Source: Phycisphaerae bacterium RAS1
GTDB lineage: Bacteria; Planctomycetota; Phycisphaerae; UBA1845; Fen-1342
Direction of reading: 5' to 3'
Length of the DNA: 64,000 bases
Assembly (NCBI GenBank): GCA_007859745.1
Contig: SMLU01000001.1
Coordinates: 1,364,001 to 1,428,000, forward strand
This document shows positions 1 to 64,000 of the stretch, one piece after another; position 1 is the stretch's first letter, and the number at the start of each line of letters is the position of its first letter. The notes below the pieces were generated by a model. That model made no database searches, was not told the DNA's origin, and was given only the letters and a program-made list of their open reading frames with translations. The position numbers and the translations under genes were made by a program.

Positions 1-216
1 ACCTTGAGAGCGGGCGGAGGCGAGTTGTGCGGCGTCGATTGCATGGCGTATCTTGCCTCACGTAAGGGCGCGTCCGGCAGACCTGTCCGCCGGCACTAGA
101 CGTGCTTCGAGAGCCCCTGCCGGCCCACGAAAGGCGGGCGCTGCCTGAAATCATCGACGCAACCGAACGGGCGAATTCAGGCGCCGCCGCAACGTTCACG
201 ACGTCCGATAGGAACC
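1..216. other. left-edge stretch without a clear gene
   Basis: A frame on the plus strand is open from base 1 to a TAG at 97-99 and could be the last 32 codons of a gene cut by the window edge, but the peptide is not recognisable. The rest holds no convincing start, repeat or RNA. No strong ribosome binding site is visible just before the next ATG at 217. Confidence 0.3.
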
Positions 217-825
217 ATGCAATCCAGCGCACGCCCCGTCGCCGTTGACTTCGCGGAACTCGACGCGTTCGACTGGACGCGCATTTTCGGCACGGATCGC
301 CCGGTGGAACTGGAAATCGGCGTCGGCAAGGCGGGATTCCTGCTGCGCCGCGCACGGCTGCTGCCGGACGTAAACTTCCTGGGCATTGAATGGGCCAACG
401 AGTTCTACAAGTACGCGGTCGATCGCATGCAGAGATGGAACCTGACGAATGTGCGAATCCTGCGGACAGACGCGGCGCATTTCATCCGCGGCATCTGCCC
501 GCGCGGCTCGCTCCGCGCCCTGCATGTTTATCACCCCGATCCCTGGCCCAAGAAGCGCCATCAGAAGCGGAGGCTGTTTCAGAAGCCCTTCGTCGACGCC
601 GCGGTGGAGTGCCTGATCCCGGGCGCTCGCTGGGCGGTCCAGACCGATCACGCCGAATACTACGAACAGATCGCCGGCCTGCTGCGGGCGCAGCCGAAGC
701 TGGTCGAGGTTGCGTTTGATGATCCGGAGTTCGGCGTCTCGGCCGCGCAGCTCGGGACGAATTTCGAGATCAAGTACCTGCGTGAGGGCCGCGCCATTTA
801 CCAGATCGCGATGAGGCGCATGTGA
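217..825 (+). CDS. trmB: tRNA (guanine-N7)-methyltransferase TrmB
   Basis: Transfers a methyl group from S-adenosylmethionine to N7 of G46 in tRNA; a cytoplasmic enzyme. The 202-residue protein has the SAM-binding motif LEIGVGKAGF at about residues 32-41, the acidic GIEW strand end near 56-59, the family signature HPDPWPKKRH at 106-115 and the C-terminal TNFEIKY segment near 181-187. The length is normal for a compact bacterial TrmB. The stop overlaps the GTG start of the downstream sigma factor gene (GTGA), so the two are probably translationally coupled. The identification is firm. Confidence 0.95.
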   Translation: MQSSARPVAVDFAELDAFDWTRIFGTDRPVELEIGVGKAGFLLRRARLLPDVNFLGIEWANEFYKYAVDRMQRWNLTNVRILRTDAAHFIRGICPRGSLRALHVYHPDPWPKKRHQKRRLFQKPFVDAAVECLIPGARWAVQTDHAEYYEQIAGLLRAQPKLVEVAFDDPEFGVSAAQLGTNFEIKYLREGRAIYQIAMRRM

Positions 826-1466
826 AGCCCAGTGGGCCGGAGACGCTTGAATCGCTGGCGCGAGCCGCGGCGGCGGGAGACGAGGCCGCGTTCGAGCGGC
901 TGCACGATCGACTGCGGGCGGGCCTGGAGCGTTTTCTGCTCAAGCGAACGGGCAAGCGGCGCGATCTGGCGGATGAGCTGGCGCAGCGGGCATGGGTCGA
1001 GATGTGGCGGGCGCTGCGCGAACGGCGCTACGATCCCGACCGGGCAGCGTTCTCCACTTTCCTATACGCGATCGCGTACAAGCTGTGGATGCAGCACTGC
1101 CGGGCGAATCGGGAATCGACGGGCGCCGCCACGGCCGACGACCCCGTGCTGGAAGCGCTCCAGCACCAGCCGAATCGGCTGGATGAATTGCACCTCGTCG
1201 AGCTCCTGGAAGCGCTGCGCGGCTGCCGCGAACAATCCGATGGGCCCGGCAGCCTGACGGCGGAGGAGCGGGAGCTGCTGAACGTGCTGGCCGAGGGGGC
1301 CAGCGAGCGGCAGGCGGCCGAGCGGCTGGGCCTGGCGGCGAGCACGGTGAACGCCCGCAAGCGCGCGGCCTATGCAAAGCTGCGCGCTTGCCTGGCGGCG
1401 AAGGGGTTTGATGGCGGTTACGGGATCGCGTCTACTGACTTTCCAGCACGACGACGAACGGATTGA
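822..1466 (+). CDS. RNA polymerase sigma-70 family factor, ECF-like
   Basis: A probable alternative sigma factor of 214 residues with only regions 2 and 4. Residues about 20-98 look like region 2 (helical, with F-S-T-F-L-Y-A-I-A-Y before a basic segment). Residues about 145-190 form a region 4 helix-turn-helix (E-R-Q-A-A-E-R-L-G-L-A-A-S-T-V). The start is GTG at 822, which overlaps the trmB stop by four bases; coupling to a tRNA-modification gene is unusual for an ECF factor. No anti-sigma gene lies next to it. The last 35 bases overlap the 3' end of the convergent HAF-repeat gene, and the residues after about 195 look unstructured. The promoter it reads cannot be told. Confidence 0.8.
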   Translation: MKPSGPETLESLARAAAAGDEAAFERLHDRLRAGLERFLLKRTGKRRDLADELAQRAWVEMWRALRERRYDPDRAAFSTFLYAIAYKLWMQHCRANRESTGAATADDPVLEALQHQPNRLDELHLVELLEALRGCREQSDGPGSLTAEERELLNVLAEGASERQAAERLGLAASTVNARKRAAYAKLRACLAAKGFDGGYGIASTDFPARRRTD

Positions 1467-2688
1467 TGTCCAGCACGTCGACGCTGCCGTCATGGTTCGC
1501 GTCGGCGTTGAAAATGTCGCACGATGGGAAGAGCTGGTAGTACGCGCTCGGATTCAGCAGCGCCTGCGCGAACGGGTTGATGTCCAGCACGTTTACCGCG
1601 CCGTCGCAGTTCATGTCGCCCGTGCCGCCACCCAGCGAGAGCTCGATCCGATACGCCTCCGTGCGGCCGTTGCTGCGTCGCCCGTGGCCGATGATGAAGC
1701 GGCCGTCCGGCGTCATGGCGGACGCGATGTCGAGCGTCTGCCAGCCGTTCAGGCTGACGCCGTAGTCGTTCACCAGGGCCGACCAGAGCGTGCGCATGCC
1801 GCGGACCGGATCCCAGATGAACGCACGATCGCCGGAGTAGCCGACGATGAGGTGGCCGTCGGCGCGGATGGCCTGGGCGACGGCCACCACATCGCCGGAC
1901 AAGGTTCCGAGCTGCACAAGATCGACGGTCTCGTCAATCCGCCAGTAGCACGCGCTCGCGCCGCTCAGCGTGTAGAGGCCGCCGAGCACGTAGCGGCCGT
2001 CGACCGATAGGCCGCCGACTTCGGAGTCGGTGACTTCCTCGGGAACCGGCATATCGAACGCGCCCGATTCGAACGTCCACACGAACGCTCGTACCGCGGT
2101 GCTGGGTGTAAAGAAGCGCGTCGCGGCGATCGTGTTGCCGTTGTTGGATATTCGCATCGGCCGAAAAACGTCAGGCGTGCGCCCACCCAGACCCACGAGG
2201 CCGTTGACCGGCGTCCAGCGGAACATCTCCGGCGATGCGGCGGTCGTCGAAATCCCGGCGACGGACCAGCCGTTCGCCGATGTGCCCCAGGCCTCGCTGT
2301 AGTAGGGCGCGTCTGACAGGCCGCCGAGCCCGGCCATTCCGCCGGTCACGGTCCAGCGGAAGGCCTCCGTGCCGCTCGCGCTCTCCGTTCGTCCGACAAC
2401 CGTCTGACCGTCAGCGGAAACTCCATTCGCGTAACTTGCGACGCCGCCGCCGGGCAAATCTCCCAGCCCAACCATGCCGGCCACCGGGGTCCAGCGGAAC
2501 CCCTCCGGCCCGGCCGTCGCCTGCGACCAGCCGACAACCACCAGGCCATCCGCGGAGATTCCGAATGCGTAACTGGGTCCGGTATCTCCCCCGTTTACCA
2601 ACCCTCCCAGGCTCTGAATCGTGCCGCCGCACTGAGCGGTAGCGGCACCGAGAGCCAGAAGCAGAATTCGTGCGCGACATCGATGCAT
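1432..2688 (-). CDS. secreted HAF-repeat beta-propeller protein with dockerin-like C-terminus
   Basis: An exported protein of 418 residues with unknown function. It has a short hydrophobic signal peptide (about residues 1-22). A chain of HAF-type repeats follows (G-x-S-A-D-G-x-x-V-V-G then F-R-W-T and M-x-G-L-G), about six units from residue 30 to 330. The C-terminal 60 residues are a dockerin-like pair of calcium loops (M-N-C-D-G-A-V-N-V-L-D-I-N and N-H-D-G-S-V-D-V-L-D-I-N). GAGGA lies upstream of the ATG at 2688. In planctomycetes this C-terminal pair is common on cell-surface or secreted proteins and does not imply a cellulosome. Its 3' end overlaps the convergent sigma factor gene by 35 bp. 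Confidence 0.85.
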   Translation of the reverse strand: MHRCRARILLLALGAATAQCGGTIQSLGGLVNGGDTGPSYAFGISADGLVVVGWSQATAGPEGFRWTPVAGMVGLGDLPGGGVASYANGVSADGQTVVGRTESASGTEAFRWTVTGGMAGLGGLSDAPYYSEAWGTSANGWSVAGISTTAASPEMFRWTPVNGLVGLGGRTPDVFRPMRISNNGNTIAATRFFTPSTAVRAFVWTFESGAFDMPVPEEVTDSEVGGLSVDGRYVLGGLYTLSGASACYWRIDETVDLVQLGTLSGDVVAVAQAIRADGHLIVGYSGDRAFIWDPVRGMRTLWSALVNDYGVSLNGWQTLDIASAMTPDGRFIIGHGRRSNGRTEAYRIELSLGGGTGDMNCDGAVNVLDINPFAQALLNPSAYYQLFPSCDIFNADANHDGSVDVLDINPFVVVLESQ

Positions 2689-2982
2689 GATTACCGTCCT
2701 CAGCGCAAAGCCGGGTGGGCTCGTCGCCGTACTACCCAGCGGCGGCGATCGTCTTAAACGCTAGTCGAACGGGGCCTCTTTCGTCAACGCAATTTGGCAA
2801 ATGTGGTGACGCCTCCCGAGATGCCGCCTGTCCGGGCGTCCGAGTCACCGGTCGTACCGATAACCGCGGGCGCGGCAACCAAAACGACATCCGTTTCGGC
2901 CGGTGCATCGTCTATAGTACAGTAGCGCGATCACCGGCAAGCCGCCGGCCCGCTCTGCGTTCGCGCCGCCGGAGGAGCCGCC
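2689..2982. other. divergent intergenic region between two secreted-protein genes
   Basis: About 290 bp separate the divergent HAF-repeat gene and the 385-residue secreted protein gene, so both promoters should lie here. No clear -10/-35 pair, repeat or RNA could be assigned by eye. GGAGGAG at 2971-2977 is the ribosome binding site of the plus-strand gene. Confidence 0.4.
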
Positions 2983-4140
2983 GTGATTTTCCGTTTCCGC
3001 ACCACGCACGTCCTGGTCTCTGCTTCGATTTCCGCAATCGCGAGCTATGCAAGCGGCCCGACCGCGATGAACCCGCTGCCGGCGCCGCTGTTCAACTTTG
3101 ACCGCACGTCGCCGAGCATCAGCCTGAGCATTCAGGCCAATGACGTGCTGAGCGCGCCGGGGCCGGTGGTGGAGATCAACGGGCCGAACCTGGGATTGAC
3201 GAGTGCGAACGACGAGCTCGACGCGCTATCCGGCCCGAACACGTCCATCGGAATCGGCGCCACGTTCATTATCCTGTTCTCCGTCTCGCGTAACGCGGAG
3301 GGCGCTGTGCCGCCAGAACCGGCGTTGGTGGCGGCCGGGTTCCCGTACAACGTTCAGCATCAGGCGATGCGCAACCAGGCCGCCGGCGACGCGTTCGGCA
3401 GCCTGACGCTCTTCAATCGCCTGGGACCGCTGAACCCTGGACGCGTGACCCCGAACAACACGCTCTACTTGAATCAGGGCGACGCCGGCGGCGTGGACTA
3501 CAGCGCTCAGCCCGACACGTCGCCGGACTCAAACAACGCCGGCGCGACCGACGACGTCAAGTCCGGCGCTTACACGCCGCCCGTCACGCGCGGCGTGATC
3601 CCGCGGATTTTCTTCTCGGTCGACAAGTTCAGCCCGTCTCTGGCGATGCTTCCCGGAACGGGCAGCGGCGCCGACATCTACGTGGATACCGAGACCGACG
3701 GGCCGGGCGGGCAGACGCTTTACGCCGGGCCGCTGGTGCTGGGCCTGCAGCACGGCGACGATATCGACGGCATGATCGTCTTCGACAACGGCGACGGCGT
3801 GTTCAACCCCAACCAGGACCAAGTTCTCTTCTCGCTCTCCGATCAGTCGCCCACGGCGCTCATGGTGGGGCCCGGCAGCATTCTGACGAGCGTTCCCGGC
3901 GGCGGGATGTTCAACGTTTTCTGCGCCGCCGGCACCCTGGGGCTGCTGCCCAGCGATGAGCTCGACATGCTTGAGCTGGTGCAGACCAGCGACCCGATCC
4001 TGCTGGCGCAGCAGCGCGCCATCGGCTGCCCGGACGGTGGTTGCGACATTCCGGCCAGCTCGACAACTTCGGTCATCGTGCTGGCGGCGGCGCTGGCCGC
4101 GGCGGCGGTGGTCGTGCTGAAGCGCGGCGGCGCGGCGTAA
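2983..4140 (+). CDS. secreted protein with C-terminal membrane anchor, function unknown
   Basis: A 385-residue protein starting at GTG 2983, with a strong ribosome binding site GGAGGAG five bases upstream. The first about 25 residues form a signal peptide. The body is rich in Asp, Asn, Gly and Pro and has no motif I recognise. Near the C-terminus comes an Ala/Val hydrophobic helix (about residues 358-379) followed by K-R-G-G, as in sortase-like or simple tail-anchored surface proteins. I do not recognise a named family. It lies between two other predicted exported proteins, which suggests a surface role. Confidence 0.7.
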   Translation: MIFRFRTTHVLVSASISAIASYASGPTAMNPLPAPLFNFDRTSPSISLSIQANDVLSAPGPVVEINGPNLGLTSANDELDALSGPNTSIGIGATFIILFSVSRNAEGAVPPEPALVAAGFPYNVQHQAMRNQAAGDAFGSLTLFNRLGPLNPGRVTPNNTLYLNQGDAGGVDYSAQPDTSPDSNNAGATDDVKSGAYTPPVTRGVIPRIFFSVDKFSPSLAMLPGTGSGADIYVDTETDGPGGQTLYAGPLVLGLQHGDDIDGMIVFDNGDGVFNPNQDQVLFSLSDQSPTALMVGPGSILTSVPGGGMFNVFCAAGTLGLLPSDELDMLELVQTSDPILLAQQRAIGCPDGGCDIPASSTTSVIVLAAALAAAAVVVLKRGGAA

Positions 4141-4153
4141 CAACGGCGGAATC

Positions 4154-4199
4154 GGTCCGCACAGCGGACCCTACGACGGTTGGGTCCGCTGTGCGGACC
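4154..4199. repeat. perfect 18-bp inverted repeat, strong hairpin
   Basis: The arms 4154-4171 and 4182-4199 are exact reverse complements around a 10-base loop. The match continues outward for six more bases after one mismatch. The arm itself contains a shorter palindrome (GGTCCGC...GCGGACC). It begins 13 bases after the stop of the preceding gene and has no T-run, so it is not a typical intrinsic terminator. The same GGTCCGCTGTGCGGACC core occurs at 36826-36843, which marks it as a dispersed palindromic element. Confidence 0.8.
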
Positions 4200-4290
4200 A
4201 ATTCCGTGGTTTCCGCGCGCTCTCCCCGTTCGCTCGCGCTGCCGGGCGTCACCCGATCGCGTACGATTCGCCTCACGAAGGGAGACCCGC

Positions 4291-5715
4291 ATGTACCCTG
4301 CGCGTCGAGCGACCGCGAAGTATTGGCAATTCAGCTTCGGCATCGTCTTGACCCTCGCCGCCGGGCGACTCGCCGCAGCCGACGGCAACTGGCCGCAATT
4401 TCGCGGCGAGGGCGCGCTGGGCATCGCTGACGGCCGCGCGTTGCCGACCGAGTTCGACGTGGCGAGCGGCAAGAACATCGTCTGGAAGATTGCGGCGCCG
4501 GGGCTGTCGCACGCCTCGCCCATCGTCTGGGGTGAACACGTGTTCATCTGGACCGCCGCTCCCACCGCCGCCGGCACCGAGCAGTCGCTCAAGGTCGGCC
4601 TCTACGGCGCCGGCGATTCAGCCGAGGACATGGTCGAGCACGAGTGGAAGCTCATCTGCCTCAATAAGAAATCCGGCAAAACCGTCTGGGAGCAGGTCGC
4701 GTACCGCGGCGAGCCGAAGTTCAAGCGGCACACGAAAGCGACGCAGGCGAATTCGACGCCCGCGACCGACGGAAAGTGCATCGTCGTGCTCGGGCCAAAC
4801 GGCCTGACCTGCTACGGTATGGACGGAAGGCAGAAATGGACCCGCGAACTGGGGCCGCTTGATGTCGGCCCGCACAACGCGAAGGAGCTGCACTGGGGCT
4901 TTGCCGCCTCACCCATTCTTGCGGATGGCCGCGTCGTCGTGCAGTGCGACATAAAAGAGAACGCGTACATCGCGGCCTTCGACGCCGCCGACGGCCGCGA
5001 ACTGTGGCGCACGCCGCGCGACGATGTGCCCGGCTGGAGCACGCCGGCGGCCGCCACGATCGACGGCAGCACGCAGATCATCGCCAACGGCTGCAAGCGC
5101 ATGGCGGGCTATGACCTGAGCGACGGACGGGATATCTGGCACATGTCGGGCGGCGGCGGAATCCCGGTGCCGACGCCGGTGATCGACGACGGCCTGATTT
5201 ACCTCACGAGCAATCACCGTCCGCTGCGCAACGCCGACCCGACCAAGCCGATCTTTGTGCTCAAGACGCCGCTGAAAGGCGAGATCGCGACACCGGCCGC
5301 GTCGCAACCCACATCGGCCGAGACGGCGCCGTCGCAGCCGCCGCAAGCCCACGTCGCCTGGATGAAGACCGGCCGCGGCAACTATATGCAGACGCCGCTG
5401 GTCTATCGCGGACTGGCGTATTTCTGCAACGACAACGGCATGCTGACGGCCTACGACGCGCGCACTGGGGAAGAGGCCTTTCGGGAGCGGCTCGGCGGCG
5501 GCAGCACCGGTTTTACGGCATCGATGGTCGCCGGTGACGGAAAGCTCTTCGTCACCAGCGAGGAGGGAGAAGTGTTCATTCTGAGCGCCGGGCGATCGCT
5601 CGAAATCCTCGGCAACGACCTGCTGGACGACGTCTGCCTGGCGACGCCGGCGATTTCGGAAGGATGCCTGTATTTCCGCACGCAGCACGGCGTGGTCGCG
5701 ATCGCGGCGCGCTGA
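4291..5715 (+). CDS. exported PQQ-like beta-propeller protein
   Basis: A 474-residue protein of the outer-membrane assembly BamB / PQQ-dehydrogenase-like propeller group. After a signal peptide (about residues 1-30) it opens with N-W-P-Q-F-R-G, typical of this planctomycete family. Repeated blades follow with A-x-D-x-x-x-G-x-x-x-W (for example A-F-D-A-A-D-G-R-E-L-W and A-Y-D-A-R-T-G-E-E). An Ala/Pro/Gln/Ser-rich insert interrupts the propeller near residues 330-345. The ATG at 4291 is preferred over upstream in-frame starts because GGGAG lies just before it and a signal peptide follows directly. The role is unknown; a periplasmic scaffold or quinoprotein-like protein are both possible. Confidence 0.85.
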   Translation: MYPARRATAKYWQFSFGIVLTLAAGRLAAADGNWPQFRGEGALGIADGRALPTEFDVASGKNIVWKIAAPGLSHASPIVWGEHVFIWTAAPTAAGTEQSLKVGLYGAGDSAEDMVEHEWKLICLNKKSGKTVWEQVAYRGEPKFKRHTKATQANSTPATDGKCIVVLGPNGLTCYGMDGRQKWTRELGPLDVGPHNAKELHWGFAASPILADGRVVVQCDIKENAYIAAFDAADGRELWRTPRDDVPGWSTPAAATIDGSTQIIANGCKRMAGYDLSDGRDIWHMSGGGGIPVPTPVIDDGLIYLTSNHRPLRNADPTKPIFVLKTPLKGEIATPAASQPTSAETAPSQPPQAHVAWMKTGRGNYMQTPLVYRGLAYFCNDNGMLTAYDARTGEEAFRERLGGGSTGFTASMVAGDGKLFVTSEEGEVFILSAGRSLEILGNDLLDDVCLATPAISEGCLYFRTQHGVVAIAAR

Positions 5716-5749
5716 CTGAGAGGGCGCCATCAGGCCCGACGGATTCGGC

Positions 5750-6727
5750 ATGGCGACGGCAAGACGCAAGCTGGCGGCCCGCGCGACGAGCAAATCCGCA
5801 TTGCCGGTCGAACTGCCGCGGCGGATCGACCCGATGCTCGCCCAGGCGGCCGATGAGCCGTTCGATTCGCCGCAGCACCTTTTCGAGATCAAGTGGGACG
5901 GCACGCGCTGCGTCGCGTTCTTCGACGGCGCGCGCGTCCGGCTGCAGAACCGCCGCGACATCGAAATGCGCGACCGCTATCCCGAGCTGGCCTGTCTTTG
6001 CGGTCTGCCGCCAGGCACGGTGCTGGATGGCGAGGTGATCGTTCTGGACCAGGGGAAACCCTCGTTTCACAAGCTCGCCAAGCGCGAACAATGTCAGGAT
6101 CCGCAGCGCATCGCGGCGGCCGCCAAGCGCATTCCCGCCACGCTGATTGCGTTCGACCTGCTCTTCCTGGCGGGCAAGGACATCACGGGCCGGCCGCTGG
6201 TGGAGCGGCGCGAGCTGCTGCGAAACGTCGTCGCGCGGCTGGGCAGCCCGCACGTCATCGCCGCCGATTACGTCGTCGGCGCCGGCCGAGCCTATTTCCA
6301 GGCCGCGGAAAAGCACGCGCTGGAAGGCATCATGGCCAAGCGGCTGGATAGCCCGTACCTGCCGGGCAAGCGCTCGGCTCACTGGTTGAAGATCAAGGTC
6401 GCGACCGTGGGTGTATTCGACGTTCTCGGATTCGTGCCGCGTGAGGATGATCCAATCGTCAGCGCGCTGGTGGTCGGCGAGCGGATCGGCCGCCGCTGGG
6501 TGTTCAAGGCCAAGGTCGGCAGCGGCTTCACCGAGACCAGCCGGGCGGAGTGGCACCGAAATCTTGCGCCGCTTCCGGCGCTGGCCCATCCGCCCGCGGA
6601 CGGGCCCAAGGAAGCCGTGTGGCGCGAGACGGGCCTGAAGGCCCGCGTCCGCTACTTCGAGAAGACGCCGACGGGTAAACTGCGGGCGCCGGTCTTTCTG
6701 GGCATCGCCGGCGACTCGTCGAAATGA
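5750..6727 (+). CDS. ATP-dependent DNA ligase (LigD-ligase-like)
   Basis: Seals nicks in DNA using ATP, through a lysyl-AMP intermediate. In this 325-residue protein the nucleotidyltransferase motif I is E-I-K-W-D-G-T-R with Lys48 as the AMP acceptor. Motif IV is E-G-I-M-A-K-R near 186-192, motif V is W-L-K-I-K-V near 212-217, and the last about 100 residues should form the OB fold. There is no polymerase or phosphoesterase domain, so it is a stand-alone ligase, as in some LigC/LigD-like repair enzymes. Its stop overlaps the start of the next gene (ATGA at 6724-6727), which encodes a BRCT-domain fusion, so the pair probably works together in DNA repair. Confidence 0.9.
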   Translation: MATARRKLAARATSKSALPVELPRRIDPMLAQAADEPFDSPQHLFEIKWDGTRCVAFFDGARVRLQNRRDIEMRDRYPELACLCGLPPGTVLDGEVIVLDQGKPSFHKLAKREQCQDPQRIAAAAKRIPATLIAFDLLFLAGKDITGRPLVERRELLRNVVARLGSPHVIAADYVVGAGRAYFQAAEKHALEGIMAKRLDSPYLPGKRSAHWLKIKVATVGVFDVLGFVPREDDPIVSALVVGERIGRRWVFKAKVGSGFTETSRAEWHRNLAPLPALAHPPADGPKEAVWRETGLKARVRYFEKTPTGKLRAPVFLGIAGDSSK

Positions 6728-7959
6728 GCGAATCGCGTCTGACGTCGCTGCACTCGCTGCGCGTGGCCTTCACCGGCCGCCTCGCGGCGCTGTCGCGCGC
6801 CGAGGCGGAGCGGCTCGTGCGGGCGGCGGGAGGCGAGCCGGTGCTGCACGTCTCGCGGCGCGTCTCGGTGCTGGTGGTCGGGATGGGTGGCTGGCCGCTG
6901 GCGCCCGACGGCGGGGTGAGCGAAAAACTGCGACAGGCGCAGCGCAACAACCAGGGCGGACAGCACACGCGGATCATCTCCGAACTCGAATTCCTCGAAC
7001 TGCTGGGCCGCCGGCAGCCGCCGGCGGAAATTCAGAAGACGTACGCGGCCGGCGAGATCGCCCGGCTGGTCGGCGTGTCGCCTGGTGAGCTGCAGCATTG
7101 GGAGCTGCTGGGGCTGGTCCGCGCTCAGGGCGGCAAGTTCGATTTTCAGGACATGGTCTCGCTGCGGACCATTGTCGAGCTGGTGCAGCGCGGCGTGCGG
7201 GCCGACGTCATCAGCCGCAGCCTTTACGAGTTGTCCTCCTTCCTGCCGAACGTTGATCGACCGCTGGCGCAGCTTCGGATCGTCGCTCAGAGCGCTCGCT
7301 CGCTGGTGGCGGAGCTCGGGGAGCGGCTCCTGGCGCCGGATGGGCAGTTTCTGATGAATTTCGAGGCCGCCGAGGCGGCATCGGGCGATGCGGAGGCGGG
7401 CGGGGCCGGGATCGGCGGCGCAGCGCCGACCGCCGCGGTACGCATCAGCGAATCGCCCGGCGCGGCGAGCGGGTGGATTGAGTGCGGGCGGAGGTTTGAG
7501 GAGGCGGAGCGATTTGAAGACGCGCTGGGCGCGTATGAGCAGGCGCTGCGGGCAGGGGCGCCGCGGGCCGCGGCGCACTTCAACCTGGGCAACGTGCTGC
7601 GCGAGTTGGGGCGCGGCGATGAGGCGCGTGCGGCATTCGAGCGGACGGTCGAAGCCGACCCGCAACTGGCCGAAGGCTGGTACAACCTGGCTGACCTGCA
7701 GGAGGAGGCCGGTGACGTGCACGCCGCCATCGCGAGTCTTCAATCCGCGCTGCGCGCCGCGCCTGATTTCGCCGACGCGCACTTCAACCTGGCGCTGTGC
7801 CTCGAACGAAACGGTCACCCGCGGGAGGCCCGCACGCACTGGCGCCGCTACCTGCTGCTGGACCAGGGGAGCGAGTGGTCGCAACTGGCCCGGGCGCGGC
7901 TCACGCGGCAGGTCGAAGGCGGAGAAGTGAGTCACTTTCCGTCAGAGCCGCGCGCGTAA
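6724..7959 (+). CDS. BRCT - MerR-type HTH - TPR fusion protein
   Basis: A 411-residue protein with an uncommon domain order. Residues about 11-96 read as a BRCT domain (L-R-V-A-F-T-G-R-L, then S-V-L-V-V-G-M-G-G-W and a final E-L-E-F-L-E-L-L). Residues about 107-172 read as a MerR-like winged helix (Y-A-A-G-E-I-A-R-L-V-G-V, W-E-L-L-G-L-V, F-D-F-Q-D-M-V). Residues about 255-390 are three or four TPR repeats (A-H-F-N-L-G-N-V-L, W-Y-N-L-A-D-L, A-H-F-N-L-A-L-C-L). The start overlaps the ligase stop by four bases. BRCT could bring the protein to DNA ends or to ligase, HTH to DNA, TPR to a partner; this is inference. The last five codons (S-E-P-R-A) and the stop are made by a dispersed repeat. Confidence 0.8.
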   Translation: MSESRLTSLHSLRVAFTGRLAALSRAEAERLVRAAGGEPVLHVSRRVSVLVVGMGGWPLAPDGGVSEKLRQAQRNNQGGQHTRIISELEFLELLGRRQPPAEIQKTYAAGEIARLVGVSPGELQHWELLGLVRAQGGKFDFQDMVSLRTIVELVQRGVRADVISRSLYELSSFLPNVDRPLAQLRIVAQSARSLVAELGERLLAPDGQFLMNFEAAEAASGDAEAGGAGIGGAAPTAAVRISESPGAASGWIECGRRFEEAERFEDALGAYEQALRAGAPRAAAHFNLGNVLRELGRGDEARAAFERTVEADPQLAEGWYNLADLQEEAGDVHAAIASLQSALRAAPDFADAHFNLALCLERNGHPREARTHWRRYLLLDQGSEWSQLARARLTRQVEGGEVSHFPSEPRA

Positions 7960-8049
7960 GCAAGCGGTCTTCAAAGAACCGCTCCCTTACGGTCGCGGCT
8001 CGGAAATTCGAACCGCACCCACACGCTCCCTGACGGCCGCGGCTCGGAT
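7942..8049. repeat. family B palindromic element (three arms)
   Basis: The family B arm has the consensus TCCGAGCCGCGACCGTRAGG followed by GAGCGGT. Here a left arm (7942-7969) faces a right arm (7977-8004) across about seven bases, and a second right-facing arm lies at 8022-8048. The left arm overlaps the end of the BRCT-MerR-TPR gene and supplies its TAA stop. Confidence 0.85.
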
Positions 8050-8079
8050 CGGGTCGCGCGAGCTCTGTTTAACGTGCGG

Positions 8080-9360
8080 CTACTGGGGACTTGCTTCAAC
8101 GGACGACTGGCCTGTCAGCTCGATGCGGTTCTTGCCGGTGCGCTTGGCGCAGAGCAGCGCCTCGTCGGCCGCCCGCAGGATTCCGGCGCGGTCGCTGCCG
8201 TCCCATGGAAAGCAGGCCAGTCCGCCGCTGATCGTGACCGGGCCCGGGGCGCGCGGGCCGAGGCAGGTGAAAGGATGCGCAGCGATGGTGCGGCGGAAGC
8301 GCTCGGCCAACTCAATCGGGGCGCGCGGATGACGCGAGCCGGGGACGCGGGCCGGCTCCGCGTCGGCAAAAAGGACGGCGAACTCGTCGCCTCCGTAGCG
8401 CGAAACCACGTCGTTGCCGCGGGCGCATCGCGTCAGAAGCTGCCCGATTTCGCGAATGACGGTGTCGCCCGCGTCGTGGCCGAGACGGTCGTTGTAGACC
8501 TTGAATTCGTCGATGTCGAAGAGCAGGACCGTGATCTGCGTACGGTTTTCCCGGGCCGCCTCGACCGCTTCGTCCAGGGCCTTTTCGAAGAAGCGGCGGT
8601 TGCGCAGTCCCGACAGGTCGTCGCGCCAGGCCTCGTTCTGCAGCCGCTCGACCCGCCGCACGAGAGCGATGGCCAGTTCGACCATGCGAGCGTACGTTTC
8701 AAGTCGGGCCGCGACCGTCGGCGAATAGGCGCCCTGCGCACTGCGGCCCAGCTTGATGCAGCCAACCACTTCGCCCTGCCGCCGGACGTTTTCAATCAGC
8801 ACCGGCTCCTCCGGCTCGCCGGCGGCGGCGAAGAGATCGTCGACCTGGAGCGAGGCGAAGGTGGCGCTGAAGGTCTGGCGCAGCAGCGCCGCCAGGCGCT
8901 GCACAACGAATTCCGACCCCTCGGGCAGGTTCTTCAGTAGCTCGCTGAACGCGGCGATGTAGGCTCGCTCGCCGGCCGGGATCGCCGTGTCGCCGGCGTC
9001 GGCGGCGTCCACGCCGTTCAGCGCGAAGGCGGCTTCGAGCTCGCCGCGCGTAATCGGCTCAAGGATGTATTCGTCGGCGCCCTGCTCGATGGCGTTGCGA
9101 GCGCGTGGCTCGTCCACCGGACGGCAGGCGACGACGATGCGGGCCTTGGGGGCGATGGTGCGCATCTGGCGGATGGCGCGGAGCGTGCGGTCAGAGGAGT
9201 TCAGCCCGACGAGAATGCCGTCGACCGGCTCCTGCCCGAGCTGCCACAGGCCGGCCAGCGCGTGCCTGGCCGCGAGCAGGCTGCAGGCGGGCAGGGCGCG
9301 CGAGGCCGCCTCGTGCAGCGAACCGGGACCGATGATCAAGAGGCGTGCGCTGCCGGCCAT
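8080..9360 (-). CDS. diguanylate cyclase with pseudo-receiver and GAF-like domains
   Basis: Makes cyclic di-GMP from two GTP. In this 426-residue protein, residues about 5-112 look like a receiver domain, but the phospho-acceptor Asp position is replaced (I-L-V-G-L-N-S-S-D), so it is probably not phosphorylated. Residues about 130-240 look GAF-like. Residues about 247-415 form a full GGDEF domain with R-Y-G-G-D-E-F and the inhibitory I-site R-G-N-D exactly five residues before it, so an active, feedback-inhibited cyclase is expected. GGGAG precedes the ATG at 9360. It follows a second pseudo-receiver gene by 43 bp on the same strand. Confidence 0.9.
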   Translation of the reverse strand: MAGSARLLIIGPGSLHEAASRALPACSLLAARHALAGLWQLGQEPVDGILVGLNSSDRTLRAIRQMRTIAPKARIVVACRPVDEPRARNAIEQGADEYILEPITRGELEAAFALNGVDAADAGDTAIPAGERAYIAAFSELLKNLPEGSEFVVQRLAALLRQTFSATFASLQVDDLFAAAGEPEEPVLIENVRRQGEVVGCIKLGRSAQGAYSPTVAARLETYARMVELAIALVRRVERLQNEAWRDDLSGLRNRRFFEKALDEAVEAARENRTQITVLLFDIDEFKVYNDRLGHDAGDTVIREIGQLLTRCARGNDVVSRYGGDEFAVLFADAEPARVPGSRHPRAPIELAERFRRTIAAHPFTCLGPRAPGPVTISGGLACFPWDGSDRAGILRAADEALLCAKRTGKNRIELTGQSSVEASPQ

Positions 9361-9403
9361 TCAAGGCGCTCCCAACACTACTATTCTACGCGGTTTTCGG
9401 CGC

Positions 9404-9943
9404 TTAGTTCCCCGGCTCGTCGAGCAGGGCCGATAGTTCTTCGGGTGTCAGGACCGGACGGCCGCTCGCGTCGGCGGAGGTCGCGGAAGGGGCGGCGGCG
9501 GCCGGCGAAGTCTCGCCGGGGACCGCGACCGCGGGCGAGGCGGGGGCGGCCGGCGTCCCCCGAGCGCGGACCGAGGCGACGAAATCCGCCGGCGATTGCG
9601 CGGTCACACGCTCCAGCATCTCGCGCGAGGCGAAGCGGACGACGCGCGGGTCTTGCGGCGGGCCGAGCTGCTCGCAGCGCTGGCCGTACACCACGAGCAC
9701 GACGCCGGGCCAGGTCTCCAGCACGTATTCCGCGACCGCTTTCTCGTCGGCGGGAATCCAGTCAGAACCGATGAGCGCCAAGTCGGCGAGCTGGCTGCTG
9801 TGAAGAATGAGGTGTGCGGTCAGGCCGTAGGCGTCCTCGAACGAAAGCGTCTCAATCTGGTGCGCGGCGAGCCAGGACTGCACCACCTCCTGCAGGGAGG
9901 GATCCCCGTAGCAGACATGGACCGCCCTGCAAACGCCGACCAC
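9404..9943 (-). CDS. receiver-like protein lacking a phospho-acceptor, C-terminal L-T-P-E-E-L tail
   Basis: A 179-residue protein starting at GTG 9943, with GGAGG seven bases upstream. Residues about 8-115 have the alternating strand/helix hydrophobicity of a response-regulator receiver (A-V-H-V-C-Y-G-D-P-S-L, A-D-L-A-L-I-G-S-D, V-V-L-V-V-Y-G), with no obvious acceptor Asp. An Ala/Pro/Ser linker leads to the end L-T-P-E-E-L-S-A-L-L-D-E, which resembles the N-terminal L-S-Q-E-E-I-D-A-L-L peptide of flagellar switch proteins, although here it is at the C-terminus. It lies between dnaB and the diguanylate cyclase and may act with the latter. The function is unknown. Confidence 0.65.
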   Translation of the reverse strand: MVGVCRAVHVCYGDPSLQEVVQSWLAAHQIETLSFEDAYGLTAHLILHSSQLADLALIGSDWIPADEKAVAEYVLETWPGVVLVVYGQRCEQLGPPQDPRVVRFASREMLERVTAQSPADFVASVRARGTPAAPASPAVAVPGETSPAAAAPSATSADASGRPVLTPEELSALLDEPGN

Positions 9944-10037
9944 CGACGACCCTCCGGAAACGGACGCAACCCGAAGCAGAGCATTCTACCGCGCGCGGCG
10001 AGTCGGCAACAGAAGGATTTCGGTCGGATTCTCGCGT

Positions 10038-11504
10038 CTAGAACGGCGATTCGGGGGCCTGGTCCGATACGTAACCGGGGACGACGCGCGGGCTGGGATC
10101 GTGGTTGTCGAAGCGCGTCCATTGCCGGTTGAAGTGCAGCTTGATGGTATCGACCGGGCCGTTGCGCTGCTTGGCGATAATGACCTCGGCCGTGTTGTCC
10201 TCGTCCGCGTCGCCGGCCTCGCCGCGTTTGTAGTAGGACTCGCGGTGCAGCAGCATGATCACGTCGGCATCCTGCTCGATGGCGCCCGACTCGCGCAGGT
10301 CGCTCATGCGCGGGCGGTTGCCCTGGCGCGACTTGTCCTCGGTGGCGCGGTTGAGCTGCGCCATGGCGATGACCGGAAGATTCAGCTCCTTGGCCAGCGC
10401 CTTGAGGCCGCGCGAGATGGCGGCGACTTCGGCCTGGCGGCTCTCGGACTTGGGAGCGTGCATAAGCTGGAGATAGTCGACAAAGATCGCCTGCAGCCGA
10501 TGCTTGCGGAAGGCCATACGGGCCCGCGCGCGGAGCTCGCCGATCGACAGATGCGACGTGTCATCCACCAGAAACGGGGCGTGGCTGATGTCGTCGGCCG
10601 TCTCCTGCAGGCGCCGCAGGTCGCGCCCGCTCAGCCGCCCGCGGCGCAGCGCGTGGGAATCGACGCGCGCCCGGCTGCACAGAATCCGCTGGGCCACCTG
10701 TTGACGGCTCATCTCGAGCGAAAAGAACAGCACCGGCCGCGGCCGCTCGCGCTCGCCGATGGCCATGTGTTCGGCGATGTTCAACCCGAACGCCGTCTTC
10801 CCCATGGACGGGCGCCCGGCGACGATGATCAGTTCGCCCGGCTGCAGGCCGCAGGTCAATTCATCCAATTCGAGATAGCCGGTCGGCTCGCCGGTGAGCA
10901 CGTCCTCGCCGCGATCCTGAATCTGGCGGAAGGCGTCTTCGATCAGGTGGGAGAGGGAAAGGGCCGCGGAGTCGACCCGCCGCTCGGTGATGCTGAAGAT
11001 TTCATGCTCGGCGAAATCGAACATTTCCTCGGCGGGGATGCGGTCGTCGAAGGCGGCGTCCATGACCTTGTATGTGGCGCCGATGAGCTGCCGCAGGAGG
11101 TGCTTTTCGAGAACGATCTTGGCGTAGTGAGACGCACGCAGCGCGGAGGGCACCGCCCCGACCAGCCCCCCGAGAAAGTCGTACCCGCCCAGGCTCTCGA
11201 ACAAGCCGCGCTTCAGCAGTTCCTGCTGCATCACGACTGCGTCCATGGGCTGGTCGCGGTCGTAGAGCGAAACGGCCACTTCGTAGAGCTTGGCGTGCCG
11301 CTCGTTGAAGAAGGCGTCCTTGCCGGCGTCGCGCAGCACCGTGATGGCTTCGCCGACGGCCTCCTTCGACAGCAGCATCGAGCCCAGGAGGGCCCGCTCC
11401 GCGTCCGGCGCGTGCGGCAGGACGCGGTCGAAGGCCGACCTGGCGTTACTTTGCGGCTGCTGGCTGCCGGGCTTCCCGTTGCTCGGGTTCGGATTGCTGG
11501 ACAT
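10038..11504 (-). CDS. dnaB: replicative DNA helicase DnaB
   Basis: Unwinds DNA at the replication fork as an ATP-driven hexamer. The 488 residues carry the DnaB N-terminal domain (P-D-A-E-R-A-L-L-G-S-M-L-L near 33-45), a linker, and the RecA-like core with Walker A G-R-P-S-M-G-K-T (230-237), Walker B-like I-F-V-D-Y-L-Q-L-M and the family R-Q-N/E-region S-R-Q-A-E-V-A-A-I-S-R-G-L-K. The ATG at 11504 lies inside the 3' end of rplI (59-bp overlap in another frame). No later start would keep the conserved N-terminus. It is the last replication or ribosomal gene in the rpsF-ssb-rpsR-rplI-dnaB order. Confidence 0.96.
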   Translation of the reverse strand: MSSNPNPSNGKPGSQQPQSNARSAFDRVLPHAPDAERALLGSMLLSKEAVGEAITVLRDAGKDAFFNERHAKLYEVAVSLYDRDQPMDAVVMQQELLKRGLFESLGGYDFLGGLVGAVPSALRASHYAKIVLEKHLLRQLIGATYKVMDAAFDDRIPAEEMFDFAEHEIFSITERRVDSAALSLSHLIEDAFRQIQDRGEDVLTGEPTGYLELDELTCGLQPGELIIVAGRPSMGKTAFGLNIAEHMAIGERERPRPVLFFSLEMSRQQVAQRILCSRARVDSHALRRGRLSGRDLRRLQETADDISHAPFLVDDTSHLSIGELRARARMAFRKHRLQAIFVDYLQLMHAPKSESRQAEVAAISRGLKALAKELNLPVIAMAQLNRATEDKSRQGNRPRMSDLRESGAIEQDADVIMLLHRESYYKRGEAGDADEDNTAEVIIAKQRNGPVDTIKLHFNRQWTRFDNHDPSPRVVPGYVSDQAPESPF

Positions 11505-11958
11505 CGGCCACCGCTCCCTCGCGCACGACCCAGACCTTGACGCTCGAGGTCAGCTCGTCGCTGAACTCGAGCTTCACGGCGCGATTGTCCAGCGTCCGGA
11601 TCGGCACGTCCAGCACCACGTGCTCGGGCAGGACGGCGAAGCCCTGCGCGTGCAGCGCGGCGGCGATCTCCTTGGGACCGACCGAGCCGTAGAGCGTGCC
11701 TTCGGGATTGGCGGCGGCCTCGATCGTGACCGTCGCATCCTTCATGCGTTCGACCAGCTCCGAGTATTCCCTCAGCCGGACGGCGCGGGCCGCGGCGGCG
11801 GCCTTGCGGTCCTCCTGAATGGCGGCGATGTTCTCGTCGGTGGGCTCGGTCGCCATGCGTTGCGGAAGCAGGTAGTTTCGCGCGTAGCCGTTGTTTACGT
11901 CGACGATGTCGCCCACGTAGCCGAGCTTGCGCACGTCTTTGACAAGCAAGAGTTTCAT
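11446..11958 (-). CDS. rplI: 50S ribosomal protein bL9
   Basis: A structural protein of the large ribosomal subunit that binds 23S rRNA near the L1 stalk. It is 170 residues. The start M-K-L-L-L-V-K-D-V at 11958 follows GGAGACCGAAAT, so the longer upstream reading is rejected. The N-terminal signature G-D-I-V-D-V-N-N-G-Y-A-R-N-Y-L-L-P is intact, followed by the long helix and the C-terminal domain (N-P-E-G-T-L-Y-G-S-V). A Glu/Gln/Ala-rich tail of about 25 residues extends the usual end, and dnaB starts within it. Confidence 0.96.
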   Translation of the reverse strand: MKLLLVKDVRKLGYVGDIVDVNNGYARNYLLPQRMATEPTDENIAAIQEDRKAAAAARAVRLREYSELVERMKDATVTIEAAANPEGTLYGSVGPKEIAAALHAQGFAVLPEHVVLDVPIRTLDNRAVKLEFSDELTSSVKVWVVREGAVADVQQSEPEQREARQPAAAK

Positions 11959-12103
11959 ATTTCGGTCTCCTACAGATTCGCGGGCGGCAGCGGCGTCTGG
12001 CCGGTGCGCCGGCGGCGCGATGCGCGGTTGCACGAGACGCCGCGGAATCGTTGAGCACCGGCAAGACGCCGATGCTGCACAAACCCGGCGGCGCAGGGGG
12101 CGA

Positions 12104-12364
12104 TCAGGTCACGTAGGGCATCAGCGCCATGAAGCGGGCGCGTTTCAGCGCCAGCGACGCCTTGCGCTGCGCCTCGGCCGACAGGCCGGTGCGCTTGCGC
12201 GAGAACAGCTTGCCCTGGGCGCTCGTCAGCCGCTGAAGCAGGGCGACGTCCTTGTAGTCGATCTCGTCGACGTGGACTTTCGGCACGCGAAGGCGGCTGG
12301 CTTCCGCCGCGCGACGGGCCTTCTTCTTTCGGGCTGCCGCTGCATTGGGTCTTCCAAATGCCAT
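12104..12364 (-). CDS. rpsR: 30S ribosomal protein bS18
   Basis: A small-subunit protein of 86 residues that pairs with bS6 on 16S rRNA. The conserved core is I-D-Y-K-D-V, L-L-Q-R-L-T-S-A-Q-G-K-L and R-K-R-T-G-L, followed by a basic helix ending in A-R-F-M-A-L-M-P-Y. The N-terminus is strongly basic. It sits between ssb and rplI in the classic order, with a 44-bp gap from ssb. Confidence 0.96.
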   Translation of the reverse strand: MAFGRPNAAAARKKKARRAAEASRLRVPKVHVDEIDYKDVALLQRLTSAQGKLFSRKRTGLSAEAQRKASLALKRARFMALMPYVT

Positions 12365-12408
12365 TGCTTAACACTCCTGGCCCGCTCGGGCCGTCAGTTC
12401 ATTGAAGC

Positions 12409-12906
12409 CTAAAACGGGATGCTCGAATCGCGGCTCGGTTCCTCGGGCGCCGGGCTGTCGCCGTAGTCTTGGGCTGGGGCCGCGGGCGCGGCTTGTTGGC
12501 GGCGTTCGTAGCCGCCGCCGGCGGAGTTCTCCGCCGGGCCGCGGTTGGCCGGGGCGCCGCCGCCGCCGCCCTCGCCGCGCCCGCCGACGAACTGGAAGTT
12601 CTCGACGACGACCGAGTGCTTCGAACGTTTCTGTCCGTCCTGGCCGGTCCACGAATCGAGCTTCAGCCGACCTTCGATCAGGATGGCCCGGCCCTTCGCC
12701 ATGTACTGGTTGATAACCTCGCCGCCGCGGCCGAAGCAGGCACAGTCGACGAAGCAGACATCTTCCTTCTGATTACCGTCCTTGTCGCGCCAGCGGTGGT
12801 TGACGGCGAGTCCGAATTCACAGACCGCCATGTTGCTGGGCAGGTACTTCAGCTCCGGATCGCGGGTCATGTTGCCCATCAGGATCACGCGGTTGAAACT
12901 GGCCAT
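12409..12906 (-). CDS. ssb: single-stranded DNA-binding protein SSB
   Basis: Binds single-stranded DNA during replication and repair and recruits partners through its C-terminal tip. In this 165-residue protein the OB fold covers residues 1-105 (M-A-S-F-N-R-V-I-L-M-G-N, F-G-L-A-V-N-H-R-W, K-G-R-A-I-L-I-E-G-R-L). A Gly/Ala/Pro/Gln linker follows, then the conserved acidic tip ending S-S-I-P-F. The ATG at 12906 is chosen because the OB fold begins there and GAGAGGA lies upstream. It sits between rpsF and rpsR, as in many bacteria. Confidence 0.96.
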   Translation of the reverse strand: MASFNRVILMGNMTRDPELKYLPSNMAVCEFGLAVNHRWRDKDGNQKEDVCFVDCACFGRGGEVINQYMAKGRAILIEGRLKLDSWTGQDGQKRSKHSVVVENFQFVGGRGEGGGGGAPANRGPAENSAGGGYERRQQAAPAAPAQDYGDSPAPEEPSRDSSIPF

Positions 12907-13035
12907 GCGAAGATCCTCTCTGAACGAGTCGCCAGTTGCTTCGTACATGTCGCGCTGCACCAAGCAGCGCGGCGGGTATTGGGTCGTTGGTTTTCCAACC
13001 GGCGGTGCTTCAGCAGGAATTCAACCCGCTGACGT

Positions 13036-13082
13036 GCACGGGTTGGAAACCCGTGCAAACAGACACCGGTTGAAAACCGGTG
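13036..13082. repeat. two adjacent short palindromes (family I)
   Basis: Two hairpins lie in the gap between rpsF and ssb: 13036-13056 (GCACGGG...CCCGTGC) and 13064-13082 (CACCGGTT...AACCGGTG). The second core recurs at 27884-27904. Another GGTT...AACC copy occurs near 12989-13002. They lie inside the ribosomal operon and have no T-run. Confidence 0.75.
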
Positions 13083-13125
13083 CCACAGGGAAACCGGCCC
13101 ACAGGGCGGCGCCACAGGCCGGCCG

Positions 13126-13650
13126 CTACTCGTCTGCCAGCGCCGGGACTTCGGCTTCCTCGCCGCCGCCGGGGGCCTCTTCCTCGGGGCGGCGGAAGCG
13201 GTCTCCGCGGTCGCCGCGATCGCGGTAGTCGCGCGGGCCGCGGTCGCCGCGGTCGCCGCGGTGATCGCGGTGATCGTCGTCGTCATGCCGACGGCCGTCG
13301 CCGGCCATCGGCTGGAGCGGCACGTCGGCCGGGTGGGCCTTCAGTTCCGCCAGCTTCTGCTCGGTCAGGTTCTCGGCTCGCAGCACGATGCAGCGCAGGA
13401 TCAGCTCGCTGAGCTGCGCGTCGTGCTCCAGGGCGGTGATCTTGTCCGGCGGGGCGTCAAAGTAGGTCAGCACGTAGGTGCCGCGCTTTCGGCTGCGGAT
13501 TTCGAACTGCAGCTTGCGCTCGTCAAATTTCAGGCAAATCAGCAGAGTGGCGCCGATGCGCTCGCACAGGCGGCGGACCTCGGTCTCGATGCCGGCCCAG
13601 TCGCGGGTCGCGGCGTTGTCGAACAGGAACAGACCTTCGTAACGTTTCAC
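13126..13650 (-). CDS. rpsF: 30S ribosomal protein bS6 with long charged tail
   Basis: A small-subunit protein that binds bS18. The start is GTG at 13650, with AAGGAGTGACAGC directly upstream; this gives V/M-K-R-Y-E-G-L-F-L-F at the N-terminus as in other bS6. The fold covers about residues 1-105. It is followed by an unusual 65-residue tail rich in Asp, Arg, His and Gly (repeats of H-R-D and G-D-R-G-D-R) and then a Glu-rich end. Charged tails are known on some bS6 proteins, and the function of this one is unknown. It opens the rpsF-ssb-rpsR-rplI-dnaB set. Confidence 0.94.
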   Translation of the reverse strand: MKRYEGLFLFDNAATRDWAGIETEVRRLCERIGATLLICLKFDERKLQFEIRSRKRGTYVLTYFDAPPDKITALEHDAQLSELILRCIVLRAENLTEQKLAELKAHPADVPLQPMAGDGRRHDDDDHRDHRGDRGDRGPRDYRDRGDRGDRFRRPEEEAPGGGEEAEVPALADE

Positions 13651-13740
13651 GCTGTCACTCCTTGCGGCGCCGTTGCGCCGGAAACTCACGCTTGTTGCAC
13701 CGCAGTCCGTAGACCGTAGACCGTACGGTGGGCATCGCCC

Positions 13741-13860
13741 ATCAAGCCGTAGGGTGGGCTGTGCCCAGCGTCCGGCCGACTCGGAGGTCGGCCGCTACGG
13801 TCCGGCCGGGGGCGGCCGGGCTACATCGTCGGACGCGGAGGTCCGACGCTACGGCGACGA
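13741..13860. repeat. cluster of family E palindromes at the 3' end of pth
   Basis: Three short palindromes follow each other: GGTGGGCTGTGCCCA near 13754, GGCCGACTCGGAGGTCGGCC near 13775-13794 and CGTCGGACGCGGAGGTCCGACG at 13827-13848. CCGTAG/CTACGG boundaries separate them. The last boundary, CGTAGCG, contains the TAG stop codon of pth on the minus strand. Confidence 0.75.
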
Positions 13861-14508
13861 ACTGTCGCCACGCGAAGCGTCGCCACGCGAAGCGTCGCCA
13901 TCCGAACCGTCGCCACGCGACCCATCGCCGCGCTTTTCGTCGCTCTGTTTGTTGAACTCGTTCATGGCCGCCGTCACGCCGCGCGTCAGCCAGCACTCCG
14001 CGGCGCCGGCCGCCGCGGTGACCGATTCGCGAATCGTCTCTTTCTCGCCGGGCCGAAAGCTGCTGGTGACGTAGTCGGCCGCGTCGGCGCCGCCCTGCCG
14101 GCCGATGCCGACGCGGATGCGGGCGATGCGGTCGCTGGACAGATGCCGGATGACATCGCTCATGCCGTTGTGCCCGCCGGCCGATCCCGACGCCCGCACG
14201 CGCAGCTTGCCGACCGGCAGGTCCATGTCGTCGTAAATCACCAGCACGTCCTCAAGCGTCAACTTGTAGAACCGCCACGCGGCGGCCACGCTGCGCCCGC
14301 TCAGGTTCATGTACGTCTGCGGCTTCAGCAGCAGCACCTTCTCGCCGCCGCGTTGGGCGCTGCCGAGCAGCGCCTCGTAGTTTCTCTCGTACACGTCGGC
14401 GGCGACTTTCCACGTTGCCGCCAGGGCATCGACCACCATGAAGCCGATGTTGTGCCGCGAATCCGCGTAGCGCGGGCCGGGGTTTCCCAGGCCGACGATC
14501 AGCTTCAC
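13849..14508 (-). CDS. pth: peptidyl-tRNA hydrolase with repetitive C-terminal tail
   Basis: Releases tRNA from prematurely dropped peptidyl-tRNA. It is 219 residues. The GTG at 14508, preceded by AGAGG, gives the usual start K-L-I-V-G-L-G-N-P-G. Asn and His catalytic positions are present (G-P-R-Y-A-D-S-R-H-N-I-G-F, K-P-Q-T-Y-M-N-L-S-G, Y-D-D-M-D-L-P, G-S-A-G-G-H-N-G). After about residue 190 a tail of five-residue units (D-G-S/D-A-S plus R-G) is encoded by a 15-bp tandem repeat at about 13858-13930. The stop TAG lies in a dispersed palindrome. It is in the rplY-pth-rpsF run. Confidence 0.95.
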   Translation of the reverse strand: MKLIVGLGNPGPRYADSRHNIGFMVVDALAATWKVAADVYERNYEALLGSAQRGGEKVLLLKPQTYMNLSGRSVAAAWRFYKLTLEDVLVIYDDMDLPVGKLRVRASGSAGGHNGMSDVIRHLSSDRIARIRVGIGRQGGADAADYVTSSFRPGEKETIRESVTAAAGAAECWLTRGVTAAMNEFNKQSDEKRGDGSRGDGSDGDASRGDASRGDSSSP

Positions 14509-14542
14509 CGCCGGCCACCTCTTTCTCCGGTCAAGAAGAAAA

Positions 14543-14694
14543 CAACCACAGAGGCACAGAGGCACAGAGAAAAGGGAATAGAGAGATAGCGAGCTGGAGG
14601 GCGCGCAAGGCTGTACCCGCCCGCGCGCCCTCTATCCCTATATCCCTTTATCCCTTCACTTTGCATTCTCGGCGCCTCTGTGACTCTGTGGTTC
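14543..14694. repeat. family F inverted-repeat element (about 150 bp)
   Basis: A left arm of the form AACCACAGAGGCACAGAGG (14543-14571) faces a right arm CCTCTGTGACTCTGTGGTT (14666-14694). The core holds a second inversion (AGAGGGCGCGC/GCGCGCCCTCT type). The same arm pair brackets 58601-58752 and a single right arm is at 15519-15549. It separates rplY from pth. Confidence 0.8.
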
Positions 14695-14703
14695 AATCCG
14701 TCT

Positions 14704-15360
14704 TCATTCCTTCTCTTCCTCGCCTTCCACCGGCTTGGGCTTCTTGATCAGTTCCGGCTCGGTCGGCGTTCCCTCGGCCGGCGCTGCTGCGGCCGCAGCC
14801 GGGGCTTCCTCGACCGCGCGCGGCAGGCGGACGATGGCGATCAGGTCGTCCGGGCTGCTGAGAACCTTGATGCCTTCGGGCAATTGCAGGTCGCGCACGT
14901 GCACGCTCTGGTTCAGGCCGAGCTCGAGGACGCTGTGACGGATCGCTTCCGGAATCTGCAGCAGCAGGCAGTCGATGTGCAGATCGGACAGCGTCTGAAT
15001 CAGTTGCCCGCCCTCGGCGGCGCCCTTGGGCGTGCCCTTCAGCTCGATCGGCACGCGGATGTGCACGCGCTCGTTCGGATCGACGCGCATCAGGTCGACA
15101 TGGAGCGGGCGCCGCTGCAGGTGGTCGAACTGAATGTCCTTGACCAGGTACTGTTTCTCGGCGCCGTCCATCCGGACGCTCACGACGTGCGTCATCGCCT
15201 CCAGCGCGATCTCGAGGTCGTGCAGCGAGAGCGAGACGGACTCGGGCGCTTCGCCGTGGCCGTACACGATCGCGGGCACGTATCCCTTGCGGCGGACGCG
15301 CTCGTTGGCGTGTCGCCCGCCCTTGGCTCGTTTTTCACCGGCTACGCTGATAATCTGCAT
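14704..15360 (-). CDS. rplY: 50S ribosomal protein bL25 (CTC family)
   Basis: A 5S rRNA-binding protein of 218 residues, with the long two-domain CTC form. The N-terminal domain has G-Y-V-P-A-I-V-Y-G-H-G and the H-V-D-L-M-R-V strand. The TL5/CTC C-terminal beta domain follows (V-P-I-E-L-K-G-T-P-K-G-A, then V-R-D-L-Q-L-P-E-G-I-K-V). The end is an Ala/Pro/Glu/Lys tail. It lies directly upstream of pth, a common pairing, and downstream of prs, which matches the prs-ctc-pth order of other bacteria. Confidence 0.95.
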   Translation of the reverse strand: MQIISVAGEKRAKGGRHANERVRRKGYVPAIVYGHGEAPESVSLSLHDLEIALEAMTHVVSVRMDGAEKQYLVKDIQFDHLQRRPLHVDLMRVDPNERVHIRVPIELKGTPKGAAEGGQLIQTLSDLHIDCLLLQIPEAIRHSVLELGLNQSVHVRDLQLPEGIKVLSSPDDLIAIVRLPRAVEEAPAAAAAAPAEGTPTEPELIKKPKPVEGEEEKE

Positions 15361-15556
15361 GGCATCGCTCCGTTCGGGCTAAGGGGATCGAGGGATCAAG
15401 AGATCGAGGGATCGAGGGAACAAGGAAACAAAAAAACAAGTGAACGAGGGATCGCCGTTCGACCCCGGCTCCTGTTTCTTTGTTTCTTGTTCCCGTGTTT
15501 CCATGTCTCCGTCTCTCGCATTCTCTGTGCCTCTGTGCCTCTGTGGTTTCTTCTTC
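15361..15556. repeat. repeat-rich gap between prs and rplY, with family F arm
   Basis: The region begins with short GGGATCGAGG-type tandem units (about 15383-15420), then an inverted pair GGAACAAGGAAAC / GTTTCTTGTTCCC (near 15416-15435 and 15481-15494). It ends with a family F right arm (15519-15549) that runs up to the prs stop. No gene was found. Confidence 0.65.
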
Positions 15557-16501
15557 TCACTTCACGAACAGGCTGCTGACCGACTCATTGCGGTGAATCC
15601 GCCGGATCGCCTCGCCGAGCAGGTGGCTGACGGTCAGAACCTTTAGACTCCCAAGCTGCTTCCGTTTTTCGTCCGGAATGGGGATCGTGTCGGCCATGAG
15701 CAGGTGGTCGATCGGGGCTTTGCTCAGCCGCTCGACGGCCGGCCCGCAGAGCACGCCGTGCGTCGCGGCGACCACAACTCGCTTTGCGCCGTGCTTCTTG
15801 CACATTTCGACCGCCTGCACGACCGTGCCGCCGGTGGCGATCATGTCGTCCATCATGAGCACGTTGCGGTCCTTCACGTCGCCGATGATGGCATAGGTCG
15901 TCGCGGTGGAGCCGCTGGTGCGGCGCTTGTCGATGATGGCCAATTCGCCGCCCATGTGGTCGGCGTAGACGCGCGTCAGCTTGGCGTTGCCGATGTCCGG
16001 GCTGACGAGCGTCAGCGGGTGCAGCTCCAGCGACTCGAAATGGGCGGAAAAAACGGGTTCGGCCGAGAGATTGTCGACCGGGATGTCGAAGAAGCCCTGA
16101 ATCTGGGCCGCGTGCAGCTCGACCGTCAGGACGCGGTGCGCGCCGGCGGTGGTCAGCAGGTTCGCCACCAGCTTGGCCGTGATCGGCACGCGGCCTTCAT
16201 CCTTGCGGTCCTGACGGGCGTAGCCAAAGTAGGGAGCGACGACCGTGATGCGCTGGGCCGAGGCCCGCCGCAGGCAGTCGATGCTGATCAGCAGCTCCAT
16301 CAGGTTCTGATTGACCGGATGGCAGGTGGACTGGATCACGAAGCAGTCGCGCCCGCGAACGTCGTCATACAGCTTCAGGCTCGTTTCGCCGTCGGGGAAA
16401 TCCTCGAGTTGCGCCCGGCCCAGCGGAATGCCGAGGTAGTCGGCGATGCGCTGCGAGAGCGCCGGGTTGCTGCGGCCGGAGAAAATGCGAATCGGGGTCA
16501 T
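15557..16501 (-). CDS. prs: ribose-phosphate pyrophosphokinase
   Basis: Makes PRPP from ribose 5-phosphate and ATP for nucleotide, His and Trp synthesis. It is 314 residues, the normal length. The flexible-loop and ATP motifs are present (F-P-D-G-E, Y-F-G-Y-A-R-Q-D-R-K), as is the PRPP-binding loop D-D-M-I-A-T-G-G-T near residue 218. The ATG at 16501 overlaps the upstream glmU-like stop as ATGA, which argues against the longer reading that starts at 16531. GlmU and PRPP synthase are adjacent in many bacteria. Confidence 0.96.
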   Translation of the reverse strand: MTPIRIFSGRSNPALSQRIADYLGIPLGRAQLEDFPDGETSLKLYDDVRGRDCFVIQSTCHPVNQNLMELLISIDCLRRASAQRITVVAPYFGYARQDRKDEGRVPITAKLVANLLTTAGAHRVLTVELHAAQIQGFFDIPVDNLSAEPVFSAHFESLELHPLTLVSPDIGNAKLTRVYADHMGGELAIIDKRRTSGSTATTYAIIGDVKDRNVLMMDDMIATGGTVVQAVEMCKKHGAKRVVVAATHGVLCGPAVERLSKAPIDHLLMADTIPIPDEKRKQLGSLKVLTVSHLLGEAIRRIHRNESVSSLFVK

Positions 16502-17469
16502 CCGCGCACCCCCGAGAAGGCCGCGACGCACGCGCCATCTGCGACGCGAACGCCGCCGCTGAGATGGGCGAACGGCCCGATGCGGCAGTTGCGTCCGATG
16601 GCGGCCGGACCGGAAATGACCACGTGCGGCTCGATGATGGTGTCGACGCCAATGGCGGCGCGCGAGTCGATCCAGGTCGTCCGCGGATCGACCACCGTGA
16701 CGCCGCCGTCCATCAGCTCGTTCAGGATGCGCTGGCGCATGACGTCGCTGACCATGGCCAGCTCGCGGCGGCTGTTGATGCTGAAGATGTCCCCGGGCGG
16801 AACGGACGTAATGGCCTCGACCTTCTGGCCCGCGGCGAGCAGGAGGCCGACCACGTCAGTGACGTAATACTCGCCCTTGCTGTTGTTCGGGCGAACCTGC
16901 TGCAGCACCGCCAGAAGCTCCGGCACGCGGAAGCAGTAGTAGCTCGGATTCACTTCGCGGATGGCGCGCTGCCCGGGTGTGCAGTCGCCGTGCTCGACGA
17001 TGCCGCGCAGCGTGCCGGCGGCGTCGCGATCGATGCGGCCGTAGCCGGTGGGGTCGTCGATGATGGCGGTGGCCAGCGTCCCGGCGCAGCCGGCTTGCAG
17101 ATGCCTGGCGATCAGCTCGCGAATGGTCTTCGCGCGGATCAGCGGCCCGTCGCCGCCGAGGATCAGCGTGTGGTCGAAGCGGCCGGCCAGTTCTTCGCGG
17201 CAGACCATGACGGCGTGTCCGGTGCCCTTCTGCTCGTTCTGCTCGACCCAGGTGACGTCGCGGTCGCCCGCGAACGTCGCGCGAACCTGGTCTTTCCCAT
17301 GCCCGATCACCGCGATGATCTTCTGAATTCCCGCCTGCCGGCAGGCGTCGAAGACGTACGCCAGCATCGGCCGCCCGCACACTTCGTGCAGCACCTTGGG
17401 CACGTCGCTCTTGAGGCGCGTGCCCTTACCGGCGGCGAGAATCACGGCAGTGAGACGTTGATCGGGCAT
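16498..17469 (-). CDS. glmU: GlmU-like UDP-GlcNAc pyrophosphorylase, short form
   Basis: Residues 1-230 form the uridylyltransferase domain: L-A-A-G-K-G-T-R-L-K-S-D-V-P-K (11-25) and Q-K-G-T-G-H-A near 79-85, which joins UTP to GlcNAc-1-phosphate. Residues about 245-323 hold only the first coils of the left-handed beta helix. Full GlmU is about 450-460 residues, so the acetyltransferase active site is missing. The stop lies in the ATGA overlap with prs, so this is a complete short gene and not a frameshift. The organism would need acetylation of GlcN-1-phosphate by another enzyme. Confidence 0.88.
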   Translation of the reverse strand: MPDQRLTAVILAAGKGTRLKSDVPKVLHEVCGRPMLAYVFDACRQAGIQKIIAVIGHGKDQVRATFAGDRDVTWVEQNEQKGTGHAVMVCREELAGRFDHTLILGGDGPLIRAKTIRELIARHLQAGCAGTLATAIIDDPTGYGRIDRDAAGTLRGIVEHGDCTPGQRAIREVNPSYYCFRVPELLAVLQQVRPNNSKGEYYVTDVVGLLLAAGQKVEAITSVPPGDIFSINSRRELAMVSDVMRQRILNELMDGGVTVVDPRTTWIDSRAAIGVDTIIEPHVVISGPAAIGRNCRIGPFAHLSGGVRVADGACVAAFSGVRG

Positions 17470-17592
17470 AGGGCGAAGTCAGAAATCAGAAGTCCGGACC
17501 GGGCAGCTCGCCGATTCGCGGCATCAGGCCATTGGCGGTCGGCCCTCTGCCTTTCATTCGCTATTCGCTATTCGACACTCTGCACTCAAACG

Positions 17593-17663
17593 CTACCCGG
17601 CCTGGATTCGAACCAGGAAAGCCAGAACCAAAATCTGGAGTGTTACCGTTACACCACCGGGTA
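17593..17663 (-). tRNA. tRNA-Gln (anticodon TTG)
   Basis: The minus strand folds as a full cloverleaf of 71 nt. The acceptor stem TACCCGG/CCGGGTA has discriminator G, and the D arm is GTGT/ACAC. The anticodon stem CCAGA/TCTGG encloses the loop TTTTGGT, giving anticodon TTG. The T arm is CCTGG-TTCGAAT-CCAGG. CCA is not encoded. It reads Gln codon CAA (and CAG by wobble). Confidence 0.95.
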
Positions 17664-17949
17664 ATGCGGTCGCCAGCCAAACCGGATGGCGCCTGCAGCC
17701 GCTGAAAAAACGAACGAATGCGCGGCGGAAAGACCCGTTCGGAAGCCCGAACCGTCAGCCGCGAAACTGACGGCCCGCTGCGGCAGCGCCGATGGCGCCC
17801 GCGTGCCCCGTGCGAACGGGAGTGTCGGGAGAGAATCCCGACAACCTCGCAGAGCGGCATTCTGACGAGGAACATGGTATTAAACAGGGTAGCTCCGCGG
17901 CTGTCAATCGCGGAGTGCCGGTGGGTACTGATCAAGTTTGACTCCCGGC

Positions 17950-18017
17950 GCGGGGAGCATCGGCGTCCCGCCGGTGCGAGTGCAGAATTGCACCGGCGGG
18001 ACGCCGATGCTCCCCGC
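17950..18017. repeat. perfect 28-bp inverted repeat (family K)
   Basis: Arm 17950-17977 is the exact reverse complement of 17990-18017 and would give a very stable hairpin with a 12-base loop. The related core GCACCGGCGGGACGCCGGTG occurs at 57281-57300 in another gene gap, so it is a dispersed element. There is no T-run. Confidence 0.85.
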
Positions 18018-18090
18018 AAACTTGACCAGTACCTGCCGGTGGGTAGTCGAGGGGTGTGCCAGAATCCGGGCAAGCCCGCCGGCTTGTCCC

Positions 18091-18205
18091 TACCCGCCGC
18101 GCCAAGCGGAGGGGTGACGTCCGGGCGCGTTCGCGGCGGCGTGTCGTACATTGACGCCGTTCGCCGTGCGCGCCTGAACCCGCCGCTTGGCGCGGCGGGT
18201 CCGGA
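18091..18205. repeat. family A paired palindrome
   Basis: Family A arms read TCCGAACCCGCCGCGCCAAG followed by CGGCGGGTTGACG. Here a diverged left arm (18091-18122) faces a right arm (18174-18205) with about 50 bp between. The same arrangement occurs at 22797-22896, 40811-40909 and 60072-60191. Confidence 0.8.
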
Positions 18206-18271
18206 GATTATGACCGCCCGCCCGGAAAAATGGGCACACCTAGCTCAGGTGCCCGCACTCCCCATTTTGCA

Positions 18272-19147
18272 TCATTTCTGTAATTCCCGCAGCAACTCCT
18301 CCGCCGACGGCAGCAACCGCATGAGTTGCAGTTGCAGCAGGTTGAACAAGAAGTGTGCCACAATCACCGCGGGCAGGCTGCGCGAGGCGACAAAGCAGAT
18401 GCCGAGGGCGGCCCCGACGAACCCAATCTGTACCGTCGCCATGAAGCCCTGCGTGATGTGCAGCGCGCCGAATAAGGCCGACGACGCCATGACCGCGGCC
18501 GTCTTGCTCCGCAGGACGCGCGCAAGCAGCGGTATCAGCAAGCCGCGGAACAGCACTTCCTCGTGAATCGCGACTGCTGCCATGAGCAGCGCCGCCATTC
18601 CCACGTTGCTCACAGGGACCATCTGCACAAACTCGACCCGATGCGCCAGGTCGCGCTGCATTTGTGGAAACGCGTTGATCAACGGAATGACGAAAATCGC
18701 AAAGCCGATCATGGCGGCGTAGACGCACGCCAGCGCGGCCAGCGCCCAGGCCGCCTGCCGGCTGGGGCGTTGAAAATGAAGGCCCAGCCCCGCCGGCCGA
18801 ACGCGCAAGCGCCAGAGGCAGACGGCCGCGACCAGCATCGCCAGCCCCGCCTCCACCCACTTCGACGCCAGCAGCAGCCCGTCGCCGGAATGCGGGTCGG
18901 TCGTCGAGAACCAGCCGAGGGTGTCGGCAAGCGCGACGGCGACGATGGGAACGCCAAACAGCGTGAGGGCCACGGTCAGCAGGGTCAGAATCACGCCGCC
19001 CGCCGCGGGCAGGCTATTGATGTGGGAAAGGTCGAGCGGATCGACCGGCCGCGCCGGGAGGGGCGCCGGCGGGACAGCCGCCGGCGACAAAGCGACAGGC
19101 CGTGCGAGCACTGGGTCGTCGGACCGGTACTCGCCGCCCTCCGGCAT
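18272..19147 (-). CDS. CPBP (CAAX/ABI) family intramembrane metalloprotease
   Basis: A predicted membrane glutamic/metallo-protease of 291 residues with a Pro-rich N-terminal segment and about seven hydrophobic helices. The family motifs are present: E-E-V-L-F-R (196-201), F-G-A-L-H near 226-230 and H-F-L-F-N (265-269). ATG 19147 is preferred over the TTG 12 bases upstream because TGAGG lies at the right distance. The substrate is unknown; members process prenylated peptides, bacteriocins or anti-sigma factors. No substrate gene is adjacent. Confidence 0.9.
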   Translation of the reverse strand: MPEGGEYRSDDPVLARPVALSPAAVPPAPLPARPVDPLDLSHINSLPAAGGVILTLLTVALTLFGVPIVAVALADTLGWFSTTDPHSGDGLLLASKWVEAGLAMLVAAVCLWRLRVRPAGLGLHFQRPSRQAAWALAALACVYAAMIGFAIFVIPLINAFPQMQRDLAHRVEFVQMVPVSNVGMAALLMAAVAIHEEVLFRGLLIPLLARVLRSKTAAVMASSALFGALHITQGFMATVQIGFVGAALGICFVASRSLPAVIVAHFLFNLLQLQLMRLLPSAEELLRELQK

Positions 19148-19166
19148 GCTCAGCCTCAACGAGCCT

Positions 19167-19228
19167 GTAGCGTCGGACCTCTGTGTCCGACGGCGATTTC
19201 AGCGTCGGACGCGGAGGTCCGACTCTAC
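19167..19228. repeat. family E palindromic element
   Basis: GTAGCGTCGGACCTCTGTG at 19167 and the inverted copy ending GGTCCGACTCTAC at 19228 form paired palindromes in the 99-bp gap between the CPBP gene and lat. The core CGTCGGAC..GTCCGACG matches 13827-13848. Confidence 0.8.
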
Positions 19229-19246
19229 AGAAGAACCAGAACCGCT

Positions 19247-20617
19247 CTAGACCGTCGCCGCGGCCCGCGCCGGTTGCGTCTTCTCCACTTCGCGCAGCGT
19301 TTCGGAGAGAATCGCCAGACCCTTGTCCACCTTCTCGCGCGTGATATCCAGCGCCGGTCGAAAGCGAATCGACGTCACGCCGCAACCCAGCCCCAGCATG
19401 TGCTTGTGGAAGCAGCCGTGGCGGACGGCGTCGCGCGTTTTGACGTCCGGCAGATCGAGGGCGCACATCAGACCGCGGCCACGGACATTGCTGACGATCG
19501 AGTGCCGGCGGGCGATGTCCTGCAGTCCCTCCAGCAGATAGGCGCCCACCTTGGCCGCGTTCTCGACGAGCTTCTCGTCCCGGATGATCCGCAGAAGCTG
19601 CGTCGCCCGCACCATCTCAACCAGGTTCCCGCCCCAGGTGCTGTTGATCCGCGACGGCACCTTGAAGACGTTTTCCACGTCATCAATCCGCGGCCCCGCC
19701 ATCAGTCCGCACTGCTGCATCTTCTTGCCGAAGCAGAGAATGTCAGGCGTAAAGCCGAAATGCTCCACGGCCCACATCTTGCCCGTGATGCCGACGCCGC
19801 ATTGCACTTCGTCGGAGATCAGCAGGAATTCGTGCCTGTCGGCCAACTCCCGGAGTTTGCGGAGGAACTCGCCGCGGAAGTGGTTGTCACCGCCCTCGCC
19901 CTGGATCGTCTCGATGATCAGACAGGCGATGTCGTGGCCGTGTTTCGCGACCGACTGTTCGATTTCAGCGACGGCCTGCGCCTCGCGCTTCGCTGCGTCC
20001 TGCGTCCTCTGCGGCTCGGGCAGGTCGAAGTTGATCGCCGGATTCGTCACGCGCGGCCAGTCGAATTTCGGGAAGTACATCGTTTTTCGCGCGTCGGCCG
20101 TATTGGTCATGCTCAGCGTGTAGCCGGTGCGGCCGTGAAACGCCTGCTGGAGGTGAATCACCTTGTAGCCGATCTCGCCGCGGCCGGCGGCCAGGTTCTT
20201 GCGCACTTTCCAGTCGAAAGCGGTCTTGAGGCCGTTCTCGATGGCCAGCGCCCCGCCCTCAATGAAAAAGAAGTGCTTCATCCCCGGCAGGCCGGCGACT
20301 TCGTCGAGCGTTTTGACAAACTCGGCATAGAATTGCGAATAAACGTCGGAGTTGGCCACGCGCGTGCGGGCCGCCTCCAGCAGCCGCGCCTCGAACTGCG
20401 GGTCGTGCAGCTTCGGATGGTTGAACCCGACCGGCTGCGAGGCGAAGAAGGAATAGAAATCCAGGTATTCGGTTCCGGTAGATGCGTCCCTCAGGTAGTG
20501 GTCGTGACTGCCCGGCAGGTCGACCATCACCTCGAAACCATCCACCAGGATGCGCGAACGCAAGACCGCCATCGCGTCGGCGGGTGAAAGCTCGGTGAGA
20601 TTCGTGCGGCGCTCCAT
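19247..20617 (-). CDS. lat: L-lysine 6-transaminase
   Basis: A PLP enzyme that moves the epsilon-amino group of lysine to 2-oxoglutarate, giving 2-aminoadipate semialdehyde and glutamate. The 456 residues carry features specific to this subgroup: F-F-I-E-G-G-A-L-A-I-E-N near 118-128, I-I-E-T-I-Q-G-E-G-G-D-N-H-F near 234-247, the PLP Asp in S-D-E-V-Q (268-272) and the Schiff-base Lys in C-F-G-K-K-M (295-300). The start at 20617 follows GGAGGACTT. No semialdehyde dehydrogenase is adjacent, so the end product (adipate or pipecolate branch) is unknown. Confidence 0.9.
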   Translation of the reverse strand: MERRTNLTELSPADAMAVLRSRILVDGFEVMVDLPGSHDHYLRDASTGTEYLDFYSFFASQPVGFNHPKLHDPQFEARLLEAARTRVANSDVYSQFYAEFVKTLDEVAGLPGMKHFFFIEGGALAIENGLKTAFDWKVRKNLAAGRGEIGYKVIHLQQAFHGRTGYTLSMTNTADARKTMYFPKFDWPRVTNPAINFDLPEPQRTQDAAKREAQAVAEIEQSVAKHGHDIACLIIETIQGEGGDNHFRGEFLRKLRELADRHEFLLISDEVQCGVGITGKMWAVEHFGFTPDILCFGKKMQQCGLMAGPRIDDVENVFKVPSRINSTWGGNLVEMVRATQLLRIIRDEKLVENAAKVGAYLLEGLQDIARRHSIVSNVRGRGLMCALDLPDVKTRDAVRHGCFHKHMLGLGCGVTSIRFRPALDITREKVDKGLAILSETLREVEKTQPARAAATV

Positions 20618-20853
20618 AAGTCCTCCAAATGGCGAATCGTACAAGCGAACCCGTTCAGCGTGTAGCCCGGCCGCCTCGGCCGGGCCGGGCTGGCCCGCAG
20701 CCGCGCCGCAGCCGTCGTAGTTGCTTCGGTTGAAACGGCCTGCGGTTTTGATGGTATAAGGTCCGTACGTTCGTCTTTAGTCCAAGTGCGAGCCGCCGGT
20801 CGGACCCCGACGCGCTGGGCGAGCGGCATGACCGATAATAGGAGTACGAGTTG

Positions 20854-22395
20854 ATGACCCGCCGAAGTCCGGTTCAGCGACCGCTCGTTCTGTTGTTCCT
20901 CGCGGGAATCCTCGGCAGCGGAGCGTCAGGATTCGCGCAGGATCGGGCGCCGCGCGACGCCGCCGACGCGCTGACCCTGCTCTCGCGCAGCTTCGGCCGC
21001 GCCAGCCAATCGGCCAAGGACAGCGTGGTCCACATCCGTGTGGCGGGGATGAAAGTCGATGAGGCCCGGCTGCGGCGGGACGTGCGCGCACGAGAGGAAC
21101 TTCGACAGAAGCTGCTTGAACTGCGCGGGTTCCTGGGCGACAACGCCAACGAGAACGCCAACGAAAACGCCGGCGGCGAAGAACAACTCACCGAGGAGGA
21201 CGTCGAGGAACTGGTGGACATGCTGCAGCGGCTGGCGTCGCAGATGCCGCCCGCGTCGGGCAGCGGGATCATCTTTGACAGCGCCGGCTTCATCCTGACG
21301 AACCACCACGTGGTTGACAACCGCGCGGAAATTCGCGTCGTCCTGCCGGACAAGCGCGAGCTCGAGGCGACGCTGGTCGGCAGCGACGCCAAGACCGACC
21401 TGGCGGTGATTCGGATCGAGGCTTCCGGGCTGAAACCGCTGCCGTTTGCAGACTCATCGAAGGTCGAGGTGGGCGATTTTGTGCTGGCGGTCGGCTCGCC
21501 CTTCGGCCTGACGCACTCCGTGACGCACGGCATCGTCAGCGCCGTGGGCCGTTCGCGCGTGCCGGGGATTGACATCGACTATCAGGACTTCATCCAGACC
21601 GACGCGGCGATCAACCCTGGAAACTCCGGCGGCCCGCTGCTCAATCTCCGCGGGGAGGTTGTCGGGGTGAACTGCGCCATCGCGACCAGCAGCGGCTACA
21701 ACGCCGGCGTCGCGTTCACCATTCCGTCCAACCGGGCGCAGAACATCGCCCGGCAGCTTCGCCAGTCGGGCGCGGTGGCCCGCGGCTGGATGGGAATCGC
21801 CATGGATGAGCTCGACGACGCGGACCGCGGCGTCTTCGAGGTGCCCAGCGGCCGCGGCGTGCTGGTGCGGTCGGTGTTCGAAAACTCGCCGGCGGACAAG
21901 GCCGGGTTGGACGTCGAAGACGTCATGATTGCCGTCAACGGAACGCAGGTCGCCAGCGTGGATCAGATTCGCGGGCTCATCGCGGAAATCAGCCCCGGCG
22001 AGACGGTGAAGATCGAGGTCGTGCGCGACCGCCAGCGGCGCGACGTGTCGCTGCTGCTGGACCGCCAGCCCGACGACATCCGTACCTTTGACCGCGTGAA
22101 TGCGTCGCGCAGCACGCGGGGCATCCCGCGGCTTGGCCTGCAGGTCCGGACGCTTCGCCCCGGTACGCCGGCCTTCGATGTGAATGAGCGCGGCGTGTTG
22201 GTGCTGGCGGCCCGGGATGTCGAAGATTTCGAGAATTATCCGCTGGTCGTGGGTTGCAACGGAAAGCCGGTGGGCACGGTCGGCGAATTGCAGAAGGCGC
22301 TTGAGCCGGTGAAGGCCGGCGAGAAGGTGCGCCTGCAGGTTCTGAACCCCAGGGGCGATCGAAAACTGGTTGAGCTGACGGCCGCGGCGGATTAG
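20854..22395 (+). CDS. HtrA/DegP-type periplasmic serine protease with two PDZ domains
   Basis: Degrades or refolds misfolded envelope proteins. It is 513 residues. The signal peptide covers residues 1-29, with A-Q-D at the cleavage site. The trypsin-like domain has catalytic His152 (T-N-H-H-V-V), Asp182 (K-T-D-L-A-V) and Ser258 (N-P-G-N-S-G-G-P). PDZ domains lie at about 310-400 and 425-510. Between the leader and the protease domain is a helical, charged insert with the small repeat N-A-N-E-N-A-N-E-N (residues 97-105) followed by an acidic run. ATG 20854 is used, with GGAG at 20841-20844. Confidence 0.94.
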   Translation: MTRRSPVQRPLVLLFLAGILGSGASGFAQDRAPRDAADALTLLSRSFGRASQSAKDSVVHIRVAGMKVDEARLRRDVRAREELRQKLLELRGFLGDNANENANENAGGEEQLTEEDVEELVDMLQRLASQMPPASGSGIIFDSAGFILTNHHVVDNRAEIRVVLPDKRELEATLVGSDAKTDLAVIRIEASGLKPLPFADSSKVEVGDFVLAVGSPFGLTHSVTHGIVSAVGRSRVPGIDIDYQDFIQTDAAINPGNSGGPLLNLRGEVVGVNCAIATSSGYNAGVAFTIPSNRAQNIARQLRQSGAVARGWMGIAMDELDDADRGVFEVPSGRGVLVRSVFENSPADKAGLDVEDVMIAVNGTQVASVDQIRGLIAEISPGETVKIEVVRDRQRRDVSLLLDRQPDDIRTFDRVNASRSTRGIPRLGLQVRTLRPGTPAFDVNERGVLVLAARDVEDFENYPLVVGCNGKPVGTVGELQKALEPVKAGEKVRLQVLNPRGDRKLVELTAAAD

Positions 22396-22930
22396 CGGAA
22401 CCTGTTATCAGTACAACACTTGCCTTTCGCGATCTTGCAGTACTAGGATTTGTCGATTGCGGGACTGTCCCGCCATCGGCCGGTAGCGACGAGTGAAAGC
22501 CTCCGTCCTCGTGACGCTCGTCGCCGGTCTTTCGCCGAACGGCTCGTCGTGAGCGCGGCGCCGCGGACCGTTGATACGTCCCGTGGCGATCCGTCGGCCC
22601 GCGGCTCACGCGAGCGGCGCGACCGTGGTCGCGCCGCCGCCCGATGAGCGCCGCCGCGGCGACGCGCTGTCTTTGTTCCACGCCGATCCCGGTGCTTTCC
22701 GAGGCGGAAAGAAGGATCGCCGGCAGCGCGGTCGCAGCGCGGCGGCGCTCCACGGGCGGCAGCCTCTGGGCGCATCCCGAGACGATGCGGCGTCTTTCCG
22801 AACCCGCCGCGCCCAGCGGCGGGTTGACGAGCGTTGGCGACCGGCGCCCGACCGGCCGCGGTCGTCACCTCGCCGCTTGGCGCGGCGGATTCCGTCAGAT
22901 CGGCGCCGCGGCCCACGCCGGCCGCAAACG
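22396..22930. other. 535-bp gene-free region between convergent genes
   Basis: The region lies between the 3' ends of the HtrA gene and the RMD1-like gene. It holds a hairpin at 22616-22635 (GGCGCGACC/GGTCGCGCC, two-base loop) and a family A pair at 22797-22896. Long open frames on both strands lack coding character; several merely read through the family A repeat, giving peptides such as S-E-P-A-A-P-S-G-G. No T-rich terminator was found. Confidence 0.65.
22797..22896. repeat. family A paired palindrome
   Basis: The left arm 22797-22830 closely matches the consensus CCGAACCCGCCGCGC plus CGGCGGGTTGACG. The right arm 22864-22896 is its diverged inverse. The spacer is about 33 bp and contains CCGGCGCCCGACCGGCCGCG, similar to the spacer at 40843-40875. 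Confidence 0.82.
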
Positions 22931-24121
22931 CTACTTGTGCGGGGTAACGAACGGCAACGCGATCGACACCGCGATCAGCACGATGATGATCCACTCCAGC
23001 AGCTCCATCCGCCGGATCGACGCATCATCCGACAGCTTGCCGTAGATGCTCTCCAGGCTTGATAGTTTCCGCAGGATCCCCGCGTCCCAGTCGGGTACGT
23101 GCAGCCGCTCGGAAGCGAGCCGGTAGACCCGCGCCAGGTATTGATCGCCCAGCAGCTTCAGCGCGTTATTCACGCCTTCGAACAAGACGGTGCCGTCGAC
23201 CTGCATGCGTCCGATGCGCTGCAGCGTCCGGCGGTAGTCGCCCAGCAGCCAGCGCGGCCCCGTCCGCCGCGAGAGGACGCGGTAGGACTCGTCCAGCGCC
23301 CCGTCAAGCTGCCGATCGAGGAATCTCATTTCAAGCAATTCGACATTGGCGAATTCGAGGACGGTGCGGACGTCCTCGGTGTCGCGGTCGAAGATCATGG
23401 CCGCGTTCCAGTCGATGATCGTCACGTCGCCCTTGCCGTAGGACGCCCGGCAGGCCAGCGCGTCGCTGATTTCCTGCTCGGAGAGCGGCTGCGTCTCCGA
23501 GCGCAGGATCTGGGCGATCTGTACCCGCCGTGCGGCGATCAACCCATGAACGTCGCACGCCGGCGACAACGACGAGATTTCGTAAATCGCGTAGTCCTCA
23601 CTGAATGCGGCCACCTCGGGCTTGGCGACCGCCGGGCGGATGGACGCCGCCAGCCGCTCGACGACGACCCGCGCGGCCGCAGTCAACTCGGCATTGTCGT
23701 ACAGGTCGTTGCTGAGCTGCTGGAGCCGTTCGAAGGAACCATCGATCGCGATGCTGAAGATGACGGTCACGGCGCCGAAGTCGTAGAGCACGCTGTCGAC
23801 CGCCGGGCCGGTGCAGAATTCTCCGACGCGCAGCGCCGCGTGCTCCTGGCTCATGCGAAGCGGCGCGGGCGAGAACTGGAAGCTCTGCGGCGCCCGGCGG
23901 CGGTGGCGGATCAGCTCGCGCTGCGTGAACGTCGTGATGAGGCGCTCGGCGTGATCCAGATCGATCGACTGCCCGATGTCGAAGACGAAGGCGACGCGAC
24001 AGGAGCCCCGGTCGACGCACATGGGACCAAGCGCGGCCGGCGGCGGCTCTGGAGTCGGTTGCTGCTCAGGCACAACGGAGATGTTCGCCCGGCGGTCGCC
24101 GCGCAGCAACGGGTCGCGCAT
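22931..24121 (-). CDS. RMD1/Sif2 (DUF155) family protein, C-terminal membrane anchor
   Basis: A protein of about 396 residues of the family typified by yeast Rmd1. Conserved traits are A-F-V-F-D-I-G-Q-S-I-D-L near the start of the domain, A-L-Y-D/Y-D-F-G-A-V-T-V-I-F, W-L-L-G-D-Y-R-R-T-L and the terminal transmembrane helix W-I-I-I-V-L-I-A-V-S-I-A-L after R-R-M-E-L-L-E. The start is uncertain: ATG 24121 gives a Pro-rich leader, and ATG 24022 removes it. The minus-strand frame stays open to 25651, but the upstream part is antisense to other genes and is not counted. The function of bacterial members is unknown. Confidence 0.8.
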   Translation of the reverse strand: MRDPLLRGDRRANISVVPEQQPTPEPPPAALGPMCVDRGSCRVAFVFDIGQSIDLDHAERLITTFTQRELIRHRRRAPQSFQFSPAPLRMSQEHAALRVGEFCTGPAVDSVLYDFGAVTVIFSIAIDGSFERLQQLSNDLYDNAELTAAARVVVERLAASIRPAVAKPEVAAFSEDYAIYEISSLSPACDVHGLIAARRVQIAQILRSETQPLSEQEISDALACRASYGKGDVTIIDWNAAMIFDRDTEDVRTVLEFANVELLEMRFLDRQLDGALDESYRVLSRRTGPRWLLGDYRRTLQRIGRMQVDGTVLFEGVNNALKLLGDQYLARVYRLASERLHVPDWDAGILRKLSSLESIYGKLSDDASIRRMELLEWIIIVLIAVSIALPFVTPHK

Positions 24122-24445
24122 CCGCCTGAACCAGGCGACATGCGGGCGTGACGGGCCGGGGAGCGTGACAGTCTTGGCGGCGGTCCACTGGGAACCGAGC
24201 CCCAAGCGCAAGCGCGTGGGCATTTTCGGGTTGGGTAACACTTGAACAAACACCCGCGCGCTTGCGCTTGGGGCTCGGATTGCGACCCGCCCGCTTGGCG
24301 CGGCGGTTTCGGACACATACACCGGCCGAGCTTGCAAAGCGTCTCGGGCCACACCCGCGCAAGGGAGCGGTCCGCGCGGCGGCTTCCGATGCGACCATCC
24401 GGCGCGATATACTCCGCCCCGCCGAAGGATCGTCTGGAGCGACTC
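24122..24445. other. divergent intergenic region with family C and A palindromes
   Basis: Holds the inverted pair CCGAGCCCCAAGCGCAAGCG (24195-24220) and its reverse complement (24253-24278), 32 bp apart (family C), then a single family A arm (24282-24314). Promoters for the RMD1-like gene and the EF-P-like gene should lie here; none was clear by eye. Confidence 0.65.
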
Positions 24446-25006
24446 ATGAACGTTCCTGTCAAGCGCGGCATGCTTCTGCATCACCAGGGGCATTATTTCT
24501 TCGTGGACGACATTCAGGAGCGGCACAGCGGCAAGCAGAAGCCGACCGTGCACGTCGCCCTGCGCGATGCGCTCGACGCCCGCCACGTCGAACGCACGCT
24601 CGACGAGCTGCTGCCGGTGGATGCGGTCGACGCGACCATGCGGCCGATGCAATACCTCTTTCACCGCGGCGATCACTTCATCTTCATGGACGCCCAGACG
24701 TTTGAAGAGATCGAGCTGGGCGGGTCGCAGCTTCATGGCTGCGAGCCGTTTCTGAAGGAGGGCGACGAGTTCCGCGTGCTTTTCGCCGGCCCACAGCCCC
24801 TGCGGCTGGAGATGCCCGAAATCGTAACGCTGCGCGTGTCGAACACCGCCGCGCCGTCGCACGCTGTCGGGGCGGCCGGCAGCGTGATGAAGGAGGCGAC
24901 GCTCGAGAACGCCCTGGAGGTGCGCGTACCGCTGTTCATCAAGGTCGGCGACAAAATCCGAGTGGACACACGGACGCGCGACTACGCGGGCAAGGAGCAG
25001 GCCTGA
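24446..25006 (+). CDS. elongation factor P-like protein
   Basis: EF-P relieves ribosome stalling at poly-proline. This 186-residue protein has the three-domain length of EF-P. The KOW-like domain I carries the tip loop S-G-K-Q-K-P at 28-33, where Lys30 matches the modified lysine position. Domain III holds the signature A-T-L-E-N-A-L-E-V-R-V-P and I-K-V-G-D-K-I-R-V-D-T-R-T. The tip differs from the usual P-G-K-G and the S1-like fold is diverged, so it may be a planctomycete EF-P or an EF-P paralogue. No EpmA/EpmB-type modifying gene is adjacent. Confidence 0.85.
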   Translation: MNVPVKRGMLLHHQGHYFFVDDIQERHSGKQKPTVHVALRDALDARHVERTLDELLPVDAVDATMRPMQYLFHRGDHFIFMDAQTFEEIELGGSQLHGCEPFLKEGDEFRVLFAGPQPLRLEMPEIVTLRVSNTAAPSHAVGAAGSVMKEATLENALEVRVPLFIKVGDKIRVDTRTRDYAGKEQA

Positions 25007-25068
25007 GTCCTCCCCGCGCGGCAGCTCCGCTACGCCCAGCCGGCGGCCTGTTTCCCAGCACCCGGGCG

Positions 25069-26658
25069 ATGCGCCCGTGGCGTTGGAACAGCGGCGATGA
25101 CGGCTTGTCCGAGCCGGTTCGCTGCAAGCGCGATCAGTGGTACCTGGTGCGCGTCCAACTGGCCGGGCCGGAGCCGCGCGACCGGCTTCAACTCGCGGCC
25201 CGATTCGAGACGCGGCACGGCCTCGAGACGCTGCGCATCCTGGCGCACCGCGCGCGGGGCGACGCCCCGGCGACCCTGACGGGATGGCTTCAGGCCCCCT
25301 CCGACGCGCGCCAGGTGCGGTTGTGCGTTCGGGACGCGCGCCGCGATCCGATCGAGAGTGTTTCGCTCCACGCCGTCGCCGACCGTGACACCAAATGCCA
25401 TCCGTTGGCCAACGTCCCGCGCTGGAGCTTCTACAGGCCGCCGTTTCCGCTGGAGCGGATCGTCCTGCCGGCGTCGCTCGAGTCGCTCGCGCCGCGCCTG
25501 CCCCACGCGCACGTTGATATTCTGAAATCCCCGCGCTCGACCGCCGAGCTGGCGAAGCGAATTCGCCGTTCGGCGTGTGTGTTGGATGCCGGCTGGCTCG
25601 CCGATCTGGATATTCGCTGGCCGGAGCTTCAGCGGCTGGCGGCCGAATCATGGGTCGTTGTTGATCTGGAAATGGCCGGCGCGCTGCTGCTGGGAGCGGG
25701 ACTGGCCGAGGCCCCGCTGCTCGCGCATCGCTCGCCGCACGGCCTGATGTCGGCCCGCATGCTCTACGCCGACGTGCCGACGCGCGGCGTGGCGCTTCAG
25801 GATGTGCTGCCCTATGGCACGCTCGGTGACGACGGGGCCTTTCACACGCGGGCGCTGCGGGCCACGCGAAGCTGGAAGCAGTATGCCGACGAAAGCGGGT
25901 TTGCGACGCTGCTGGCCAGCGAGACGCCCTGGCCCAGGTACAGCGGGCACGTGTTATGCGCCGCGCTGGGATCGGCCGGCGGCGAGCTCATCATCAGCGA
26001 TCTGCCCTGGATCGCCGCCGGGCGGTTCGGGCCGTGCATCGCGCCGCGGCTGAGCGATCATCTGCTGCGCATGCTCCTGGGCGGGCCGATCGAAGACGAG
26101 ATTCAATACTGGAATCGCTGGGACGAGAGCGGGATCGTGGTTCGAGACATATCGGAAGCGCCGAGCCGCTATCCGCCGCTGGAGACCGCCCGCTGGGCTG
26201 GAAACGGGCTGGCCCGGCTGGGCCTGTGGACTCGGCCGCGGCCGGGAACGGCGCCGCGCGAGATGCTGCTGATCGCGACCGGACGAATCGATCACGCGGG
26301 CATTCACGACGGCCTGCCGCCCGAGGCGATGACCATCTTCATGAAGCAGCTCGCGCGCGAGATTCGCGAGCAGACGCCCTGGGCGACGGCGCATCTCTCC
26401 GATCGGATCGTCGCCTGGCAGTTCGACTCGGCTGCCGGTCTGAAGTACGCGGCGCACTACCGATCCGCGGCTGACATGCCGGGCGGTGTGCCGACGCGCG
26501 TGCTGCGGCTGCGCATGGCGGGCGGCGACGACACTCCGGCGGCCAATGCGACGGTGATTGGAGTGTCTGAGGGGGTCCACGGCGATGGATCGATCGAGTT
26601 TCAGCGCGAGTTGACGCGCGTGATTCGCCCGTGGATTCAGTCCGAGCCGCGCCCGTGA
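25069..26658 (+). CDS. protein of unknown function, 529 residues
   Basis: A long open frame with strong coding character (balanced, low-repeat composition and consistent GC-rich third positions), 62 bp after the EF-P-like gene. There is no signal peptide or membrane helix. The N-terminal third reads like a beta-rich region, and the middle contains hydrophobic strands such as S-W-V-V-V-D-L-E-M-A-G-A-L-L-L-G. I do not recognise a family. The first ATG (25069) lacks a good ribosome binding site, so the true start may differ by some codons. The C-terminus S-E-P-R-P and the stop are encoded by a family B repeat. Confidence 0.7.
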   Translation: MRPWRWNSGDDGLSEPVRCKRDQWYLVRVQLAGPEPRDRLQLAARFETRHGLETLRILAHRARGDAPATLTGWLQAPSDARQVRLCVRDARRDPIESVSLHAVADRDTKCHPLANVPRWSFYRPPFPLERIVLPASLESLAPRLPHAHVDILKSPRSTAELAKRIRRSACVLDAGWLADLDIRWPELQRLAAESWVVVDLEMAGALLLGAGLAEAPLLAHRSPHGLMSARMLYADVPTRGVALQDVLPYGTLGDDGAFHTRALRATRSWKQYADESGFATLLASETPWPRYSGHVLCAALGSAGGELIISDLPWIAAGRFGPCIAPRLSDHLLRMLLGGPIEDEIQYWNRWDESGIVVRDISEAPSRYPPLETARWAGNGLARLGLWTRPRPGTAPREMLLIATGRIDHAGIHDGLPPEAMTIFMKQLAREIREQTPWATAHLSDRIVAWQFDSAAGLKYAAHYRSAADMPGGVPTRVLRLRMAGGDDTPAANATVIGVSEGVHGDGSIEFQRELTRVIRPWIQSEPRP

Positions 26659-26668
26659 GGAAGCGGTC
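26641..26668. repeat. family B single arm covering a stop codon
   Basis: A left arm TCCGAGCCGCGCCCGTGAGG plus AAGCGGTC. The TGA at 26656-26658 is the stop codon of the 529-residue gene. No inverted partner was seen. About 45 bp downstream a family D arm (GTCAGAACGCGAAGCGC, 26712-26738) follows. Confidence 0.8.
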
Positions 26669-26833
26669 ACCGGGCGCAGGGCGCGGGGACGTGGCTATGG
26701 CCGGGGCCATGGTCAGAACGCGAAGCGCAAGCGAGCGCGGCGGCAAGAAGGGCTCGTCTCGCGCACGCCATCCGGCCTTGCTTGCGATTCGCGCCGGCCG
26801 CCGCCATGATGACGCCATCTTCGAGGTGTTCGC

Positions 26834-27868
26834 GTGGACCGAAGCTCATTGGGAAAGAAGCTGCACCTGGCGCGGGCATACGTCACCGGCAGCCCGGTCT
26901 GGTGCGCGTGGCAGGTCAATTACCGCTGCAATTTCCGCTGCTCGTTCTGCCACTACTGGATCGATCCGATGGGCGACCAGCCGGAAACCACGCCCGAGCA
27001 GTTCAGCCTGGGCGCCGAGAAGCTGGCGTCGCTCGGCTCGCTGATGATCAGCCTGGCCGGCGGCGAGCCGTTCATTCGCCATGACATTCCGGACATTGTC
27101 TCGCGCCTCGCCCGCTGGCACTTTCCCTTCGTCACCACCAACGGCTGGTTCATGACGCGCGAGCTGGCCCGCGAGCTTTGGAACGCCGGCCTGTGGGGCG
27201 CCTCCGTCAGCATCGACTACGCCGACGCCGCGAAACACGACGCCAAGCGCGGCATGCCCGGCTGCTACGACAAGGCCCTGGCGGCGATCGAGCACCTCTC
27301 CGCGACGCGCACGCACAAGCACCAGCGCGTCAACTGGATGAGCGTGCTGATGGAGGACAACCTCGACCAGATCGAGCCCATGATCCGCATGGCGGCCAAG
27401 CACGGCGCGTATTTCATGGTGCAGCCCTACGGCGTGCGCAAGACCGGCTCCACAAAGTACCTGCACGACAAGGACGCGGGCGTCAGCTCGCACCTGCTGA
27501 GGCTGCGGGCCAAGTACTCGAATTTCCTGTCGAACCCGTACTTCCTGTCGCGCTTTGACGACGCCCTGAACGGCGGCGTCGGCGGGTGCAAGGCCGGCCG
27601 CGGGTTCTTCAACATCGACTCCACCGGCGACATCGCCGTCTGCGTCGAGGAGCGCGGCCACCCGGTCGCGAACCTGTTCCAGCACTCGGCCCGGGAAATC
27701 GTCCGCCGGCTCCGCGGCGACGACACGCCCGAAAAGTGCACGGCTTGCTGGTACAACTGCCGCGGCGAGGTCGAGAGCCTGTACAACCCGGTGGGCGTGC
27801 TCAAGAGCCTGCCGACGCTGCTCTTCGACCGCGGCCGCCCGGCGGTAGCGCAGGCCGCCGCGCTGTAG
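26834..27868 (+). CDS. radical SAM protein with Cys-rich C-terminus
   Basis: Uses a 4Fe-4S cluster to cleave S-adenosylmethionine. It is 344 residues. The cluster motif is C-N-F-R-C-S-F-C (Cys32, Cys36, Cys39), and the SAM motif is G-G-E-P at 76-79. The C-terminal part has SPASM-like spaced cysteines (G-G-C-K-A-G, A-V-C-V-E-E, E-K-C-T-A-C-W-Y-N-C) that may bind a further cluster. GTG 26834 is the start, with GAGG seven bases before. No precursor peptide or partner enzyme is adjacent, so the substrate is unknown. The stop TAG lies at the start of a palindrome-bearing gap. Confidence 0.88.
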   Translation: MDRSSLGKKLHLARAYVTGSPVWCAWQVNYRCNFRCSFCHYWIDPMGDQPETTPEQFSLGAEKLASLGSLMISLAGGEPFIRHDIPDIVSRLARWHFPFVTTNGWFMTRELARELWNAGLWGASVSIDYADAAKHDAKRGMPGCYDKALAAIEHLSATRTHKHQRVNWMSVLMEDNLDQIEPMIRMAAKHGAYFMVQPYGVRKTGSTKYLHDKDAGVSSHLLRLRAKYSNFLSNPYFLSRFDDALNGGVGGCKAGRGFFNIDSTGDIAVCVEERGHPVANLFQHSAREIVRRLRGDDTPEKCTACWYNCRGEVESLYNPVGVLKSLPTLLFDRGRPAVAQAAAL

Positions 27869-27883
27869 CGCCGGACTGTTGTG

Positions 27884-27940
27884 GCACCGGTTTCCAACCG
27901 GTGCATACTCAGAGCTGGTGCGAGATTCCCATCTCGCACC
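27884..27940. repeat. two short palindromes after the radical SAM gene
   Basis: GCACCGGTTTCCAACCGGTGC (27884-27904, family I) and GGTGCGAGATTCCCATCTCG with its closing CACC (27917-27940) form two hairpins 12 bp apart. The first matches 13064-13082. Confidence 0.75.
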
Positions 27941-27996
27941 CCGTTCGCCGGAACGCGTTCTGTGTTCTGTTCGCATCCGATTATGCTGCTCTGATC

Positions 27997-28767
27997 GTGC
28001 CCCCTTCGCCCATCCACTTCGTCCGCGTCGAACGCCGCTCACACCTAACCTCCGCCACGCTCGCGCCCGAAACGCTCGCCCGGCTCCAGTCAGCTTTCTC
28101 GCGTCGTTGGTTCATCGACGGCTGGGCCCGCCGCTCGTTCCGTGACGCCGCCCGGCGCACGCTGCGCGAGGACGCCCCCACCGGCCTGGTGCTGCTCGGC
28201 CGCGGCATGCAATTCGACGTGCCGCCGGCGTTTGAACAACCCTTCGAACCCGTGGAACTGGGCGTTAATGACCCGCAGCTCACGACGCTCGCCGGCCCCG
28301 CCCCGACGCGCGAAGAGCGCGTCATGTTCGTCGTCTGGATCGTCATCGCGCTCGCCCTGGCCGCGCTGGCCATCCCCGCCCTGGTCGCCCTCTTCTTCCC
28401 CGCCGGCCGAAATCTCTGGCTTCGCGGCGGGCCGGTGCTGCTATGCGCCGCGGCGCTGATCGCGGCAATCGTGGCGCTTGCTCGCCTGGGGAGCCGTTGG
28501 TTGCTCGTTCCGGGGGGCGTCGTCATCGCCCGCCGCTGGCGCCGCCCCGCCAGGCCGGAGCTGCTCACTCGCAGCGCGGCCTGCGCCGTGCTGCGCTACG
28601 TGCATACGGGCAAGACGGTCATTCTCACGCTGGAGCTCTGGCCGCTGCGCGGAAAGGTCCGCAGGCGGGCCGTCTCGCAGCGTGAGGCGATCGCGTTGCT
28701 CGCTGCATGGCAATCCCCGCATCCGCCGCCGACAGCCGAGCAACTTCGCGAATTGTTCGCCGCCTGA
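27997..28767 (+). CDS. membrane protein of unknown function, two central helices
   Basis: A 256-residue protein. The GTG at 27997 is the most likely start because the upstream in-frame reading runs through the repeat and antiparallel to nothing recognisable. Hydrophobic helices lie at about 110-134 and 145-164, with soluble regions before and after. The last 90 residues are basic (R-R-W-R-R-P, R-G-K-V-R-R-R). No family is recognised. Confidence 0.6.
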   Translation: MPPSPIHFVRVERRSHLTSATLAPETLARLQSAFSRRWFIDGWARRSFRDAARRTLREDAPTGLVLLGRGMQFDVPPAFEQPFEPVELGVNDPQLTTLAGPAPTREERVMFVVWIVIALALAALAIPALVALFFPAGRNLWLRGGPVLLCAAALIAAIVALARLGSRWLLVPGGVVIARRWRRPARPELLTRSAACAVLRYVHTGKTVILTLELWPLRGKVRRRAVSQREAIALLAAWQSPHPPPTAEQLRELFAA

Positions 28768-28839
28768 CCGCGCGCCGACCGTACTCAACTCGGCGGTGCG
28801 GCACCGTCACAGCGGCGTCGGAGTTGAGCGACGGTTCGC

Positions 28840-29025
28840 GTGCCACTGCTCTGCGAGCAGTGTCTTCGGCGCTCGGCGACGGGGTCAGTATCATAGCGAC
28901 GTGGAGAGCGGGATCCGCAAAACGCGGAAAGCGTGGGACGAGCAGATGTCTTGCTCGCGATGGACCACGCCGGTGATTGAATGCGTGGCCGACGGCCCAA
29001 GACACTGCTCGCAGAGCAGTGGCAC
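28840..29025. repeat. 186-bp element with perfect 27-bp terminal inverted repeats (family H)
   Basis: 28840-28866 and 28999-29025 are exact reverse complements (core CACTGCTC-TGC-GAGCAGTG, itself a palindrome). The 132 bp between show a further small inversion (CGAGCAGATGTCTTGCTCG) and no open frame of note. The layout is like a non-autonomous miniature element or two facing REP units. Confidence 0.8.
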
Positions 29026-29034
29026 ACGTGGAGG

Positions 29035-29469
29035 TCACTTGGAGAAAGAACAGTGCCACCCCGCCCCGCTGGGCGGGTCGGGCGGAATGACTGCACCCGG
29101 GACGAAGGGCGGAACGATTCGGACGACGTCGGGAGCTTGTAAGTGCGTCGGTTCGATGTGCTGCCCCCACACCACAATGGACTTGTCATGCAACGCAGTC
29201 GCATGTATGACATGTCCGGCCCATGCGAACTTCGCGGTAGACCCAACGAGCACGCAGGGCCAGGTCTCGGGGGGGCCAAACGAATCACCCGCTTCCTGAT
29301 TGGTCGGCGGATCGGTAACGAAAGTACACGGGATGACCGGCATGCTCCACTGTCCGGCCGATGGACACGTAGTTGGAATCTGCGCGCAAACTCGCGTTAC
29401 GACGCAGGCGATTGCAAACGCCAGAGGATATCTAGCCAATGACGGCCTGCAAGTCGGTAGGAGAGACAT
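29035..29469 (-). CDS. small secreted protein, function unknown
   Basis: A 144-residue product if ATG 29469 is used (AAGGAA nine bases upstream). Residues 1-29 look like a signal peptide with V-C-A-Q at the likely cleavage site. The mature part has several Cys and many Pro, with no known motif. The last codons lie close to the family H repeat, so the true end of the ancestral protein may have been altered. Coding status is likely but not certain. Confidence 0.5.
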   Translation of the reverse strand: MSLLPTCRPSLARYPLAFAIACVVTRVCAQIPTTCPSAGQWSMPVIPCTFVTDPPTNQEAGDSFGPPETWPCVLVGSTAKFAWAGHVIHATALHDKSIVVWGQHIEPTHLQAPDVVRIVPPFVPGAVIPPDPPSGAGWHCSFSK

Positions 29470-29542
29470 CCCAGAGTTCCTTCTGAAGAGGACGTGCGAA
29501 AGGACCGCGCGACGCACCGTAACCCCGGCGTTTCGATTGAAA

Positions 29543-30526
29543 TTACCTTCTTCCATTCCGTGCGAACAAAACCAGAACCGAGAGGATTAGAAACGGAAGC
29601 GCCGCTGGTTCCGGGACATAGACATCCGCGCCGTTTCCGTACACCAGATCGAATTCCGGGACAAATACATAGCCGTCGAAACGCCAGGCAGACGCGCCGC
29701 CAACCGGTACCGACTCGACAAATGCCGCGCTATTGCCCGCGAGGATCACTCTCGATTCGTCAACTGACATACGAATCGTCAGGTGCGCCGGAGACGACCC
29801 GAAACCCGGCGCAATAAGGCTGGCGGCGGCGGAATTCTCGTTGCTGAAGCGCCAGAGTCCGCCTGCCGGCTCCTCCGCGGCCGTCATCGCGAAGAGGTTC
29901 CCCGCCGAGTCGATCGTCATGCTCGCCGTCGATACGCCGCTGGGAAAATCGTGAAAGAGCGTGCCGACGCCGGCCGGGTTGACGCGGTAGATGCGCCCGT
30001 CGCCGAAGAGACGGCGGGCATAATAGAGGTCGCCGGACGGGCCGAAGTCGATGATCCCGCCGCTTCCGACGGCCACGCCGTCCGCCGCATCGGCAAAAAC
30101 GCTAGGCGGCCCGCCGGAGGCGGGAATCCGCATGATCTGCCCGGGACCGGCATTGACGAAGTAGAAATCGCCGTTGGGGGCGTAGGCCATGCCGTCGGCA
30201 AACGTGACGCCGTCGGAAAACCCCAGAATCTGCGCGGCGTTCCCGTCGCCGTCGAGCTCGAACACGCGCGACTGGGCGTAGAACGAAGCCCGCAGCCGTG
30301 AGCCGTCGGGCGTGAATTCCAGTCCGATCAGCCCGCGTCGATAGGGCGATTCCCAGAAGAGCCGCGAATTTCCGGTAAGCGGGTCGAACTCGACAATGGC
30401 GTCGTTGTTCAGGCTGCCTTTAAACCACTGGCCCCCGACGTAGAGCCGCCCTGGAACAAACACCGCCAAACCTGGCGCGGCGCCGGCAAGCGACGACAAA
30501 GCCGCAACAAGCAGGGCGCGCAGCAT
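29543..30526 (-). CDS. PEP-CTERM-anchored beta-propeller protein
   Basis: An exported protein of 327 residues. The signal peptide starts at ATG 30526 (GGAG six bases upstream). The body has repeated strands such as L-I-G-L-E-F-T-P-D-G-S-R-L and F-A-D-G-M-A-Y-A-P-N-G-D-F-Y-F, typical of an NHL/SMP-30-like six-bladed propeller. The end is V-P-E-P followed by a hydrophobic helix and R-N-G-R-R, a PEP-CTERM sorting signal recognised and cleaved by exosortase (EpsH/XrtA type). No exosortase gene is in the window. Confidence 0.88.
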   Translation of the reverse strand: MLRALLVAALSSLAGAAPGLAVFVPGRLYVGGQWFKGSLNNDAIVEFDPLTGNSRLFWESPYRRGLIGLEFTPDGSRLRASFYAQSRVFELDGDGNAAQILGFSDGVTFADGMAYAPNGDFYFVNAGPGQIMRIPASGGPPSVFADAADGVAVGSGGIIDFGPSGDLYYARRLFGDGRIYRVNPAGVGTLFHDFPSGVSTASMTIDSAGNLFAMTAAEEPAGGLWRFSNENSAAASLIAPGFGSSPAHLTIRMSVDESRVILAGNSAAFVESVPVGGASAWRFDGYVFVPEFDLVYGNGADVYVPEPAALPFLILSVLVLFARNGRR

Positions 30527-30992
30527 CGACAACTCCAGCGTAATGCGCGTTTGGTTGCAGAACATGGCCCGATTCGATCGACTCGCCTGATGATGACGCC
30601 GTAGTGTGTTTTTTGCAACGTTTTTTTTCGGAATTACGCCAGATCGCGGGGGCCACGCGCGCACGCCCGCAGCGGCCTGGCCAGCCGGGAACAGCCGAGT
30701 AGGGCAGGTCTCGGTACTCCGTGACCTGCCGCCGCCGCCCGGCGAGCCTCCGGCCCGCGTGCCGCGCCACTCGGGTCAGCGCCGGAAAGGCAGCGCGGGA
30801 AGGACGCCACGGCGGTGCGACTGTCCGTTCGGGCGCAGCGCCTTTGTTCGCACCAAGCAGTCGGATGGCAGGTCGCGGAGTACCGCGACCTGCCCTACCC
30901 ACTAGCAAAAAAAAGCGACGGACAGGACGCGGCTGGGACCGGCACGCGCCCGCTCGGCTTGCGCGTCGGTCGCGCCGCGCCGGCCCGCGCCG
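30527..30992. other. 466-bp gene-free region with family J palindromes
   Basis: The region lies upstream of the PEP-CTERM gene and downstream of terC. It holds two GGCAGGTCNCGG...GACCTGCC palindromes (30702-30729 and 30867-30894) in inverted relation, with AGTAGGGCAGG / CCTGCCCTACC outer ends. A T-rich stretch at 30609-30632 lies on the promoter side of the PEP-CTERM gene; TTGCAA then CATCAT at 17 bp is a weak promoter candidate on the minus strand. No gene was found. Confidence 0.6.
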
Positions 30993-32039
30993 TCAAATTC
31001 CGGCGTCGCTGTCGGCCGCGGCTCCCGCGCCGCCGTCGTCGGGTGGACGCGGGCGGCGGCGGTCGCGAAGGACTGACGCAACGATGCCGACCGCGAGGAT
31101 GGCGACGATGATCGCCAGCGACACTTCCGCCGCCAGGTGGTAGTGATGCGTCAGGAGCATCTTCACACCGACGAACGCCAGCAGAAACACCAGGCTGAGC
31201 TTGAGGTAGTGGAACTTGTCCAGCAGGCTGGCCAGTGCGAAGTAGAGCGAGCGCAAGCCCAGAATCGCAAACACGTTCGACGTGAAGACGATGAATGGAT
31301 CGCGCGTGATCGCGAAAATCGCCGGAATCGAGTCGACCGCGAAGAGCACGTCAGTGCTTTCGACCACCAGCAGCGCCACGAACATCGGCGTCATCGCCTT
31401 GCGGCCGTCAACAACCGTGAAGAACCGCTCCCCCTCAAACGCCGGCGACACCGGATAGAACCGCCGCGCCAGCCGCACCAGCGGATTGCGGTCGGGTTCG
31501 GGCTCCTCCTCGCCGGAGCGAAGCATCTTGATCGCGGTCAGGATCAGGATCGCCCCGAAGACGTAGTTCATCCAGAAGAAGCGCGTGATCAGCTCGGTGC
31601 CGGCCCAGATCATCGCCCCGCGCATCACCAGCGCCCCGAGAATGCCCCAGAAGAGCACGCGGTGCTGATACTGCTGCGGGACGCGGAAGTACCCGAAGAT
31701 GATCGCGATGACGAAGATGTTATCGAGGCTCAGCGAGTACTCGATCACCCACCCGGTGAAGAATTCCAGCGCCGCCCGCCAGCCGTCCGACATCTTCGCC
31801 GCCGCGGTCGCGTCGGAGGGGCCGCGCGCCCCGAAATTCTCGGCGATGCCCAGCCAGTTGTGCTCATACATGAAATAGACGAGCACATTAAAAACCAGCG
31901 CCAGCGCCACGCACAGCAGCGTCCACAGCAGCGCCTCGCGGGCGCGAATGACGTGCGCCTTGCGATTCAGGACGCCCAGGTCAAGCGCCAGCATCAGCAG
32001 GACGAAGACGACGAAACTGATCCAGATCCAAACGTGCAT
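30993..32039 (-). CDS. TerC/Alx family integral membrane protein
   Basis: A multi-pass membrane protein of 348 residues with about eight or nine helices. Family motifs are present: E-Y-S-L-S-L-D-N-I-F-V near helix 3-4 and V-E-S-T-D-V-L-F-A-V-D-S-I-P near helix 6-7, with the conserved acidic residues inside the membrane. Members act in manganese efflux (Alx/YceF type) or tellurite resistance. ATG 32039 is chosen at the first hydrophobic helix; the longer reading adds a basic non-conserved leader. No manganese riboswitch (yybP-ykoY type) was recognised upstream. Confidence 0.9.
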   Translation of the reverse strand: MHVWIWISFVVFVLLMLALDLGVLNRKAHVIRAREALLWTLLCVALALVFNVLVYFMYEHNWLGIAENFGARGPSDATAAAKMSDGWRAALEFFTGWVIEYSLSLDNIFVIAIIFGYFRVPQQYQHRVLFWGILGALVMRGAMIWAGTELITRFFWMNYVFGAILILTAIKMLRSGEEEPEPDRNPLVRLARRFYPVSPAFEGERFFTVVDGRKAMTPMFVALLVVESTDVLFAVDSIPAIFAITRDPFIVFTSNVFAILGLRSLYFALASLLDKFHYLKLSLVFLLAFVGVKMLLTHHYHLAAEVSLAIIVAILAVGIVASVLRDRRRPRPPDDGGAGAAADSDAGI

Positions 32040-32184
32040 GCGTCTCGCGATATCGAATTCTGCGTTTTGCGCCGCCGACGCCCAACGAAGCCGAGACGGG
32101 GATGGTAGCCGGACGCGTGGCACGGACAAGCCGCCCTCGCAGGCGTGTTCGCGATGGCGGTGCGGACACGGCCGCCCCGGTGTG

Positions 32185-32206
32185 TCACTCCGGAATTCCG
32201 GTGACT
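32185..32206. repeat. short inverted repeat after nadB
   Basis: GTCACTCCGGAATTCCGGTGAC is a near-perfect hairpin directly after the nadB stop on the minus strand. It lacks a T-run. It could act as an mRNA 3' stabiliser between nadB and terC. Confidence 0.45.
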
Positions 32207-32207
32207 G

Positions 32208-33851
32208 CTAAGACTCCACCGCGCTGGTCGACGCCTGCACGCCGTCCTCCGTTCGCCGTAAGTCGATGTGCCGCTGCCAGGCGGCGTCGAACTGCGGGAA
32301 ATCGGTGCGGTAGTGCACGCCGCGCGATTCGCTGCGGGTGGCGGCGCCGAGCGTGATGCACAGCGCGACGGTGAGCATGTTCTGCGTCTCCCACGCCGCC
32401 GGCTCGTCGAAGACCTTGTCCATCACGTAGCGCGACCAGAATTCGATGATCTCGATCGTCTCGCGCAGGCGGTCGCCGCTGCGCTCAACCGCCACGTTGC
32501 GCGACATCACGCTGCGCAGGCTGTTGAGCACGTCGGTCAGGTCCAGCTCGGTGCGCGACGAGGCCGGCAGCAGGTGGCTGAGCGGCGCGTTCTTCGGCGG
32601 GCCGAGCCGCCGCGCGTGCTCGGCGGCCTCGCGCCCGGCTTTTTCGCCGAAGACCAGCGTCTCAAGCAGCGAATTGCTCGCCAGGCGGTTGGCGCCGTGC
32701 AGGCCGATGCTGGCGGTTTCGCCGCAGGCCAGCAGGCCCGGCAGGCTGGTGCGGCACGACGCGTCCGTGACCACACCGCCGACCAGGTAGTGGGCGCTGG
32801 GCCGCACGGGGATCAGGTCGCGCTGCGGCTCGATGTCGAAATCGCGGCAGAGCTTGTAGAGCGACGGGAACCGCTGGGCGAACCGGCTGGACGCGAAGTG
32901 CCGCGCATCGAGGAACACGCACGGAGCGCCGTCGCGTTTCATCTCGGCGGTGATCGCCCGGCTCACCAGGTCGCGCGGCGCGAGTTCGGCCCGCGGATCG
33001 TAGTCCGGCATGAAGCGCTTGCCGGCGCGGTTCAGGAGCCGACCGCCCTCGCCGCGGACGGCCTCGCTGATGAGCGCGCGGGCCGCGCCGGCGACGTACA
33101 GCGTCGTCGGGTGAAACTGGACCATCTCCATGTCGCGCAGCACGGCCCCGGCCCGCAGCGCCAGCGCGACGCCGTCGCCGGTCGCGACCGGTGGATTGGT
33201 CGTTTCGCGATAGACGCGGCCCGCGCCGCCGGAGGCCAACAGGGTGGTCGTGGCCCAGAACATCTGGTGGCCGTACTTGGGATGATGCGCAACGACGCCG
33301 ACGGCCTGTCCCTCGTGGGTCAGGATATCGATCACGAAGCAGCGATCAAAGACGCGGATGCGCGGGTTCTTCTTCACCTGCTCCAGGAGCGCCCGGACGA
33401 TTTCGGCCCCGGTCGCATCGCCGCTGGCGTGCACGATGCGGGCTGCCTGGTGTCCGCCCTCGCGGCCCAGCGCCAGCGCGTCGCCGCTGGTGTCAAACGC
33501 CGCTCCCATTGCCCGCAACCGCTCGATGCAGCGCGGCGCGGCCTCGACGACCTCGCGGATGATCGATTCATGCCCCAGGCCGCAGGCGCAGGCGATCGTG
33601 TCCTCGGCGTGCCGCGCCGGGCTGTCGCCCTCCGCCTCGGCGGCGGCGATGCCGCCCTGGGCCCAGGCGCTGCTCGAGAGATCGACGCGGTCCTTGGTGA
33701 CGATCAGCACGTGGGCCGACTCGGCCGCCGTCAGCGCCGCCTGCAATCCGGCCGCACCGCTGCCGATCACAAGCACGTCGCTGAACAGGTGCGGCAGGCG
33801 GTGGTGCTCGAAGTTGGTCAGATATCGGCGGCGGGCGACGGCCCTGCTCAT
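32208..33851 (-). CDS. nadB: L-aspartate oxidase
   Basis: An FAD enzyme that oxidises L-aspartate to iminoaspartate, the first step of de novo NAD synthesis. It is 547 residues, slightly above the usual length. The FAD-binding motif is I-G-S-G-A-A-G-L near 29-36; the succinate dehydrogenase/NadB signatures S-S-W-A-Q-G-G-I-A-A, H-P-T-T-L-Y and G-L-H-G-A-N-R-L-A-S-N-S-L are present. GAGG precedes the ATG by seven bases. nadA and nadC are not in the window. Confidence 0.95.
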   Translation of the reverse strand: MSRAVARRRYLTNFEHHRLPHLFSDVLVIGSGAAGLQAALTAAESAHVLIVTKDRVDLSSSAWAQGGIAAAEAEGDSPARHAEDTIACACGLGHESIIREVVEAAPRCIERLRAMGAAFDTSGDALALGREGGHQAARIVHASGDATGAEIVRALLEQVKKNPRIRVFDRCFVIDILTHEGQAVGVVAHHPKYGHQMFWATTTLLASGGAGRVYRETTNPPVATGDGVALALRAGAVLRDMEMVQFHPTTLYVAGAARALISEAVRGEGGRLLNRAGKRFMPDYDPRAELAPRDLVSRAITAEMKRDGAPCVFLDARHFASSRFAQRFPSLYKLCRDFDIEPQRDLIPVRPSAHYLVGGVVTDASCRTSLPGLLACGETASIGLHGANRLASNSLLETLVFGEKAGREAAEHARRLGPPKNAPLSHLLPASSRTELDLTDVLNSLRSVMSRNVAVERSGDRLRETIEIIEFWSRYVMDKVFDEPAAWETQNMLTVALCITLGAATRSESRGVHYRTDFPQFDAAWQRHIDLRRTEDGVQASTSAVES

Positions 33852-33985
33852 TCACAGCCTCGTCTGGCGGGAGGCAGAACTCCGGATTGCACATACCGGC
33901 GCGCGCGGCCTCCGATGCAGCATCATGTCGAATCGTGTCCGGACCGCGTTCGACATTCAAGCACCGTCGGCGATAATCCGTCGCG

Positions 33986-35218
33986 ATGGCGTCGCGTTCC
34001 CCGCTGAATCTGACCCGGCTGAGCTGGGGACTGGCGCTGCCGGTGCTGTTTCTGATCGGCGTCGGGCTGGCCACCATCCACGCCACCGACCGTGACCTGA
34101 TCCGCGAGCAGCGCGCCGACGCCGAGCTGCGAAGCGAGGGCCCGTTGGCGGCTATCCAGGCGGCGATCGGCGTCAATACGGCCCGCCAGGTCCTGTTTCT
34201 CATCACCGGCGTCGGGCTGATGCTGGTGGCGCTCGTGCCGAGCTATCAGCGCTTCGGTCAGCTTTCCTTCATTATCTACGCCGTCGCGATCGTGCTGCTG
34301 GCGCTGCTGGTGATCGACCGCTTCGTCGATCTGCCGCTGATCCCGGTGAAGCGAAACACGCGGCGCTGGATTCAGGTTGGCCTGGGCGACTTCGCGATTC
34401 AGCCGTCGGAGTTTATGAAGCCGGCCCTGATTCTGGCGCTGGCCCGCTATCTGCGCTATCGCAGCAGCTATCGGAAATGGTGGGGGCTGATTCCGCCGTT
34501 TCTGCTGACGCTCGTCCCGATGCTGCTGATCCAGTTTCAGCCCGACCTGGGCACGCTGCTGATGCTGCTGCCGGTGCTGTTCAGCATGCTCTTCGTCGCC
34601 GGGGCGCGGCTGAAGCACCTGCTGACCGTCGTGGTCCTGGGCGGGGCGACGCTGCCGGCGTTTTATTCCTACGGCATGGCGGAGTATCAGCGGCAGCGAA
34701 TCGACATGGTGCTCAGACAGAGCACGACCGACGAGGCGTGGCACCGCGGGCCGGGGTATCAGTTGCGGCAGTCGAAGATCGCGCTGGGGACGGGCGGGCT
34801 GTGGGGCGTGGGCTATGCGCAGGGGGCGTTCATTGAGCGCGGCCTGCTGCCCGAGGAGCACAACGATTTCATCTTTGCAATGGTGGGGCACCAGTTCGGT
34901 TGGGTCGGCTGCGGGCTGGTCGTGCTGGCGTACGGGCTGATGGTGCTCTTTGGAATCGAGGTGGCGACCGCGACGAACGATCCGTTCGGGAGATTGCTGG
35001 CGATCGGCGTGGTGGTGATGATTGTCATGCAGGCGATCCTGAACATGTGCATGACTGTCGGCCTCGCGCCCATTACCGGAATGACGCTGCCCTTTGTCAG
35101 CTACGGCGGCAGCAGCCTGTGGGCGAACTTCCTGGCGCTGGGCGTGCTGCTGAATGTGGCCCAGCGGCGGCCGATGCTGATTTCGCGAAGGCCGTTCGAG
35201 CATGAAGATGACGAGTAG
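33986..35218 (+). CDS. rodA: SEDS peptidoglycan glycosyltransferase RodA/FtsW
   Basis: A membrane glycosyltransferase that polymerises lipid II. It is 410 residues with about ten helices. Conserved stretches are R-W-I-Q-V-G, F-A-I-Q-P-S-E-F-M-K, P-E-E-H-N-D-F-I-F-A near residue 290 and P-F-V-S-Y-G-G-S-S-L near 370. The sequence fits RodA more than FtsW (loop between helices 7 and 8 with E-E-H-N-D-F). No mreBCD or PBP gene is adjacent. Its presence agrees with planctomycetes that keep peptidoglycan. Confidence 0.9.
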   Translation: MASRSPLNLTRLSWGLALPVLFLIGVGLATIHATDRDLIREQRADAELRSEGPLAAIQAAIGVNTARQVLFLITGVGLMLVALVPSYQRFGQLSFIIYAVAIVLLALLVIDRFVDLPLIPVKRNTRRWIQVGLGDFAIQPSEFMKPALILALARYLRYRSSYRKWWGLIPPFLLTLVPMLLIQFQPDLGTLLMLLPVLFSMLFVAGARLKHLLTVVVLGGATLPAFYSYGMAEYQRQRIDMVLRQSTTDEAWHRGPGYQLRQSKIALGTGGLWGVGYAQGAFIERGLLPEEHNDFIFAMVGHQFGWVGCGLVVLAYGLMVLFGIEVATATNDPFGRLLAIGVVVMIVMQAILNMCMTVGLAPITGMTLPFVSYGGSSLWANFLALGVLLNVAQRRPMLISRRPFEHEDDE

Positions 35219-36746
35219 CGCGTCGCACTATGGATTTCGGGAAGCGTCGGCGTGCCGCCGGGGCGCCGGGCGCCACGGGCAGCTCGCTGCCTGTGTTGCA
35301 CTGGCGGGCAAGCCGCCAGTGGCACCCGGCGCGTCGCGCTCTGAGGGGGGCAGCGGCGTCACGGCACGCGGCTTGCGGTCCGCCATTGTCGTTGTGTTGG
35401 GGCTCGCGTGCGGCACGGTTCTCGCCGGCGAGCGCGAGATCGCTGGCAATATCAAGTCGTTCTTCGACACTGCCGACCCGCTTCGGCGCGAGCAGCTTGC
35501 AAGGCAGATCGAATCGGACACCGCGTACAAACGCGAGAAAATCGGCCAGTGGCTGCATCGGGCCGAGCTGTTCCCCAAGCGCCAGCCCGGTCGCGACACG
35601 CTGAAGGTCGAACTGGCCGGCGGTGCCACGCGCGAAGTCGTTCTGCGGCTGCCCGCGAAATACTCCGAGAAAAAACCCTGGCCGCTGATCTACGCGCTGC
35701 ACGGCACGGGCGCCGACGGCGACTCGATCATTCACTACCTCGAAGCCGTGCTCGGCCCGCACGTCGATGATTTCGTCATCGCCGCGCCCACTGCATACGA
35801 CCAGGTTGTGATCGCCACCGACGGCCCGCCCTCCGACGAGCATCCGCGCGCCTGGCTCGCAATCCGCAAGGCCGTTCACACCGACGCCGACCGCATGTAC
35901 ATCACCGGCTATTCGCGCGGCGGGCACGCGAGCTGGACGCTGGCCGTGCTGCACGCCGACCAGATCGCCGCCGCCATGCCGATCGCCGGCACGTTTCACC
36001 TGATCGGCGTCGATCAGCTCTGGGACGCGTTTCTGCCGAACATCGGCAATGCGCACATCCTGCACGTGTGGGGCGCGCGCGACGAACTCGACGACGGCGG
36101 CGACGCCAGCCCGCACGGCGGCATCGCCGGAGTCAGCCGCAAGCTGCGCGAGCACTGCGAGAAGCTGAAACTGCCGCTGACGGCGTACGAAGACCCGCAG
36201 CGCGGGCATGGCAACGTGCTTCCGCCGGCGGAGATTCTGACGGCGTTCTTCGAGAATCGCCGCGAGGCGTATCCGAAGCACGTCGTGCAGGCCTGCCGCT
36301 GGGCATATCAGTCGAATGCGTACTGGCTGGAGGGCCACGCCTGGAAGGGCGAGCACTGGGAGAACAAGCAGTTCAACGTGACAATCAGGGAGGGCGAAAC
36401 GGGCGAGGAGGCCTATCACCGCGAAATCCGGTCGCGGCTGGGCGAGCTGAGCGGCGGTATCGACGGCCAGACGATCTCCGTCCACCGCAAGAAAATCACC
36501 GAGCTGACGATCTGGATCGGCGACGGGATGATCGACTGGTCCGCACCGGCGAAGCTCGTGATTTCCGGCAAGCGCGAGTTCGCAGGCACGATCGAGCCGG
36601 ATCTGCTGGTCTGCCTCACGCAGGCGGCGCGCACGTTCGACTTCGAGCGGCTGCGCTGGGCGGGATTTCGTTATCGGTCGGGGAAAAAGCTGGAGCGCGT
36701 CACGGGCGCGACGGAGTTTCCTCCGGTCAGGGACGAGGCGCGCTGA
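35202..36746 (+). CDS. alpha/beta-hydrolase fold protein with repeat-derived N-terminal extension
   Basis: A predicted secreted esterase-like enzyme. The nucleophile elbow is G-Y-S-R-G-G (Ser238 when counted from ATG 35202), the oxyanion strand is A-L-H-G-T-G near 165-170, and a late R-G-H-G may hold the catalytic His. Counted from 35202, the first 56 residues read through a dispersed palindrome (35299-35321). A clear signal peptide (R-S-A-I-V-V-V-L-G-L-A-C-G) follows, so the natural start may be the TTG at 35373. ATG 35202 overlaps the end of rodA by 17 bp. The substrate is unknown. Confidence 0.75.
   Translation: MKMTSSASHYGFREASACRRGAGRHGQLAACVALAGKPPVAPGASRSEGGSGVTARGLRSAIVVVLGLACGTVLAGEREIAGNIKSFFDTADPLRREQLARQIESDTAYKREKIGQWLHRAELFPKRQPGRDTLKVELAGGATREVVLRLPAKYSEKKPWPLIYALHGTGADGDSIIHYLEAVLGPHVDDFVIAAPTAYDQVVIATDGPPSDEHPRAWLAIRKAVHTDADRMYITGYSRGGHASWTLAVLHADQIAAAMPIAGTFHLIGVDQLWDAFLPNIGNAHILHVWGARDELDDGGDASPHGGIAGVSRKLREHCEKLKLPLTAYEDPQRGHGNVLPPAEILTAFFENRREAYPKHVVQACRWAYQSNAYWLEGHAWKGEHWENKQFNVTIREGETGEEAYHREIRSRLGELSGGIDGQTISVHRKKITELTIWIGDGMIDWSAPAKLVISGKREFAGTIEPDLLVCLTQAARTFDFERLRWAGFRYRSGKKLERVTGATEFPPVRDEAR
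35299..35321. repeat. palindrome inside the hydrolase leader (family G)
   Basis: CACTGGCGG-GCAAG-CCGCCAGTG is a perfect nine-bp stem with a five-base loop, followed by GCACCC. It lies between rodA and the probable signal peptide of the next gene. Confidence 0.75.
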
Positions 36747-37034
36747 TCCTCTGGGGGACCGGCCTCTGGCCGGTCTTCGCGCGCCCCGGTCCTCGTGGTC
36801 CCGTAGCCGTAGCCTGTAGCCTGTAGGGTCCGCTGTGCGGACCTTCCGAGAGTGGGATCCTGGTCAAGTTAGACGGTGGGTGCCATGGGGTCCATGCACT
36901 GGCGTTGCACCAGCACGAGCGCGCGAGCCGTCGATTGACCTTTGCCCGCCGAGTTTGCTAGACTGAGTCTTCGTCCGGGCTCACGGACAAATCTGGTGTC
37001 TCAACGTCGCACCCCCCACAGATCGGAGACCCCC
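36747..37034. other. 288-bp intergenic region
   Basis: Contains a family E palindrome GTAGGGTCCGCTGTGCGGACC (36823-36843, same core as 4154-4199) preceded by short CCGTAGCC/CTGTAGCC steps. GTCAAGTT at 36863 recalls the outer ends of the family K hairpin. The ribosome binding site GGAG at 37025 serves the next gene. Confidence 0.55.
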
Positions 37035-39296
37035 ATGCATAGCTTCCGCGCGCGCTGCCCGCGCCTTGTCGGCGCGACTCTTACAGGCGTTCTGACTCTC
37101 GCCACCTTGCTGGCTGCCCGCGCCGGCCTGGCGCAGACCGTTCCCACCGACCCACGCGAAACCACCGCCGCATCCGCCGAAGAGGCGGCCCTGCTGGCCG
37201 GCGCCGCCAGCGACGATCCGCGCATCATCGGCGCCGACGCCGTCACGGGCGGCGGCGTCCTCCTGGGTAGTTGCGTCAACTGCCAGCCGTGCGACCGGAT
37301 CGAGGACGAACCGCTGTGCGCCAATGGCTACGTGGACAACTTCAACGGCGGCTGCAACTCAACGCCGAACGTGTTTGGCAACATCCTGTGCGGTCAGACG
37401 GTGTGCGGGCAGTACGGCACGTATGTCAGCGGAGGCGGGTCGAATTTCCGCGACACGGACTGGTACCGCTTTTCAATTCCCGAGCGATCGGCCGTGACGT
37501 TCAGCGCCGTCGGCGAGGCCACCACACGCATCTTCATCCTCACCAACGCCTGCCCGACCGCCACGATCGCAACCGCGACGGCGCCGCCGTGCGGCACGGC
37601 CACGATCAACGTCACGCTCGAGCCGGGGACGTACATCGCCTTTGTGGGCACGGACGTCTTCACCGGCGTGCCGTGCGGCAGCCTTTACCGCGCCACGCTG
37701 ATCTGCGACTCCATCTGCCGCGTGGAAAACGAGCCGGTGTGCGCCAACGGTTACGTCGACAACTTCAACGGCGGCTGCAACTCGACGCCGAACGTCTTCG
37801 GCGGCGTGCAGTGCGGCGACACGATCTGCGGCGAGTATGGCACGTTTCTCAGCGCCGGCGGGGCCAATTTCCGCGATACAGACTGGTATCGCTTCGGCCT
37901 CTCGCGTCGTACGACGGTCACGTGGACCGTCGTCGGAAACGCCACGACCCGCGCGTTCATACTCCAGGGCACCTGCCCGGCCGTTTCGCTCGGCACGGCG
38001 GTCGCTGCGGCCGGCATGCCCGCGACCGTGACACTGACGCTCGAGCCGGGCCTGTACAACGCCTTCGCCGGAACGGACGTGTTTACCGGCGTTCCGTGCG
38101 GAACCACGTACCAGGCGACGCTGACCTGCGAGGAGATTTGCCGCGTCGAGGGCGAGCCGGATTGCGCTAACGGGTACGTCGACAATTTCAACGGCGGATG
38201 CAACTCGACGCCGCCCGTGTTCGGCACGGTGCAGTGCGGCGACCGGGTGTGCGGAAAGTACGGGACGTTCGTGAGCGCCGGCGGCTCGAACTTCCGAGAC
38301 ACCGATTGGTACACGTTTTCCCTGACGCAGCGCACGGCGATCACCTGGCGCGCCATGGGCGGCGCCACGACGCGCGTCTTCGTCCTGAACTCCAACTGCC
38401 CGGCCGCCAGCCTGGGCACGGCGGTCGCCCCGGCCGGTGAGACGGCGAGCGTCTCGCTCACGCTCGAACCCGGTACTTATCGTGGGTTCGTCGGAACCGA
38501 CGTGTTTACCGGCGTTCCCTGTGGAACCACGTATGAAGCCGAGCTGGTCTGTGATGAAATCTGCCGCGTCGAGAATGAGCCTGAGTGCGCCAACGGCTAC
38601 GTGGACAACTTCAACGGCGGGTGCAACTCGACGCCGCCGGTCTTTGGGGCCGTCGAGTGCGGACAGACCGTGTGCGGCGAGTACGGCACGTTCCTGAGCG
38701 CGGGCGGGTCCAATTTTCGCGATACGGATTGGTACACGTTCGTGCTGGGCGGCGCCGGCGCGGTCACCTGGAGCGCGACGGGAACCGCCACGACGCGCGT
38801 GTTCATCCTGAATACAAACTGCCCGGCGACAAGCCTGGGCACCGCGGCGGCCCCGGCGGGAATGCCGGCGACTGTGACCTTGAACCTGACGCCAGGCACG
38901 TATCGAGCCTTTGTCGGGACGGACGTGTTCACCGGCGTGGCCTGCGGCTCGACCTATACCGCGACGCTGACCTGCCCGCCGGATTGCGGCGCGCCGATCT
39001 GCGGCGACTCGAACTGCGACGGCGCGTTCAACGTGCTGGACATTAACTTCTTCGTTCAGGCCATTCTGGGCGAAGCCAACTGGGACGCGCTGCCCGGGAC
39101 GTACTGTGACTACTGCCGGGCCAATGACATCGACGGCGACGGTGAAATCACCGTGCTGGACATCAACTTCTTCGTCAACGGCCTGCTCGCCGGATACTGC
39201 CCGCCGTCGGAAGGTTGCCGTGACCAGACCGCGGCACAGCCGGTCATCGGCGGCGAGCCGGACGACGGCGCAAGCTGGAGCGCGTCAGAAGAGTGA
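37035..39296 (+). CDS. secreted four-repeat protein with dockerin-like C-terminus
   Basis: An exported protein of 753 residues. The signal peptide covers residues 1-33 (A-G-L-A-Q end). Four consecutive units of exactly 141 residues (423 bp) follow; their starts are marked by C-A-N-G-Y-V-D-N-F-N-G-G-C-N at codons near 37318, 37741, 38164 and 38587. Each unit also has F-R-D-T-D-W-Y and V-G-T-D-V-F-T-G-V. The Cys pattern suggests disulfide-linked domains. The end holds two calcium loops (N-C-D-G-A-F-N-V-L-D-I-N, D-I-D-G-D-G-E-I-T-V-L-D-I-N) of the dockerin-like type. The ATG is supported by CGGAGACCCCC. The function is unknown; adhesion or surface coating is possible. Confidence 0.88.
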   Translation: MHSFRARCPRLVGATLTGVLTLATLLAARAGLAQTVPTDPRETTAASAEEAALLAGAASDDPRIIGADAVTGGGVLLGSCVNCQPCDRIEDEPLCANGYVDNFNGGCNSTPNVFGNILCGQTVCGQYGTYVSGGGSNFRDTDWYRFSIPERSAVTFSAVGEATTRIFILTNACPTATIATATAPPCGTATINVTLEPGTYIAFVGTDVFTGVPCGSLYRATLICDSICRVENEPVCANGYVDNFNGGCNSTPNVFGGVQCGDTICGEYGTFLSAGGANFRDTDWYRFGLSRRTTVTWTVVGNATTRAFILQGTCPAVSLGTAVAAAGMPATVTLTLEPGLYNAFAGTDVFTGVPCGTTYQATLTCEEICRVEGEPDCANGYVDNFNGGCNSTPPVFGTVQCGDRVCGKYGTFVSAGGSNFRDTDWYTFSLTQRTAITWRAMGGATTRVFVLNSNCPAASLGTAVAPAGETASVSLTLEPGTYRGFVGTDVFTGVPCGTTYEAELVCDEICRVENEPECANGYVDNFNGGCNSTPPVFGAVECGQTVCGEYGTFLSAGGSNFRDTDWYTFVLGGAGAVTWSATGTATTRVFILNTNCPATSLGTAAAPAGMPATVTLNLTPGTYRAFVGTDVFTGVACGSTYTATLTCPPDCGAPICGDSNCDGAFNVLDINFFVQAILGEANWDALPGTYCDYCRANDIDGDGEITVLDINFFVNGLLAGYCPPSEGCRDQTAAQPVIGGEPDDGASWSASEE

Positions 39297-39319
39297 GCTC
39301 GCTGCACATGCGGCTGATT

Positions 39320-39436
39320 CGGAGCCGCGACGTTTTGCCGAGCCGCGACGTTTTTCCGAGCCGCGACGTTTTTCCGAGCCGCGACCGTGAGGGAGCGGAG
39401 GCTTGAAACCCGCTTGCTTACGCGCGCGGCTCGGAT
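39320..39436. repeat. family B element with tandem 19-bp units
   Basis: Three copies of a CCGAGCCGCGACGTTTTT-like unit (from 39320, 39339 and 39358) lead into a full left arm (39376-39400), then an inverted arm ending GCGCGGCTCGGA near 39433. It fills the gap between the convergent four-repeat protein gene and mgtC. Confidence 0.8.
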
Positions 39437-39460
39437 CGAACGTCAATTACCGGATTGCCC

Positions 39461-40102
39461 CTAGTTTCTGCGCATGATGTGCACGGCGCTGCTGTTCATC
39501 AGCAGCGCCTGCATGCCGTCGATCCTCAGCACCGGGCCGACGACCGAAAGGTGCCCGACGTACATGCCGTTGCCGTTCTTGGTGACCGTCCACGACCGGC
39601 AGAACACGCCGCTCTTGCGGACAATCTCCTCCACCTCGCGGGCGGCGTCGGTCGAGGCTTCCATTTCGATTTCGTAGGTGGCCGCCGTCCGCCAGCGCCC
39701 GATCATCTGCTCGGCGTAACCCAGGCCGAACAGCACCAGCGTCGTCACAATGGTCGCGGCGGAACCGAGCAGGAACTCACCGGCTCCGAACGCCATTCCG
39801 ACGCTGGCGACAGTCCAGATGGTGGCGGCCGTCGTCAAGCCAAGGACGTTGCTGCGGAACTGGACGATGGCCCCGGCGCCGAGGAACCCGACGCCGGTGA
39901 CGATCTGCGCGGCGATGCGCGTACGATCGTTACCGCTGACCTCCGCCATCCGCACCGACATCAGCGTGAACAGAGCCGCCCCGAGGCAGATCATGATGTT
40001 TGTGCGGAACCCAGCGGGCTTGTTATGCAGCTCCCGCTCGAATCCAATCACCGCACCGGCGGCGACGGCGGCGAGAAGGTGACCTACATCAATCCAGTGC
40101 AT
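39461..40102 (-). CDS. MgtC/SapB family membrane protein
   Basis: A protein of 213 residues with four or five N-terminal helices and a soluble C-terminal domain. Conserved features are G-A-V-I-G-F-E-R-E, K-P-A-G-F-R-T-N, C-L-G-A-A-L-F-T and I-V-T-G-V-G-F-L-G-A-G-A-I. MgtC proteins affect magnesium homeostasis and F1Fo ATPase in pathogens; in environmental bacteria the role is open. The C-terminal domain (about 135-213) is ACT-like in family members. The upstream 110 bp are AT-rich and probably hold the promoter. Confidence 0.9.
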   Translation of the reverse strand: MHWIDVGHLLAAVAAGAVIGFERELHNKPAGFRTNIMICLGAALFTLMSVRMAEVSGNDRTRIAAQIVTGVGFLGAGAIVQFRSNVLGLTTAATIWTVASVGMAFGAGEFLLGSAATIVTTLVLFGLGYAEQMIGRWRTAATYEIEMEASTDAAREVEEIVRKSGVFCRSWTVTKNGNGMYVGHLSVVGPVLRIDGMQALLMNSSAVHIMRRN

Positions 40103-40252
40103 CGGAGTCCAACGAAGTTAACAATTCAGTGACGAGTCCTTTATTGATTCTTAATATATCGTCTGCGATTGCCACTCGCCGGAAAAAAAATCGACAATTT
40201 ATGGGCGATCAGTTGAGGCGTGTTTCTGTGTTTCGGGCACGCCGTCCGTGGC
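40103..40252. promoter_or_regulatory. AT-rich upstream region of the mgtC-like gene
   Basis: Between about 40115 and 40205 the sequence is clearly AT-richer than its surroundings, with GATATATTAAGAATC on the minus strand and a run of eight A/T. This is the most promoter-like stretch in the window, but a defined -35/-10 pair was not identified. Confidence 0.4.
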
Positions 40253-40702
40253 TCAGAACCCCATGTTGATCGCCGTCGGCTCGATCTGCTCCGGCTGGCC
40301 CCAGAACAGCTCGGCCGCGGTTCGCTGGTAGGCGGGTTGATTGGCGTGCCAGCGGCGGATGTCGTAGTCGATGTGCGATTCAACCCAGCGGGCGTTGTGG
40401 ATGAACGTGAACAGGTCGCTCTCGACCCGTCGCGCGGCCCAGCGCGTTCCCGTCGAGAGGCGCGCGTAGTTTTCGTTTTCGCGGTCGACGGTCGTTCGCA
40501 ATGTGCTTCTCATGCCACCGACACGCTCTTCGAGCCGCCGCTGGGCCAGGCGCTCGTGGGGGCTGGCGGCGCAGCCGCACAAGCTCGCGGCGACGAGGAC
40601 CGCCAATGCCGCCGGCCGCCGCCGGGCGCTCGAGAGCGCCGGACGCCGGCCGGGGCACGGAGAGAAGGGGGACACCGCATTCACATGCACGGTGCTAGCC
40701 AT
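40253..40702 (-). CDS. small lipoprotein, function unknown
   Basis: A product of 149 residues if ATG 40702 is used. A basic segment (A-R-R-R-P) leads to a hydrophobic stretch and a lipobox, S-L-C-G-C, so the mature protein probably begins at a lipidated Cys. The mature part is helical and rich in Arg, with F-T-F-I-H-N-A-R-W and an end T-A-I-N-M-G-F. Start choice is uncertain (ATG 40711 or a GTG inside are possible). No family is recognised. Confidence 0.65.
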   Translation of the reverse strand: MASTVHVNAVSPFSPCPGRRPALSSARRRPAALAVLVAASLCGCAASPHERLAQRRLEERVGGMRSTLRTTVDRENENYARLSTGTRWAARRVESDLFTFIHNARWVESHIDYDIRRWHANQPAYQRTAAELFWGQPEQIEPTAINMGF

Positions 40703-41012
40703 GCAAGGCATGATACCCGGCAGGCGGCCGGCGGTTGCGGGTGGCTCTGGAAAAACGTCGCCGTCAGCCATTTGAATGAGCGCATCCGGTTTCAAGTGGC
40801 GATCCATCCAAACCGACCGTGCCAAGGGGCGGGGTGACGTCTGCGGCCGGTGGGGCGCCGATGGCGCTTAGCGATCGTCACCCCGCCGCTTGGCGCGGCG
40901 GGTTCGGAAAGACGCCGCCCGCCGCAGCCTCTATCGGGATGCGCCCCATTAGAATCGCCCGCCTGATCCATACTGTCGCGATTGAAATCGGTCGCGTATT
41001 CTCCGCGGCGAC
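40703..41012. other. divergent intergenic region with family A pair
   Basis: The family A element at 40811-40909 fills a third of this gap between the lipoprotein gene and the ABC permease gene. Promoters for both should lie here but were not resolved. Confidence 0.5.
40811..40909. repeat. family A paired palindrome
   Basis: The left arm (40811-40842) is diverged. The right arm (40876-40909) matches the consensus CACCCCGCCGCTTGGCGCGG plus CGGGTTCGGA. The 33-bp spacer carries GCCGGTGGGGCGCCGATGGC, resembling the spacer at 22831-22863. Confidence 0.82.
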
Positions 41013-42038
41013 ATGGAAAAGCCTGCGCCAACGACTTCGCCCAGCGCATCGCCGCGGGTCCAGACTCCTGGAGCGCTGCCGCCGCGCACGGCTCGGCGTG
41101 GCGGCACGCGCCTGTTCACGCTGCGGGCAGAGTCGCCGCTGTGGCAGACGCTCGCGTTCGGGCTGCTGTGCCTGGCCACCGTGGGCGCGTTGTGGTGGTT
41201 CGCCACGCGCGGCGAGGCGGAGCAGCGGATTCTCGGCCCGACGATGCTGCCCAGCCCGCAGGAAACGTTCTCTACATTTCCGACGCTGTGGGCCGACCGC
41301 GGCCTGTTCCGCAACACGCTGGCCAGCTTGCGGCGCGTCGCGCTGGGCTTCGGCCTGGCGGTCGTGGTGGGCGTGCCGATCGGGGTGCTCTGCGGCTGTT
41401 TCTCGTGGGTCGGGGCGTATTTCGCGCCCGTTTCAATCTTCGGGCGCAATATCCCGATCGCGGCCCTGATCCCGCTCACGTTTTCATTTTGGGGCATCGG
41501 CGAAAAGCAGAAGATCCTATTCATTTTCATCGCCTGCGTGGCGTTCATCATGTCCGATTCGACCCGCGCCGTTCGCGATGTCGAGTCGCGCTACGTCGAC
41601 ACCGCGTTCACGCTCGGCGCTCGCCGCCGGCACGTCATTCTCAAGGTGCTCGTCCCGCTGGCGATGCCGGATATCTTCAACTCGCTGCGGCTGCTGTTCG
41701 GCCTGGCGTTCGGATACATCATGCTGGCCGAGCTGGTCAAGTTCGGCGGCGAGTCGGGCGGGCTGGGCGACATCATCAACATGTCGCAGCGGCGCGGCCC
41801 CAAGGAGCACATCCTGCTGGTGCTCATGCTCATCCCCGTTGTTGCGCTGGCGATTGACCGCACGCTTTTCTGGGTGCAGCGGCAGCTCTTTCCGCATCGC
41901 TACGGCGGCGGCGGCTACCTGCACCGGCTCATGCGCGTGCTTGGCCACGGCTGGGAGGATCTGAAATCCGTGTTCTGGCAGAGTCGGCGAGCGGCGGAGC
42001 TCCTGGCGAAGACCGGCGGAGCGGGGGCCAAGCCGTGA
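41013..42038 (+). CDS. ABC transporter permease (SsuC/TauC/NrtB type)
   Basis: The inner-membrane part of an importer of the nitrate/sulfonate/taurine class. It is 341 residues with about six helices. The coupling loop fits the family E-A-A motif in the form D-T-A-F-T-L-G-A-R-R-R-H-V near 195-207. N- and C-terminal extensions of about 40 residues are longer than usual. Its stop overlaps the GTG start of the ATPase gene (GTGA). No periplasmic binding protein is nearby, so the substrate is unknown. Confidence 0.88.
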   Translation: MEKPAPTTSPSASPRVQTPGALPPRTARRGGTRLFTLRAESPLWQTLAFGLLCLATVGALWWFATRGEAEQRILGPTMLPSPQETFSTFPTLWADRGLFRNTLASLRRVALGFGLAVVVGVPIGVLCGCFSWVGAYFAPVSIFGRNIPIAALIPLTFSFWGIGEKQKILFIFIACVAFIMSDSTRAVRDVESRYVDTAFTLGARRRHVILKVLVPLAMPDIFNSLRLLFGLAFGYIMLAELVKFGGESGGLGDIINMSQRRGPKEHILLVLMLIPVVALAIDRTLFWVQRQLFPHRYGGGGYLHRLMRVLGHGWEDLKSVFWQSRRAAELLAKTGGAGAKP

Positions 42039-42979
42039 GCAGCGCGCCGGCCCCGACGCAAGACGGCCCCGCGGCGCCGCAGCCGCCCGCGACCGCGTCG
42101 CCGGCGGCCGGGTTGCCTGCGCAGCCGGTCGGCATGGGGCAGGTGCTCGATCACGTCCGCACGCCGAAGGAGATCGCGCGGCCGGCGGTGGTCGATTTCC
42201 GCAACGTGACCAAGACCTACAATGCCGAGCGGCGGAACGAATACACCGCGATCAAGAATGTCAGCTTCGTCGTCGAGGATCTGCCCGACAAGGGCGAGTT
42301 CATTTGCGTGCTGGGCCCCAGCGGCTGCGGAAAGAGCACGATTTTGCGGCTCATCGCCGGGCTGGAACCGCAGCATCCGGCGACCAGCGGCGAGGTGCTG
42401 GTGCTTGGGAGGCCGGTGAGCGCTCCCGGGGCGGACCGCGGAATGGTCTTTCAGGATTACACCAGCTTCGATCATCGCAGCGTGCTGGACAACGTGACGT
42501 TCGGGCTGGAGTGCGCCGGCGTGCCGCGGGCGGAGCGCTACGCGATCGGGCGGCAGTGGATCGAGCGCGTCGGGCTGAACGTGAAGAACGACGCGGGCAA
42601 ATATCCGCACGAGCTGTCGGGCGGCATGCGGCAGCGCGTGGCGATCGCGCGGACGCTGACGCTGAAGCCGCGGATCATCCTGATGGACGAGCCGTTCGGG
42701 GCGCTCGATCCGCAGACGCGGATGGCGATGCAGGACCTGCTGATCGCGCTGTGGCGTGAAGTTCAGGCGACGGTGTTCTTCATTACGCACTCGATTGATG
42801 AGGCGGTCTTTCTGGGCGATCGCGTGTACGTGATGAGCAACGCGCCGGGGACGATCCTGCGCGAGTTGAAGATCGAGCCGGCCGACCGGCCCGCCAAGGA
42901 AATGCAGAAGCAGCCGAAATTCCAGGAGACCGTGTTTTATCTGCGCGAGCTGATCAGCCAACTCGAAGAGGGCAAGTAG
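42035..42979 (+). CDS. ABC transporter ATP-binding protein (SsuB/TauB type)
   Basis: Powers the adjacent permease. It is 314 residues: a Pro/Ala-rich N-terminal extension (about 1-50) and then the ATPase. Walker A is G-P-S-G-C-G-K-S-T near 98-106, the Q-loop is V-F-Q-D-Y, the signature is L-S-G-G-M-R-Q-R, Walker B is I-I-L-M-D-E-P-F-G-A-L-D, and the switch His is in F-I-T-H-S. GTG 42035 overlaps the permease stop by four bases. Residues after 260 do not resemble a regulatory domain. Confidence 0.92.
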   Translation: MSSAPAPTQDGPAAPQPPATASPAAGLPAQPVGMGQVLDHVRTPKEIARPAVVDFRNVTKTYNAERRNEYTAIKNVSFVVEDLPDKGEFICVLGPSGCGKSTILRLIAGLEPQHPATSGEVLVLGRPVSAPGADRGMVFQDYTSFDHRSVLDNVTFGLECAGVPRAERYAIGRQWIERVGLNVKNDAGKYPHELSGGMRQRVAIARTLTLKPRIILMDEPFGALDPQTRMAMQDLLIALWREVQATVFFITHSIDEAVFLGDRVYVMSNAPGTILRELKIEPADRPAKEMQKQPKFQETVFYLRELISQLEEGK

Positions 42980-43015
42980 TGTTGCGGCCCGCGCTGCTCC
43001 GCACCCGTTCGGTCG

Positions 43016-43087
43016 TCCGAGCCGCGACCGCAAGGGAGCGGAAGACGCTCGGACACCAGGAACCGCTCCCTGACGGTCGCGGCTCGG
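43016..43087. repeat. family B paired palindrome
   Basis: The left arm 43016-43042 (TCCGAGCCGCGACCGCAAGG plus GAGCGGA) faces the right arm 43061-43087 across 18 bp, in the 152-bp gap after the ABC ATPase gene. Confidence 0.85.
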
Positions 43088-43131
43088 TTCGGTAACGCGG
43101 CGCCGGTAGTGATTAGCTACAGTAGGACGGC

Positions 43132-44013
43132 ATGAGTCGGTTTGGCAGATACCTCCGGGCAGCATTCTTGTATCGTTGGAACCTGCTCGTTTTCCTCGGC
43201 GCGGCGGGCTTTGCCATGGTGAGCGGCAAGCCGGACGTGTGGGTCCCGGTCGTGGCCGCCGGCGAGCTTGCGTTTCTGGGCCTGCTTGCGACGCACGGCA
43301 AGTTCCAGCGGGCCGTCGATGCGCAGGCGGCCAAGGCCACGCGCGCCGAGGCCGGCGACGCCGCCGAATCGGCGCTGCAACGAATCATGAAGGCCTTGCC
43401 GCCGCGCTCGCTGGCGCGGTTCGAGCTGCTGCGCAGCCGCTGTCTGGACCTGCGGCAGATCGCGGCGGCGATCAAGGAACCCGAGGCGGCGCCGCCGCCG
43501 GTGGCGCTGGAGGCCGTGCAACTGGCGGGGCTGGACCGGCTGCTGTGGATTTTTCTGCGGCTGCTGTTCACCGAGCATTCGCTGGCGCGCTTCCTGGAGC
43601 GGCTGAACGAGGGGCAGATCGAGGGAACGATCAGCGAGATCGAGCATCAGCTCAAGAACTCCACCTCGATCAGCGACGAGATTCAGCGGCAGCGGGTTCA
43701 GAAGACGCTTCAGGACAACCTGGAAACGTGCCGCGACCGGCTGGCGAACTACCGCAAGGCGCGCGACAACTACGAATTCGTGAAACTGGAGCTGAACCGG
43801 CTGGAGAACAAGATCGCCACGCTGGCGGAGCTGGCCGTGAGCCGCCAGGAGCCGGACTACATTACGACGCAGGTGGACCAGGTGGCGCAGAGCATGCTTC
43901 AGACCGAGCGAACGATGAATGATCTTCAGTTCGCGACGGGATTGGCCGTATCGGAGGAGGCCGCTCCGGAGCTGATGCAGCGCGAGGTGATCGCCGGTTC
44001 GGCGCGACGCTAG
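43132..44013 (+). CDS. membrane protein with long coiled coil, function unknown
   Basis: A 293-residue protein; ATG 43132 has AGGA upstream. Two hydrophobic segments lie in the first 55 residues (N-L-L-V-F-L-G-A-A-G-F and V-V-A-A-G-E-L-A-F-L-G-L-L). From about 150 to 265 the sequence is strongly helical and charged with heptad-like Leu/Ile spacing (L-K-N-S-T-S-I, R-V-Q-K-T-L-Q-D-N-L, L-N-R-L-E-N-K-I), so a coiled coil is likely. No family is recognised. The stop TAG is the first codon of a TAGCAGCCCGTTG motif shared with the facing gene. Confidence 0.7.
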   Translation: MSRFGRYLRAAFLYRWNLLVFLGAAGFAMVSGKPDVWVPVVAAGELAFLGLLATHGKFQRAVDAQAAKATRAEAGDAAESALQRIMKALPPRSLARFELLRSRCLDLRQIAAAIKEPEAAPPPVALEAVQLAGLDRLLWIFLRLLFTEHSLARFLERLNEGQIEGTISEIEHQLKNSTSISDEIQRQRVQKTLQDNLETCRDRLANYRKARDNYEFVKLELNRLENKIATLAELAVSRQEPDYITTQVDQVAQSMLQTERTMNDLQFATGLAVSEEAAPELMQREVIAGSARR

Positions 44014-44487
44014 CAGCCCGTTGGAAACGAGTAGCGTCGGCCCTTCGCGGCGTTCGCGGCGCGAGCGCCCCGCGAAAACCACCGTCGGCCACAGAGGGCC
44101 GACGCTACCGTGCGTATCAAGCGCCGGCTCGATCCTGCGGTGACCCGCGATCATCGCCGGTGAGAGTGCAAGTCCTGGTGGCGAGGGGCTCGACTCGTGC
44201 TTTCAGCGTCCCTGCCGATCGCACTCGTCTGAGGCGAGCTCCAACTCGCGGCGGGGCTCCCTCGCTCCACCAGGCTCGTCGCCGTCCGTGGCGTTTCGGG
44301 TCGCCGCGCCAGACTGCCGCGGCTCTTCTTTCTATCGGAAGCGGTTGAGCGACGAACTGCGGGAAATGTCGCGAATAGCGGCCGGCGGGCGCAATGGCTG
44401 CGCCGATGGTGCGCGAAAACCCCGCGAAAACCGCCGTCGGCCACAGCGGGCCGACGCTACCGATGACTTGTTCAATGGGCTGCTAGG
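44011..44487. repeat. gap between convergent genes with family E elements and shared TAGCAGCCC ends
   Basis: The 469-bp gap contains family E palindromes at 44031-44109 and 44421-44462, both with GCGAAAACC then CGTCGGCCACAG and GGGCCGACGCTACC. Its two outer ends are inverted copies of TAGCAGCCCRTTG (44011-44023, and 44473-44485 on the minus strand). In each the first TAG is the stop codon of the flanking gene. No gene was found between. Confidence 0.8.
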
Positions 44488-45535
44488 GATGGTCCGCCCG
44501 CCCCGCGGCCCGCCCGAAGATGTCGTCGCCCGTCTCGTCCCAGCGGTGCTGGCGGATGCTCTCGACGATCTGCTCGGCCAGTTGCACCGCCGCGACGCCG
44601 TCGTCCGCGCTGACCGGCGGGCGGCGCTTCTGCTGGACGCACTCGACGAAGGTCTGCAGCTCCGTGCGGAGCGGATCGGAGGCGTCAATCACCAGCGGCT
44701 CGACTTTGACCATCTTGCTGTAGTCGGCGGCGCCGATCTGCGAGAGGTCTTCGATGTTCCGCTCGCGGGCCCACTTGAGCACGTCGACGTTCTTGTCCAG
44801 CGTGATCGCGATGCCGACCTTCTTCTGATAATCGAGCGAAACGTAAGCCGACTCGCAAAACACCCGCAGGCGGCGCTCCGTCTTGAGCGCCAGCCGCGAG
44901 GCGGTGAGGTTTGCGACGCCGCCGCCGGCGCACACCACCCAGGCGCTGGCAATGTCCTCGTGCCGGCCGAGCACGTTGACGCCCACCGCGTCCACGCGCT
45001 GAACCTGGGCCTTCATCAGGTGCAGCATGATGTCGATGTCGTGGATCATCATGTCGAACACGACGCCCACGTCCGCGGAGCGGAACGTGAAGGGGCTGAT
45101 GCGGCTGGTTTCGACGAACTTGGCCCGCAGCCCGAGGCGCTCGACCGCCGCCACGGCGGGGTTGAAGCGCTCCGTGTGCCCGACCGCGACCACCGCGCCA
45201 TGACGCCGCGCCAGGTCAGCGATTTCGCGCGCTTCGCCGAGCGTGCCGGCGATCGGCTTTTCGATCAGCACGCCGACGCCACGCTCGATCAGCGGCCGGG
45301 ATGCCTCCAGATGCCAGCGCGTCGGCACGGCGACGCTCACGGCGGCCACGTCGCCCATCTCCGGCGTGAGCACGTCGCAGTAGCGAGCGCCCAGCGGCTC
45401 GGCGAGCTGGCGGGCGCGCTCGATATCCTTGTCAATCACGGCGACGAGCCGTGCGGCGGGCATCTCAGAGTAAATACGAACGTGATGGCGGCCCATGTGG
45501 CCGGCGCCGATGACGGCGACGGGGAGTTGTGACAT
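44483..45535 (-). CDS. Gfo/Idh/MocA family oxidoreductase, GnnA-like by context
   Basis: An NAD(P)-dependent sugar oxidoreductase of 350 residues. The Rossmann motif is V-I-G-A-G-H-M-G near 8-15; the catalytic motif is E-K-P-I-A near 94-98, followed by G-H-T-E-R-F-N-P and H-D-I-D-I-M. It follows lpxA by 139 bp on the same strand. In several bacteria a gene of this type beside lpxA is GnnA, which oxidises UDP-GlcNAc at C3 so that GnnB can make the diamino sugar used for amide-linked lipid A. No GnnB aminotransferase is adjacent, so the assignment is by context. Confidence 0.82.
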   Translation of the reverse strand: MSQLPVAVIGAGHMGRHHVRIYSEMPAARLVAVIDKDIERARQLAEPLGARYCDVLTPEMGDVAAVSVAVPTRWHLEASRPLIERGVGVLIEKPIAGTLGEAREIADLARRHGAVVAVGHTERFNPAVAAVERLGLRAKFVETSRISPFTFRSADVGVVFDMMIHDIDIMLHLMKAQVQRVDAVGVNVLGRHEDIASAWVVCAGGGVANLTASRLALKTERRLRVFCESAYVSLDYQKKVGIAITLDKNVDVLKWARERNIEDLSQIGAADYSKMVKVEPLVIDASDPLRTELQTFVECVQQKRRPPVSADDGVAAVQLAEQIVESIRQHRWDETGDDIFGRAAGRADHP

Positions 45536-45563
45536 CTAGGATGCTCCGAGTCGCAGCCCGCCC

Positions 45564-45657
45564 GTCAGAACGCGAAGCGCACGCGAGCGCCCGGAGCGGG
45601 CGCGGCGTCGCGAGCGCGCCTGCAGCACAGGCGCTCGCTTGCGCTTCGCGTTCTGAC
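45564..45657. repeat. family D inverted pair
   Basis: GTCAGAACGCGAAGCGCACG plus CGAGCGC (45564-45590) faces its near-exact reverse complement (45631-45657) across 40 bp, between lpxA and the oxidoreductase gene. A single arm of the same family is at 26712-26738. Confidence 0.82.
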
Positions 45658-45674
45658 CAACGACGATTGCCTCA

Positions 45675-46529
45675 TCAGCTCTTCGCTGAATAGAACGACT
45701 CCCGATCAGAATCAGCATCCTCGCGGAAGTGCTCGCGCACGCGGCCGAAGACGCCGAATTCCAGCTTTCGCTTCAGAAACGCGACCAGATAGCGCACGTG
45801 CGGATCGTCGATCAGGCCGTTGGCCTCGATTTCGCGGATGCCGAGCACGACGCCGTGACGGGCGTACATCAGTTTCCAGGCGCGGCGGACGGCGGCGATG
45901 GAGCCGTCGGGGATTTTCCAGCGGCGCATGCCTTCACCGTTGGCCCCGCGGACTTCCTGGTCGTAGCCGAGCACCTTCATGAAGGGCGGCACGTCGTGCG
46001 TGACGCGCGTCATGCCGCCGACGTAGGCGTACTTGCCGACGGTGACGAAGTGGTGCATGGCCGAGCCGCCGCCGACGTTCACGCGGTCTTCGATCTTCAC
46101 GTGGCCGGCGATGAGCACGTTGTTGGCGAGGATGATGTTGTCGCCCAGGTGCACGTCGTGGGCGATGTGCGCGCCGACCATGAGCAGGTTGTTGTCGCCG
46201 ATGCGCGTTTCGCCCTGGCTGCCGCGGTCGACCTCGGTGCCGCGATGGACGGTGACGCTTTCGCGAAAGACGTTGTCACGGCCGGTGACCAGCCGCGTGG
46301 GGCCGCCCTTGTACTTCAGGTCCTGCGGCGCGCCGCCGACGACGCACTGCGGGAAAAACACGTTGGCCGGACCGAACTCAGCCGGCCCCAGCAGGGACGC
46401 GTGGTGGTGGACAACGCAGCCGTCGCCGACGCGCACGCCGGGGCCGATGTACGCAAACGGGCCGACGTTCACGTCGCGGCCGAGCTCGGCCTTCGCATCC
46501 ACGCATGCCAACGGGTGAATCGTGCTCAT
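45675..46529 (-). CDS. lpxA: UDP-N-acetylglucosamine acyltransferase LpxA
   Basis: The first step of lipid A synthesis: it moves a 3-hydroxyacyl chain from ACP to UDP-GlcNAc (or its 3-amino form). It is 284 residues. Left-handed beta-helix hexapeptides start from residue 5. The LpxA signature G-G-A-P-Q-D-L-K-Y is near 71-79, and the catalytic His is in V-G-A-H-I-A-H near 120-126. The ATG overlaps the lpxC-fabZ stop by one base (TGATG), which supports this start over the longer reading. The C-terminal helical domain is complete. Confidence 0.95.
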   Translation of the reverse strand: MSTIHPLACVDAKAELGRDVNVGPFAYIGPGVRVGDGCVVHHHASLLGPAEFGPANVFFPQCVVGGAPQDLKYKGGPTRLVTGRDNVFRESVTVHRGTEVDRGSQGETRIGDNNLLMVGAHIAHDVHLGDNIILANNVLIAGHVKIEDRVNVGGGSAMHHFVTVGKYAYVGGMTRVTHDVPPFMKVLGYDQEVRGANGEGMRRWKIPDGSIAAVRRAWKLMYARHGVVLGIREIEANGLIDDPHVRYLVAFLKRKLEFGVFGRVREHFREDADSDRESFYSAKS

Positions 46530-47836
46530 CAGATCGGGTCCGCATCCACCATCATGAAGCGAATCGACGCCTCGGCGACCAGCTCGCCGTTGACCTTCGC
46601 TTCGCAGAAGGTCTGGCCGGTGCGCGACTTGACCCGCACCGCGTGGGCTTCCAGCACGAGCTGATCGCCCGGCACCACCGGCCGGCGGAACTTGCACTTG
46701 TCCAGGCTGAGCAGCATGGCGACTTTGCCCGTGTGCTCGAGTTTCTGCGACAGCAGGATTCCGGAGAGCTGCGCCAACGCTTCGATGATCAGCACGCCGG
46801 GCATGATCGGCTGGCGCGGGTAGTGTCCCTCGAAGAACGGCTCGTTGATCGTGACGTTCTTGATCGCGACGGCGTGCTGATCGGCCTCCATGCTGACGAC
46901 GCGATCAACCAGCAGCATCGGATAGCGGTGCGGCAGAATGCGTGAGACCTGGCGGATGTCGAACTTCGGCTCGCCTTTCAGCCGCTGCCCGGCCTGCTCC
47001 GTGTCGCGAACTTCGGTCAGCCGGCGGACCAGCTCGTGGTTCAGGTGATGGCCGGATCGCCGGGCGTATATTTTTCCGCAGACAAACGACCCCGCCAGCA
47101 TCAGGTCGCCGATCAGGTCGAGAATCTTGTGCCGCACGCACTCGTCGGGGAATCGAAATTCATTTTCGATCGGGCCGTCCGGGCCGATGACGAGCACGTC
47201 TTTGTAGGTCAGGTGAGCGCCGAGGCCGGCCGCGCGAAGCTGGGCCACCTCATAGTCGAAGATGAATGTGCGGGCCGGGGCGATGTCGTCGACGAACTCG
47301 CGCTGCGCGAGGCAGCAGTGGTAGATCTGCCGCTTCAGCGGACCCGCCCCGTAGTCCAGCTCGTAGATGATGTCGAGCCGTTCCGGCTCGCCCGGCCAGG
47401 CGACCAGCTCGCAGTCGCCGTCCAGCACGCGGACGGGCTGCGTGACGTCCAGCGTCTCGCGCGGCGCGTCCTGCAATTCAATGCCGGCGGATTGGAGCGA
47501 ATCCACGTAGGGCTGCGAGCTGCCGTCGCCGGCGGGAAGCTCCTGGTTGTCCAGCTCCACATCCACATTGTCGATTTCGAGGCCGCGGATGGCTGCCAGG
47601 CAATGCTCGACGGTTTCGATCGAGACGGTGCCGTTCCGCAGCGACGAGCGCCGCGGGCGCTTGGCCAGGTTCTCGATATGCGCCCGGACGCGGATCGGAT
47701 AGGGTTGATCCGCGCGAACGAAAGTGATACCCGATCCGGGCGGCGCCGGCCGGAAGCAGACGCGCACCGGCAGACCCGTGAAAAGTCCGCGTCCGGACAA
47801 CTCAGCTTCGCGTTGAATCGTCTGCTGCTGACTCAA
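46529..47836 (-). CDS. lpxC/fabZ: bifunctional LpxC deacetylase - FabZ dehydratase fusion
   Basis: Two lipid enzymes in one chain of 435 residues. Residues about 1-280 are LpxC, the zinc deacetylase of lipid A synthesis, with ligands His78 (V-E-H-C), His236 and Asp240 (R-H-K-I-L-D) and the general acid His264 region (S-G-H-H-L-N-H). Residues about 290-435 are FabZ, the 3-hydroxyacyl-ACP dehydratase, with I-L-P-H-R-Y-P, catalytic His338 in F-F-E-G-H-Y-P and Glu352. Such fusions are known in Bacteroidetes, Chlamydiae-related and planctomycete bacteria. The first 35 bases overlap lpxD. Confidence 0.96.
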
Positions 47837-48866
47837 GCCGCTTCACCCGGGCAATCAGATCTTTCAACTGGTCCATCATCTCGGGCAGCCGTTTCAGGCT
47901 CACGTGTTGCCGCGCGAAAACCATGTGTTCAACGGCCGGATGGCCGCGGAATACGCGCCCTGCCCCCGCCAGGTTGCCGAACACGCCCGACTGCGCCGCG
48001 ACGATGACGCCGTCATCCACGCGGATGTGATCGACCAGCCCGACCTGGCCGGACAGAACCACGCTCCGGCCGAGCGACGACGAGCCGGCGACCCCGCACT
48101 GGGCGGCGATCACCGTGTCTTCACCGATCGTGACATTATGAGCCACCTGCACGAGGTTATCAATCTTGACGCCGCGGGCGATGAGCGTCACGCCGCTCTT
48201 GGCGCGGTCCACGCACGTGTTGGCGCCGATTTCGACGTCGTCCTCGATGACGACGATTCCGACCTGCGGGATCTTGTGCTGGCGGCCGCCGCGCGGCAGA
48301 TAGCCAAATCCGTCGGCGCCGATCGTGCTGTTGGCGTGGATGATGACGCGATCGCCGAGCCGGCAGCGCTCGCGAACCACGACGTTCGGCCAGAGGACGC
48401 AATCGCGGCCGACCTGCACCTCGGACCCGAGATAGACGCCGGGGTGTATCTGCGTGCCCGCGCCGATGGTCACGCCCGGACCGATCCAGGCGTTCGCGCC
48501 GATCGCCGCCCCCTCGACTCTCGCCCCGGAGGTCACGATGGCCGTCGGGTGTATGCCCAGCGCCACCTGGTCCACCGGCGGCGAGAGCCAGATGAGCACG
48601 CTGCACAGCGCCAAGTCGGGGTCGGAAACGCGAATCGTCGTGAGCCCGGCGGGCGCTTCCCTCAGCGCCGCCGGAACGAGAACCACACCCGCGCGCGTGG
48701 CGGCGAGCTGCGGCACGTACTTCTCATCACCCAGCCACGCGACGCAGTCGTCCGCGGCCTCGGCGAGCGTCGCCACGCGGCGGACGACGCGGGCGCCGTC
48801 GCCGGAGAGTGTGCCGTCGAGCCGCCGGGCGAGTTCGGCGGCCGTCATTTGAGCGGGGGCGGACAT
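47802..48866 (-). CDS. lpxD: UDP-3-O-acylglucosamine N-acyltransferase LpxD
   Basis: The third lipid A step: it adds the N-linked hydroxyacyl chain. It is 354 residues. The uridine-binding N-terminal domain covers about 1-100, left-handed beta-helix coils run from about 105 to 310 (A-H-N-V-T-I-G-E with the catalytic His), and a C-terminal helix is present ([11 protein letters not shown]). Its 3' end overlaps lpxC-fabZ by 35 bp. It follows the OmpH/Skp-like gene on the opposite side, as in the common skp-lpxD order reading from upstream. Confidence 0.95.
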
Positions 48867-48893
48867 GGTTCACTTGTCCATGAATCGGGCGGC

Positions 48894-48914
48894 GGGTGGC
48901 ATGTCATGCCACCC
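48894..48914. repeat. palindrome between ompH-like gene and lpxD
   Basis: GGGTGGCATG-T-CATGCCACCC is a perfect ten-bp inverted repeat with a one-base centre, located between the ompH-like stop and the lpxD start. Such a compact site could be a dispersed palindrome or a dimeric-repressor operator; no copy elsewhere in the window was noticed. Confidence 0.6.
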
Positions 48915-48920
48915 GTCGAG

Positions 48921-49562
48921 CTACGGAATGTACAACCGCTCCTTGCTCGGCGCGGCACGGTGCGCCGCGTTCAGCTTGTCCAGCACCAGTTGGCTGATGT
49001 CGATCGACGGATTGACGTAGACCACCTTGCGGCTGCGGATCTGCTGGCGCACGGCGTCGGGATCGGGATTGACCGGCTCGAACTCCTCGCGATAGAGCAC
49101 GAGGTCGTAGCCGCTCTGCACCGCGACATCCTCGGTCGCTTTCAGGATTTCCTTGTAGATGTTGGCCGACCACTTGGCGATCTCGGCCGTCATCGCGGCT
49201 TCCTTGATCTCGACCCAGTTTTTGTTCTGAATCTGCGTCTGAATCAGCTCGTTCATCTTGGCCGGGTAGGTCGGGTCGTTGGGCGCCAGCGCGTCCAGCG
49301 TGGCTTTCATCGCGTCGACCTTCTCGCGCCGCGACTGGGCTTCAAGCTGCAACTCAGCTTTTTTCTTGTTGATCTCGTCGGTCAGGTCCTTTTGCAGCAG
49401 GTACTCGTTGAACACCTTCACGACATCAATCACGGCGATCTTGCCCGTGATTGGCCGCGGCGTCGGGCCGGTCTGGGCCCGAACGACTTCTGCGGTCAGA
49501 AATCCCTGCACGACCAGCGCCGCGCCGATGAGACACGCCCTTGTCCATACGCGAGGTTGCAT
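48921..49562 (-). CDS. OmpH/Skp-like periplasmic chaperone
   Basis: A 213-residue protein. The signal peptide ends near residue 30 (V-R-A-Q-T), followed by I-A-V-I-D-V-V-K-V-F-N-E-Y, the family start. A long charged helical hairpin covers about 55-150 and the end is V-Y-V-N-P-S-I-D-I-S-Q-L-V-L. Skp holds unfolded outer-membrane proteins in the periplasm. ATG 49562 follows GGAGACATC; the frame stays open further upstream but lacks sense there. It heads the ompH-lpxD-lpxC/fabZ-lpxA run. Confidence 0.88.
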   Translation of the reverse strand: MQPRVWTRACLIGAALVVQGFLTAEVVRAQTGPTPRPITGKIAVIDVVKVFNEYLLQKDLTDEINKKKAELQLEAQSRREKVDAMKATLDALAPNDPTYPAKMNELIQTQIQNKNWVEIKEAAMTAEIAKWSANIYKEILKATEDVAVQSGYDLVLYREEFEPVNPDPDAVRQQIRSRKVVYVNPSIDISQLVLDKLNAAHRAAPSKERLYIP

Positions 49563-49729
49563 GATGTCTCCAGTGAGCGGACCGCCTGCGCAGCAGCCGG
49601 AAAGCCGACTGCCGTACGAAACCACTTTGCGGCCGGGAGCGGCATTCTCGCCGCCGGAATCGATTCTGTCAGCAGCGGGCGCATGCGGTTTCAGGTTGCG
49701 ACCCCGTCTGGACCCGCCGCGGCTTTGCT

Positions 49730-49764
49730 GTCCGAACCGGCCGCGCCAAGCGGCGGGTCGACCT
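49730..49764. repeat. family A single arm
   Basis: TCCGAACCGGCCGCGCCAAG plus CGGCGGGTCGACC, close to the family A consensus. The expected inverted partner is absent; the end of the CDP-alcohol phosphatidyltransferase gene lies where it would be. Confidence 0.75.
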
Positions 49765-49789
49765 CCCCCCGCTGTGTGCCGGCGATCGC

Positions 49790-50677
49790 TTACCAGCGTC
49801 TGCGAACGAGGTCGGTCGCCGGGGAGACGTCGGCCAGCGCCGGCCAGAGCAGCGGAGCGAAGATGATGTAGGCAATGTTCAAGCCCGTTACGACATCGTA
49901 CGGCACTGACCCGCGCGGATAGCGCCAAAGCAGCAACCGGCCGACGCCGGGAAACGGCCCGGCCGGCGGGAGCGGACGGCCGGCGTCCTGTGCCGTCACG
50001 AAAACGAACGAGAAGACCATCCGCCGGACGACCGTCAGGCCGCCGACGATGGCGAGTTGCCACATCACCGCCGGCAGGTGCCCGAACGAGGCGCCGATCA
50101 GCACCGCCGCGAAGCGCTCGCCGCGCAGCCAATAGCCGACCGAGCAGTCGGGGATGACGGTTTCGGCGCGCGCTTTGATGTAACTGATGAGCAGGGCGTT
50201 GCACATCGCGATGACCGCCAGCCCGGCGAGCGTGACATGGCCGCGCAGCGCGAAGTGCGCCGCGCAGGCGAGGAAGATCGCCATGTCGCTGAAGCGGTCG
50301 ATGCAGGAGTCGAGGATGCCGCCGAAACGCGTTTTCAGGTCGCCGACGCGGGCGACGGCGCCGTCGAGCATGTCCAAAGCGCCCGCCGCGAACAGGAGAA
50401 TGGCCGCGTACGCCGGCCACAGGCTCAGCGGCCCGCGGCCGTTGCTCCAATAGGGCGCCTGGTGCGACGCGCCGAAGTACATGCAGCCGGCGGCGGCGCA
50501 GGTGATGAGGAAGCCGGCGATCGTGACGCGGTTGGGCGTGGCGCCGCGCGCGATCAGGAATCGGGCCACCTGGTCGCGCGCGTCGCAGATGGCTTGGCCG
50601 ATGGCCTTGCTGAAGCCCGGACGCTGGCCGCTTTCGCGGAAGCGGCGGAAATCCTTGCTCTTGGGCGCGTCAGGCAT
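49790..50677 (-). CDS. CDP-alcohol phosphatidyltransferase family protein
   Basis: A membrane enzyme that joins a CDP-activated lipid to an alcohol. It is 295 residues with about seven hydrophobic helices. The family motif is complete: D102, D105-G106, A109-R110, G119, D123 and D127 (D-G-A-V-A-R then G-G-I-L-D-S-C-I-D). The class (PgsA, PssA or inositol-phosphate synthase) cannot be decided from motifs alone. ATG 50677 is preferred to an ATG six codons upstream. It is divergent from nothing and co-directional with the lipid A run, 228 bp away. Confidence 0.88.
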   Translation of the reverse strand: MPDAPKSKDFRRFRESGQRPGFSKAIGQAICDARDQVARFLIARGATPNRVTIAGFLITCAAAGCMYFGASHQAPYWSNGRGPLSLWPAYAAILLFAAGALDMLDGAVARVGDLKTRFGGILDSCIDRFSDMAIFLACAAHFALRGHVTLAGLAVIAMCNALLISYIKARAETVIPDCSVGYWLRGERFAAVLIGASFGHLPAVMWQLAIVGGLTVVRRMVFSFVFVTAQDAGRPLPPAGPFPGVGRLLLWRYPRGSVPYDVVTGLNIAYIIFAPLLWPALADVSPATDLVRRRW

Positions 50678-50689
50678 GTGGAAATTGTG

Positions 50690-50719
50690 AACCACGGAGA
50701 CACTGAGGCACGGAGAAAA
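50690..50719. repeat. family F arm (diverged)
   Basis: AACCACGGAGACACTGAGGC plus ACGGAGAA, a diverged form of the AACCACAGAGGCACAGAGG arm, directly upstream of the CDP-alcohol phosphatidyltransferase start. Confidence 0.65.
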
Positions 50720-50768
50720 CGCGATACCGGGATAGCATGCCGACCTCCCGCCGTCGCCCGTTCGGCGA

Positions 50769-51227
50769 CTACGGCTTATGGCGCAATACCAGCGACGCGC
50801 CGGCGGCGGCCAGCAGAATGCCGGCGAAGAACTGCCAGTCCGGCGCCTTCTCCGGGCGGTGGATGATCATCGCGATCAGCGTGCTCACGATCGGAGCGCC
50901 GGCGAAGACCAGCGGCGGGACGGTCAGCGGCGAGCCGCCGCTGCGCAGCGCCAGCACGACGCCCAGAGCGCCGACCGCGCCGAGCACGCCTGCCAGCGTC
51001 GAGACGCCGACCGCACGGCCGTTGCCGAGCTGCGAGGGCTCGCGCGCCAGCATGAGAAACACCAGCGGCGCCAGCACGGCTACCAGGAAATAGGCCACGC
51101 CGACGAACAGAAAGGCCCACATCGCCTTGTTCTTGCCGTTGAAGGCGAGCTGGCCGGCGTGGATCGTCGGCACGTAGGCCCCCCAGCACAGCACGGTCGT
51201 GGCGACAAAGAGCGGCCAATATTTCAT
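50769..51227 (-). CDS. small EamA-like membrane protein
   Basis: A 152-residue protein with about five hydrophobic helices. The N-terminus W-P-L-F-V-A-T-T-V-L-C-W-G-A-Y-V and the end W-Q-F-F-A-G-I-L-L-A-A-A-G-A-S-L-V-L resemble one half of an EamA/DMT-superfamily transporter, which usually has ten helices. It may work as a dimer, as small multidrug-resistance-type proteins do. AAAGGACAGGC precedes the ATG at 51227. The substrate is unknown. Confidence 0.75.
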   Translation of the reverse strand: MKYWPLFVATTVLCWGAYVPTIHAGQLAFNGKNKAMWAFLFVGVAYFLVAVLAPLVFLMLAREPSQLGNGRAVGVSTLAGVLGAVGALGVVLALRSGGSPLTVPPLVFAGAPIVSTLIAMIIHRPEKAPDWQFFAGILLAAAGASLVLRHKP

Positions 51228-51348
51228 GCCTGTCCTTTCATGAATCGCGCCGCGGCGGACGCCCGTCGCCGGCCGCGAGCCGGGATGATACCCGCGCGCG
51301 TCATCCGGCGAGCCGTGCATTCAGCCACACCGCGGCATAGCATCAGAT

Positions 51349-52011
51349 ATGCCCGTTGAATCCGGCAATTCTTCGCAACGTCGCGAAGACATGATTGTCA
51401 GGCAGCTTGTCGCCCGCGGCGTGAACTGTGCCCGCGTCATCGACGCGATACGCGACACGCCGCGCGAGCTATTTGTGGCCGCGGACCAGCAGGACGCCGC
51501 CTACGACGACGCGGCGCTGCCGATCGACTGCGGCCAGACGATTTCGCAGCCGTACATTGTCGCATACATGACCGAGCTGCTCGAACCAGCCGCGGACGCA
51601 CGCGCGCTTGAGATCGGCACCGGGTCGGGCTATCAGGCCGCCGTCCTGGCCCGGCTCGTCCGGCAGGTGTATTCGATCGAGCGGCACGAGCGGCTGATGG
51701 CGGCCGCAGCTCGGCGATTGGCGCAGCTTGAGCTGCAGAACGTAGCGCTGCGCTGCGGCGACGGCTCGCTCGGCTGGCCCGAGGAGGCCCCGTTCGACGC
51801 CATTCTGGTGACGGCCGGCGCGCCGGAGATTCCCGTCGCGCTCGAATCTCAGTTGTGCATCGGTGGCCGGCTGGTGGCGCCCGTCGGTCCGCTCGATGAC
51901 CAGATGCTGGTGCGCGTCCGCCGGACGGCGCGCGGGTTCGTGCGCGAGCGGCTGCTTCGCTGCCGGTTTGTGCGGTTGATCGGGGTGCAGGGCTGGTCGC
52001 CGGACACGTGA
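51349..52011 (+). CDS. pcm: protein-L-isoaspartate O-methyltransferase
   Basis: Repairs age-damaged proteins by methylating L-isoaspartyl residues with SAM. It is 220 residues. Family motifs are R-E-D-M-I-V-R-Q-L near 12-20, G-Q-T-I-S-Q-P-Y near 62-69 and the SAM motif E-I-G-T-G-S-G-Y-Q-A near 87-96. The C-terminal R-F-V-R-L-I-G-V-Q-G-W closes the domain. No surE or other partner is adjacent. Confidence 0.95.
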   Translation: MPVESGNSSQRREDMIVRQLVARGVNCARVIDAIRDTPRELFVAADQQDAAYDDAALPIDCGQTISQPYIVAYMTELLEPAADARALEIGTGSGYQAAVLARLVRQVYSIERHERLMAAAARRLAQLELQNVALRCGDGSLGWPEEAPFDAILVTAGAPEIPVALESQLCIGGRLVAPVGPLDDQMLVRVRRTARGFVRERLLRCRFVRLIGVQGWSPDT

Positions 52012-52040
52012 ACCGCCACTCAGTCCGAGCTGAGACGCAG

Positions 52041-52125
52041 TCCGAGCCGCGACCGTGAGGGAGCGGTGCAGTCGCGAAGAACGCTCATCTTGCCAAGGGG
52101 AGCTTCCTCACGAGCGCGGCTCTGA
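52041..52125. repeat. family B paired palindrome overlapping the tlyA-like stop
   Basis: The left arm 52041-52067 is an exact consensus copy (TCCGAGCCGCGACCGTGAGG plus GAGCGGT). The right arm (about 52101-52125) overlaps the 3' end of the minus-strand tlyA-like gene and supplies its S-E-P-R-S codons and TGA stop. Confidence 0.85.
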
Positions 52126-52692
52126 AGTCAACCACCAGACAAACTCACGGTTCCCGCCGTGACCCTCGAGCGGGCTTTGCACTTCCGCGCGGATCGACAT
52201 GTGCAACGCGCGGATGTCGTCGCGGCAGCGCCGGAGTACGGCGTCGAGACATTCGTCCGCCACGACGCCGCTGCGCAGCTCGGACGCCTCAGCCTCGTAC
52301 TGCGGCTTTATGAGTGTGAGGATGCCGCGCGCACCCTCCTTCAAGCAGCGCCGCGCCGCCGGCAGGATCATCCGCTGCGGCGTCCAGCCGACGTCGATCG
52401 TGACCAGGTCGGCCGGCTCCGGCGGCTCGAACCGCAGGGCGTTGCGCCGCTCGCAGACGACAACCCGCGCATCGCGCCGCAGCTTGTAGTTCAGGACGCC
52501 GTAGCCCGGGTCAACGGCGTAGACGCGGGCTGCGCCGTGTTGCAGGAGGCAGTCGACAAACCCGCCCGTGTGACTTCCGAAGTCGATGCAGACGCAGCCG
52601 GCGATGTCGAGACCGAAGCCGTGCAGCGCGGCCTCCAGCTTCAGTCCCGCGCGGGAGACATAGCGTTGCGGCCGGGCAGCGTCGCTCATCAT
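52108..52692 (-). CDS. TlyA-like RrmJ/FtsJ-fold rRNA methyltransferase lacking the S4 domain
   Basis: A 194-residue protein matching the methyltransferase half of TlyA/hemolysin A, which 2'-O-methylates rRNA. It starts with Y-V-S-R-A-G-L-K-L-E-A-A-L, the join after the S4 domain in normal TlyA, then D-F-G-S-H-T-G-G-F (SAM site), A-V-D-P-G-Y-G, D-V-G-W-T-P and L-I-K-P-Q-Y-E, so the catalytic Lys/Asp/Lys set is kept. The usual 60-residue S4 RNA-binding domain is absent; the upstream in-frame sequence does not resemble it and overlaps the next gene. The last residues S-E-P-R-S come from a repeat. Confidence 0.85.
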   Translation of the reverse strand: MMSDAARPQRYVSRAGLKLEAALHGFGLDIAGCVCIDFGSHTGGFVDCLLQHGAARVYAVDPGYGVLNYKLRRDARVVVCERRNALRFEPPEPADLVTIDVGWTPQRMILPAARRCLKEGARGILTLIKPQYEAEASELRSGVVADECLDAVLRRCRDDIRALHMSIRAEVQSPLEGHGGNREFVWWLTSEPRS

Positions 52693-52771
52693 GCTGGGAA
52701 TACCCCCACCAGAGCCGCGAGCGACCGCGCTTCTGACAGGTCCTCCGCCGGGCTGCGCCGAATCCGTGGAA

Positions 52772-53224
52772 TCATGGCGTCGCGGGCTCGAAGGGGCCGA
52801 ACGGACCTTGCACGGAGTCCACCAGCGTGCTCGCGATGAACTCGGCCAGTTCGTGTATCCTGTCTTTTTCTTCTCCATGGTACGCTTGCGCGTTCAAGGT
52901 GGTGAGCGACGCGTGGCCGACGCCACCTTCGCTTGGAGTGGCGACAACTTCGACGCCGATTTCGCGAAGCGCCCCCACCCTCAACGCCAAGACCCAATAG
53001 CGGCGGTTCGGTTGCGGTCGCCACCGTGCGACTTGTTCTGCCGATCGGTGTCTTGCCCGCCAAACCGAGATGCCCGTCGTGTCGTGCTTGTTGGGCCTGA
53101 AAACGACCCACGCAACCGGTTTTTCGGAATTAGGGTCGTAGTGGCCCGGTTCGGTGCCTTCGCGGACGCGCCGAAACACGATCTCGTCGTTGCCAACGAA
53201 ATCGGTCTCCTCGGGTGCGGCCAT
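52772..53224 (-). CDS. hypothetical protein, third gene of the TIGR04255 cassette
   Basis: A 150-residue protein that begins 12 bp after the preceding gene on the minus strand. The sequence has I-V-F-R-R-V-R near the start, W-V-V-F-R-P-N, G-I-S-V-W-R-A-R, then V-L-A-L-R-V-G-A-L-R-E-I-G-V-E-V-V and a G-H-A-S-L-T-T-L-N motif, followed by an acidic helical end. No signal peptide or membrane helix. I do not recognise a named family. Its tight spacing with the two upstream genes argues for a joint role. Confidence 0.65.
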   Translation of the reverse strand: MAAPEETDFVGNDEIVFRRVREGTEPGHYDPNSEKPVAWVVFRPNKHDTTGISVWRARHRSAEQVARWRPQPNRRYWVLALRVGALREIGVEVVATPSEGGVGHASLTTLNAQAYHGEEKDRIHELAEFIASTLVDSVQGPFGPFEPATP

Positions 53225-53236
53225 CCGGGCATTCCC

Positions 53237-53659
53237 CTACAGCGAAACGGGCGCGCGACCCTTTACTTTTCCATTCTCCATGAAAACCAGCTCGACGGCT
53301 CCCGATGAGGAGATTTCAAGTGCGATGCTGGTTTGCTGAGACCACCACTCAATGACGACGCCGCCATCACGATCGGGCACACAGCGACATGGGGGGGCGG
53401 ATTGGCGATCGCGCAGGCGCTGAACAAGCGTGCTCGAAGCCAGGATAGCGGTCGCCGTCGGCGGGATCAGGTCTTCGTCTGCCAACGCTTCCGTTTGACG
53501 ACCCCACTCGATGAGCTTCTTGTCGATCAGTTCGTTCCACGCGGCGCGCCATTCTGCGGCGCGGTTCGCCGGTTCAGACAGACTATCCTCCGAGGCCGCG
53601 CCGCTCCGCATGACCGTTCCGCTGGCCTGATTCAGAAAGAAGTCGGCCGAAGTGCTCAT
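53237..53659 (-). CDS. hypothetical protein, second gene of the TIGR04255 cassette
   Basis: A 140-residue protein starting at ATG 53659, which overlaps the upstream TIGR04255 stop as ATGA. The first 60 residues look helical (A-A-E-W-R-A-A-W-N-E-L-I-D-K-K-L-I-E-W). The C-terminal half is beta-rich (G-G-V-V-I-E-W-W-S-Q-Q-T-S-I-A-L-E-I and V-E-L-V-F-M-E-N-G-K-V), as in small immunity-like or structural proteins. No family is recognised. Confidence 0.65.
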   Translation of the reverse strand: MSTSADFFLNQASGTVMRSGAASEDSLSEPANRAAEWRAAWNELIDKKLIEWGRQTEALADEDLIPPTATAILASSTLVQRLRDRQSAPPCRCVPDRDGGVVIEWWSQQTSIALEISSSGAVELVFMENGKVKGRAPVSL

Positions 53660-54474
53660 TGTGCCCATACAACGCGCTCCCAGAATGCATGTGCGGCCTG
53701 CGACGTGATCTCTGAAAACATCGTCACGATCGCCGTGTGTCCTTTGTTCAATCCGGCGAAGACCGCGTCGATTCCGTCCGCCGGACCGCGCGCCGTCAGC
53801 ACCAGCCGCAGCGCGTGGGGGCCGCTGGCGGCGCCCACGCGGACATGAGTAAGCTCAACGTGCAGGCGTCCGGCGCGCGGCGCTATCTCGTACCGCCAGG
53901 TTCCGCCGACGTTCTCGAAGGCGGCAGTCGACGCCGCGGTCACGTTGCCGAGCAACCCGGGGAGCACGCGCGGCCAATCCGCCGGCGTGTCCCACACGGT
54001 TCCCTGCAGGATGTTGTTGACGTACGTCAACTCCCACTGGTTAGGTCGCAGCGGCCCCAGCCCCCGAGCCTGCAAGAACTCCGAAAACTGCTTCGCGAGT
54101 TCGCGATACTTCGGCAAGACGGCCTCGTATCGAGGATACTCCTGTCCCGAGCCAACCCAGTTGTAATGAAGACGATCTCGCTGGACCTGGATCATGGCGC
54201 TGCGCTTCTCGTCGCGAACACGAATGCGAGACGCGCGTTCCGAAGAGACCCGTAGTTTGAAGATATCCGGTGCCCAAAGCTGCTCTTCGTCGAACCGCTC
54301 AAAGGTCGGCTCGATCGGCGCCGCGTCCTCGACGTGCGGCCAGTCGGCGCCGAGCGACTGCCAAAAGCAGCCCAGATGGGCGTTCGTCAGCCCGGCGATG
54401 TTCTCGAACTGCATGCCCAGGACGGTTTCAACGACGGGGGGACGTTTGAAGTCCGGTAGACGAGTGTCCGCCAT
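53656..54474 (-). CDS. TIGR04255 family protein
   Basis: A 272-residue protein with the N-terminal signature of this sporadically distributed family (R-P-P-V-V-E-T-V-L-G-M-Q-F). The body alternates beta strands and helices (Y-P-R-Y-E-A-V-L-P-K-Y, N-Q-W-E-L-T-Y-V-N-N-I, W-R-Y-E-I-A-P). The family has no assigned function. ATG 54474 is used; a TTG three codons upstream sits closer to GAGGG and is possible. It heads a three-gene set with ATGA overlap and a 12-bp gap. Confidence 0.8.
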   Translation of the reverse strand: MADTRLPDFKRPPVVETVLGMQFENIAGLTNAHLGCFWQSLGADWPHVEDAAPIEPTFERFDEEQLWAPDIFKLRVSSERASRIRVRDEKRSAMIQVQRDRLHYNWVGSGQEYPRYEAVLPKYRELAKQFSEFLQARGLGPLRPNQWELTYVNNILQGTVWDTPADWPRVLPGLLGNVTAASTAAFENVGGTWRYEIAPRAGRLHVELTHVRVGAASGPHALRLVLTARGPADGIDAVFAGLNKGHTAIVTMFSEITSQAAHAFWERVVWAQ

Positions 54475-54551
54475 ACTGGACAATATACCCTCGGCTTTCG
54501 GGCGTCGCAGCGCCGCTTGCGTCCTCCGCTCTTCGGATTCGCGAGGTTCGT

Positions 54552-55421
54552 TTACCCCGCCGTAATCGCCCCGTACGTCTCCGGCCTCCGGTCGCGGAAG
54601 AACTGCCAGGTGTTCCGCACCTCGCGGATCATCTCGAAATCCAGATCCGCGACGAGCAGCTCATCCTTGTCGCGCGACGCTTCGCACAAAATCTTCCCGC
54701 GCGGATCACAGAAGTAAGACTGACCGTAGAACTCGCCGATGTTCCAGGGGGCCTCGCGGCCGGGGCGGTTGATGCAACCCATGAAATACTGGTTGGCGAC
54801 GGCGTGCGCCGGCTGCTCCAGCTTCCAGAGGTACTCGCTCAGGCCGGCGACGGTCGCGGACGGGTTGAAGACGATCTCCGCCCCGTTCAGGCCGAGGCAG
54901 CGGGCGCCTTCCGGAAAGTGCCGGTCGTAGCAGATGTACACGCCCACTTTTCCGATGCGCGTATCAAAGACCGGGTACCCGAGGTTGCCGGGGCGGAAGT
55001 AGAACTTCTCCCAGAAGCCGGGGGCCACGTGCGGGATGTGCGTCTTGCGGTACTTGCCGCGGTAGGTGCCGTCGGCGTCGATGACGGCGGCGGTGTTGTA
55101 GTAGACGCCGGTGAGGTCTTCCTCGTAGACCGGCACAACCAGCACCATCTGGTGCTTGCGGGCCAGCGAGCACATGAGCTGCGTGGTCGGGCCGTCGGGC
55201 ACTTTTTCGGTCAGGCTGTACCAGCGCACGTCCTGCTCGGCGCAGAAATACGGCCCGTAGAATAACTCCTGCATGCAGAGCACCTGCACCCCGCGCCCGG
55301 CGGCCTGCTCAATCAGGGCGACGTGCTTGTCGATCATGGACTGCTTGATCTTCTCGATGGGCGAGGTGGCGGGCTGGCTGAGCGTGGCCTGAATCAGACC
55401 GCCGCGGACGAGACGAGGCAT
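54552..55421 (-). CDS. carbon-nitrogen hydrolase (nitrilase superfamily), amidohydrolase
   Basis: Hydrolyses a C-N bond of a small amide or carbamoyl compound. It is 289 residues. The triad is Glu52 (C-M-Q-E-L-F-Y-G), Lys126 (K-Y-R-K-T-H-I-P) and Cys164 (I-C-Y-D-R-H-F-P-E). The sequence is near N-carbamoylputrescine amidase and beta-ureidopropionase. GAGGAGCTTCCGC precedes the ATG at 55421; upstream in-frame sequence is not conserved. No polyamine or pyrimidine-catabolism gene is adjacent, so the substrate is open. Confidence 0.9.
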   Translation of the reverse strand: MPRLVRGGLIQATLSQPATSPIEKIKQSMIDKHVALIEQAAGRGVQVLCMQELFYGPYFCAEQDVRWYSLTEKVPDGPTTQLMCSLARKHQMVLVVPVYEEDLTGVYYNTAAVIDADGTYRGKYRKTHIPHVAPGFWEKFYFRPGNLGYPVFDTRIGKVGVYICYDRHFPEGARCLGLNGAEIVFNPSATVAGLSEYLWKLEQPAHAVANQYFMGCINRPGREAPWNIGEFYGQSYFCDPRGKILCEASRDKDELLVADLDFEMIREVRNTWQFFRDRRPETYGAITAG

Positions 55422-55675
55422 GCGGAAGCTCCTCAGCAGGTGCGGAGAGTATAGAGCAACGGCCTGCGGATGCGGAGCCGGGTCGCCGGGGGGCCGCCCG
55501 GGTGGTCCGGGATGGGTTCGCCCGGGTTCGCCGATGATCCCCAAAAACGCGTTTCATTCGCCACGTTTTGCGTTAGAATAGACCATTGCGCTGAAGCGAC
55601 GCGCCGCCAGCGGCATCCGACGGAGGGTGTTGGCTCGACGGCGCGTCCGATCCTGCCGTCCAAACAGAGGTTTCG

Positions 55676-57232
55676 ATGCGCGCCCTTGACCGAAACTGCC
55701 GTCGTCTTGCGCACAGTCTGCTACTCGTCATCCTGACCGCGCCGGCCATGGCGCAGCTCCGCGTCGCCACGTGGAACATCACGAATTACAGCGGCGGGCG
55801 GACGGCGGACATCCAGACGGCGGTCTACGGCGTCTTCAGCGGCCGCACGTTTGCCCCGGACGTGCTGATGGCGCAGGAAGTCCTGAGCGCCTCGGCCCAG
55901 GCGGCGCTGCTCTCCGCACTCGACAACGCCGCCGGCGGCCCCGGCGACTGGGCCATGGCGACGTTTGTTGACGGGCCGGACACCGACTCGTCCTTCTTCT
56001 ATCGGACCAGCAAAGTCTCCCTCGTCGGTCAGGTGACGGTCGCGGTGGGCGGCGTTTCGCCGAATCACCCGCGCAACATCATGCGCTATGACGTGCGGCT
56101 GGCCGGCTACGACTCCGCCGCCGCCACGCTGGCGTGCTATAGCTCGCACATGAAGGCCCAGGAGTCGGGCAGCGACGACGACAACCGCCGCCGGCTTGAA
56201 GCGCAGCGCATCCGCGACAACGCGGAGACGCTTCCGGCCGGCTGGAACTTCGTGCTGGGCGCCGATTTCAATATTCAGAACTCGGCGTCTTTGGAATATC
56301 AGGACCTGGTCGGCTCGCAGGTCAACGACGCGGGCCGCTTCTTTGATCCGATCAATACGCCGGGGACGTGGAACAACAACGGGGCGTTCCGGTACGTTCA
56401 TACGCAGGATCCGGTCGGCGCGGGGGGTATGGACGATCGGTACGATCAGCTCCTGGTCAGCTCCGGCTTGCGGGACGGCGACGGGTTTGACTACCTGGGC
56501 AACAGCGCGATTCCGTATAGCACGGTGTCGTGGAGCGACACGAACCACTCCTACCGTTGCTGGGGCAACGACGGCACGAGCTTCAACCTGGCGATGACCA
56601 TCACGAACAATCAGATGGTCGGCACCGCCATCGCCCAGGCGATCGCCAATTCCACCGGCGGCAGCGCCGGGCACCTGCCGGTGTTCGCTGATTTTCGCGT
56701 TCCCCCCCTGGCCGACGCCCCGGCGACGCTCGACTTCGGTCAGGTTCCGCAGGATGAGCCGGCCGAACTGGTTCTGACGGTGACCAACAGCGGCGATACG
56801 GCGCTGTGGACGGCCAACGGCATTTCGCCGCTGGTTTACTCGCTGAGTGCAACCGCCGGATTCACGGCTCCAGGCGGTTCGTTCAATGATGCCGCGGGCG
56901 GCGGCGGCGTGAATCACCTGATTTCGATGGACACCTCGGCGGTCGGGCCGATGAGCGGGACGCTGACGATCACCTCGAACGCGCCCGAATCGCCGACGCT
57001 GGTGGTGTCGCTGGTGGGCGAAGTGATCGGGGCGGGCTTCGCGCCCGGCGACGTGAATTGCGACGGCGCCATCAACGTACTGGATATCAACCCGTTTACG
57101 CTGGCCCTGTCCGATCCGGTTGCCTACGCCGCGATGTACCCCGGTTGCGATATCGACCTGGCGGACGTGAATGGCGACGGGAACGTGGACGTGCTGGATA
57201 TCAACCCGTTCATCGCGCTGCTGTCGGGCTAA
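55676..57232 (+). CDS. secreted endonuclease/exonuclease/phosphatase-fold protein with dockerin-like end
   Basis: An exported protein of 518 residues. The signal peptide ends near residue 26 (A-M-A-Q). The EEP-like domain starts at V-A-T-W-N-I-T-N-Y near 30-38 and has M-A-Q-E-V-L near 63-68 and G-A-D-F-N-I near 198-203, matching the catalytic N, E and D-x-N positions. Residues about 350-450 resemble a choice-of-anchor or HYDIN-like beta domain (L-D-F-G-Q-V-P, L-T-V-T-N-S-G-D-T). The end has two calcium loops (N-C-D-G-A-I-N-V-L-D-I-N, N-G-D-G-N-V-D-V-L-D-I-N). A secreted nuclease or phosphodiesterase is the likely role. Confidence 0.88.
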   Translation: MRALDRNCRRLAHSLLLVILTAPAMAQLRVATWNITNYSGGRTADIQTAVYGVFSGRTFAPDVLMAQEVLSASAQAALLSALDNAAGGPGDWAMATFVDGPDTDSSFFYRTSKVSLVGQVTVAVGGVSPNHPRNIMRYDVRLAGYDSAAATLACYSSHMKAQESGSDDDNRRRLEAQRIRDNAETLPAGWNFVLGADFNIQNSASLEYQDLVGSQVNDAGRFFDPINTPGTWNNNGAFRYVHTQDPVGAGGMDDRYDQLLVSSGLRDGDGFDYLGNSAIPYSTVSWSDTNHSYRCWGNDGTSFNLAMTITNNQMVGTAIAQAIANSTGGSAGHLPVFADFRVPPLADAPATLDFGQVPQDEPAELVLTVTNSGDTALWTANGISPLVYSLSATAGFTAPGGSFNDAAGGGGVNHLISMDTSAVGPMSGTLTITSNAPESPTLVVSLVGEVIGAGFAPGDVNCDGAINVLDINPFTLALSDPVAYAAMYPGCDIDLADVNGDGNVDVLDINPFIALLSG

Positions 57233-57278
57233 TGCGTCGTCACGATCTCGTTTTCGGGGGATTGGCGTCTCGTGGGTG

Positions 57279-57307
57279 CGCACCGGCGGGACGCCGGTGC
57301 TCCCCGC
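57279..57307. repeat. family K palindrome
   Basis: GCACCGGCGGGACGCCGGTG with flanks ending TCCCCGC matches the arm of the long hairpin at 17950-18017. It lies in the 83-bp gap between two convergent genes. Confidence 0.7.
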
Positions 57308-57315
57308 TCGTCGGA

Positions 57316-57888
57316 TCACGGCTTTGGGGCCGCGTCCTTGACCTCGATCGTCACGGGCGTGTTCACACCGGTGATCGACTCCCAGATGGACGCCGTCGGC
57401 GCTCCCGAAAGCAGCCAGCGCACAATCGCCAGCGTCACCGGCCGCAGCACCAGGCCGATCGAGGCCTTCGCGTTGGGGGTGATGCGCTTGCGGAGCGTGC
57501 GGCGGAGGCGGCGGACGGCGTCGTGCAATCCCTCGCCGTCCGGGGGGTTGACGTTGAGCGGGGCATCTTTCAGTTCGTGAAAAGCTGACTCGAAGCGCGA
57601 CTCGAGTTGCTCCTCGGTCAATCCGGCCCAAAGGCCGATATCGACTTCCTCCAGCTCAGCCAGCTCGCGCGTCTGGGTTCGCAGCCCGGCTGCCAGCCAC
57701 TCTGCGGCCTGGCGCGAGAGACCGTCGGGGCCGTGCAGGATCCGGGCGAGCTGGAGCGGGCGCAGCGACTCGATCCAGGATTCGCATTGTGCTCTTGCCC
57801 CCGGGAGAGACTCGAGCTCGGTCCGCCCCAGCAGCCGCCCCTCGGCGCGCCACTCCGACGCGGCGCAGGGAATGAGCGCCACGTTCAT
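57316..57888 (-). CDS. histidine-phosphatase-fold protein with lost catalytic residues
   Basis: A 190-residue protein that aligns with phosphoglycerate mutase-like phosphatases, which start L-I-R-H-G-x-T-E-W-N-x-E-G-R. Here it reads L-I-P-C-A-A-S-E-W-R-A-E-G-R: the catalytic Arg-His-Gly (residues 7-9) is Pro-Cys-Ala. The Arg of the L-S-R motif (residue 59) and E-E-x-x-x-G-x-W remain. The second His position near 155 (usually S-H-G) appears as L-R-P. So it is probably not a phosphatase but keeps the fold. The ATG at 57888 overlaps the rpe stop (ATGA), indicating coupled translation with rpe. Confidence 0.8.
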   Translation of the reverse strand: MNVALIPCAASEWRAEGRLLGRTELESLPGARAQCESWIESLRPLQLARILHGPDGLSRQAAEWLAAGLRTQTRELAELEEVDIGLWAGLTEEQLESRFESAFHELKDAPLNVNPPDGEGLHDAVRRLRRTLRKRITPNAKASIGLVLRPVTLAIVRWLLSGAPTASIWESITGVNTPVTIEVKDAAPKP

Positions 57889-58580
57889 GCCGTCGCCCTC
57901 GCCGCGCCGCATTCGTCGCAGACGCGCTGCAGGTCGTGGAACAGCGCCGCCGCGTCTCCGCGGCCGCCGGCGAAGACCGCCGAGCCGGCCACCAGCGTGT
58001 CGGCTCCGGCGGCGATGGCCAGCGGAGCCGTGTCGCGGTTGATGCCGCCGTCCACCTCGAGCCACTGCTGCGGCCGGAGCCGGGCTTTGAGCGATTCGAT
58101 CTTGGGTAGGCACTCGCGGATGAAGGCTTGTCCGCCGAAGCCCGGCCAGACGGTCATGACCAGCACGATATCGACTTCCGGCAGGATGTCGAACAGGGCT
58201 TCGGCGGGCGTGCCTGGGTTGAGGCTGACGCCGACCTTGGCGCCCAGGTCGCGAATCTGGCGGATCAGGTCGCGCGGCTGCGGCGTGACTTCAATGTGGA
58301 AAGTGATGCTGTCGGCCCCGGCCTTGACGAACGCCGGGGCATACTTGCCCGGATCGGTGATCATCAGGTGCGTGTCGAGGAAGAGCTCGGTGCAGCGATT
58401 GACGCCGGCGACCACCGGAACGCCGATCGAGAGATTGGGCACGAAGTGGCCGTCCATGACGTCCAGGTGCAGGAGCGTCGCGCCGGCGCGTTCGACGGCG
58501 GCGATCTGCTCGGCAAGCCGGCCCATGTCGGCGTCGAGGATGGAGGGGGCGATCCGAATGTGGCGGGGCTGCTCGGTCAT
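57885..58580 (-). CDS. rpe: ribulose-phosphate 3-epimerase
   Basis: Interconverts ribulose 5-phosphate and xylulose 5-phosphate in the pentose phosphate pathway. It is 231 residues, a TIM barrel. Conserved parts are I-A-P-S-I-L near the start, H-L-D-V-M-D-G-H-F-V-P-N near 38-49, V-M-T-V-W-P-G-F-G-G-Q and V-D-G-G-I-N. Met/Thr replaces the common V-M-S-V-N. ATG 58580 has no purine-rich site because family F repeat sequence lies right upstream. It is followed by the coupled pseudophosphatase gene and preceded by pgk. Confidence 0.95.
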   Translation of the reverse strand: MTEQPRHIRIAPSILDADMGRLAEQIAAVERAGATLLHLDVMDGHFVPNLSIGVPVVAGVNRCTELFLDTHLMITDPGKYAPAFVKAGADSITFHIEVTPQPRDLIRQIRDLGAKVGVSLNPGTPAEALFDILPEVDIVLVMTVWPGFGGQAFIRECLPKIESLKARLRPQQWLEVDGGINRDTAPLAIAAGADTLVAGSAVFAGGRGDAAALFHDLQRVCDECGAARATA

Positions 58581-58600
58581 AGGCAGGAGGAAGAAAAAGA

Positions 58601-58752
58601 AAAACCACAGAGGCACAGAGGCGCAGAGAAGGCAGATTCATGGGAAAAGGAGGGCACGAGGCGCGCAGGCAGGTGTAGTCGCGGAGACTCGTCGTCCCGG
58701 CGTCGCTCCATCCATTCCCGACGCATTCTCTGTGCCTCTGTGCCTCTGGGGT
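58601..58752. repeat. family F inverted-repeat element (about 150 bp)
   Basis: The left arm AACCACAGAGGCACAGAGG (58603-58630) faces the right arm CTCTGTGCCTCTGTGCCTCTGGGG (58727-58750). It fills the whole pgk-rpe gap. It shares arms and length with 14543-14694. Confidence 0.82.
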
Positions 58753-58760
58753 CTGTTTTC

Positions 58761-60011
58761 TCAGGCTTCATCGAGCACGTCGATCGGCGCGAAGGCCTTT
58801 CCTTCCAGAAACTCCAGCGACGCGCCGCCGCCGGTGCTGATGTGCGACATCTTCTCCGCCAAGCCGGCTTCTTCGACTGCCGCGGCGCTGTCGCCGCCGC
58901 CGATGACCGAGATGGCTCCGCGGGCGGTGGCATCGGCGATCATGCGCGCCATGGCGACCGTGCCGGCGTCGAAGGGTTTGGTCTCGAAGGCGCCCAGCGG
59001 GCCGTTCCAGACGATCGTGCCGGCGCCGGAGATGTAACGCTCAAATTCCTTCAGCGTCTTCGGCCCGACATCCAGCCCCATCAGCTCGTCGGGCAGCGGG
59101 CCGTCGATGTACGTAACGGTGATGTCGGCCGCCAGTTGCGGCGCGGCGGCTGAGTCGAGCGGCAAATGCAGCTTTCTGCCGGCCTTGGCCAGCAGCGAGC
59201 GGGCCAGTTCGAGCTTGTCGCGCTCGCACAAACTGCGGCCGACGCCCTTGCCCTGCGCTGCCCAGAAGGTGTAGGTCATCGCGCCGCCGATCAGGATGTG
59301 ATCGACGCGGTCGAGCAAGTGCTCGATCACGCCGATCTTGTCGCTCACCTTCGCGCCGCCCAGCACGGCGACGAACGGCCGCTTCGGCTCGCGCAGCGCC
59401 TGGCCGAGATACTGAAGCTCTTTCTCGACAAGGAAGCCCATCGCCCGCGCACCGGCCGGCAGCAGCCTCGGCACGTCATACATGCTCACGTGCTTGCGGT
59501 GGCAGGTGCCGAAGGCGTCGTTGACGTACATCTCGCCCAGGGCAGCGATGCCTTTGGCGAACGCCGACCGCTTCGCGTCCTGCTCGGGTGTAAGCTTTTT
59601 GTCGGGGTTCTTCTTCGCCAGGTCGATGATGGTCTCGGCGTCGTGAAAGCGCACATTCTCAAGCAGCAGCACTTCGCCGTCTCGCAGCTTGCTCGCGGCC
59701 GCTTCGACCTCGGCGCCGACGCAGTCCTTCGCAAACGCCACGCTCTTGCCGAGCAGCTCGCCCAGGCGCGCCGCGACAGGCGCGAGCGAGTGCTTCCAAT
59801 CCTCCTTCGGATCGCCCACCGGCCGGCCGAGGTGGCTCATCACGATCGCACGCCCGCCGCCGGCGGTCACGTGCTGGAGCGTCGGCAGGAACATGCGGAT
59901 GCGGCGGTCGTCGGTGATGTGCTGCGACTTGTCGAGCGGGACGTTCAGATCGCCGCGGATCAGTACGCGCCTGCCGCGGACGCTCAGGTTGCGGACCGAT
60001 TTCTTCGCCAT
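58761..60011 (-). CDS. pgk: phosphoglycerate kinase
   Basis: Converts 1,3-bisphosphoglycerate and ADP to 3-phosphoglycerate and ATP. It is 416 residues. Motifs are R-G-D-L-N-V-P near the start, S-H-L-G-R-P, N-D-A-F-G-T-C-H-R, V-L-G-G-A-K-V-S-D-K, N-G-P-L-G-A-F-E and G-G-G-D-S-A-A-A. AAGGACGACGAC precedes the ATG at 60011. It lies between gapA and rpe on the same strand, as expected for a glycolysis/pentose phosphate cluster. Confidence 0.96.
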   Translation of the reverse strand: MAKKSVRNLSVRGRRVLIRGDLNVPLDKSQHITDDRRIRMFLPTLQHVTAGGGRAIVMSHLGRPVGDPKEDWKHSLAPVAARLGELLGKSVAFAKDCVGAEVEAAASKLRDGEVLLLENVRFHDAETIIDLAKKNPDKKLTPEQDAKRSAFAKGIAALGEMYVNDAFGTCHRKHVSMYDVPRLLPAGARAMGFLVEKELQYLGQALREPKRPFVAVLGGAKVSDKIGVIEHLLDRVDHILIGGAMTYTFWAAQGKGVGRSLCERDKLELARSLLAKAGRKLHLPLDSAAAPQLAADITVTYIDGPLPDELMGLDVGPKTLKEFERYISGAGTIVWNGPLGAFETKPFDAGTVAMARMIADATARGAISVIGGGDSAAAVEEAGLAEKMSHISTGGGASLEFLEGKAFAPIDVLDEA

Positions 60012-60071
60012 GTCGTCGTCCTTGGTTGGTTGGACGCCACCGCCGCGCCGCACGCCGTCCGACGCCGATCA

Positions 60072-60191
60072 TGTCCGAACCCGCCGCGCCAAGCGGCGGG
60101 TTGACGTCCGTGCACGAACAAGCGATGACGCGTCGCGACGCGTTCCGGATATTGTGAGTCAACCCGCTGCTTGGCGCAGCGGGTTCGGACA
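60072..60191. repeat. family A paired palindrome (best-preserved copy)
   Basis: The left arm 60072-60109 and right arm 60158-60191 are near-perfect inverse copies (GTCCGAACCCGCCGCGCCAA plus GCGGCGGGTTGACG), with a 48-bp spacer between gapA and pgk. The spacer has its own inversion (ACGCGTCGCGACGCGT). Confidence 0.85.
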
Positions 60192-60255
60192 GGCTGCCGC
60201 CCGCGCGGGGGTGGCCGCTACACGAGTCCCGCGGTCGCAACAGCAGCGCCAAGCG

Positions 60256-61689
<1,434 letters not shown>

Positions 61690-63084
61690 ATGGCATTGAC
61701 AGTCACCAACACGAACACACTCCGCCTGCTGAACATCCTCAACAGCACGGCGAGTGCGCAGAGCAACGCGCTGACACGCCTGTCGACCGGGTCGCGGATC
61801 AACCGCGGCGCCGACGACCCGGCCGGCCTGATCGCCTCGCGCGGCATTGACACGGAGTTGACGAGCGTCAACGCCGCCCTGTCGAACAACCAGCGCACCG
61901 ACGCGATTCTGAATGTGGCGGACAGCGCCATTGGTCAGATTTCCGGCCTGCTGGACGAAGTGTCCAAGCTGGCCCAGGCGTCAGCCAACTCGGCCGGCCT
62001 GAGCGCCGACGAGCTGGCCGCCAACCAGTCGCAGATCGACAACATTCTGCAGTCGGTCGACCGCATCGTCGGCACGACCGAGTTCAACGGCAAGAAGCTG
62101 CTGGACGGCTCGCAGCGGGTCAACAGCTCCGGCGTGGACAACTCCGAAATCTCGGACGTCCGCATCTTCAGCCGCGACAGCAGCTCGTCGAGCACGACCG
62201 TGACGGTCGACGTCACCACCGCCGCCACGCAGGCCTCGCTGGCCAGCTACGCGACGACTTCGGCGGCCAGCGACACGAGCATCTCGGTTCAGGGCAAGCT
62301 GGGCAGCGCCGTGATCGAGATCACCGCGGGCGAGAATCTCTCGTCGGTTGCGGCGAAGATCAACGCCGCCACCGCTCAGACCGGCGTCACGGCCTCGGCC
62401 ACGGCGGCCAGCCTGTCGCTCAACAGCCAGACCTACGGCACCAGTGCGTTCGTCCGCGTGAGCGTGATCAGCGGCGACACCACGAACTACACGAATAACA
62501 ACGACTCGGGTAGCAACGCCGTCGCCACCGTGAACGGCCAGCAGGCCGCGGTCGACGGCCTGAACGTCAACTACAGCGCCAACGGCCTGAGCCTGACCTT
62601 CAACCTGACCGAGACGTTCAACCAGGCGACCGGATCGTCGTCGTTCACCGTCAGCGACGGCGGCGCGACATTCCAGCTCGGCACGGATGCGTCCACCCGC
62701 GCCACCATCGGCATCGACAGCCTGTACACCCAGCAGCTCGGCTCCGCCTCGCTGGGCTACCTGTCGTCGCTCAAGAGCGGCGGCGCCAACAGCCTGCTCT
62801 CCAACCCGAGCCAGGCCGCGACGATCGCCGCCGAAGCCTCGGCCCAGATCGCCAAATCTCAAGGCCGGGTCGGTGGATTCCAGAAGTTCCAGGTGCAGTC
62901 GGCCCTGAAGACGCTCGAAGCGTCGAAGGAAGGTCTCGCGACCGCCCGCAGCGTCATCGCGGACACCGACTTCGCCGCCGAATCGGCCGAGTTGAACCGT
63001 CAGAACGTGCTCCTGCAGTCAGCGCTGGGCCTCTTGGGCCTGGCGAATCAGCAGAGCTCGCAGGTGCTCTCGCTGCTGCGGTAA
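61690..63084 (+). CDS. flagellin
   Basis: The flagellar filament protein, 464 residues. The conserved N-terminal helix region covers about 1-130 (L-R-L-L-N-I-L-N, L-S-T-G-S-R-I-N-R-G-A-D-D-P-A-G-L) and the C-terminal helix region about 375-464 (Q-G-R-V-G-G-F-Q-K-F, F-A-A-E-S-A-E-L-N-R-Q-N-V-L-L-Q). The Ser/Thr/Ala-rich central domain is the exposed part. ATG 61690 gives M-A-L-T-V-T-N-T-N; the longer reading is not conserved. No other flagellar gene is nearby. A strong terminator follows. Confidence 0.95.
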   Translation: MALTVTNTNTLRLLNILNSTASAQSNALTRLSTGSRINRGADDPAGLIASRGIDTELTSVNAALSNNQRTDAILNVADSAIGQISGLLDEVSKLAQASANSAGLSADELAANQSQIDNILQSVDRIVGTTEFNGKKLLDGSQRVNSSGVDNSEISDVRIFSRDSSSSSTTVTVDVTTAATQASLASYATTSAASDTSISVQGKLGSAVIEITAGENLSSVAAKINAATAQTGVTASATAASLSLNSQTYGTSAFVRVSVISGDTTNYTNNNDSGSNAVATVNGQQAAVDGLNVNYSANGLSLTFNLTETFNQATGSSSFTVSDGGATFQLGTDASTRATIGIDSLYTQQLGSASLGYLSSLKSGGANSLLSNPSQAATIAAEASAQIAKSQGRVGGFQKFQVQSALKTLEASKEGLATARSVIADTDFAAESAELNRQNVLLQSALGLLGLANQQSSQVLSLLR

Positions 63085-63119
63085 TCCGCAGCCAGCGGCC
63101 TGATCCTTCGCTCATCGCA

Positions 63120-63162
63120 GGAGCCGGGCGGTCCGAAAGGGCCGTCCGGCTCCATTTTTTTT
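63120..63162 (+). terminator. rho-independent terminator of the flagellin gene
   Basis: A 15-bp stem (63120-63134 with 63139-63153, two G-U pairs) is closed by a GAAA loop and followed by A and eight T (63155-63162), 36 bp after the flagellin stop. It is the clearest intrinsic terminator in the window. Confidence 0.93.
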
Positions 63163-63214
63163 CTGCCGCCGACTCGCCGTCACCTCATGCCCGTCGCCGC
63201 ATCCAAGCTAATGA

Positions 63215-63298
63215 TCCGAGCCGCGACCGTAAGGAAGCGTCTGCATCGCAGGCTCCGTCGTGCCGCAGGAACCGCTCCCTTACGGTCGCGGCTCGGAT
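63215..63298. repeat. family B paired palindrome
   Basis: The left arm 63215-63240 and right arm 63270-63298 are consensus copies facing each other across about 30 bp, between flagellin and the last gene. Confidence 0.85.
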
Positions 63299-63384
63299 CA
63301 CCCGAAAACGCCAGCCGGGGCGTTACGCCGTCGCCTATCGTGGTGGATGGCGTCCCGCATTCAAACAGCCAACGAGGGAGCGAC

Positions 63385-64000
63385 ATGGCTCGAACCTTCT
63401 TATTGCGCGCGGCGTCGTGCGGCTTGATGGCGGCGGCGGCCGGAATCGCGGCGGCACAGGTCGTGATCGGCGGAATCAGCTTCGCTGATCGGGCCGCCCA
63501 AGGCGATATCACGCTGGGCGTTTTCGACGGCGGGATCGCCGTCATCAATCTCGATGCCGACGGCTTCCCCGACGTGGTCATCGGTGATCGCTCCACGCGC
63601 AACGACCGGCTGTTGCACAACGAGCCCGACCCCGACAACCCAGGGCAGCGCATCTTCGTCGACGCGACCGCCGGAAGCGGCCTGAACGACGCCGACGGCC
63701 TGGCCCGCGAAGGCGACGGCGTTATCGTTTTCGACTATGACAATGACGGCGACGACGACATTTTCTTCACCGGCGTGCAGGCCTCGCCGCTCTCCTCCGG
63801 CCTCTTGTATCGCAACGACGGCGGAACCTTCGTCAATGTCTCCGTGGCGGCGGGCGTTCGCATCGCCGACTTCCGGGCGCACGCCGCGGCCGTCGGCGAT
63901 TATGACCTCGACGGCGACAACGACCTCATGCTGGGCGGTCCGAACAGCGTCCCACTGCGATTGCTGCGGAACAACGGCGACGGCACGTTTTCATCGGCCC
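63385..64000 (+). CDS. secreted FG-GAP/VCBS repeat protein, cut by window end
   Basis: An open frame starting at ATG 63385 (GAGGGAG upstream) that runs off the right edge; 205 codons are visible. A signal peptide covers about 1-24 (A-A-G-I-A-A-A-Q). FG-GAP-type calcium motifs follow: I-N-L-D-A-D-G-F-P-D-V-V near 53-64, F-D-Y-D-N-D-G-D-D-D-I-F near 117-128 and G-D-Y-D-L-D-G-D-N-D-L near 172-182. Such proteins form beta propellers, often on the cell surface or secreted. The full domain set cannot be known from here. Confidence 0.88.
   Translation, partial: MARTFLLRAASCGLMAAAAGIAAAQVVIGGISFADRAAQGDITLGVFDGGIAVINLDADGFPDVVIGDRSTRNDRLLHNEPDPDNPGQRIFVDATAGSGLNDADGLAREGDGVIVFDYDNDGDDDIFFTGVQASPLSSGLLYRNDGGTFVNVSVAAGVRIADFRAHAAAVGDYDLDGDNDLMLGGPNSVPLRLLRNNGDGTFSSA

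Follow-up and report, generated by a model that had tools for sequence, protein, structure and literature searches.

REPs are repeats common in bacteria; REPINs are dispersed in trans by a RAYT, and why REP transposases persist as single copies without amplification is an open question. Inteins are mobile DNA enzymes that lie in frame inside essential proteins at recurrent sites. For the class 3 TnpA(Y1) transposases, the available text of the survey names an NHVH motif, a Y----Q motif, a 5' foot CnGA and an occurrence in Planctomycetes and Acidobacteria; about 600 repeat copies are given for Solibacter usitatus, and 'unexpectedly long proteins' were left out (PMC6006769). GTAG REPs were described to supply TAG stop codons (PMC3733652, available text). 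Here we analyzed a stretch of 64,000 nucleotides from Phycisphaerae bacterium RAS1 (the window), in which three genes share their last codons. To judge from the sequence, a hairpin of the REP/REPIN type, mobilized in trans by a RAYT-like class 3 TnpA(Y1), is very probably responsible, with selection writing the shared C-terminus from a by-product of the hairpin loop.

The TPR/MerR gene (6724-7959, + strand; stop 7957-7959) is closed by S-E-P-R-A-TAA, the gene of a 529-aa protein (25069-26658, + strand) by S-E-P-R-P-TGA and the TlyA/FtsJ-like gene (- strand; stop 52108-52110) by S-E-P-R-S-TGA. These C-termini and stops are as the initial annotation had stated, and its view that the proteins are unrelated is supported by Pfam, where no family is common to the three at E ≤ 0.001 (TPR and MerR_1 in the first, nothing in the 529-aa protein, FtsJ in the third). 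Of the label BRCT-MerR-TPR for the first gene, MerR_1 and TPR were recovered, but BRCT had no Pfam match. All three ends had been assigned to the left end of one repeat family, given as a 20-mer. They do lie in hairpin copies, but only the copy at 26641 is close to this 20-mer (one mismatch); the copy at 52125 (- strand) has three mismatches and the copy at 7942 more than three, the latter being one mismatch away from type B, TCCGAGCCGCGCGCGTAAGCAAGCGG. At up to three mismatches, the 20-mer was found at 10 places in the window versus 0.06 expected. The host genes and REP copies are:

6724..7959, + strand: host gene 1, MerR_1 and TPR repeats, 411 aa
7942..7967, + strand: REP type B; in frame 0, TCA GAG CCG CGC GCG TAA closes the TPR/MerR gene, giving its C-terminus and stop
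7979..8004, - strand: REP type A, in an inverted pair with 7942-7967, with a gap of 11
8023..8048, - strand: further REP copy
25069..26658, + strand: host gene 2, encoding 529 aa that match no Pfam family at E ≤ 0.001; family orthologues exist
26641..26666, + strand: REP A/B hybrid; in frame 0, TCC GAG CCG CGC CCG TGA ends the 529-aa gene
39373..39398, + strand: REP type A with loop GTGA; truncated tandem copies precede it from 39318 on
39410..39435, - strand: REP type B, inverted partner of 39373-39398
43016..43041, + strand: REP with loop GCAA, without a stop codon
43063..43088, - strand: REP type A with loop GTCA, without a stop, inverted partner of 43016..43041
52041..52066, + strand: REP type A without a mismatch to the 20-mer, about 30 bp past the stop of gene 51391-52011
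52100..52125, - strand: diverged REP; in frame 0, TCA GAG CCG CGC TCG TGA ends the TlyA/FtsJ-like gene
52108..52878, - strand: host gene 3, FtsJ-like/TlyA-like, 256 aa; start uncertain, 52692 in the gene calls
63215..63240, + strand: REP with loop GTAA
63272..63297, - strand: REP with loop GTAA, inverted partner of 63215..63240

A 19-base core of the repeat has 119 + 126 exact copies in the 5.50-Mb genome, while the reversed control has 0. Further counts refer to a sample of 1.238 Mb (22.5% of the genome, with 103 of the 245 exact copies), which consists of the window and 60 further stretches mostly picked around exact copies; genes were called with a simple purpose-made caller and not taken from an annotation. 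In this sample, 218 REP copies were identified at up to six mismatches (reversed control: 1). In the REP unit, the 5' foot is TCCGAG or, in some copies, TCAGAG, and the stem CCGC..GCGG carries a G-T-N-A tetraloop, which reads GTNA in 189 of the 218 copies. The foot is CCGA in 187 copies and CAGA in 9, flanked as T-CCGA-G, which led us to reject both a GTAG/GGAG-tagged REP (class 2 RAYT system) and a CGTC-tagged REP. The inner stem pair covaries and defines two types, C-G (type A, 138 copies) and G-C (type B, 68 copies). 152 of the copies are arranged in 76 outward-facing inverted pairs, 53 of them with 9-12 bp between the partners, and the commonest pair length is about 63 bp, equal to 21 codons. 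As RNA, the sense hairpin folds at -13.1 kcal/mol compared with -7.6 and -7.0 kcal/mol for shuffles (z -2.4 and -2.9). The antisense RNA hairpin was not more stable than shuffles, nor was the hairpin as DNA (z about -0.9).

Read from the foot, one frame gives TCC GAG CCG CGA CCG T(G/A)A, i.e., S-E-P-R-P-stop. The stop in this frame comes from a loop that happens to read GTGA or GTAA; in the consensus, the two other sense frames are open, as are the antisense frames. Loop changes in the sample keep G-N-R-A and lose the stop in 16 copies, and keep the stop and lose the first G in one. A GNRA loop, which covers 193 of the 218 copies in the own genome alone, was dropped after comparison with other genomes (117 loci of named genomes with 275 copies and 488 genes), where GTCA (43 copies) and GTTA (11 copies) fit GTNA; at least 54 of these 275 copies thus carry no stop. 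Since the third loop base is free, a conserved stop signal was rejected as well. The stop codon is a by-product of the GTNA hairpin loop.

Wholly intergenic positions are taken by 187 of the 218 copies, although 83% of the sequence was called coding. The initial annotation had the element insert at or into 3' ends and replace the stop. The repeat does look mobile, it lies near 3' ends and the stop is replaced in the cases seen, but with this intergenic majority and the stop-free copies elsewhere the writing of C-termini cannot be called its habit. In 9 of the 218 copies, a gene stop falls exactly on the loop triplet (TGA/TAA) at +15, compared with a mean of 0.09 under random placement (maximum 2 in 1000 runs) and of 0.52 under a jitter of ±60 bp (maximum 6 in 1000). 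Copies holding any same-strand stop are also 9, which is not above the local-jitter mean of 13.2. Against local jitter, it is the phase of the stop, not stop overlap as such, that is the special feature.

All ten sense copies at 3' ends in the sample are in the stop frame, for which the chance is (1/3)^10 = 1.7e-5. The tenth has the loop TCA and reads through in the same frame to a stop at +30; a single-base gene-end overlap (stop at -2, TSEP*) was classed as a 3'-end case and left out of the ten. In the other genomes, four of six such cases use the stop frame and two use other frames (loci L056 and L145), so that the earlier wording 'tolerated only in this frame' describes a strong bias and not a rule. 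Among the 218 own-genome copies, none has its nearest sense stop elsewhere in 0..+80. Antisense 3'-end overlap was likewise not found among them, because the REP pairs face outward and a gene abutting from either side therefore meets a stop-bearing end. SEPRP is the commonest C-terminal pentapeptide of the 865 complete called genes (6 genes; next 4), SEPRA occurs 3 times, SEPRS and SEPQP once each, and SEP[RQ]x closes 11 of the 865 genes. SEPRP* is also the commonest C-terminus in the loci of other genomes (4 of 488 genes). A chance coincidence of the C-termini was ruled out by copy numbers, controls, the pentapeptide count and the placement tests.

In two of the three window genes, orthologues that lack the repeat terminate close to the same residue, within about ten positions. 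The ends of all 16 orthologues of the 529-aa gene correspond to positions 524-533 of its 529 residues, and 21 of 23 TlyA orthologues end at 251-259 of 256 (the other two at 266 and 275), which indicates that the replacement was confined to a variable tail and the stop. The TPR gene differs in this respect, as its four close orthologues all end 6-15 residues earlier. Where the C-terminus of an orthologue is complete, it carries no SEPRx tail, for any of the three genes. Together with the near-equal ends in two of them, the tail looks incidental.

The length of the TPR gene fits a later loss of the old stop. According to this alternative, a REP landed after the gene, the original stop was later mutated away and the REP took over as back-up terminator, which is possible in one frame out of three. 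Many copies begin shortly past stops (11 of them ≤15 bp after one in the own-genome sample), and the gene that reads through its loop-mutated copy to +30 also agrees with such a course. An even rate calculated from those 11 copies would give, as a rough estimate, about 4 cases in the stop frame within the final 15 bp of genes, where 9-12 were seen; an additional preference, or old stops that were lost later, may add to these cases. However, in the 529-aa gene and TlyA, SEPRx begins no later than the residues with which the orthologues usually end, and thus little or no extension took place there, and no extensions in other frames were seen in the own-genome sample. As the general cause stop loss is rather unlikely, and it may coexist with the selection of stop-frame insertions for some genes.

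The strict phase of the ten 3'-end copies could also arise if the transposase preferred the sequence or structure of stop codons or terminators in a fixed phase, in which case SEPRx-stop would reflect target choice and not selection. REPs lie near 3' ends in sense, and the base at -1 upstream is A or T in 180 of the 218 copies and C in 3. This flanking preference is weak, however, and the copies are found at many distances from natural stops without a phase: the 78 copies with the nearest sense stop within -60..+80 are divided 28/26/24 between the frames. Open-frame internal insertions exist as well, and the two cases in other frames elsewhere speak against a fixed phase. Targeted insertion of this kind is very unlikely.

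Among 20 Y1_Tnp loci of the own genome, covered with up to 1.5 kb of flank per side, these REPs occur only at the ValS locus. There the probable cognate transposase of the repeat is embedded in frame in the one valyl-tRNA synthetase gene that was found, with translated REPs on both flanks. The insert contains the HuH motif NHVH in RTNHVHVVV (NHVH in five of seven aligned rows, SHVH or THVH in the rest) and the Y-motif YVDEHQ (Y----Q), in which Y and Q are invariant in all seven rows. Related transposases in other genomes have a + strand REP just upstream and a - strand REP just downstream at seven loci, three of them AlaS fusions, and REPs on both sides in other arrangements at four loci. No such REP was found within 700 bp of the class 3 relatives at L244, L249 and L250, and no class 3 transposase in the 117 named-genome loci. 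The REP frames are read as hydrophilic linkers (PSRDREGAV ... EPLPHGRGSE). Among the matches listed, genome G041 has an empty ValS site, with 81 bp between the pieces matching query positions 637 and 897.

The same genome has further Y1 transposases embedded in frame in IleS, GcvP and PurH; in relatives, the hosts are AlaS, LeuS, ValS, IleS, GcvP, PurH and PglX. In total, 34 open fused proteins were identified in 26-27 genomes; L291, L292, L308 and L457 (frames of 658, 424, 465 and 676 aa) were not counted as clean fusions, and L294 and L307 are one stretch. PurH inserts occupy one site in 20 genomes and belong to several transposase types; for L398 and L399 the PurH insert was not found by alignment. 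It is highly improbable that these fusions are assembly or annotation artefacts, or decayed inserts open by chance, as the loss of a catalytic-motif His in the PurH insert L301 might suggest. The open fusions include the single-contig genomes G060, G064 and G434, both enzyme halves match their families in the fused proteins scanned, HxH is retained in 19 of the 20 PurH inserts, and dN/dS between PurH of two species of one genus is 0.16 for the guest and 0.26 for the host part. On these values, the guest part looks constrained. No intein family was detected in 17 fused proteins scanned whole (Pfam, E ≤ 0.01 in 14 and E ≤ 0.001 in 3), and searches of an open-access library yielded no report of in-frame transposases in these enzymes. 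REP transposases of this order probably live as in-frame guest domains in essential enzymes, intein-like but without protein splicing, and the SEPR-stop ends would be edge cases of the same coding-compatible element. A guest translated as part of its host enzyme would be expressed and hard to lose by frameshift or stop.

That the SEPRx tail itself is selected, e.g., as degradation or localisation tag or for translational control by the stop in the loop, is highly improbable, although this kind of tail is found on 11 of 865 genes and, in E. coli, an effect on translation is reported, in the available text, for REPs no more than 15 nt from a stop (PMC12306157). The third loop base is free, at least 54 of the 275 copies elsewhere are without a stop, the window proteins are unrelated to one another and no orthologue examined retains the tail. 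In the preferred reading, a class 3 TnpA(Y1) transposase would spread the hairpin in trans. The positions just after gene ends are observed, and insertions would have piled up there. REPs that reach the last codons would survive mostly in the stop frame, where the cost is a few residues, while the remaining frames would append a long random tail and be selected against. Selection against these frames, acting on the by-product of the hairpin loop, would then yield the common C-terminus, and the old stop was perhaps lost later in some genes. The same open frames would allow REPs, and even a whole transposase gene with its REPs, to sit in frame within proteins.

If this holds true, a transposase in frame within an essential enzyme would hitch-hike on a gene that cannot be lost, which would give a direct and testable answer to the question of single-copy persistence. 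REPs would be at least compatible with translation, and C-termini and long insertions of planctomycete housekeeping proteins could be mobile DNA. This would affect annotation and also phylogenies from aminoacyl-tRNA synthetases or PurH.

The fused enzymes resemble intein hosts in that a mobile DNA enzyme lies in frame at recurrent sites of essential proteins. In contrast to inteins, no intein or Hint family was detected in Pfam, translated REPs border the inserts of ValS and AlaS, and splicing is not indicated. The following comparisons refer to the available text of each source. In Rickettsia, in-frame palindromic elements and MITE ORFs are likewise short mobile repeats translated inside conserved proteins, whereas here a complete transposase domain plus repeats is carried by the host enzyme (PMC2229807). 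As in REPINs (PMC3116915), two inverted REPs are separated by a short spacer, but the REP sequence and the RAYT class differ. The GTAG REPs have another foot sequence and supply the stop from this foot, here it is supplied from the loop; a common five-residue C-terminus is not described in that text (PMC3733652). The closest likeness in NHVH, Y----Q, the foot CCGA/CAGA, many copies and repeats flanking the gene is to the class 3 TnpA(Y1) REPtrons, from which the present case differs in that the REP-bearing transposase of the own genome lies in frame within ValS (PMC6006769). Compared with the published class 3 REPtrons, the inverted-pair architecture of types A and B, the stop in the loop and the shared C-termini are described here.

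The S-E-P-R-x-stop ends of three window genes, reported in the initial annotation, are real, and each lies inside a copy of a REP hairpin read from its TCCGAG/TCAGAG end:

6724-7959, + strand, TPR/MerR gene, ending SEPRA-TAA
25069-26658, + strand, gene for a 529-aa protein, ending SEPRP-TGA
52108-52878, - strand, FtsJ/TlyA-like gene, ending SEPRS-TGA

The three proteins are unrelated, as had been stated, with no Pfam family in common at E<=0.001. The 20-mer quoted as their common left end fits well to one of the three copies, but the copy at 7942 represents a second sub-type and that at 52125 (- strand) is diverged.

The 19-base REP core is present 245 times without mismatch in the 5.50-Mb genome (reversed control: 0). 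For the placement analysis, a sample of 1.238 Mb was used (window plus 60 stretches, containing 103 of the exact copies), in which 218 copies differ from type A (TCCGAGCCGCGACCGTGAGGGAGCGG) or type B (TCCGAGCCGCGCGCGTAAGCAAGCGG) by no more than 6 mismatches, against 1 for the reversed control; their density is biased upwards because the stretches were mostly picked around listed exact copies. Relative to 926 genes from our own caller (83% coding), 187 copies are wholly intergenic, 15 lie within genes in sense and 4 in antisense orientation, 10 cross a sense 3' end and 2 cross 5' ends. None of the 218 covers a gene 3' end in antisense. The exact core is present in 18 of 41 genomes (RAS1 and 40 relatives), with 245 copies in RAS1, 210 in G044, 89 in G041, 61 in G055, 48 in G064, 31 in G035, 16 in G038, 10 in G065 and 1-3 in each of the remaining ten.

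The REP unit is a hairpin with an RNA fold of -13.1 kcal/mol (z -2.4 for the GTGA form, -2.9 for the GTAA form); the antisense RNA and DNA folds are not special. Its inner stem pair covaries (C-G in 138 and G-C in 68 of the 218 copies). Outward-facing inverted pairs were found 76 times, 54 of them joining type A with type B. The spacer is 9-12 bp in 53 pairs and 11 bp in 39, and a pair with an 11-bp spacer is 63 bp long, which is divisible by three. The window also contains tandem 18-bp partial REP copies (TTCCGAGCCGCGACGTTT) preceding a full REP (39318-39385), and similar 19-bp runs occur in the vicinity of 18425-18500 on contig C1.

Further repeats of the window are a second REP-like inverted family (e.g. 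TGTCCGAACCCGCCGCGCCAAGCGGCGGGTTGACG at 60072), a third hairpin-like family (CGTCGGACGCGGAGGTCCGACGCTAC), and coding repeats:

18085-18129, 22795-22839, 40805-40849, 49729-49773, 60072-60116, with nearby inverted copies, second REP-like family
13824-13852, 19200-19228, 44080-44108, 44432-44460, third family
37295-38974, coding 423-bp tandem repeat, four copies within a 729-aa gene
39006-39172 (end of the 729-aa gene) and 57050-57210, paired DVLDIN-type repeats, which we take to be dockerin-like

Counting from the foot of the REP, a sense gene stops exactly at +15, the loop triplet, in 9 of the 218 copies, and one further gene in the same frame passes a loop-mutated copy (TCA) and stops at +30. 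No nearest sense stop lies elsewhere between 0 and +80. Leaving aside one copy with a single-base overlap of a gene end, all ten cases share one frame (p = 1.7e-5 under equal frames). Random placement gave 0.09 stops at +15 (maximum 2 in 1000 runs) and jitter within 60 bp gave 0.52 (maximum 6). The proposed excess of stop overlaps over shuffled placement was confirmed for this phase, but stops anywhere in the REP (9) do not exceed the jitter mean of 13.2, and the phase is therefore the unusual feature. Among diverged copies below the threshold, two more genes end in SEPRP/SEPRA and one in TSEP. SEP[RQ]x ends are found in 11 of 865 complete genes, with SEPRP as the commonest C-terminal pentapeptide; near the C-termini of called genes, the commonest 4-mer is INPF. 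Of the 15 internal sense REPs, 10 (including four within a single gene) use the stop-free frame PSRDREGAV, 3 the other open frame, and 2 frame 0, that of S-E-P-R-x-stop, with the stop changed.

A sample of 117 loci among the matches listed in named genomes (Planctomycetota, Acidobacteriota, Chloroflexi and a few others by depositor labels) contained 275 REP copies, 254 of them intergenic. Four genes stop at +15, all with SEPRP, the commonest C-terminus there too (4/488), and two genes in other frames stop at +35 and +46. The frame bias holds in these genomes but is not absolute; tolerance of the stop frame only, as first suggested, describes the RAS1 sample (10/10) but not these two genes. Selection probably caused the bias. 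The loops are GTGA (116), GTAA (61) and GTCA (12) in RAS1, and GTAA (105), GTGA (97), GTCA (43) and GTTA (11) elsewhere. Since the third position varies freely whereas G, T and A are almost invariant, the stop is a consequence of the loop and not conserved for itself.

The SEPRx tail is absent from the 16 relatives of the 529-aa protein and the 23 of TlyA that were compared. These 16, all with complete C-terminus (a 17th ran off its contig), end at equivalents of residues 524-533, SEPRP being 525-529. Of the 23 TlyA relatives, 21 have their last residue at 251-259 in the numbering of the 256-residue RAS1 protein (SEPRS: 252-256) and two at 266 and 275; four close relatives of the TPR gene stop 6-15 residues short of its end. 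Replacement of the original stop by the insert, as initially proposed, is thus narrowed to two readings: the REP replaced a variable last stretch, or the old stop was lost first and the gene then read on into the REP. Conserved sequence is untouched.

Of 20 Y1_Tnp matches in RAS1 (G000), only one has REPs of this family in its flanks. The cognate class 3 transposase, the class matched to this REP, lies in an uninterrupted gene:

G000:C4:135980-140425 (locus L228:7980-12425), + strand, ValS with transposase and REP arrays in frame, 1481 aa (own gene caller)

Valyl-tRNA synthetase makes up both halves of this gene (945 bits to the NCBIfam model valine--tRNA ligase), and a class I synthetase search of the genome (99% complete) found one ValS and one IleS, the other two matched genes being LeuS and MetG. 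The insert reads PSRDRKGAV, transposase (NHVH and Y----Q), EPLPHGRGSE. Among the ValS matches listed for 30 relatives, none has a transposase match at this site. A LeuS gene (978 aa, 973 bits to leuS_bact; L461:1456-4392, - strand) carries an in-frame REP pair at G000:C1:158952-159029. Loci of close relatives of this transposase in other genomes are arranged as follows:

L233, L234, L236, L238, L239, L243, L248, + REP just upstream and - REP just downstream (7 loci, three of them AlaS fusions)
L235, L237, L240, L242, REPs on both sides in other arrangements
L241, REP on one side only (contig end)
L244, L249, L250, no REP within 700 bp

The stand-alone class 3 transposase of L242 ends TEPRP-stop in its own downstream REP. 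In RAS1, a second class 3 transposase, this one stand-alone (G000:C4:538-993, L459, 171 aa), lies near a contig end with none of these REPs nearby. Among 294 genomes sampled from the phylum, 36 had a match to the class 3 profile; three of the matches listed lie in frames >1200 residues, which makes the fused state a minority for class 3.

In-frame Y1 transposases were found in 34 proteins (PurH 20, IleS 4, ValS 3, AlaS 3, GcvP 2, LeuS 1, PglX 1) from 26-27 genomes, as G007, found by another route, may duplicate one of the others:

L230:6474-10733, - strand, RAS1 IleS
L229:6412-10026, - strand, RAS1 GcvP
L385:4551-7433, - strand, RAS1 PurH
G041 (two transposases in one protein), G007, G065, AlaS
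G038, G046, G040, IleS
G049, GcvP
G055, LeuS and ValS
G341, ValS, different site
L455:3798-8639 in G434 (single-contig genome), - strand, BREX-2 PglX methyltransferase with class 3 transposase
19 genomes besides RAS1, PurH
L385-L397, L290, L294, L295, L298, L301, L304, L305, PurH insert loci

Copies of this REP family, allowing up to 7 mismatches, border the RAS1 ValS guest and the AlaS guests, and variant REPs those of G434 and G341. Around the IleS, GcvP and PurH guests of RAS1 lie other translated repeats (GGTGVSPV, VARPPSVGS/RPGAAGL, HRLETGAT). The NCBIfam model 'REP-associated tyrosine transposase' scores 85.4 bits on GcvP (cut-off 80) but falls short of that threshold on IleS and PurH (66 bits) and on ValS (24.8). 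Pfam scans covered part of the transposase domains, with some matches below the curated cut-off (e.g. RAS1 PurH 16.6 bits, IleS 20.4 bits; one PurH insert E 0.04). Each fused gene would be translated into a single protein in which the enzyme still functions.

A search of the order found PurH in 102 of 114 genomes, and among the 22 loci retrieved, interrupted-looking ones only, 20 contain an insert. All 20 share one site (reference 283-292) and comprise at least three transposase types, judged by eye, which may reflect either a recurrent site or successive replacement. HxH is kept in 19; one His is gone in L301. For two congeneric species, simple Nei-Gojobori estimates put dN/dS of the PurH guest at 0.16 and of the host part at 0.26; a more distant pair gave 0.24 for both. 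The IleS and GcvP guests gave 0.13 and 0.16 (host parts 0.33 and 0.27), with an unreliable guest dS of ~2. These values suggest that the guests evolve like constrained proteins and not like junk. The constraint may preserve transposase activity or keep the fold harmless.

The positions, frames, pairing and loop of the REPs, their linkage to class 3 transposases and the open fused genes were observed directly, and the REPs would move through single-strand cleavage. That GTAG REPs supply flanking ORFs with stop codons is already published (PMC3733652). For class 3 TnpA(Y1), PMC6006769 gives a CnGA foot and ~600 hairpins in Solibacter usitatus; the RAS1 foot, the host phyla and the cognate protein all fit this class.

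Follow-up and report, generated by a model that had tools for sequence, protein, structure and literature searches.

A TIGR04255-led three-gene operon, probably of the tripartite toxin-antitoxin type, and the exchange of its third gene

A compact cassette of three genes, led by a protein of the TIGR04255 family, is probably a tripartite operon of the toxin-antitoxin (TA) type. The third protein (P3) would act as the toxin, the second (P2) as its antitoxin and the TIGR04255 protein (P1) as a sensor or stabiliser; the toxicity and its neutralisation are what we infer. The TA-type reading becomes the stronger one because sister operons of TIGR04255 carry PIN, PemK/MazF or zeta toxins in the same slot.

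The cassette is present on the minus strand of the window (the whole stretch of 64,000 nucleotides that was analysed), with P1 as its first gene. As the genes are read from the minus strand, TIGR04255 leads the operon and has the highest coordinates. The features are as follows.

54552-55457, minus strand: flanking carbon-nitrogen hydrolase (ORF), upstream, outside the system
53656-54474, minus strand: P1, TIGR04255 family protein of 272 aa, lead gene of the operon
53656-53659, minus strand: ATGA stop/start overlap of P1 and P2, read from the sequence
53237-53659, minus strand: P2, 140-aa middle protein with a variable N-terminal tail and a C-terminal domain in common with PDC-M32A
52772-53224, minus strand: P3, 150-aa third protein of a PDC-M32B-like family
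52108-52695, minus strand: flanking TlyA/FtsJ-type RNA methyltransferase (ORF), downstream, outside the system

An earlier note on this DNA had described three packed genes with an ATGA overlap and a 12-bp gap, the first of them a TIGR04255 gene. Both points were borne out: the overlap, the 12-bp gap between P2 and P3 and the lengths of 272, 140 and 150 aa are read directly from the sequence, and P1 matches the NCBIfam model TIGR04255 over profile positions 2-252 of 252 (E 6.9e-15), its 55.5 bits lying above the curated cut-off of 30 bits. The ATGA overlap suggests translational coupling of P1 and P2. The same overlap of 4 nt recurs in 28 of 76 relatives. The median distance from P1 to P2 is -4 nt, and that from P2 to P3 is 15.5 nt. 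A TATATT lies about 10 nt before the ATG of P1 (window 54475-54490), and a clear ribosome-binding site was not seen there; judging from these letters, the cassette may be transcribed from a promoter of its own into a leaderless message.

The lower GC content that the earlier note had estimated by eye was confirmed on computation. The cassette has 62.8% GC, while the window averages 66.5% (sd 1.6); its value is below that of 98.9% of equal-sized windows, and the GC3 of its genes is 0.69-0.77 as against 0.83-0.89 in three neighbouring genes. It holds the single TIGR04255 gene of the 5.5 Mb host genome, which its closest P1 relatives and the dockerin-like repeats of a nearby protein suggest to be of the Planctomycetota type. 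The flanks had been called housekeeping genes, and both are indeed found in most relatives: the TlyA/FtsJ-type methyltransferase gene in 58 of 61, and the carbon-nitrogen hydrolase, presumably of the carbamoylputrescine-amidase type, in many of them as copies 76-84% identical. In the empty-site comparison, relatives do not carry the two flanking genes side by side, and the synteny of the flanks is not conserved. Beyond the hydrolase, window 55676-57232 (plus strand) encodes an endonuclease/exonuclease/phosphatase-type protein with C-terminal dockerin-like repeats (GDVNCDGAINVLDINPF..., DVNGDGNVDVLDINPF).

The proposal of the earlier note hung on whether the two partners recur beside TIGR04255 in other genomes, and they do. 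When an alignment of P1 was scanned against 84,980 species genomes (one genome per species), 80 loci were obtained; by profile, P2 was found in 74 of them and P2 together with P3 in 70, about 17 of the 80 having also seeded the profiles and thereby matching by construction. The order was always P1-P2-P3 on one strand, and several of the loci without the full set are contig ends. The P1 subfamily occurs in 11 phyla and the full cassette in nine (Planctomycetota, Acidobacteriota, Nitrospirota, Pseudomonadota, Verrucomicrobiota, Gemmatimonadota, Actinomycetota, Hydrogenedentota and Elusimicrobiota). No conserved fourth gene was found across the P1 loci. P2 and P3 were also searched separately, in 200 relatives each, and nearly all P3 matches have a P2 match and a TIGR04255 gene next to them, arranged as in the cassette; one genome (G059) has two such copies. 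A single-sequence scan of genome contigs with P3 returned nothing, since only close relatives are reached that way. By eye, the second and third genes of two further TIGR04255 operons (L038:2265-3474 and L039:2250-3549) resemble very divergent P2 and P3, with the motifs DGMSLNR and AHSILMHH; they stay below the profile thresholds.

Another route to the identity of the pair is the phage-defence candidate PDC-M32 of PADLOC, which consists of two genes, A and B. The literature search found it in one paper, only as a prophage-borne PADLOC call (PMC12429752). The C-terminal domain of PDC-M32A (about residues 262-350 of 375) belongs to the P2 family and PDC-M32B to the P3 family; the order is the same as that of P2-P3, and the B gene overlaps or just follows A. 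The N-terminal two thirds of PDC-M32A form an unrelated domain, here called X, whereas the cassette has a separate TIGR04255 gene and a stand-alone P2. Thus, P2-P3 is a shared pair, and in the cassette TIGR04255 replaces X. The P2 of the window matches PDC-M32A at E 5.9e-4, over profile residues 291-341 only, and 40 of 75 members of its family match as well (best 9.6e-15); those inspected in place land on the C-terminal domain. Similarly, 37 of 68 members of the P3 family match PDC-M32B at E<=0.1 (best 4.2e-10), the window P3 itself having no PADLOC match at E<=1. Neither P1 nor P2 is itself a PDC-M32A protein, which would have about 375 aa with X joined to a P2-type domain. X as a divergent TIGR04255 was ruled out by profile.

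Domain X also occurs apart from the pair. At L191:1471-2801 it is present without the P2 domain, its tail ends in DHYIYG, and a PIN-domain protein follows (Pfam PIN, 1e-8). Behind X, therefore, the P2 domain with P3 and a different tail with PIN are alternatives, and from the sequences X reads as an N-terminal module common to different antitoxin-like proteins. At L189:3-1214 and 2565-3293 (both minus strand) a PDC-M32 pair is flanked, by eye, by type I restriction S-subunit-like and RhuM-like genes.

A P3-profile search of 246 genomes gave 20 matches, and in 17 of them a P2-domain gene lies directly upstream; the remaining three have an upstream gene of similar position. The lead is TIGR04255 in 14 of these 20 loci and domain X in two. 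At L267:423-947 (plus strand) and L271:667-972 (reverse-complement coordinates), P2-P3 is led by a protein of about 100 aa that is neither TIGR04255 nor X and that we take to be DUF3467-like. These leads and the results of the profile search indicate that P2-P3 is the unit, to which a lead of one of several kinds is added. At L269:1145-1701 (reverse-complement coordinates), two overlapping P3-type frames follow one P2 gene with no recognised lead; they represent two P3 genes in tandem or a single P3 with a frameshift.

None of the three proteins of the window has a Pfam match or a usable match in PDB sequence searches, and P1 has no PADLOC match. In the P2 family, W41, P90 and G99 are near-invariant, and no real Pfam match was seen among 20 relatives. 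The PDB matches of P2 are short stretches to designed beta-trefoils and were judged to be chance. The role proposed for P2 is that of an antitoxin or adaptor.

For P3, there is no real Pfam match among 68 relatives and no sequence match to any solved structure. Its AlphaFold (AF2) model has a pLDDT of 92.6. A Foldseek search of the PDB with this model gave no significant match; among the 27 matches at E<=10, 18 are of the ADP-ribosyltransferase (ART) fold, all with E>1 and TM <=0.37. They come from seven proteins, namely KptA/Tpt1 of three archaea, DarT of M. tuberculosis and of E. coli, pierisin and AvrPphF ORF2. Against a viral fold library, the best match was an unnamed 149-aa protein (prob 0.87, E 0.12). 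Conservation among the 68 sequences is strongest at S53 (68/68), H104 (66/68), R18 (65/68) and E14 (63/68), and each of R18, S53 and H104 lies within, or begins, a predicted strand of its own (15-21, 52-56 and 104-107). ART enzymes keep their triad residues in similar places, on separate strands. Their usual triad is Arg-Ser-Glu or His-Tyr-Glu, whereas P3 conserves Arg-Ser-His, and no conserved Glu is seen at the third position in the 68 sequences. The predicted structure of P3 is thus weakly like KptA/Tpt1, DarT and other ART-fold enzymes, to which its 150 aa show no sequence similarity. On the basis of the model, an ART fold is likely, and P3 may be a small NAD-using enzyme.

The model of P1 (AF2) has a pLDDT of 93.8. 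Its best Foldseek matches are TATA-binding proteins (TBP; prob 0.97, E 1.2e-3) with TM-scores of only 0.26-0.27, followed at lower ranks by Bet v 1-like proteins, again with low TM-scores. The model can be read as a pair of helix-grip-like halves. Profile-profile comparison of the two detected no internal duplication (prob 1 of 100), so this division is no more than an interpretation of the predicted fold. SecB was found neither by sequence nor among the 50 fold matches listed. P1 is a member of NCBIfam TIGR04255 (sporadTIGR04255), whose family model carries no function, and the literature search found no mention of TIGR04255 or of DUF7689.

The genes downstream of TIGR04255 were classified in 59 loci from two family searches, and here the third gene was found to be exchangeable. 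The P2-P3 class accounts for about 15 of the 59. A 'TQ/SQ-CDL' (TQ-CDL) protein is present in 12, and in three more by eye, with an HTH-like middle protein. PIN follows in eight (six by profile, L216 and L218 by Pfam) and in one more by eye, DUF7689 in eight, PemK/MazF in one and a metallo-beta-lactamase fold in one or two; about nine have no assignable partner. Pfam confirms PIN in L018, L025, L028, L216 and L218, DUF7689 in L005, L022 and L027, PemK in L212, and Zeta_toxin on a Vibrio plasmid. Each class of third gene has its own small middle gene, usually with a 4-nt overlap with the TIGR04255 stop. No shared peptide was seen among the middle proteins of the sister operons, whose N-terminal tails were compared by eye only. 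In a tree of 70 TIGR04255 proteins, the class of the third gene changes at least 13 times, the minimum possible being six. Strongly supported branches alone force changes in P2-P3 (three), TQ-CDL (five), PIN (three) and DUF7689 (two).

These exchanges bear upon the view that the cassette is an ordinary metabolic or regulatory operon, in which the toxin-like third genes are coincidental neighbours. The housekeeping flanks would suit such an operon; the conservation of the slot, the overlaps and the repeated replacement by PIN, PemK and zeta across lineages are hard to explain by coincidence, and we consider this view improbable. P2 and P3 have the layout of a type II TA system, being two small, adjacent, tightly packed and co-occurring genes. 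Counting against the TA reading, DUF7689, TQ-CDL and the metallo-beta-lactamase fold are not known toxins.

The tripartite TA-type reading could work in the following manner. P3 would be the toxin, probably a small NAD-dependent enzyme of the ADP-ribosyltransferase fold. P2 would be its cognate antitoxin or adaptor, whose C-terminal domain pairs with P3 while the variable N-terminal tail is left free for a third partner to grip. P1, the generic lead protein, would hold or stabilise the antitoxin, or the complex of antitoxin and toxin, and serve as the sensor. Removal or alteration of P1, for which an invading phage is the most plausible cause, would make P2 fail, and P3 would then halt growth.

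Another possible role is that of a TA module that only stabilises plasmids or genomes by addiction. Some copies do reside on plasmids: in Mycobacterium paragordonae the P1-P2-P3 operon comes directly after a MobF relaxase gene, in Limnohabitans a PDC-M32 pair lies among annotated TA genes, a Rhizobium plasmid carries another PDC-M32 pair, and TIGR04255 genes of other kinds are found on conjugative plasmids. The relaxase neighbour and the annotated TA genes would fit addiction. Nearly all copies of the cassette are chromosomal, however, and with the P1 of the window as query a relative was found in only 1 of 72,556 plasmid records; moreover, simple addiction has no need of a third, exchangeable component. 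Addiction alone is, therefore, a very doubtful explanation. P1 relatives were also seen on two metagenomic viral contigs, and none in the phage records searched. On a conjugative Rhizobium plasmid (L251:2192-7174), a TIGR04255 operon adjoins a multiubiquitin-ThiF-DUF6527 cluster reminiscent of a ubiquitin-like conjugation system.

The more serious contender, and still an unlikely one, is an anti-phage operon outside the TA class, in which TIGR04255, on detecting a phage product, activates a P2-P3 effector complex directly, with P2 as a scaffold. The homology of P2 and P3 to the phage-defence candidate PDC-M32, the sporadic spread over 11 phyla, the restriction S-subunit-like gene seen by eye beside one PDC-M32 copy (L189) and the multiubiquitin-ThiF-DUF6527 neighbour on the Rhizobium plasmid would all agree with it. 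Yet PIN, PemK and zeta, which occupy the same slot, are classical TA toxins, and P1-P3 match no characterised defence system of PADLOC but only a candidate. The two roles, TA and defence, are mutually compatible. The earlier note had proposed an accessory module for defence, immunity or mobility. The sporadic spread, the low GC, the plasmid copies and the homology to PDC-M32 agree with this proposal, which is sharpened here to a tripartite TA-type operon, for which phage defence would be a plausible use.

A broader proposal is offered tentatively, as one that falls a little short of even likelihood. TIGR04255 would be the founding member of a non-SecB class of generic lead proteins of tripartite TA operons, joined with PIN, PemK, zeta, DUF7689, TQ-CDL and P2-P3 pairs and itself replaceable by X or a DUF3467-like protein, thus making up a mix-and-match platform of sensors and toxins that is probably anti-phage. 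In the sister operons the lead protein is common and the toxin differs, so the roles of sensor and effector would be separable. If the TA-type reading is true, TIGR04255, an orphan family of wide distribution, would obtain its first function, and so would the candidate PDC-M32. The reading would also provide a second, SecB-independent way for a third protein to put TA pairs under an outside signal.

The swappable three-gene TIGR04255 operon is absent from the literature searched, and the closest known systems are those in which a chaperone attends a TA pair. TAC relies on a SecB-like chaperone to protect the antitoxin, and several TA families (HigBA, HicAB and MqsRA) make use of it (PMC5105189). 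CmdTAC contains an ADP-ribosyltransferase toxin that modifies mRNA and is freed when the chaperone is drawn off by a capsid protein of a phage (PMC11618068). Like the cassette as proposed here, these systems have three genes: a toxin, an antitoxin and a generic third protein that is joined with several toxin families. The third protein of TAC is SecB-like, whereas the TIGR04255 model is weakly like TBP and Bet v 1, of a helix-grip kind, with no SecB match. P1-P3 match none of the PADLOC models of CmdTAC, and P2 and P3 have no Pfam, NCBIfam or PADLOC match to HigBA, HicAB, MqsRA or CmdTA. Since the SecB-like component was looked for and is absent, the TIGR04255 operons are not members of TAC. 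On present evidence, and by analogy, they would work like TAC and CmdTAC with a different lead protein.
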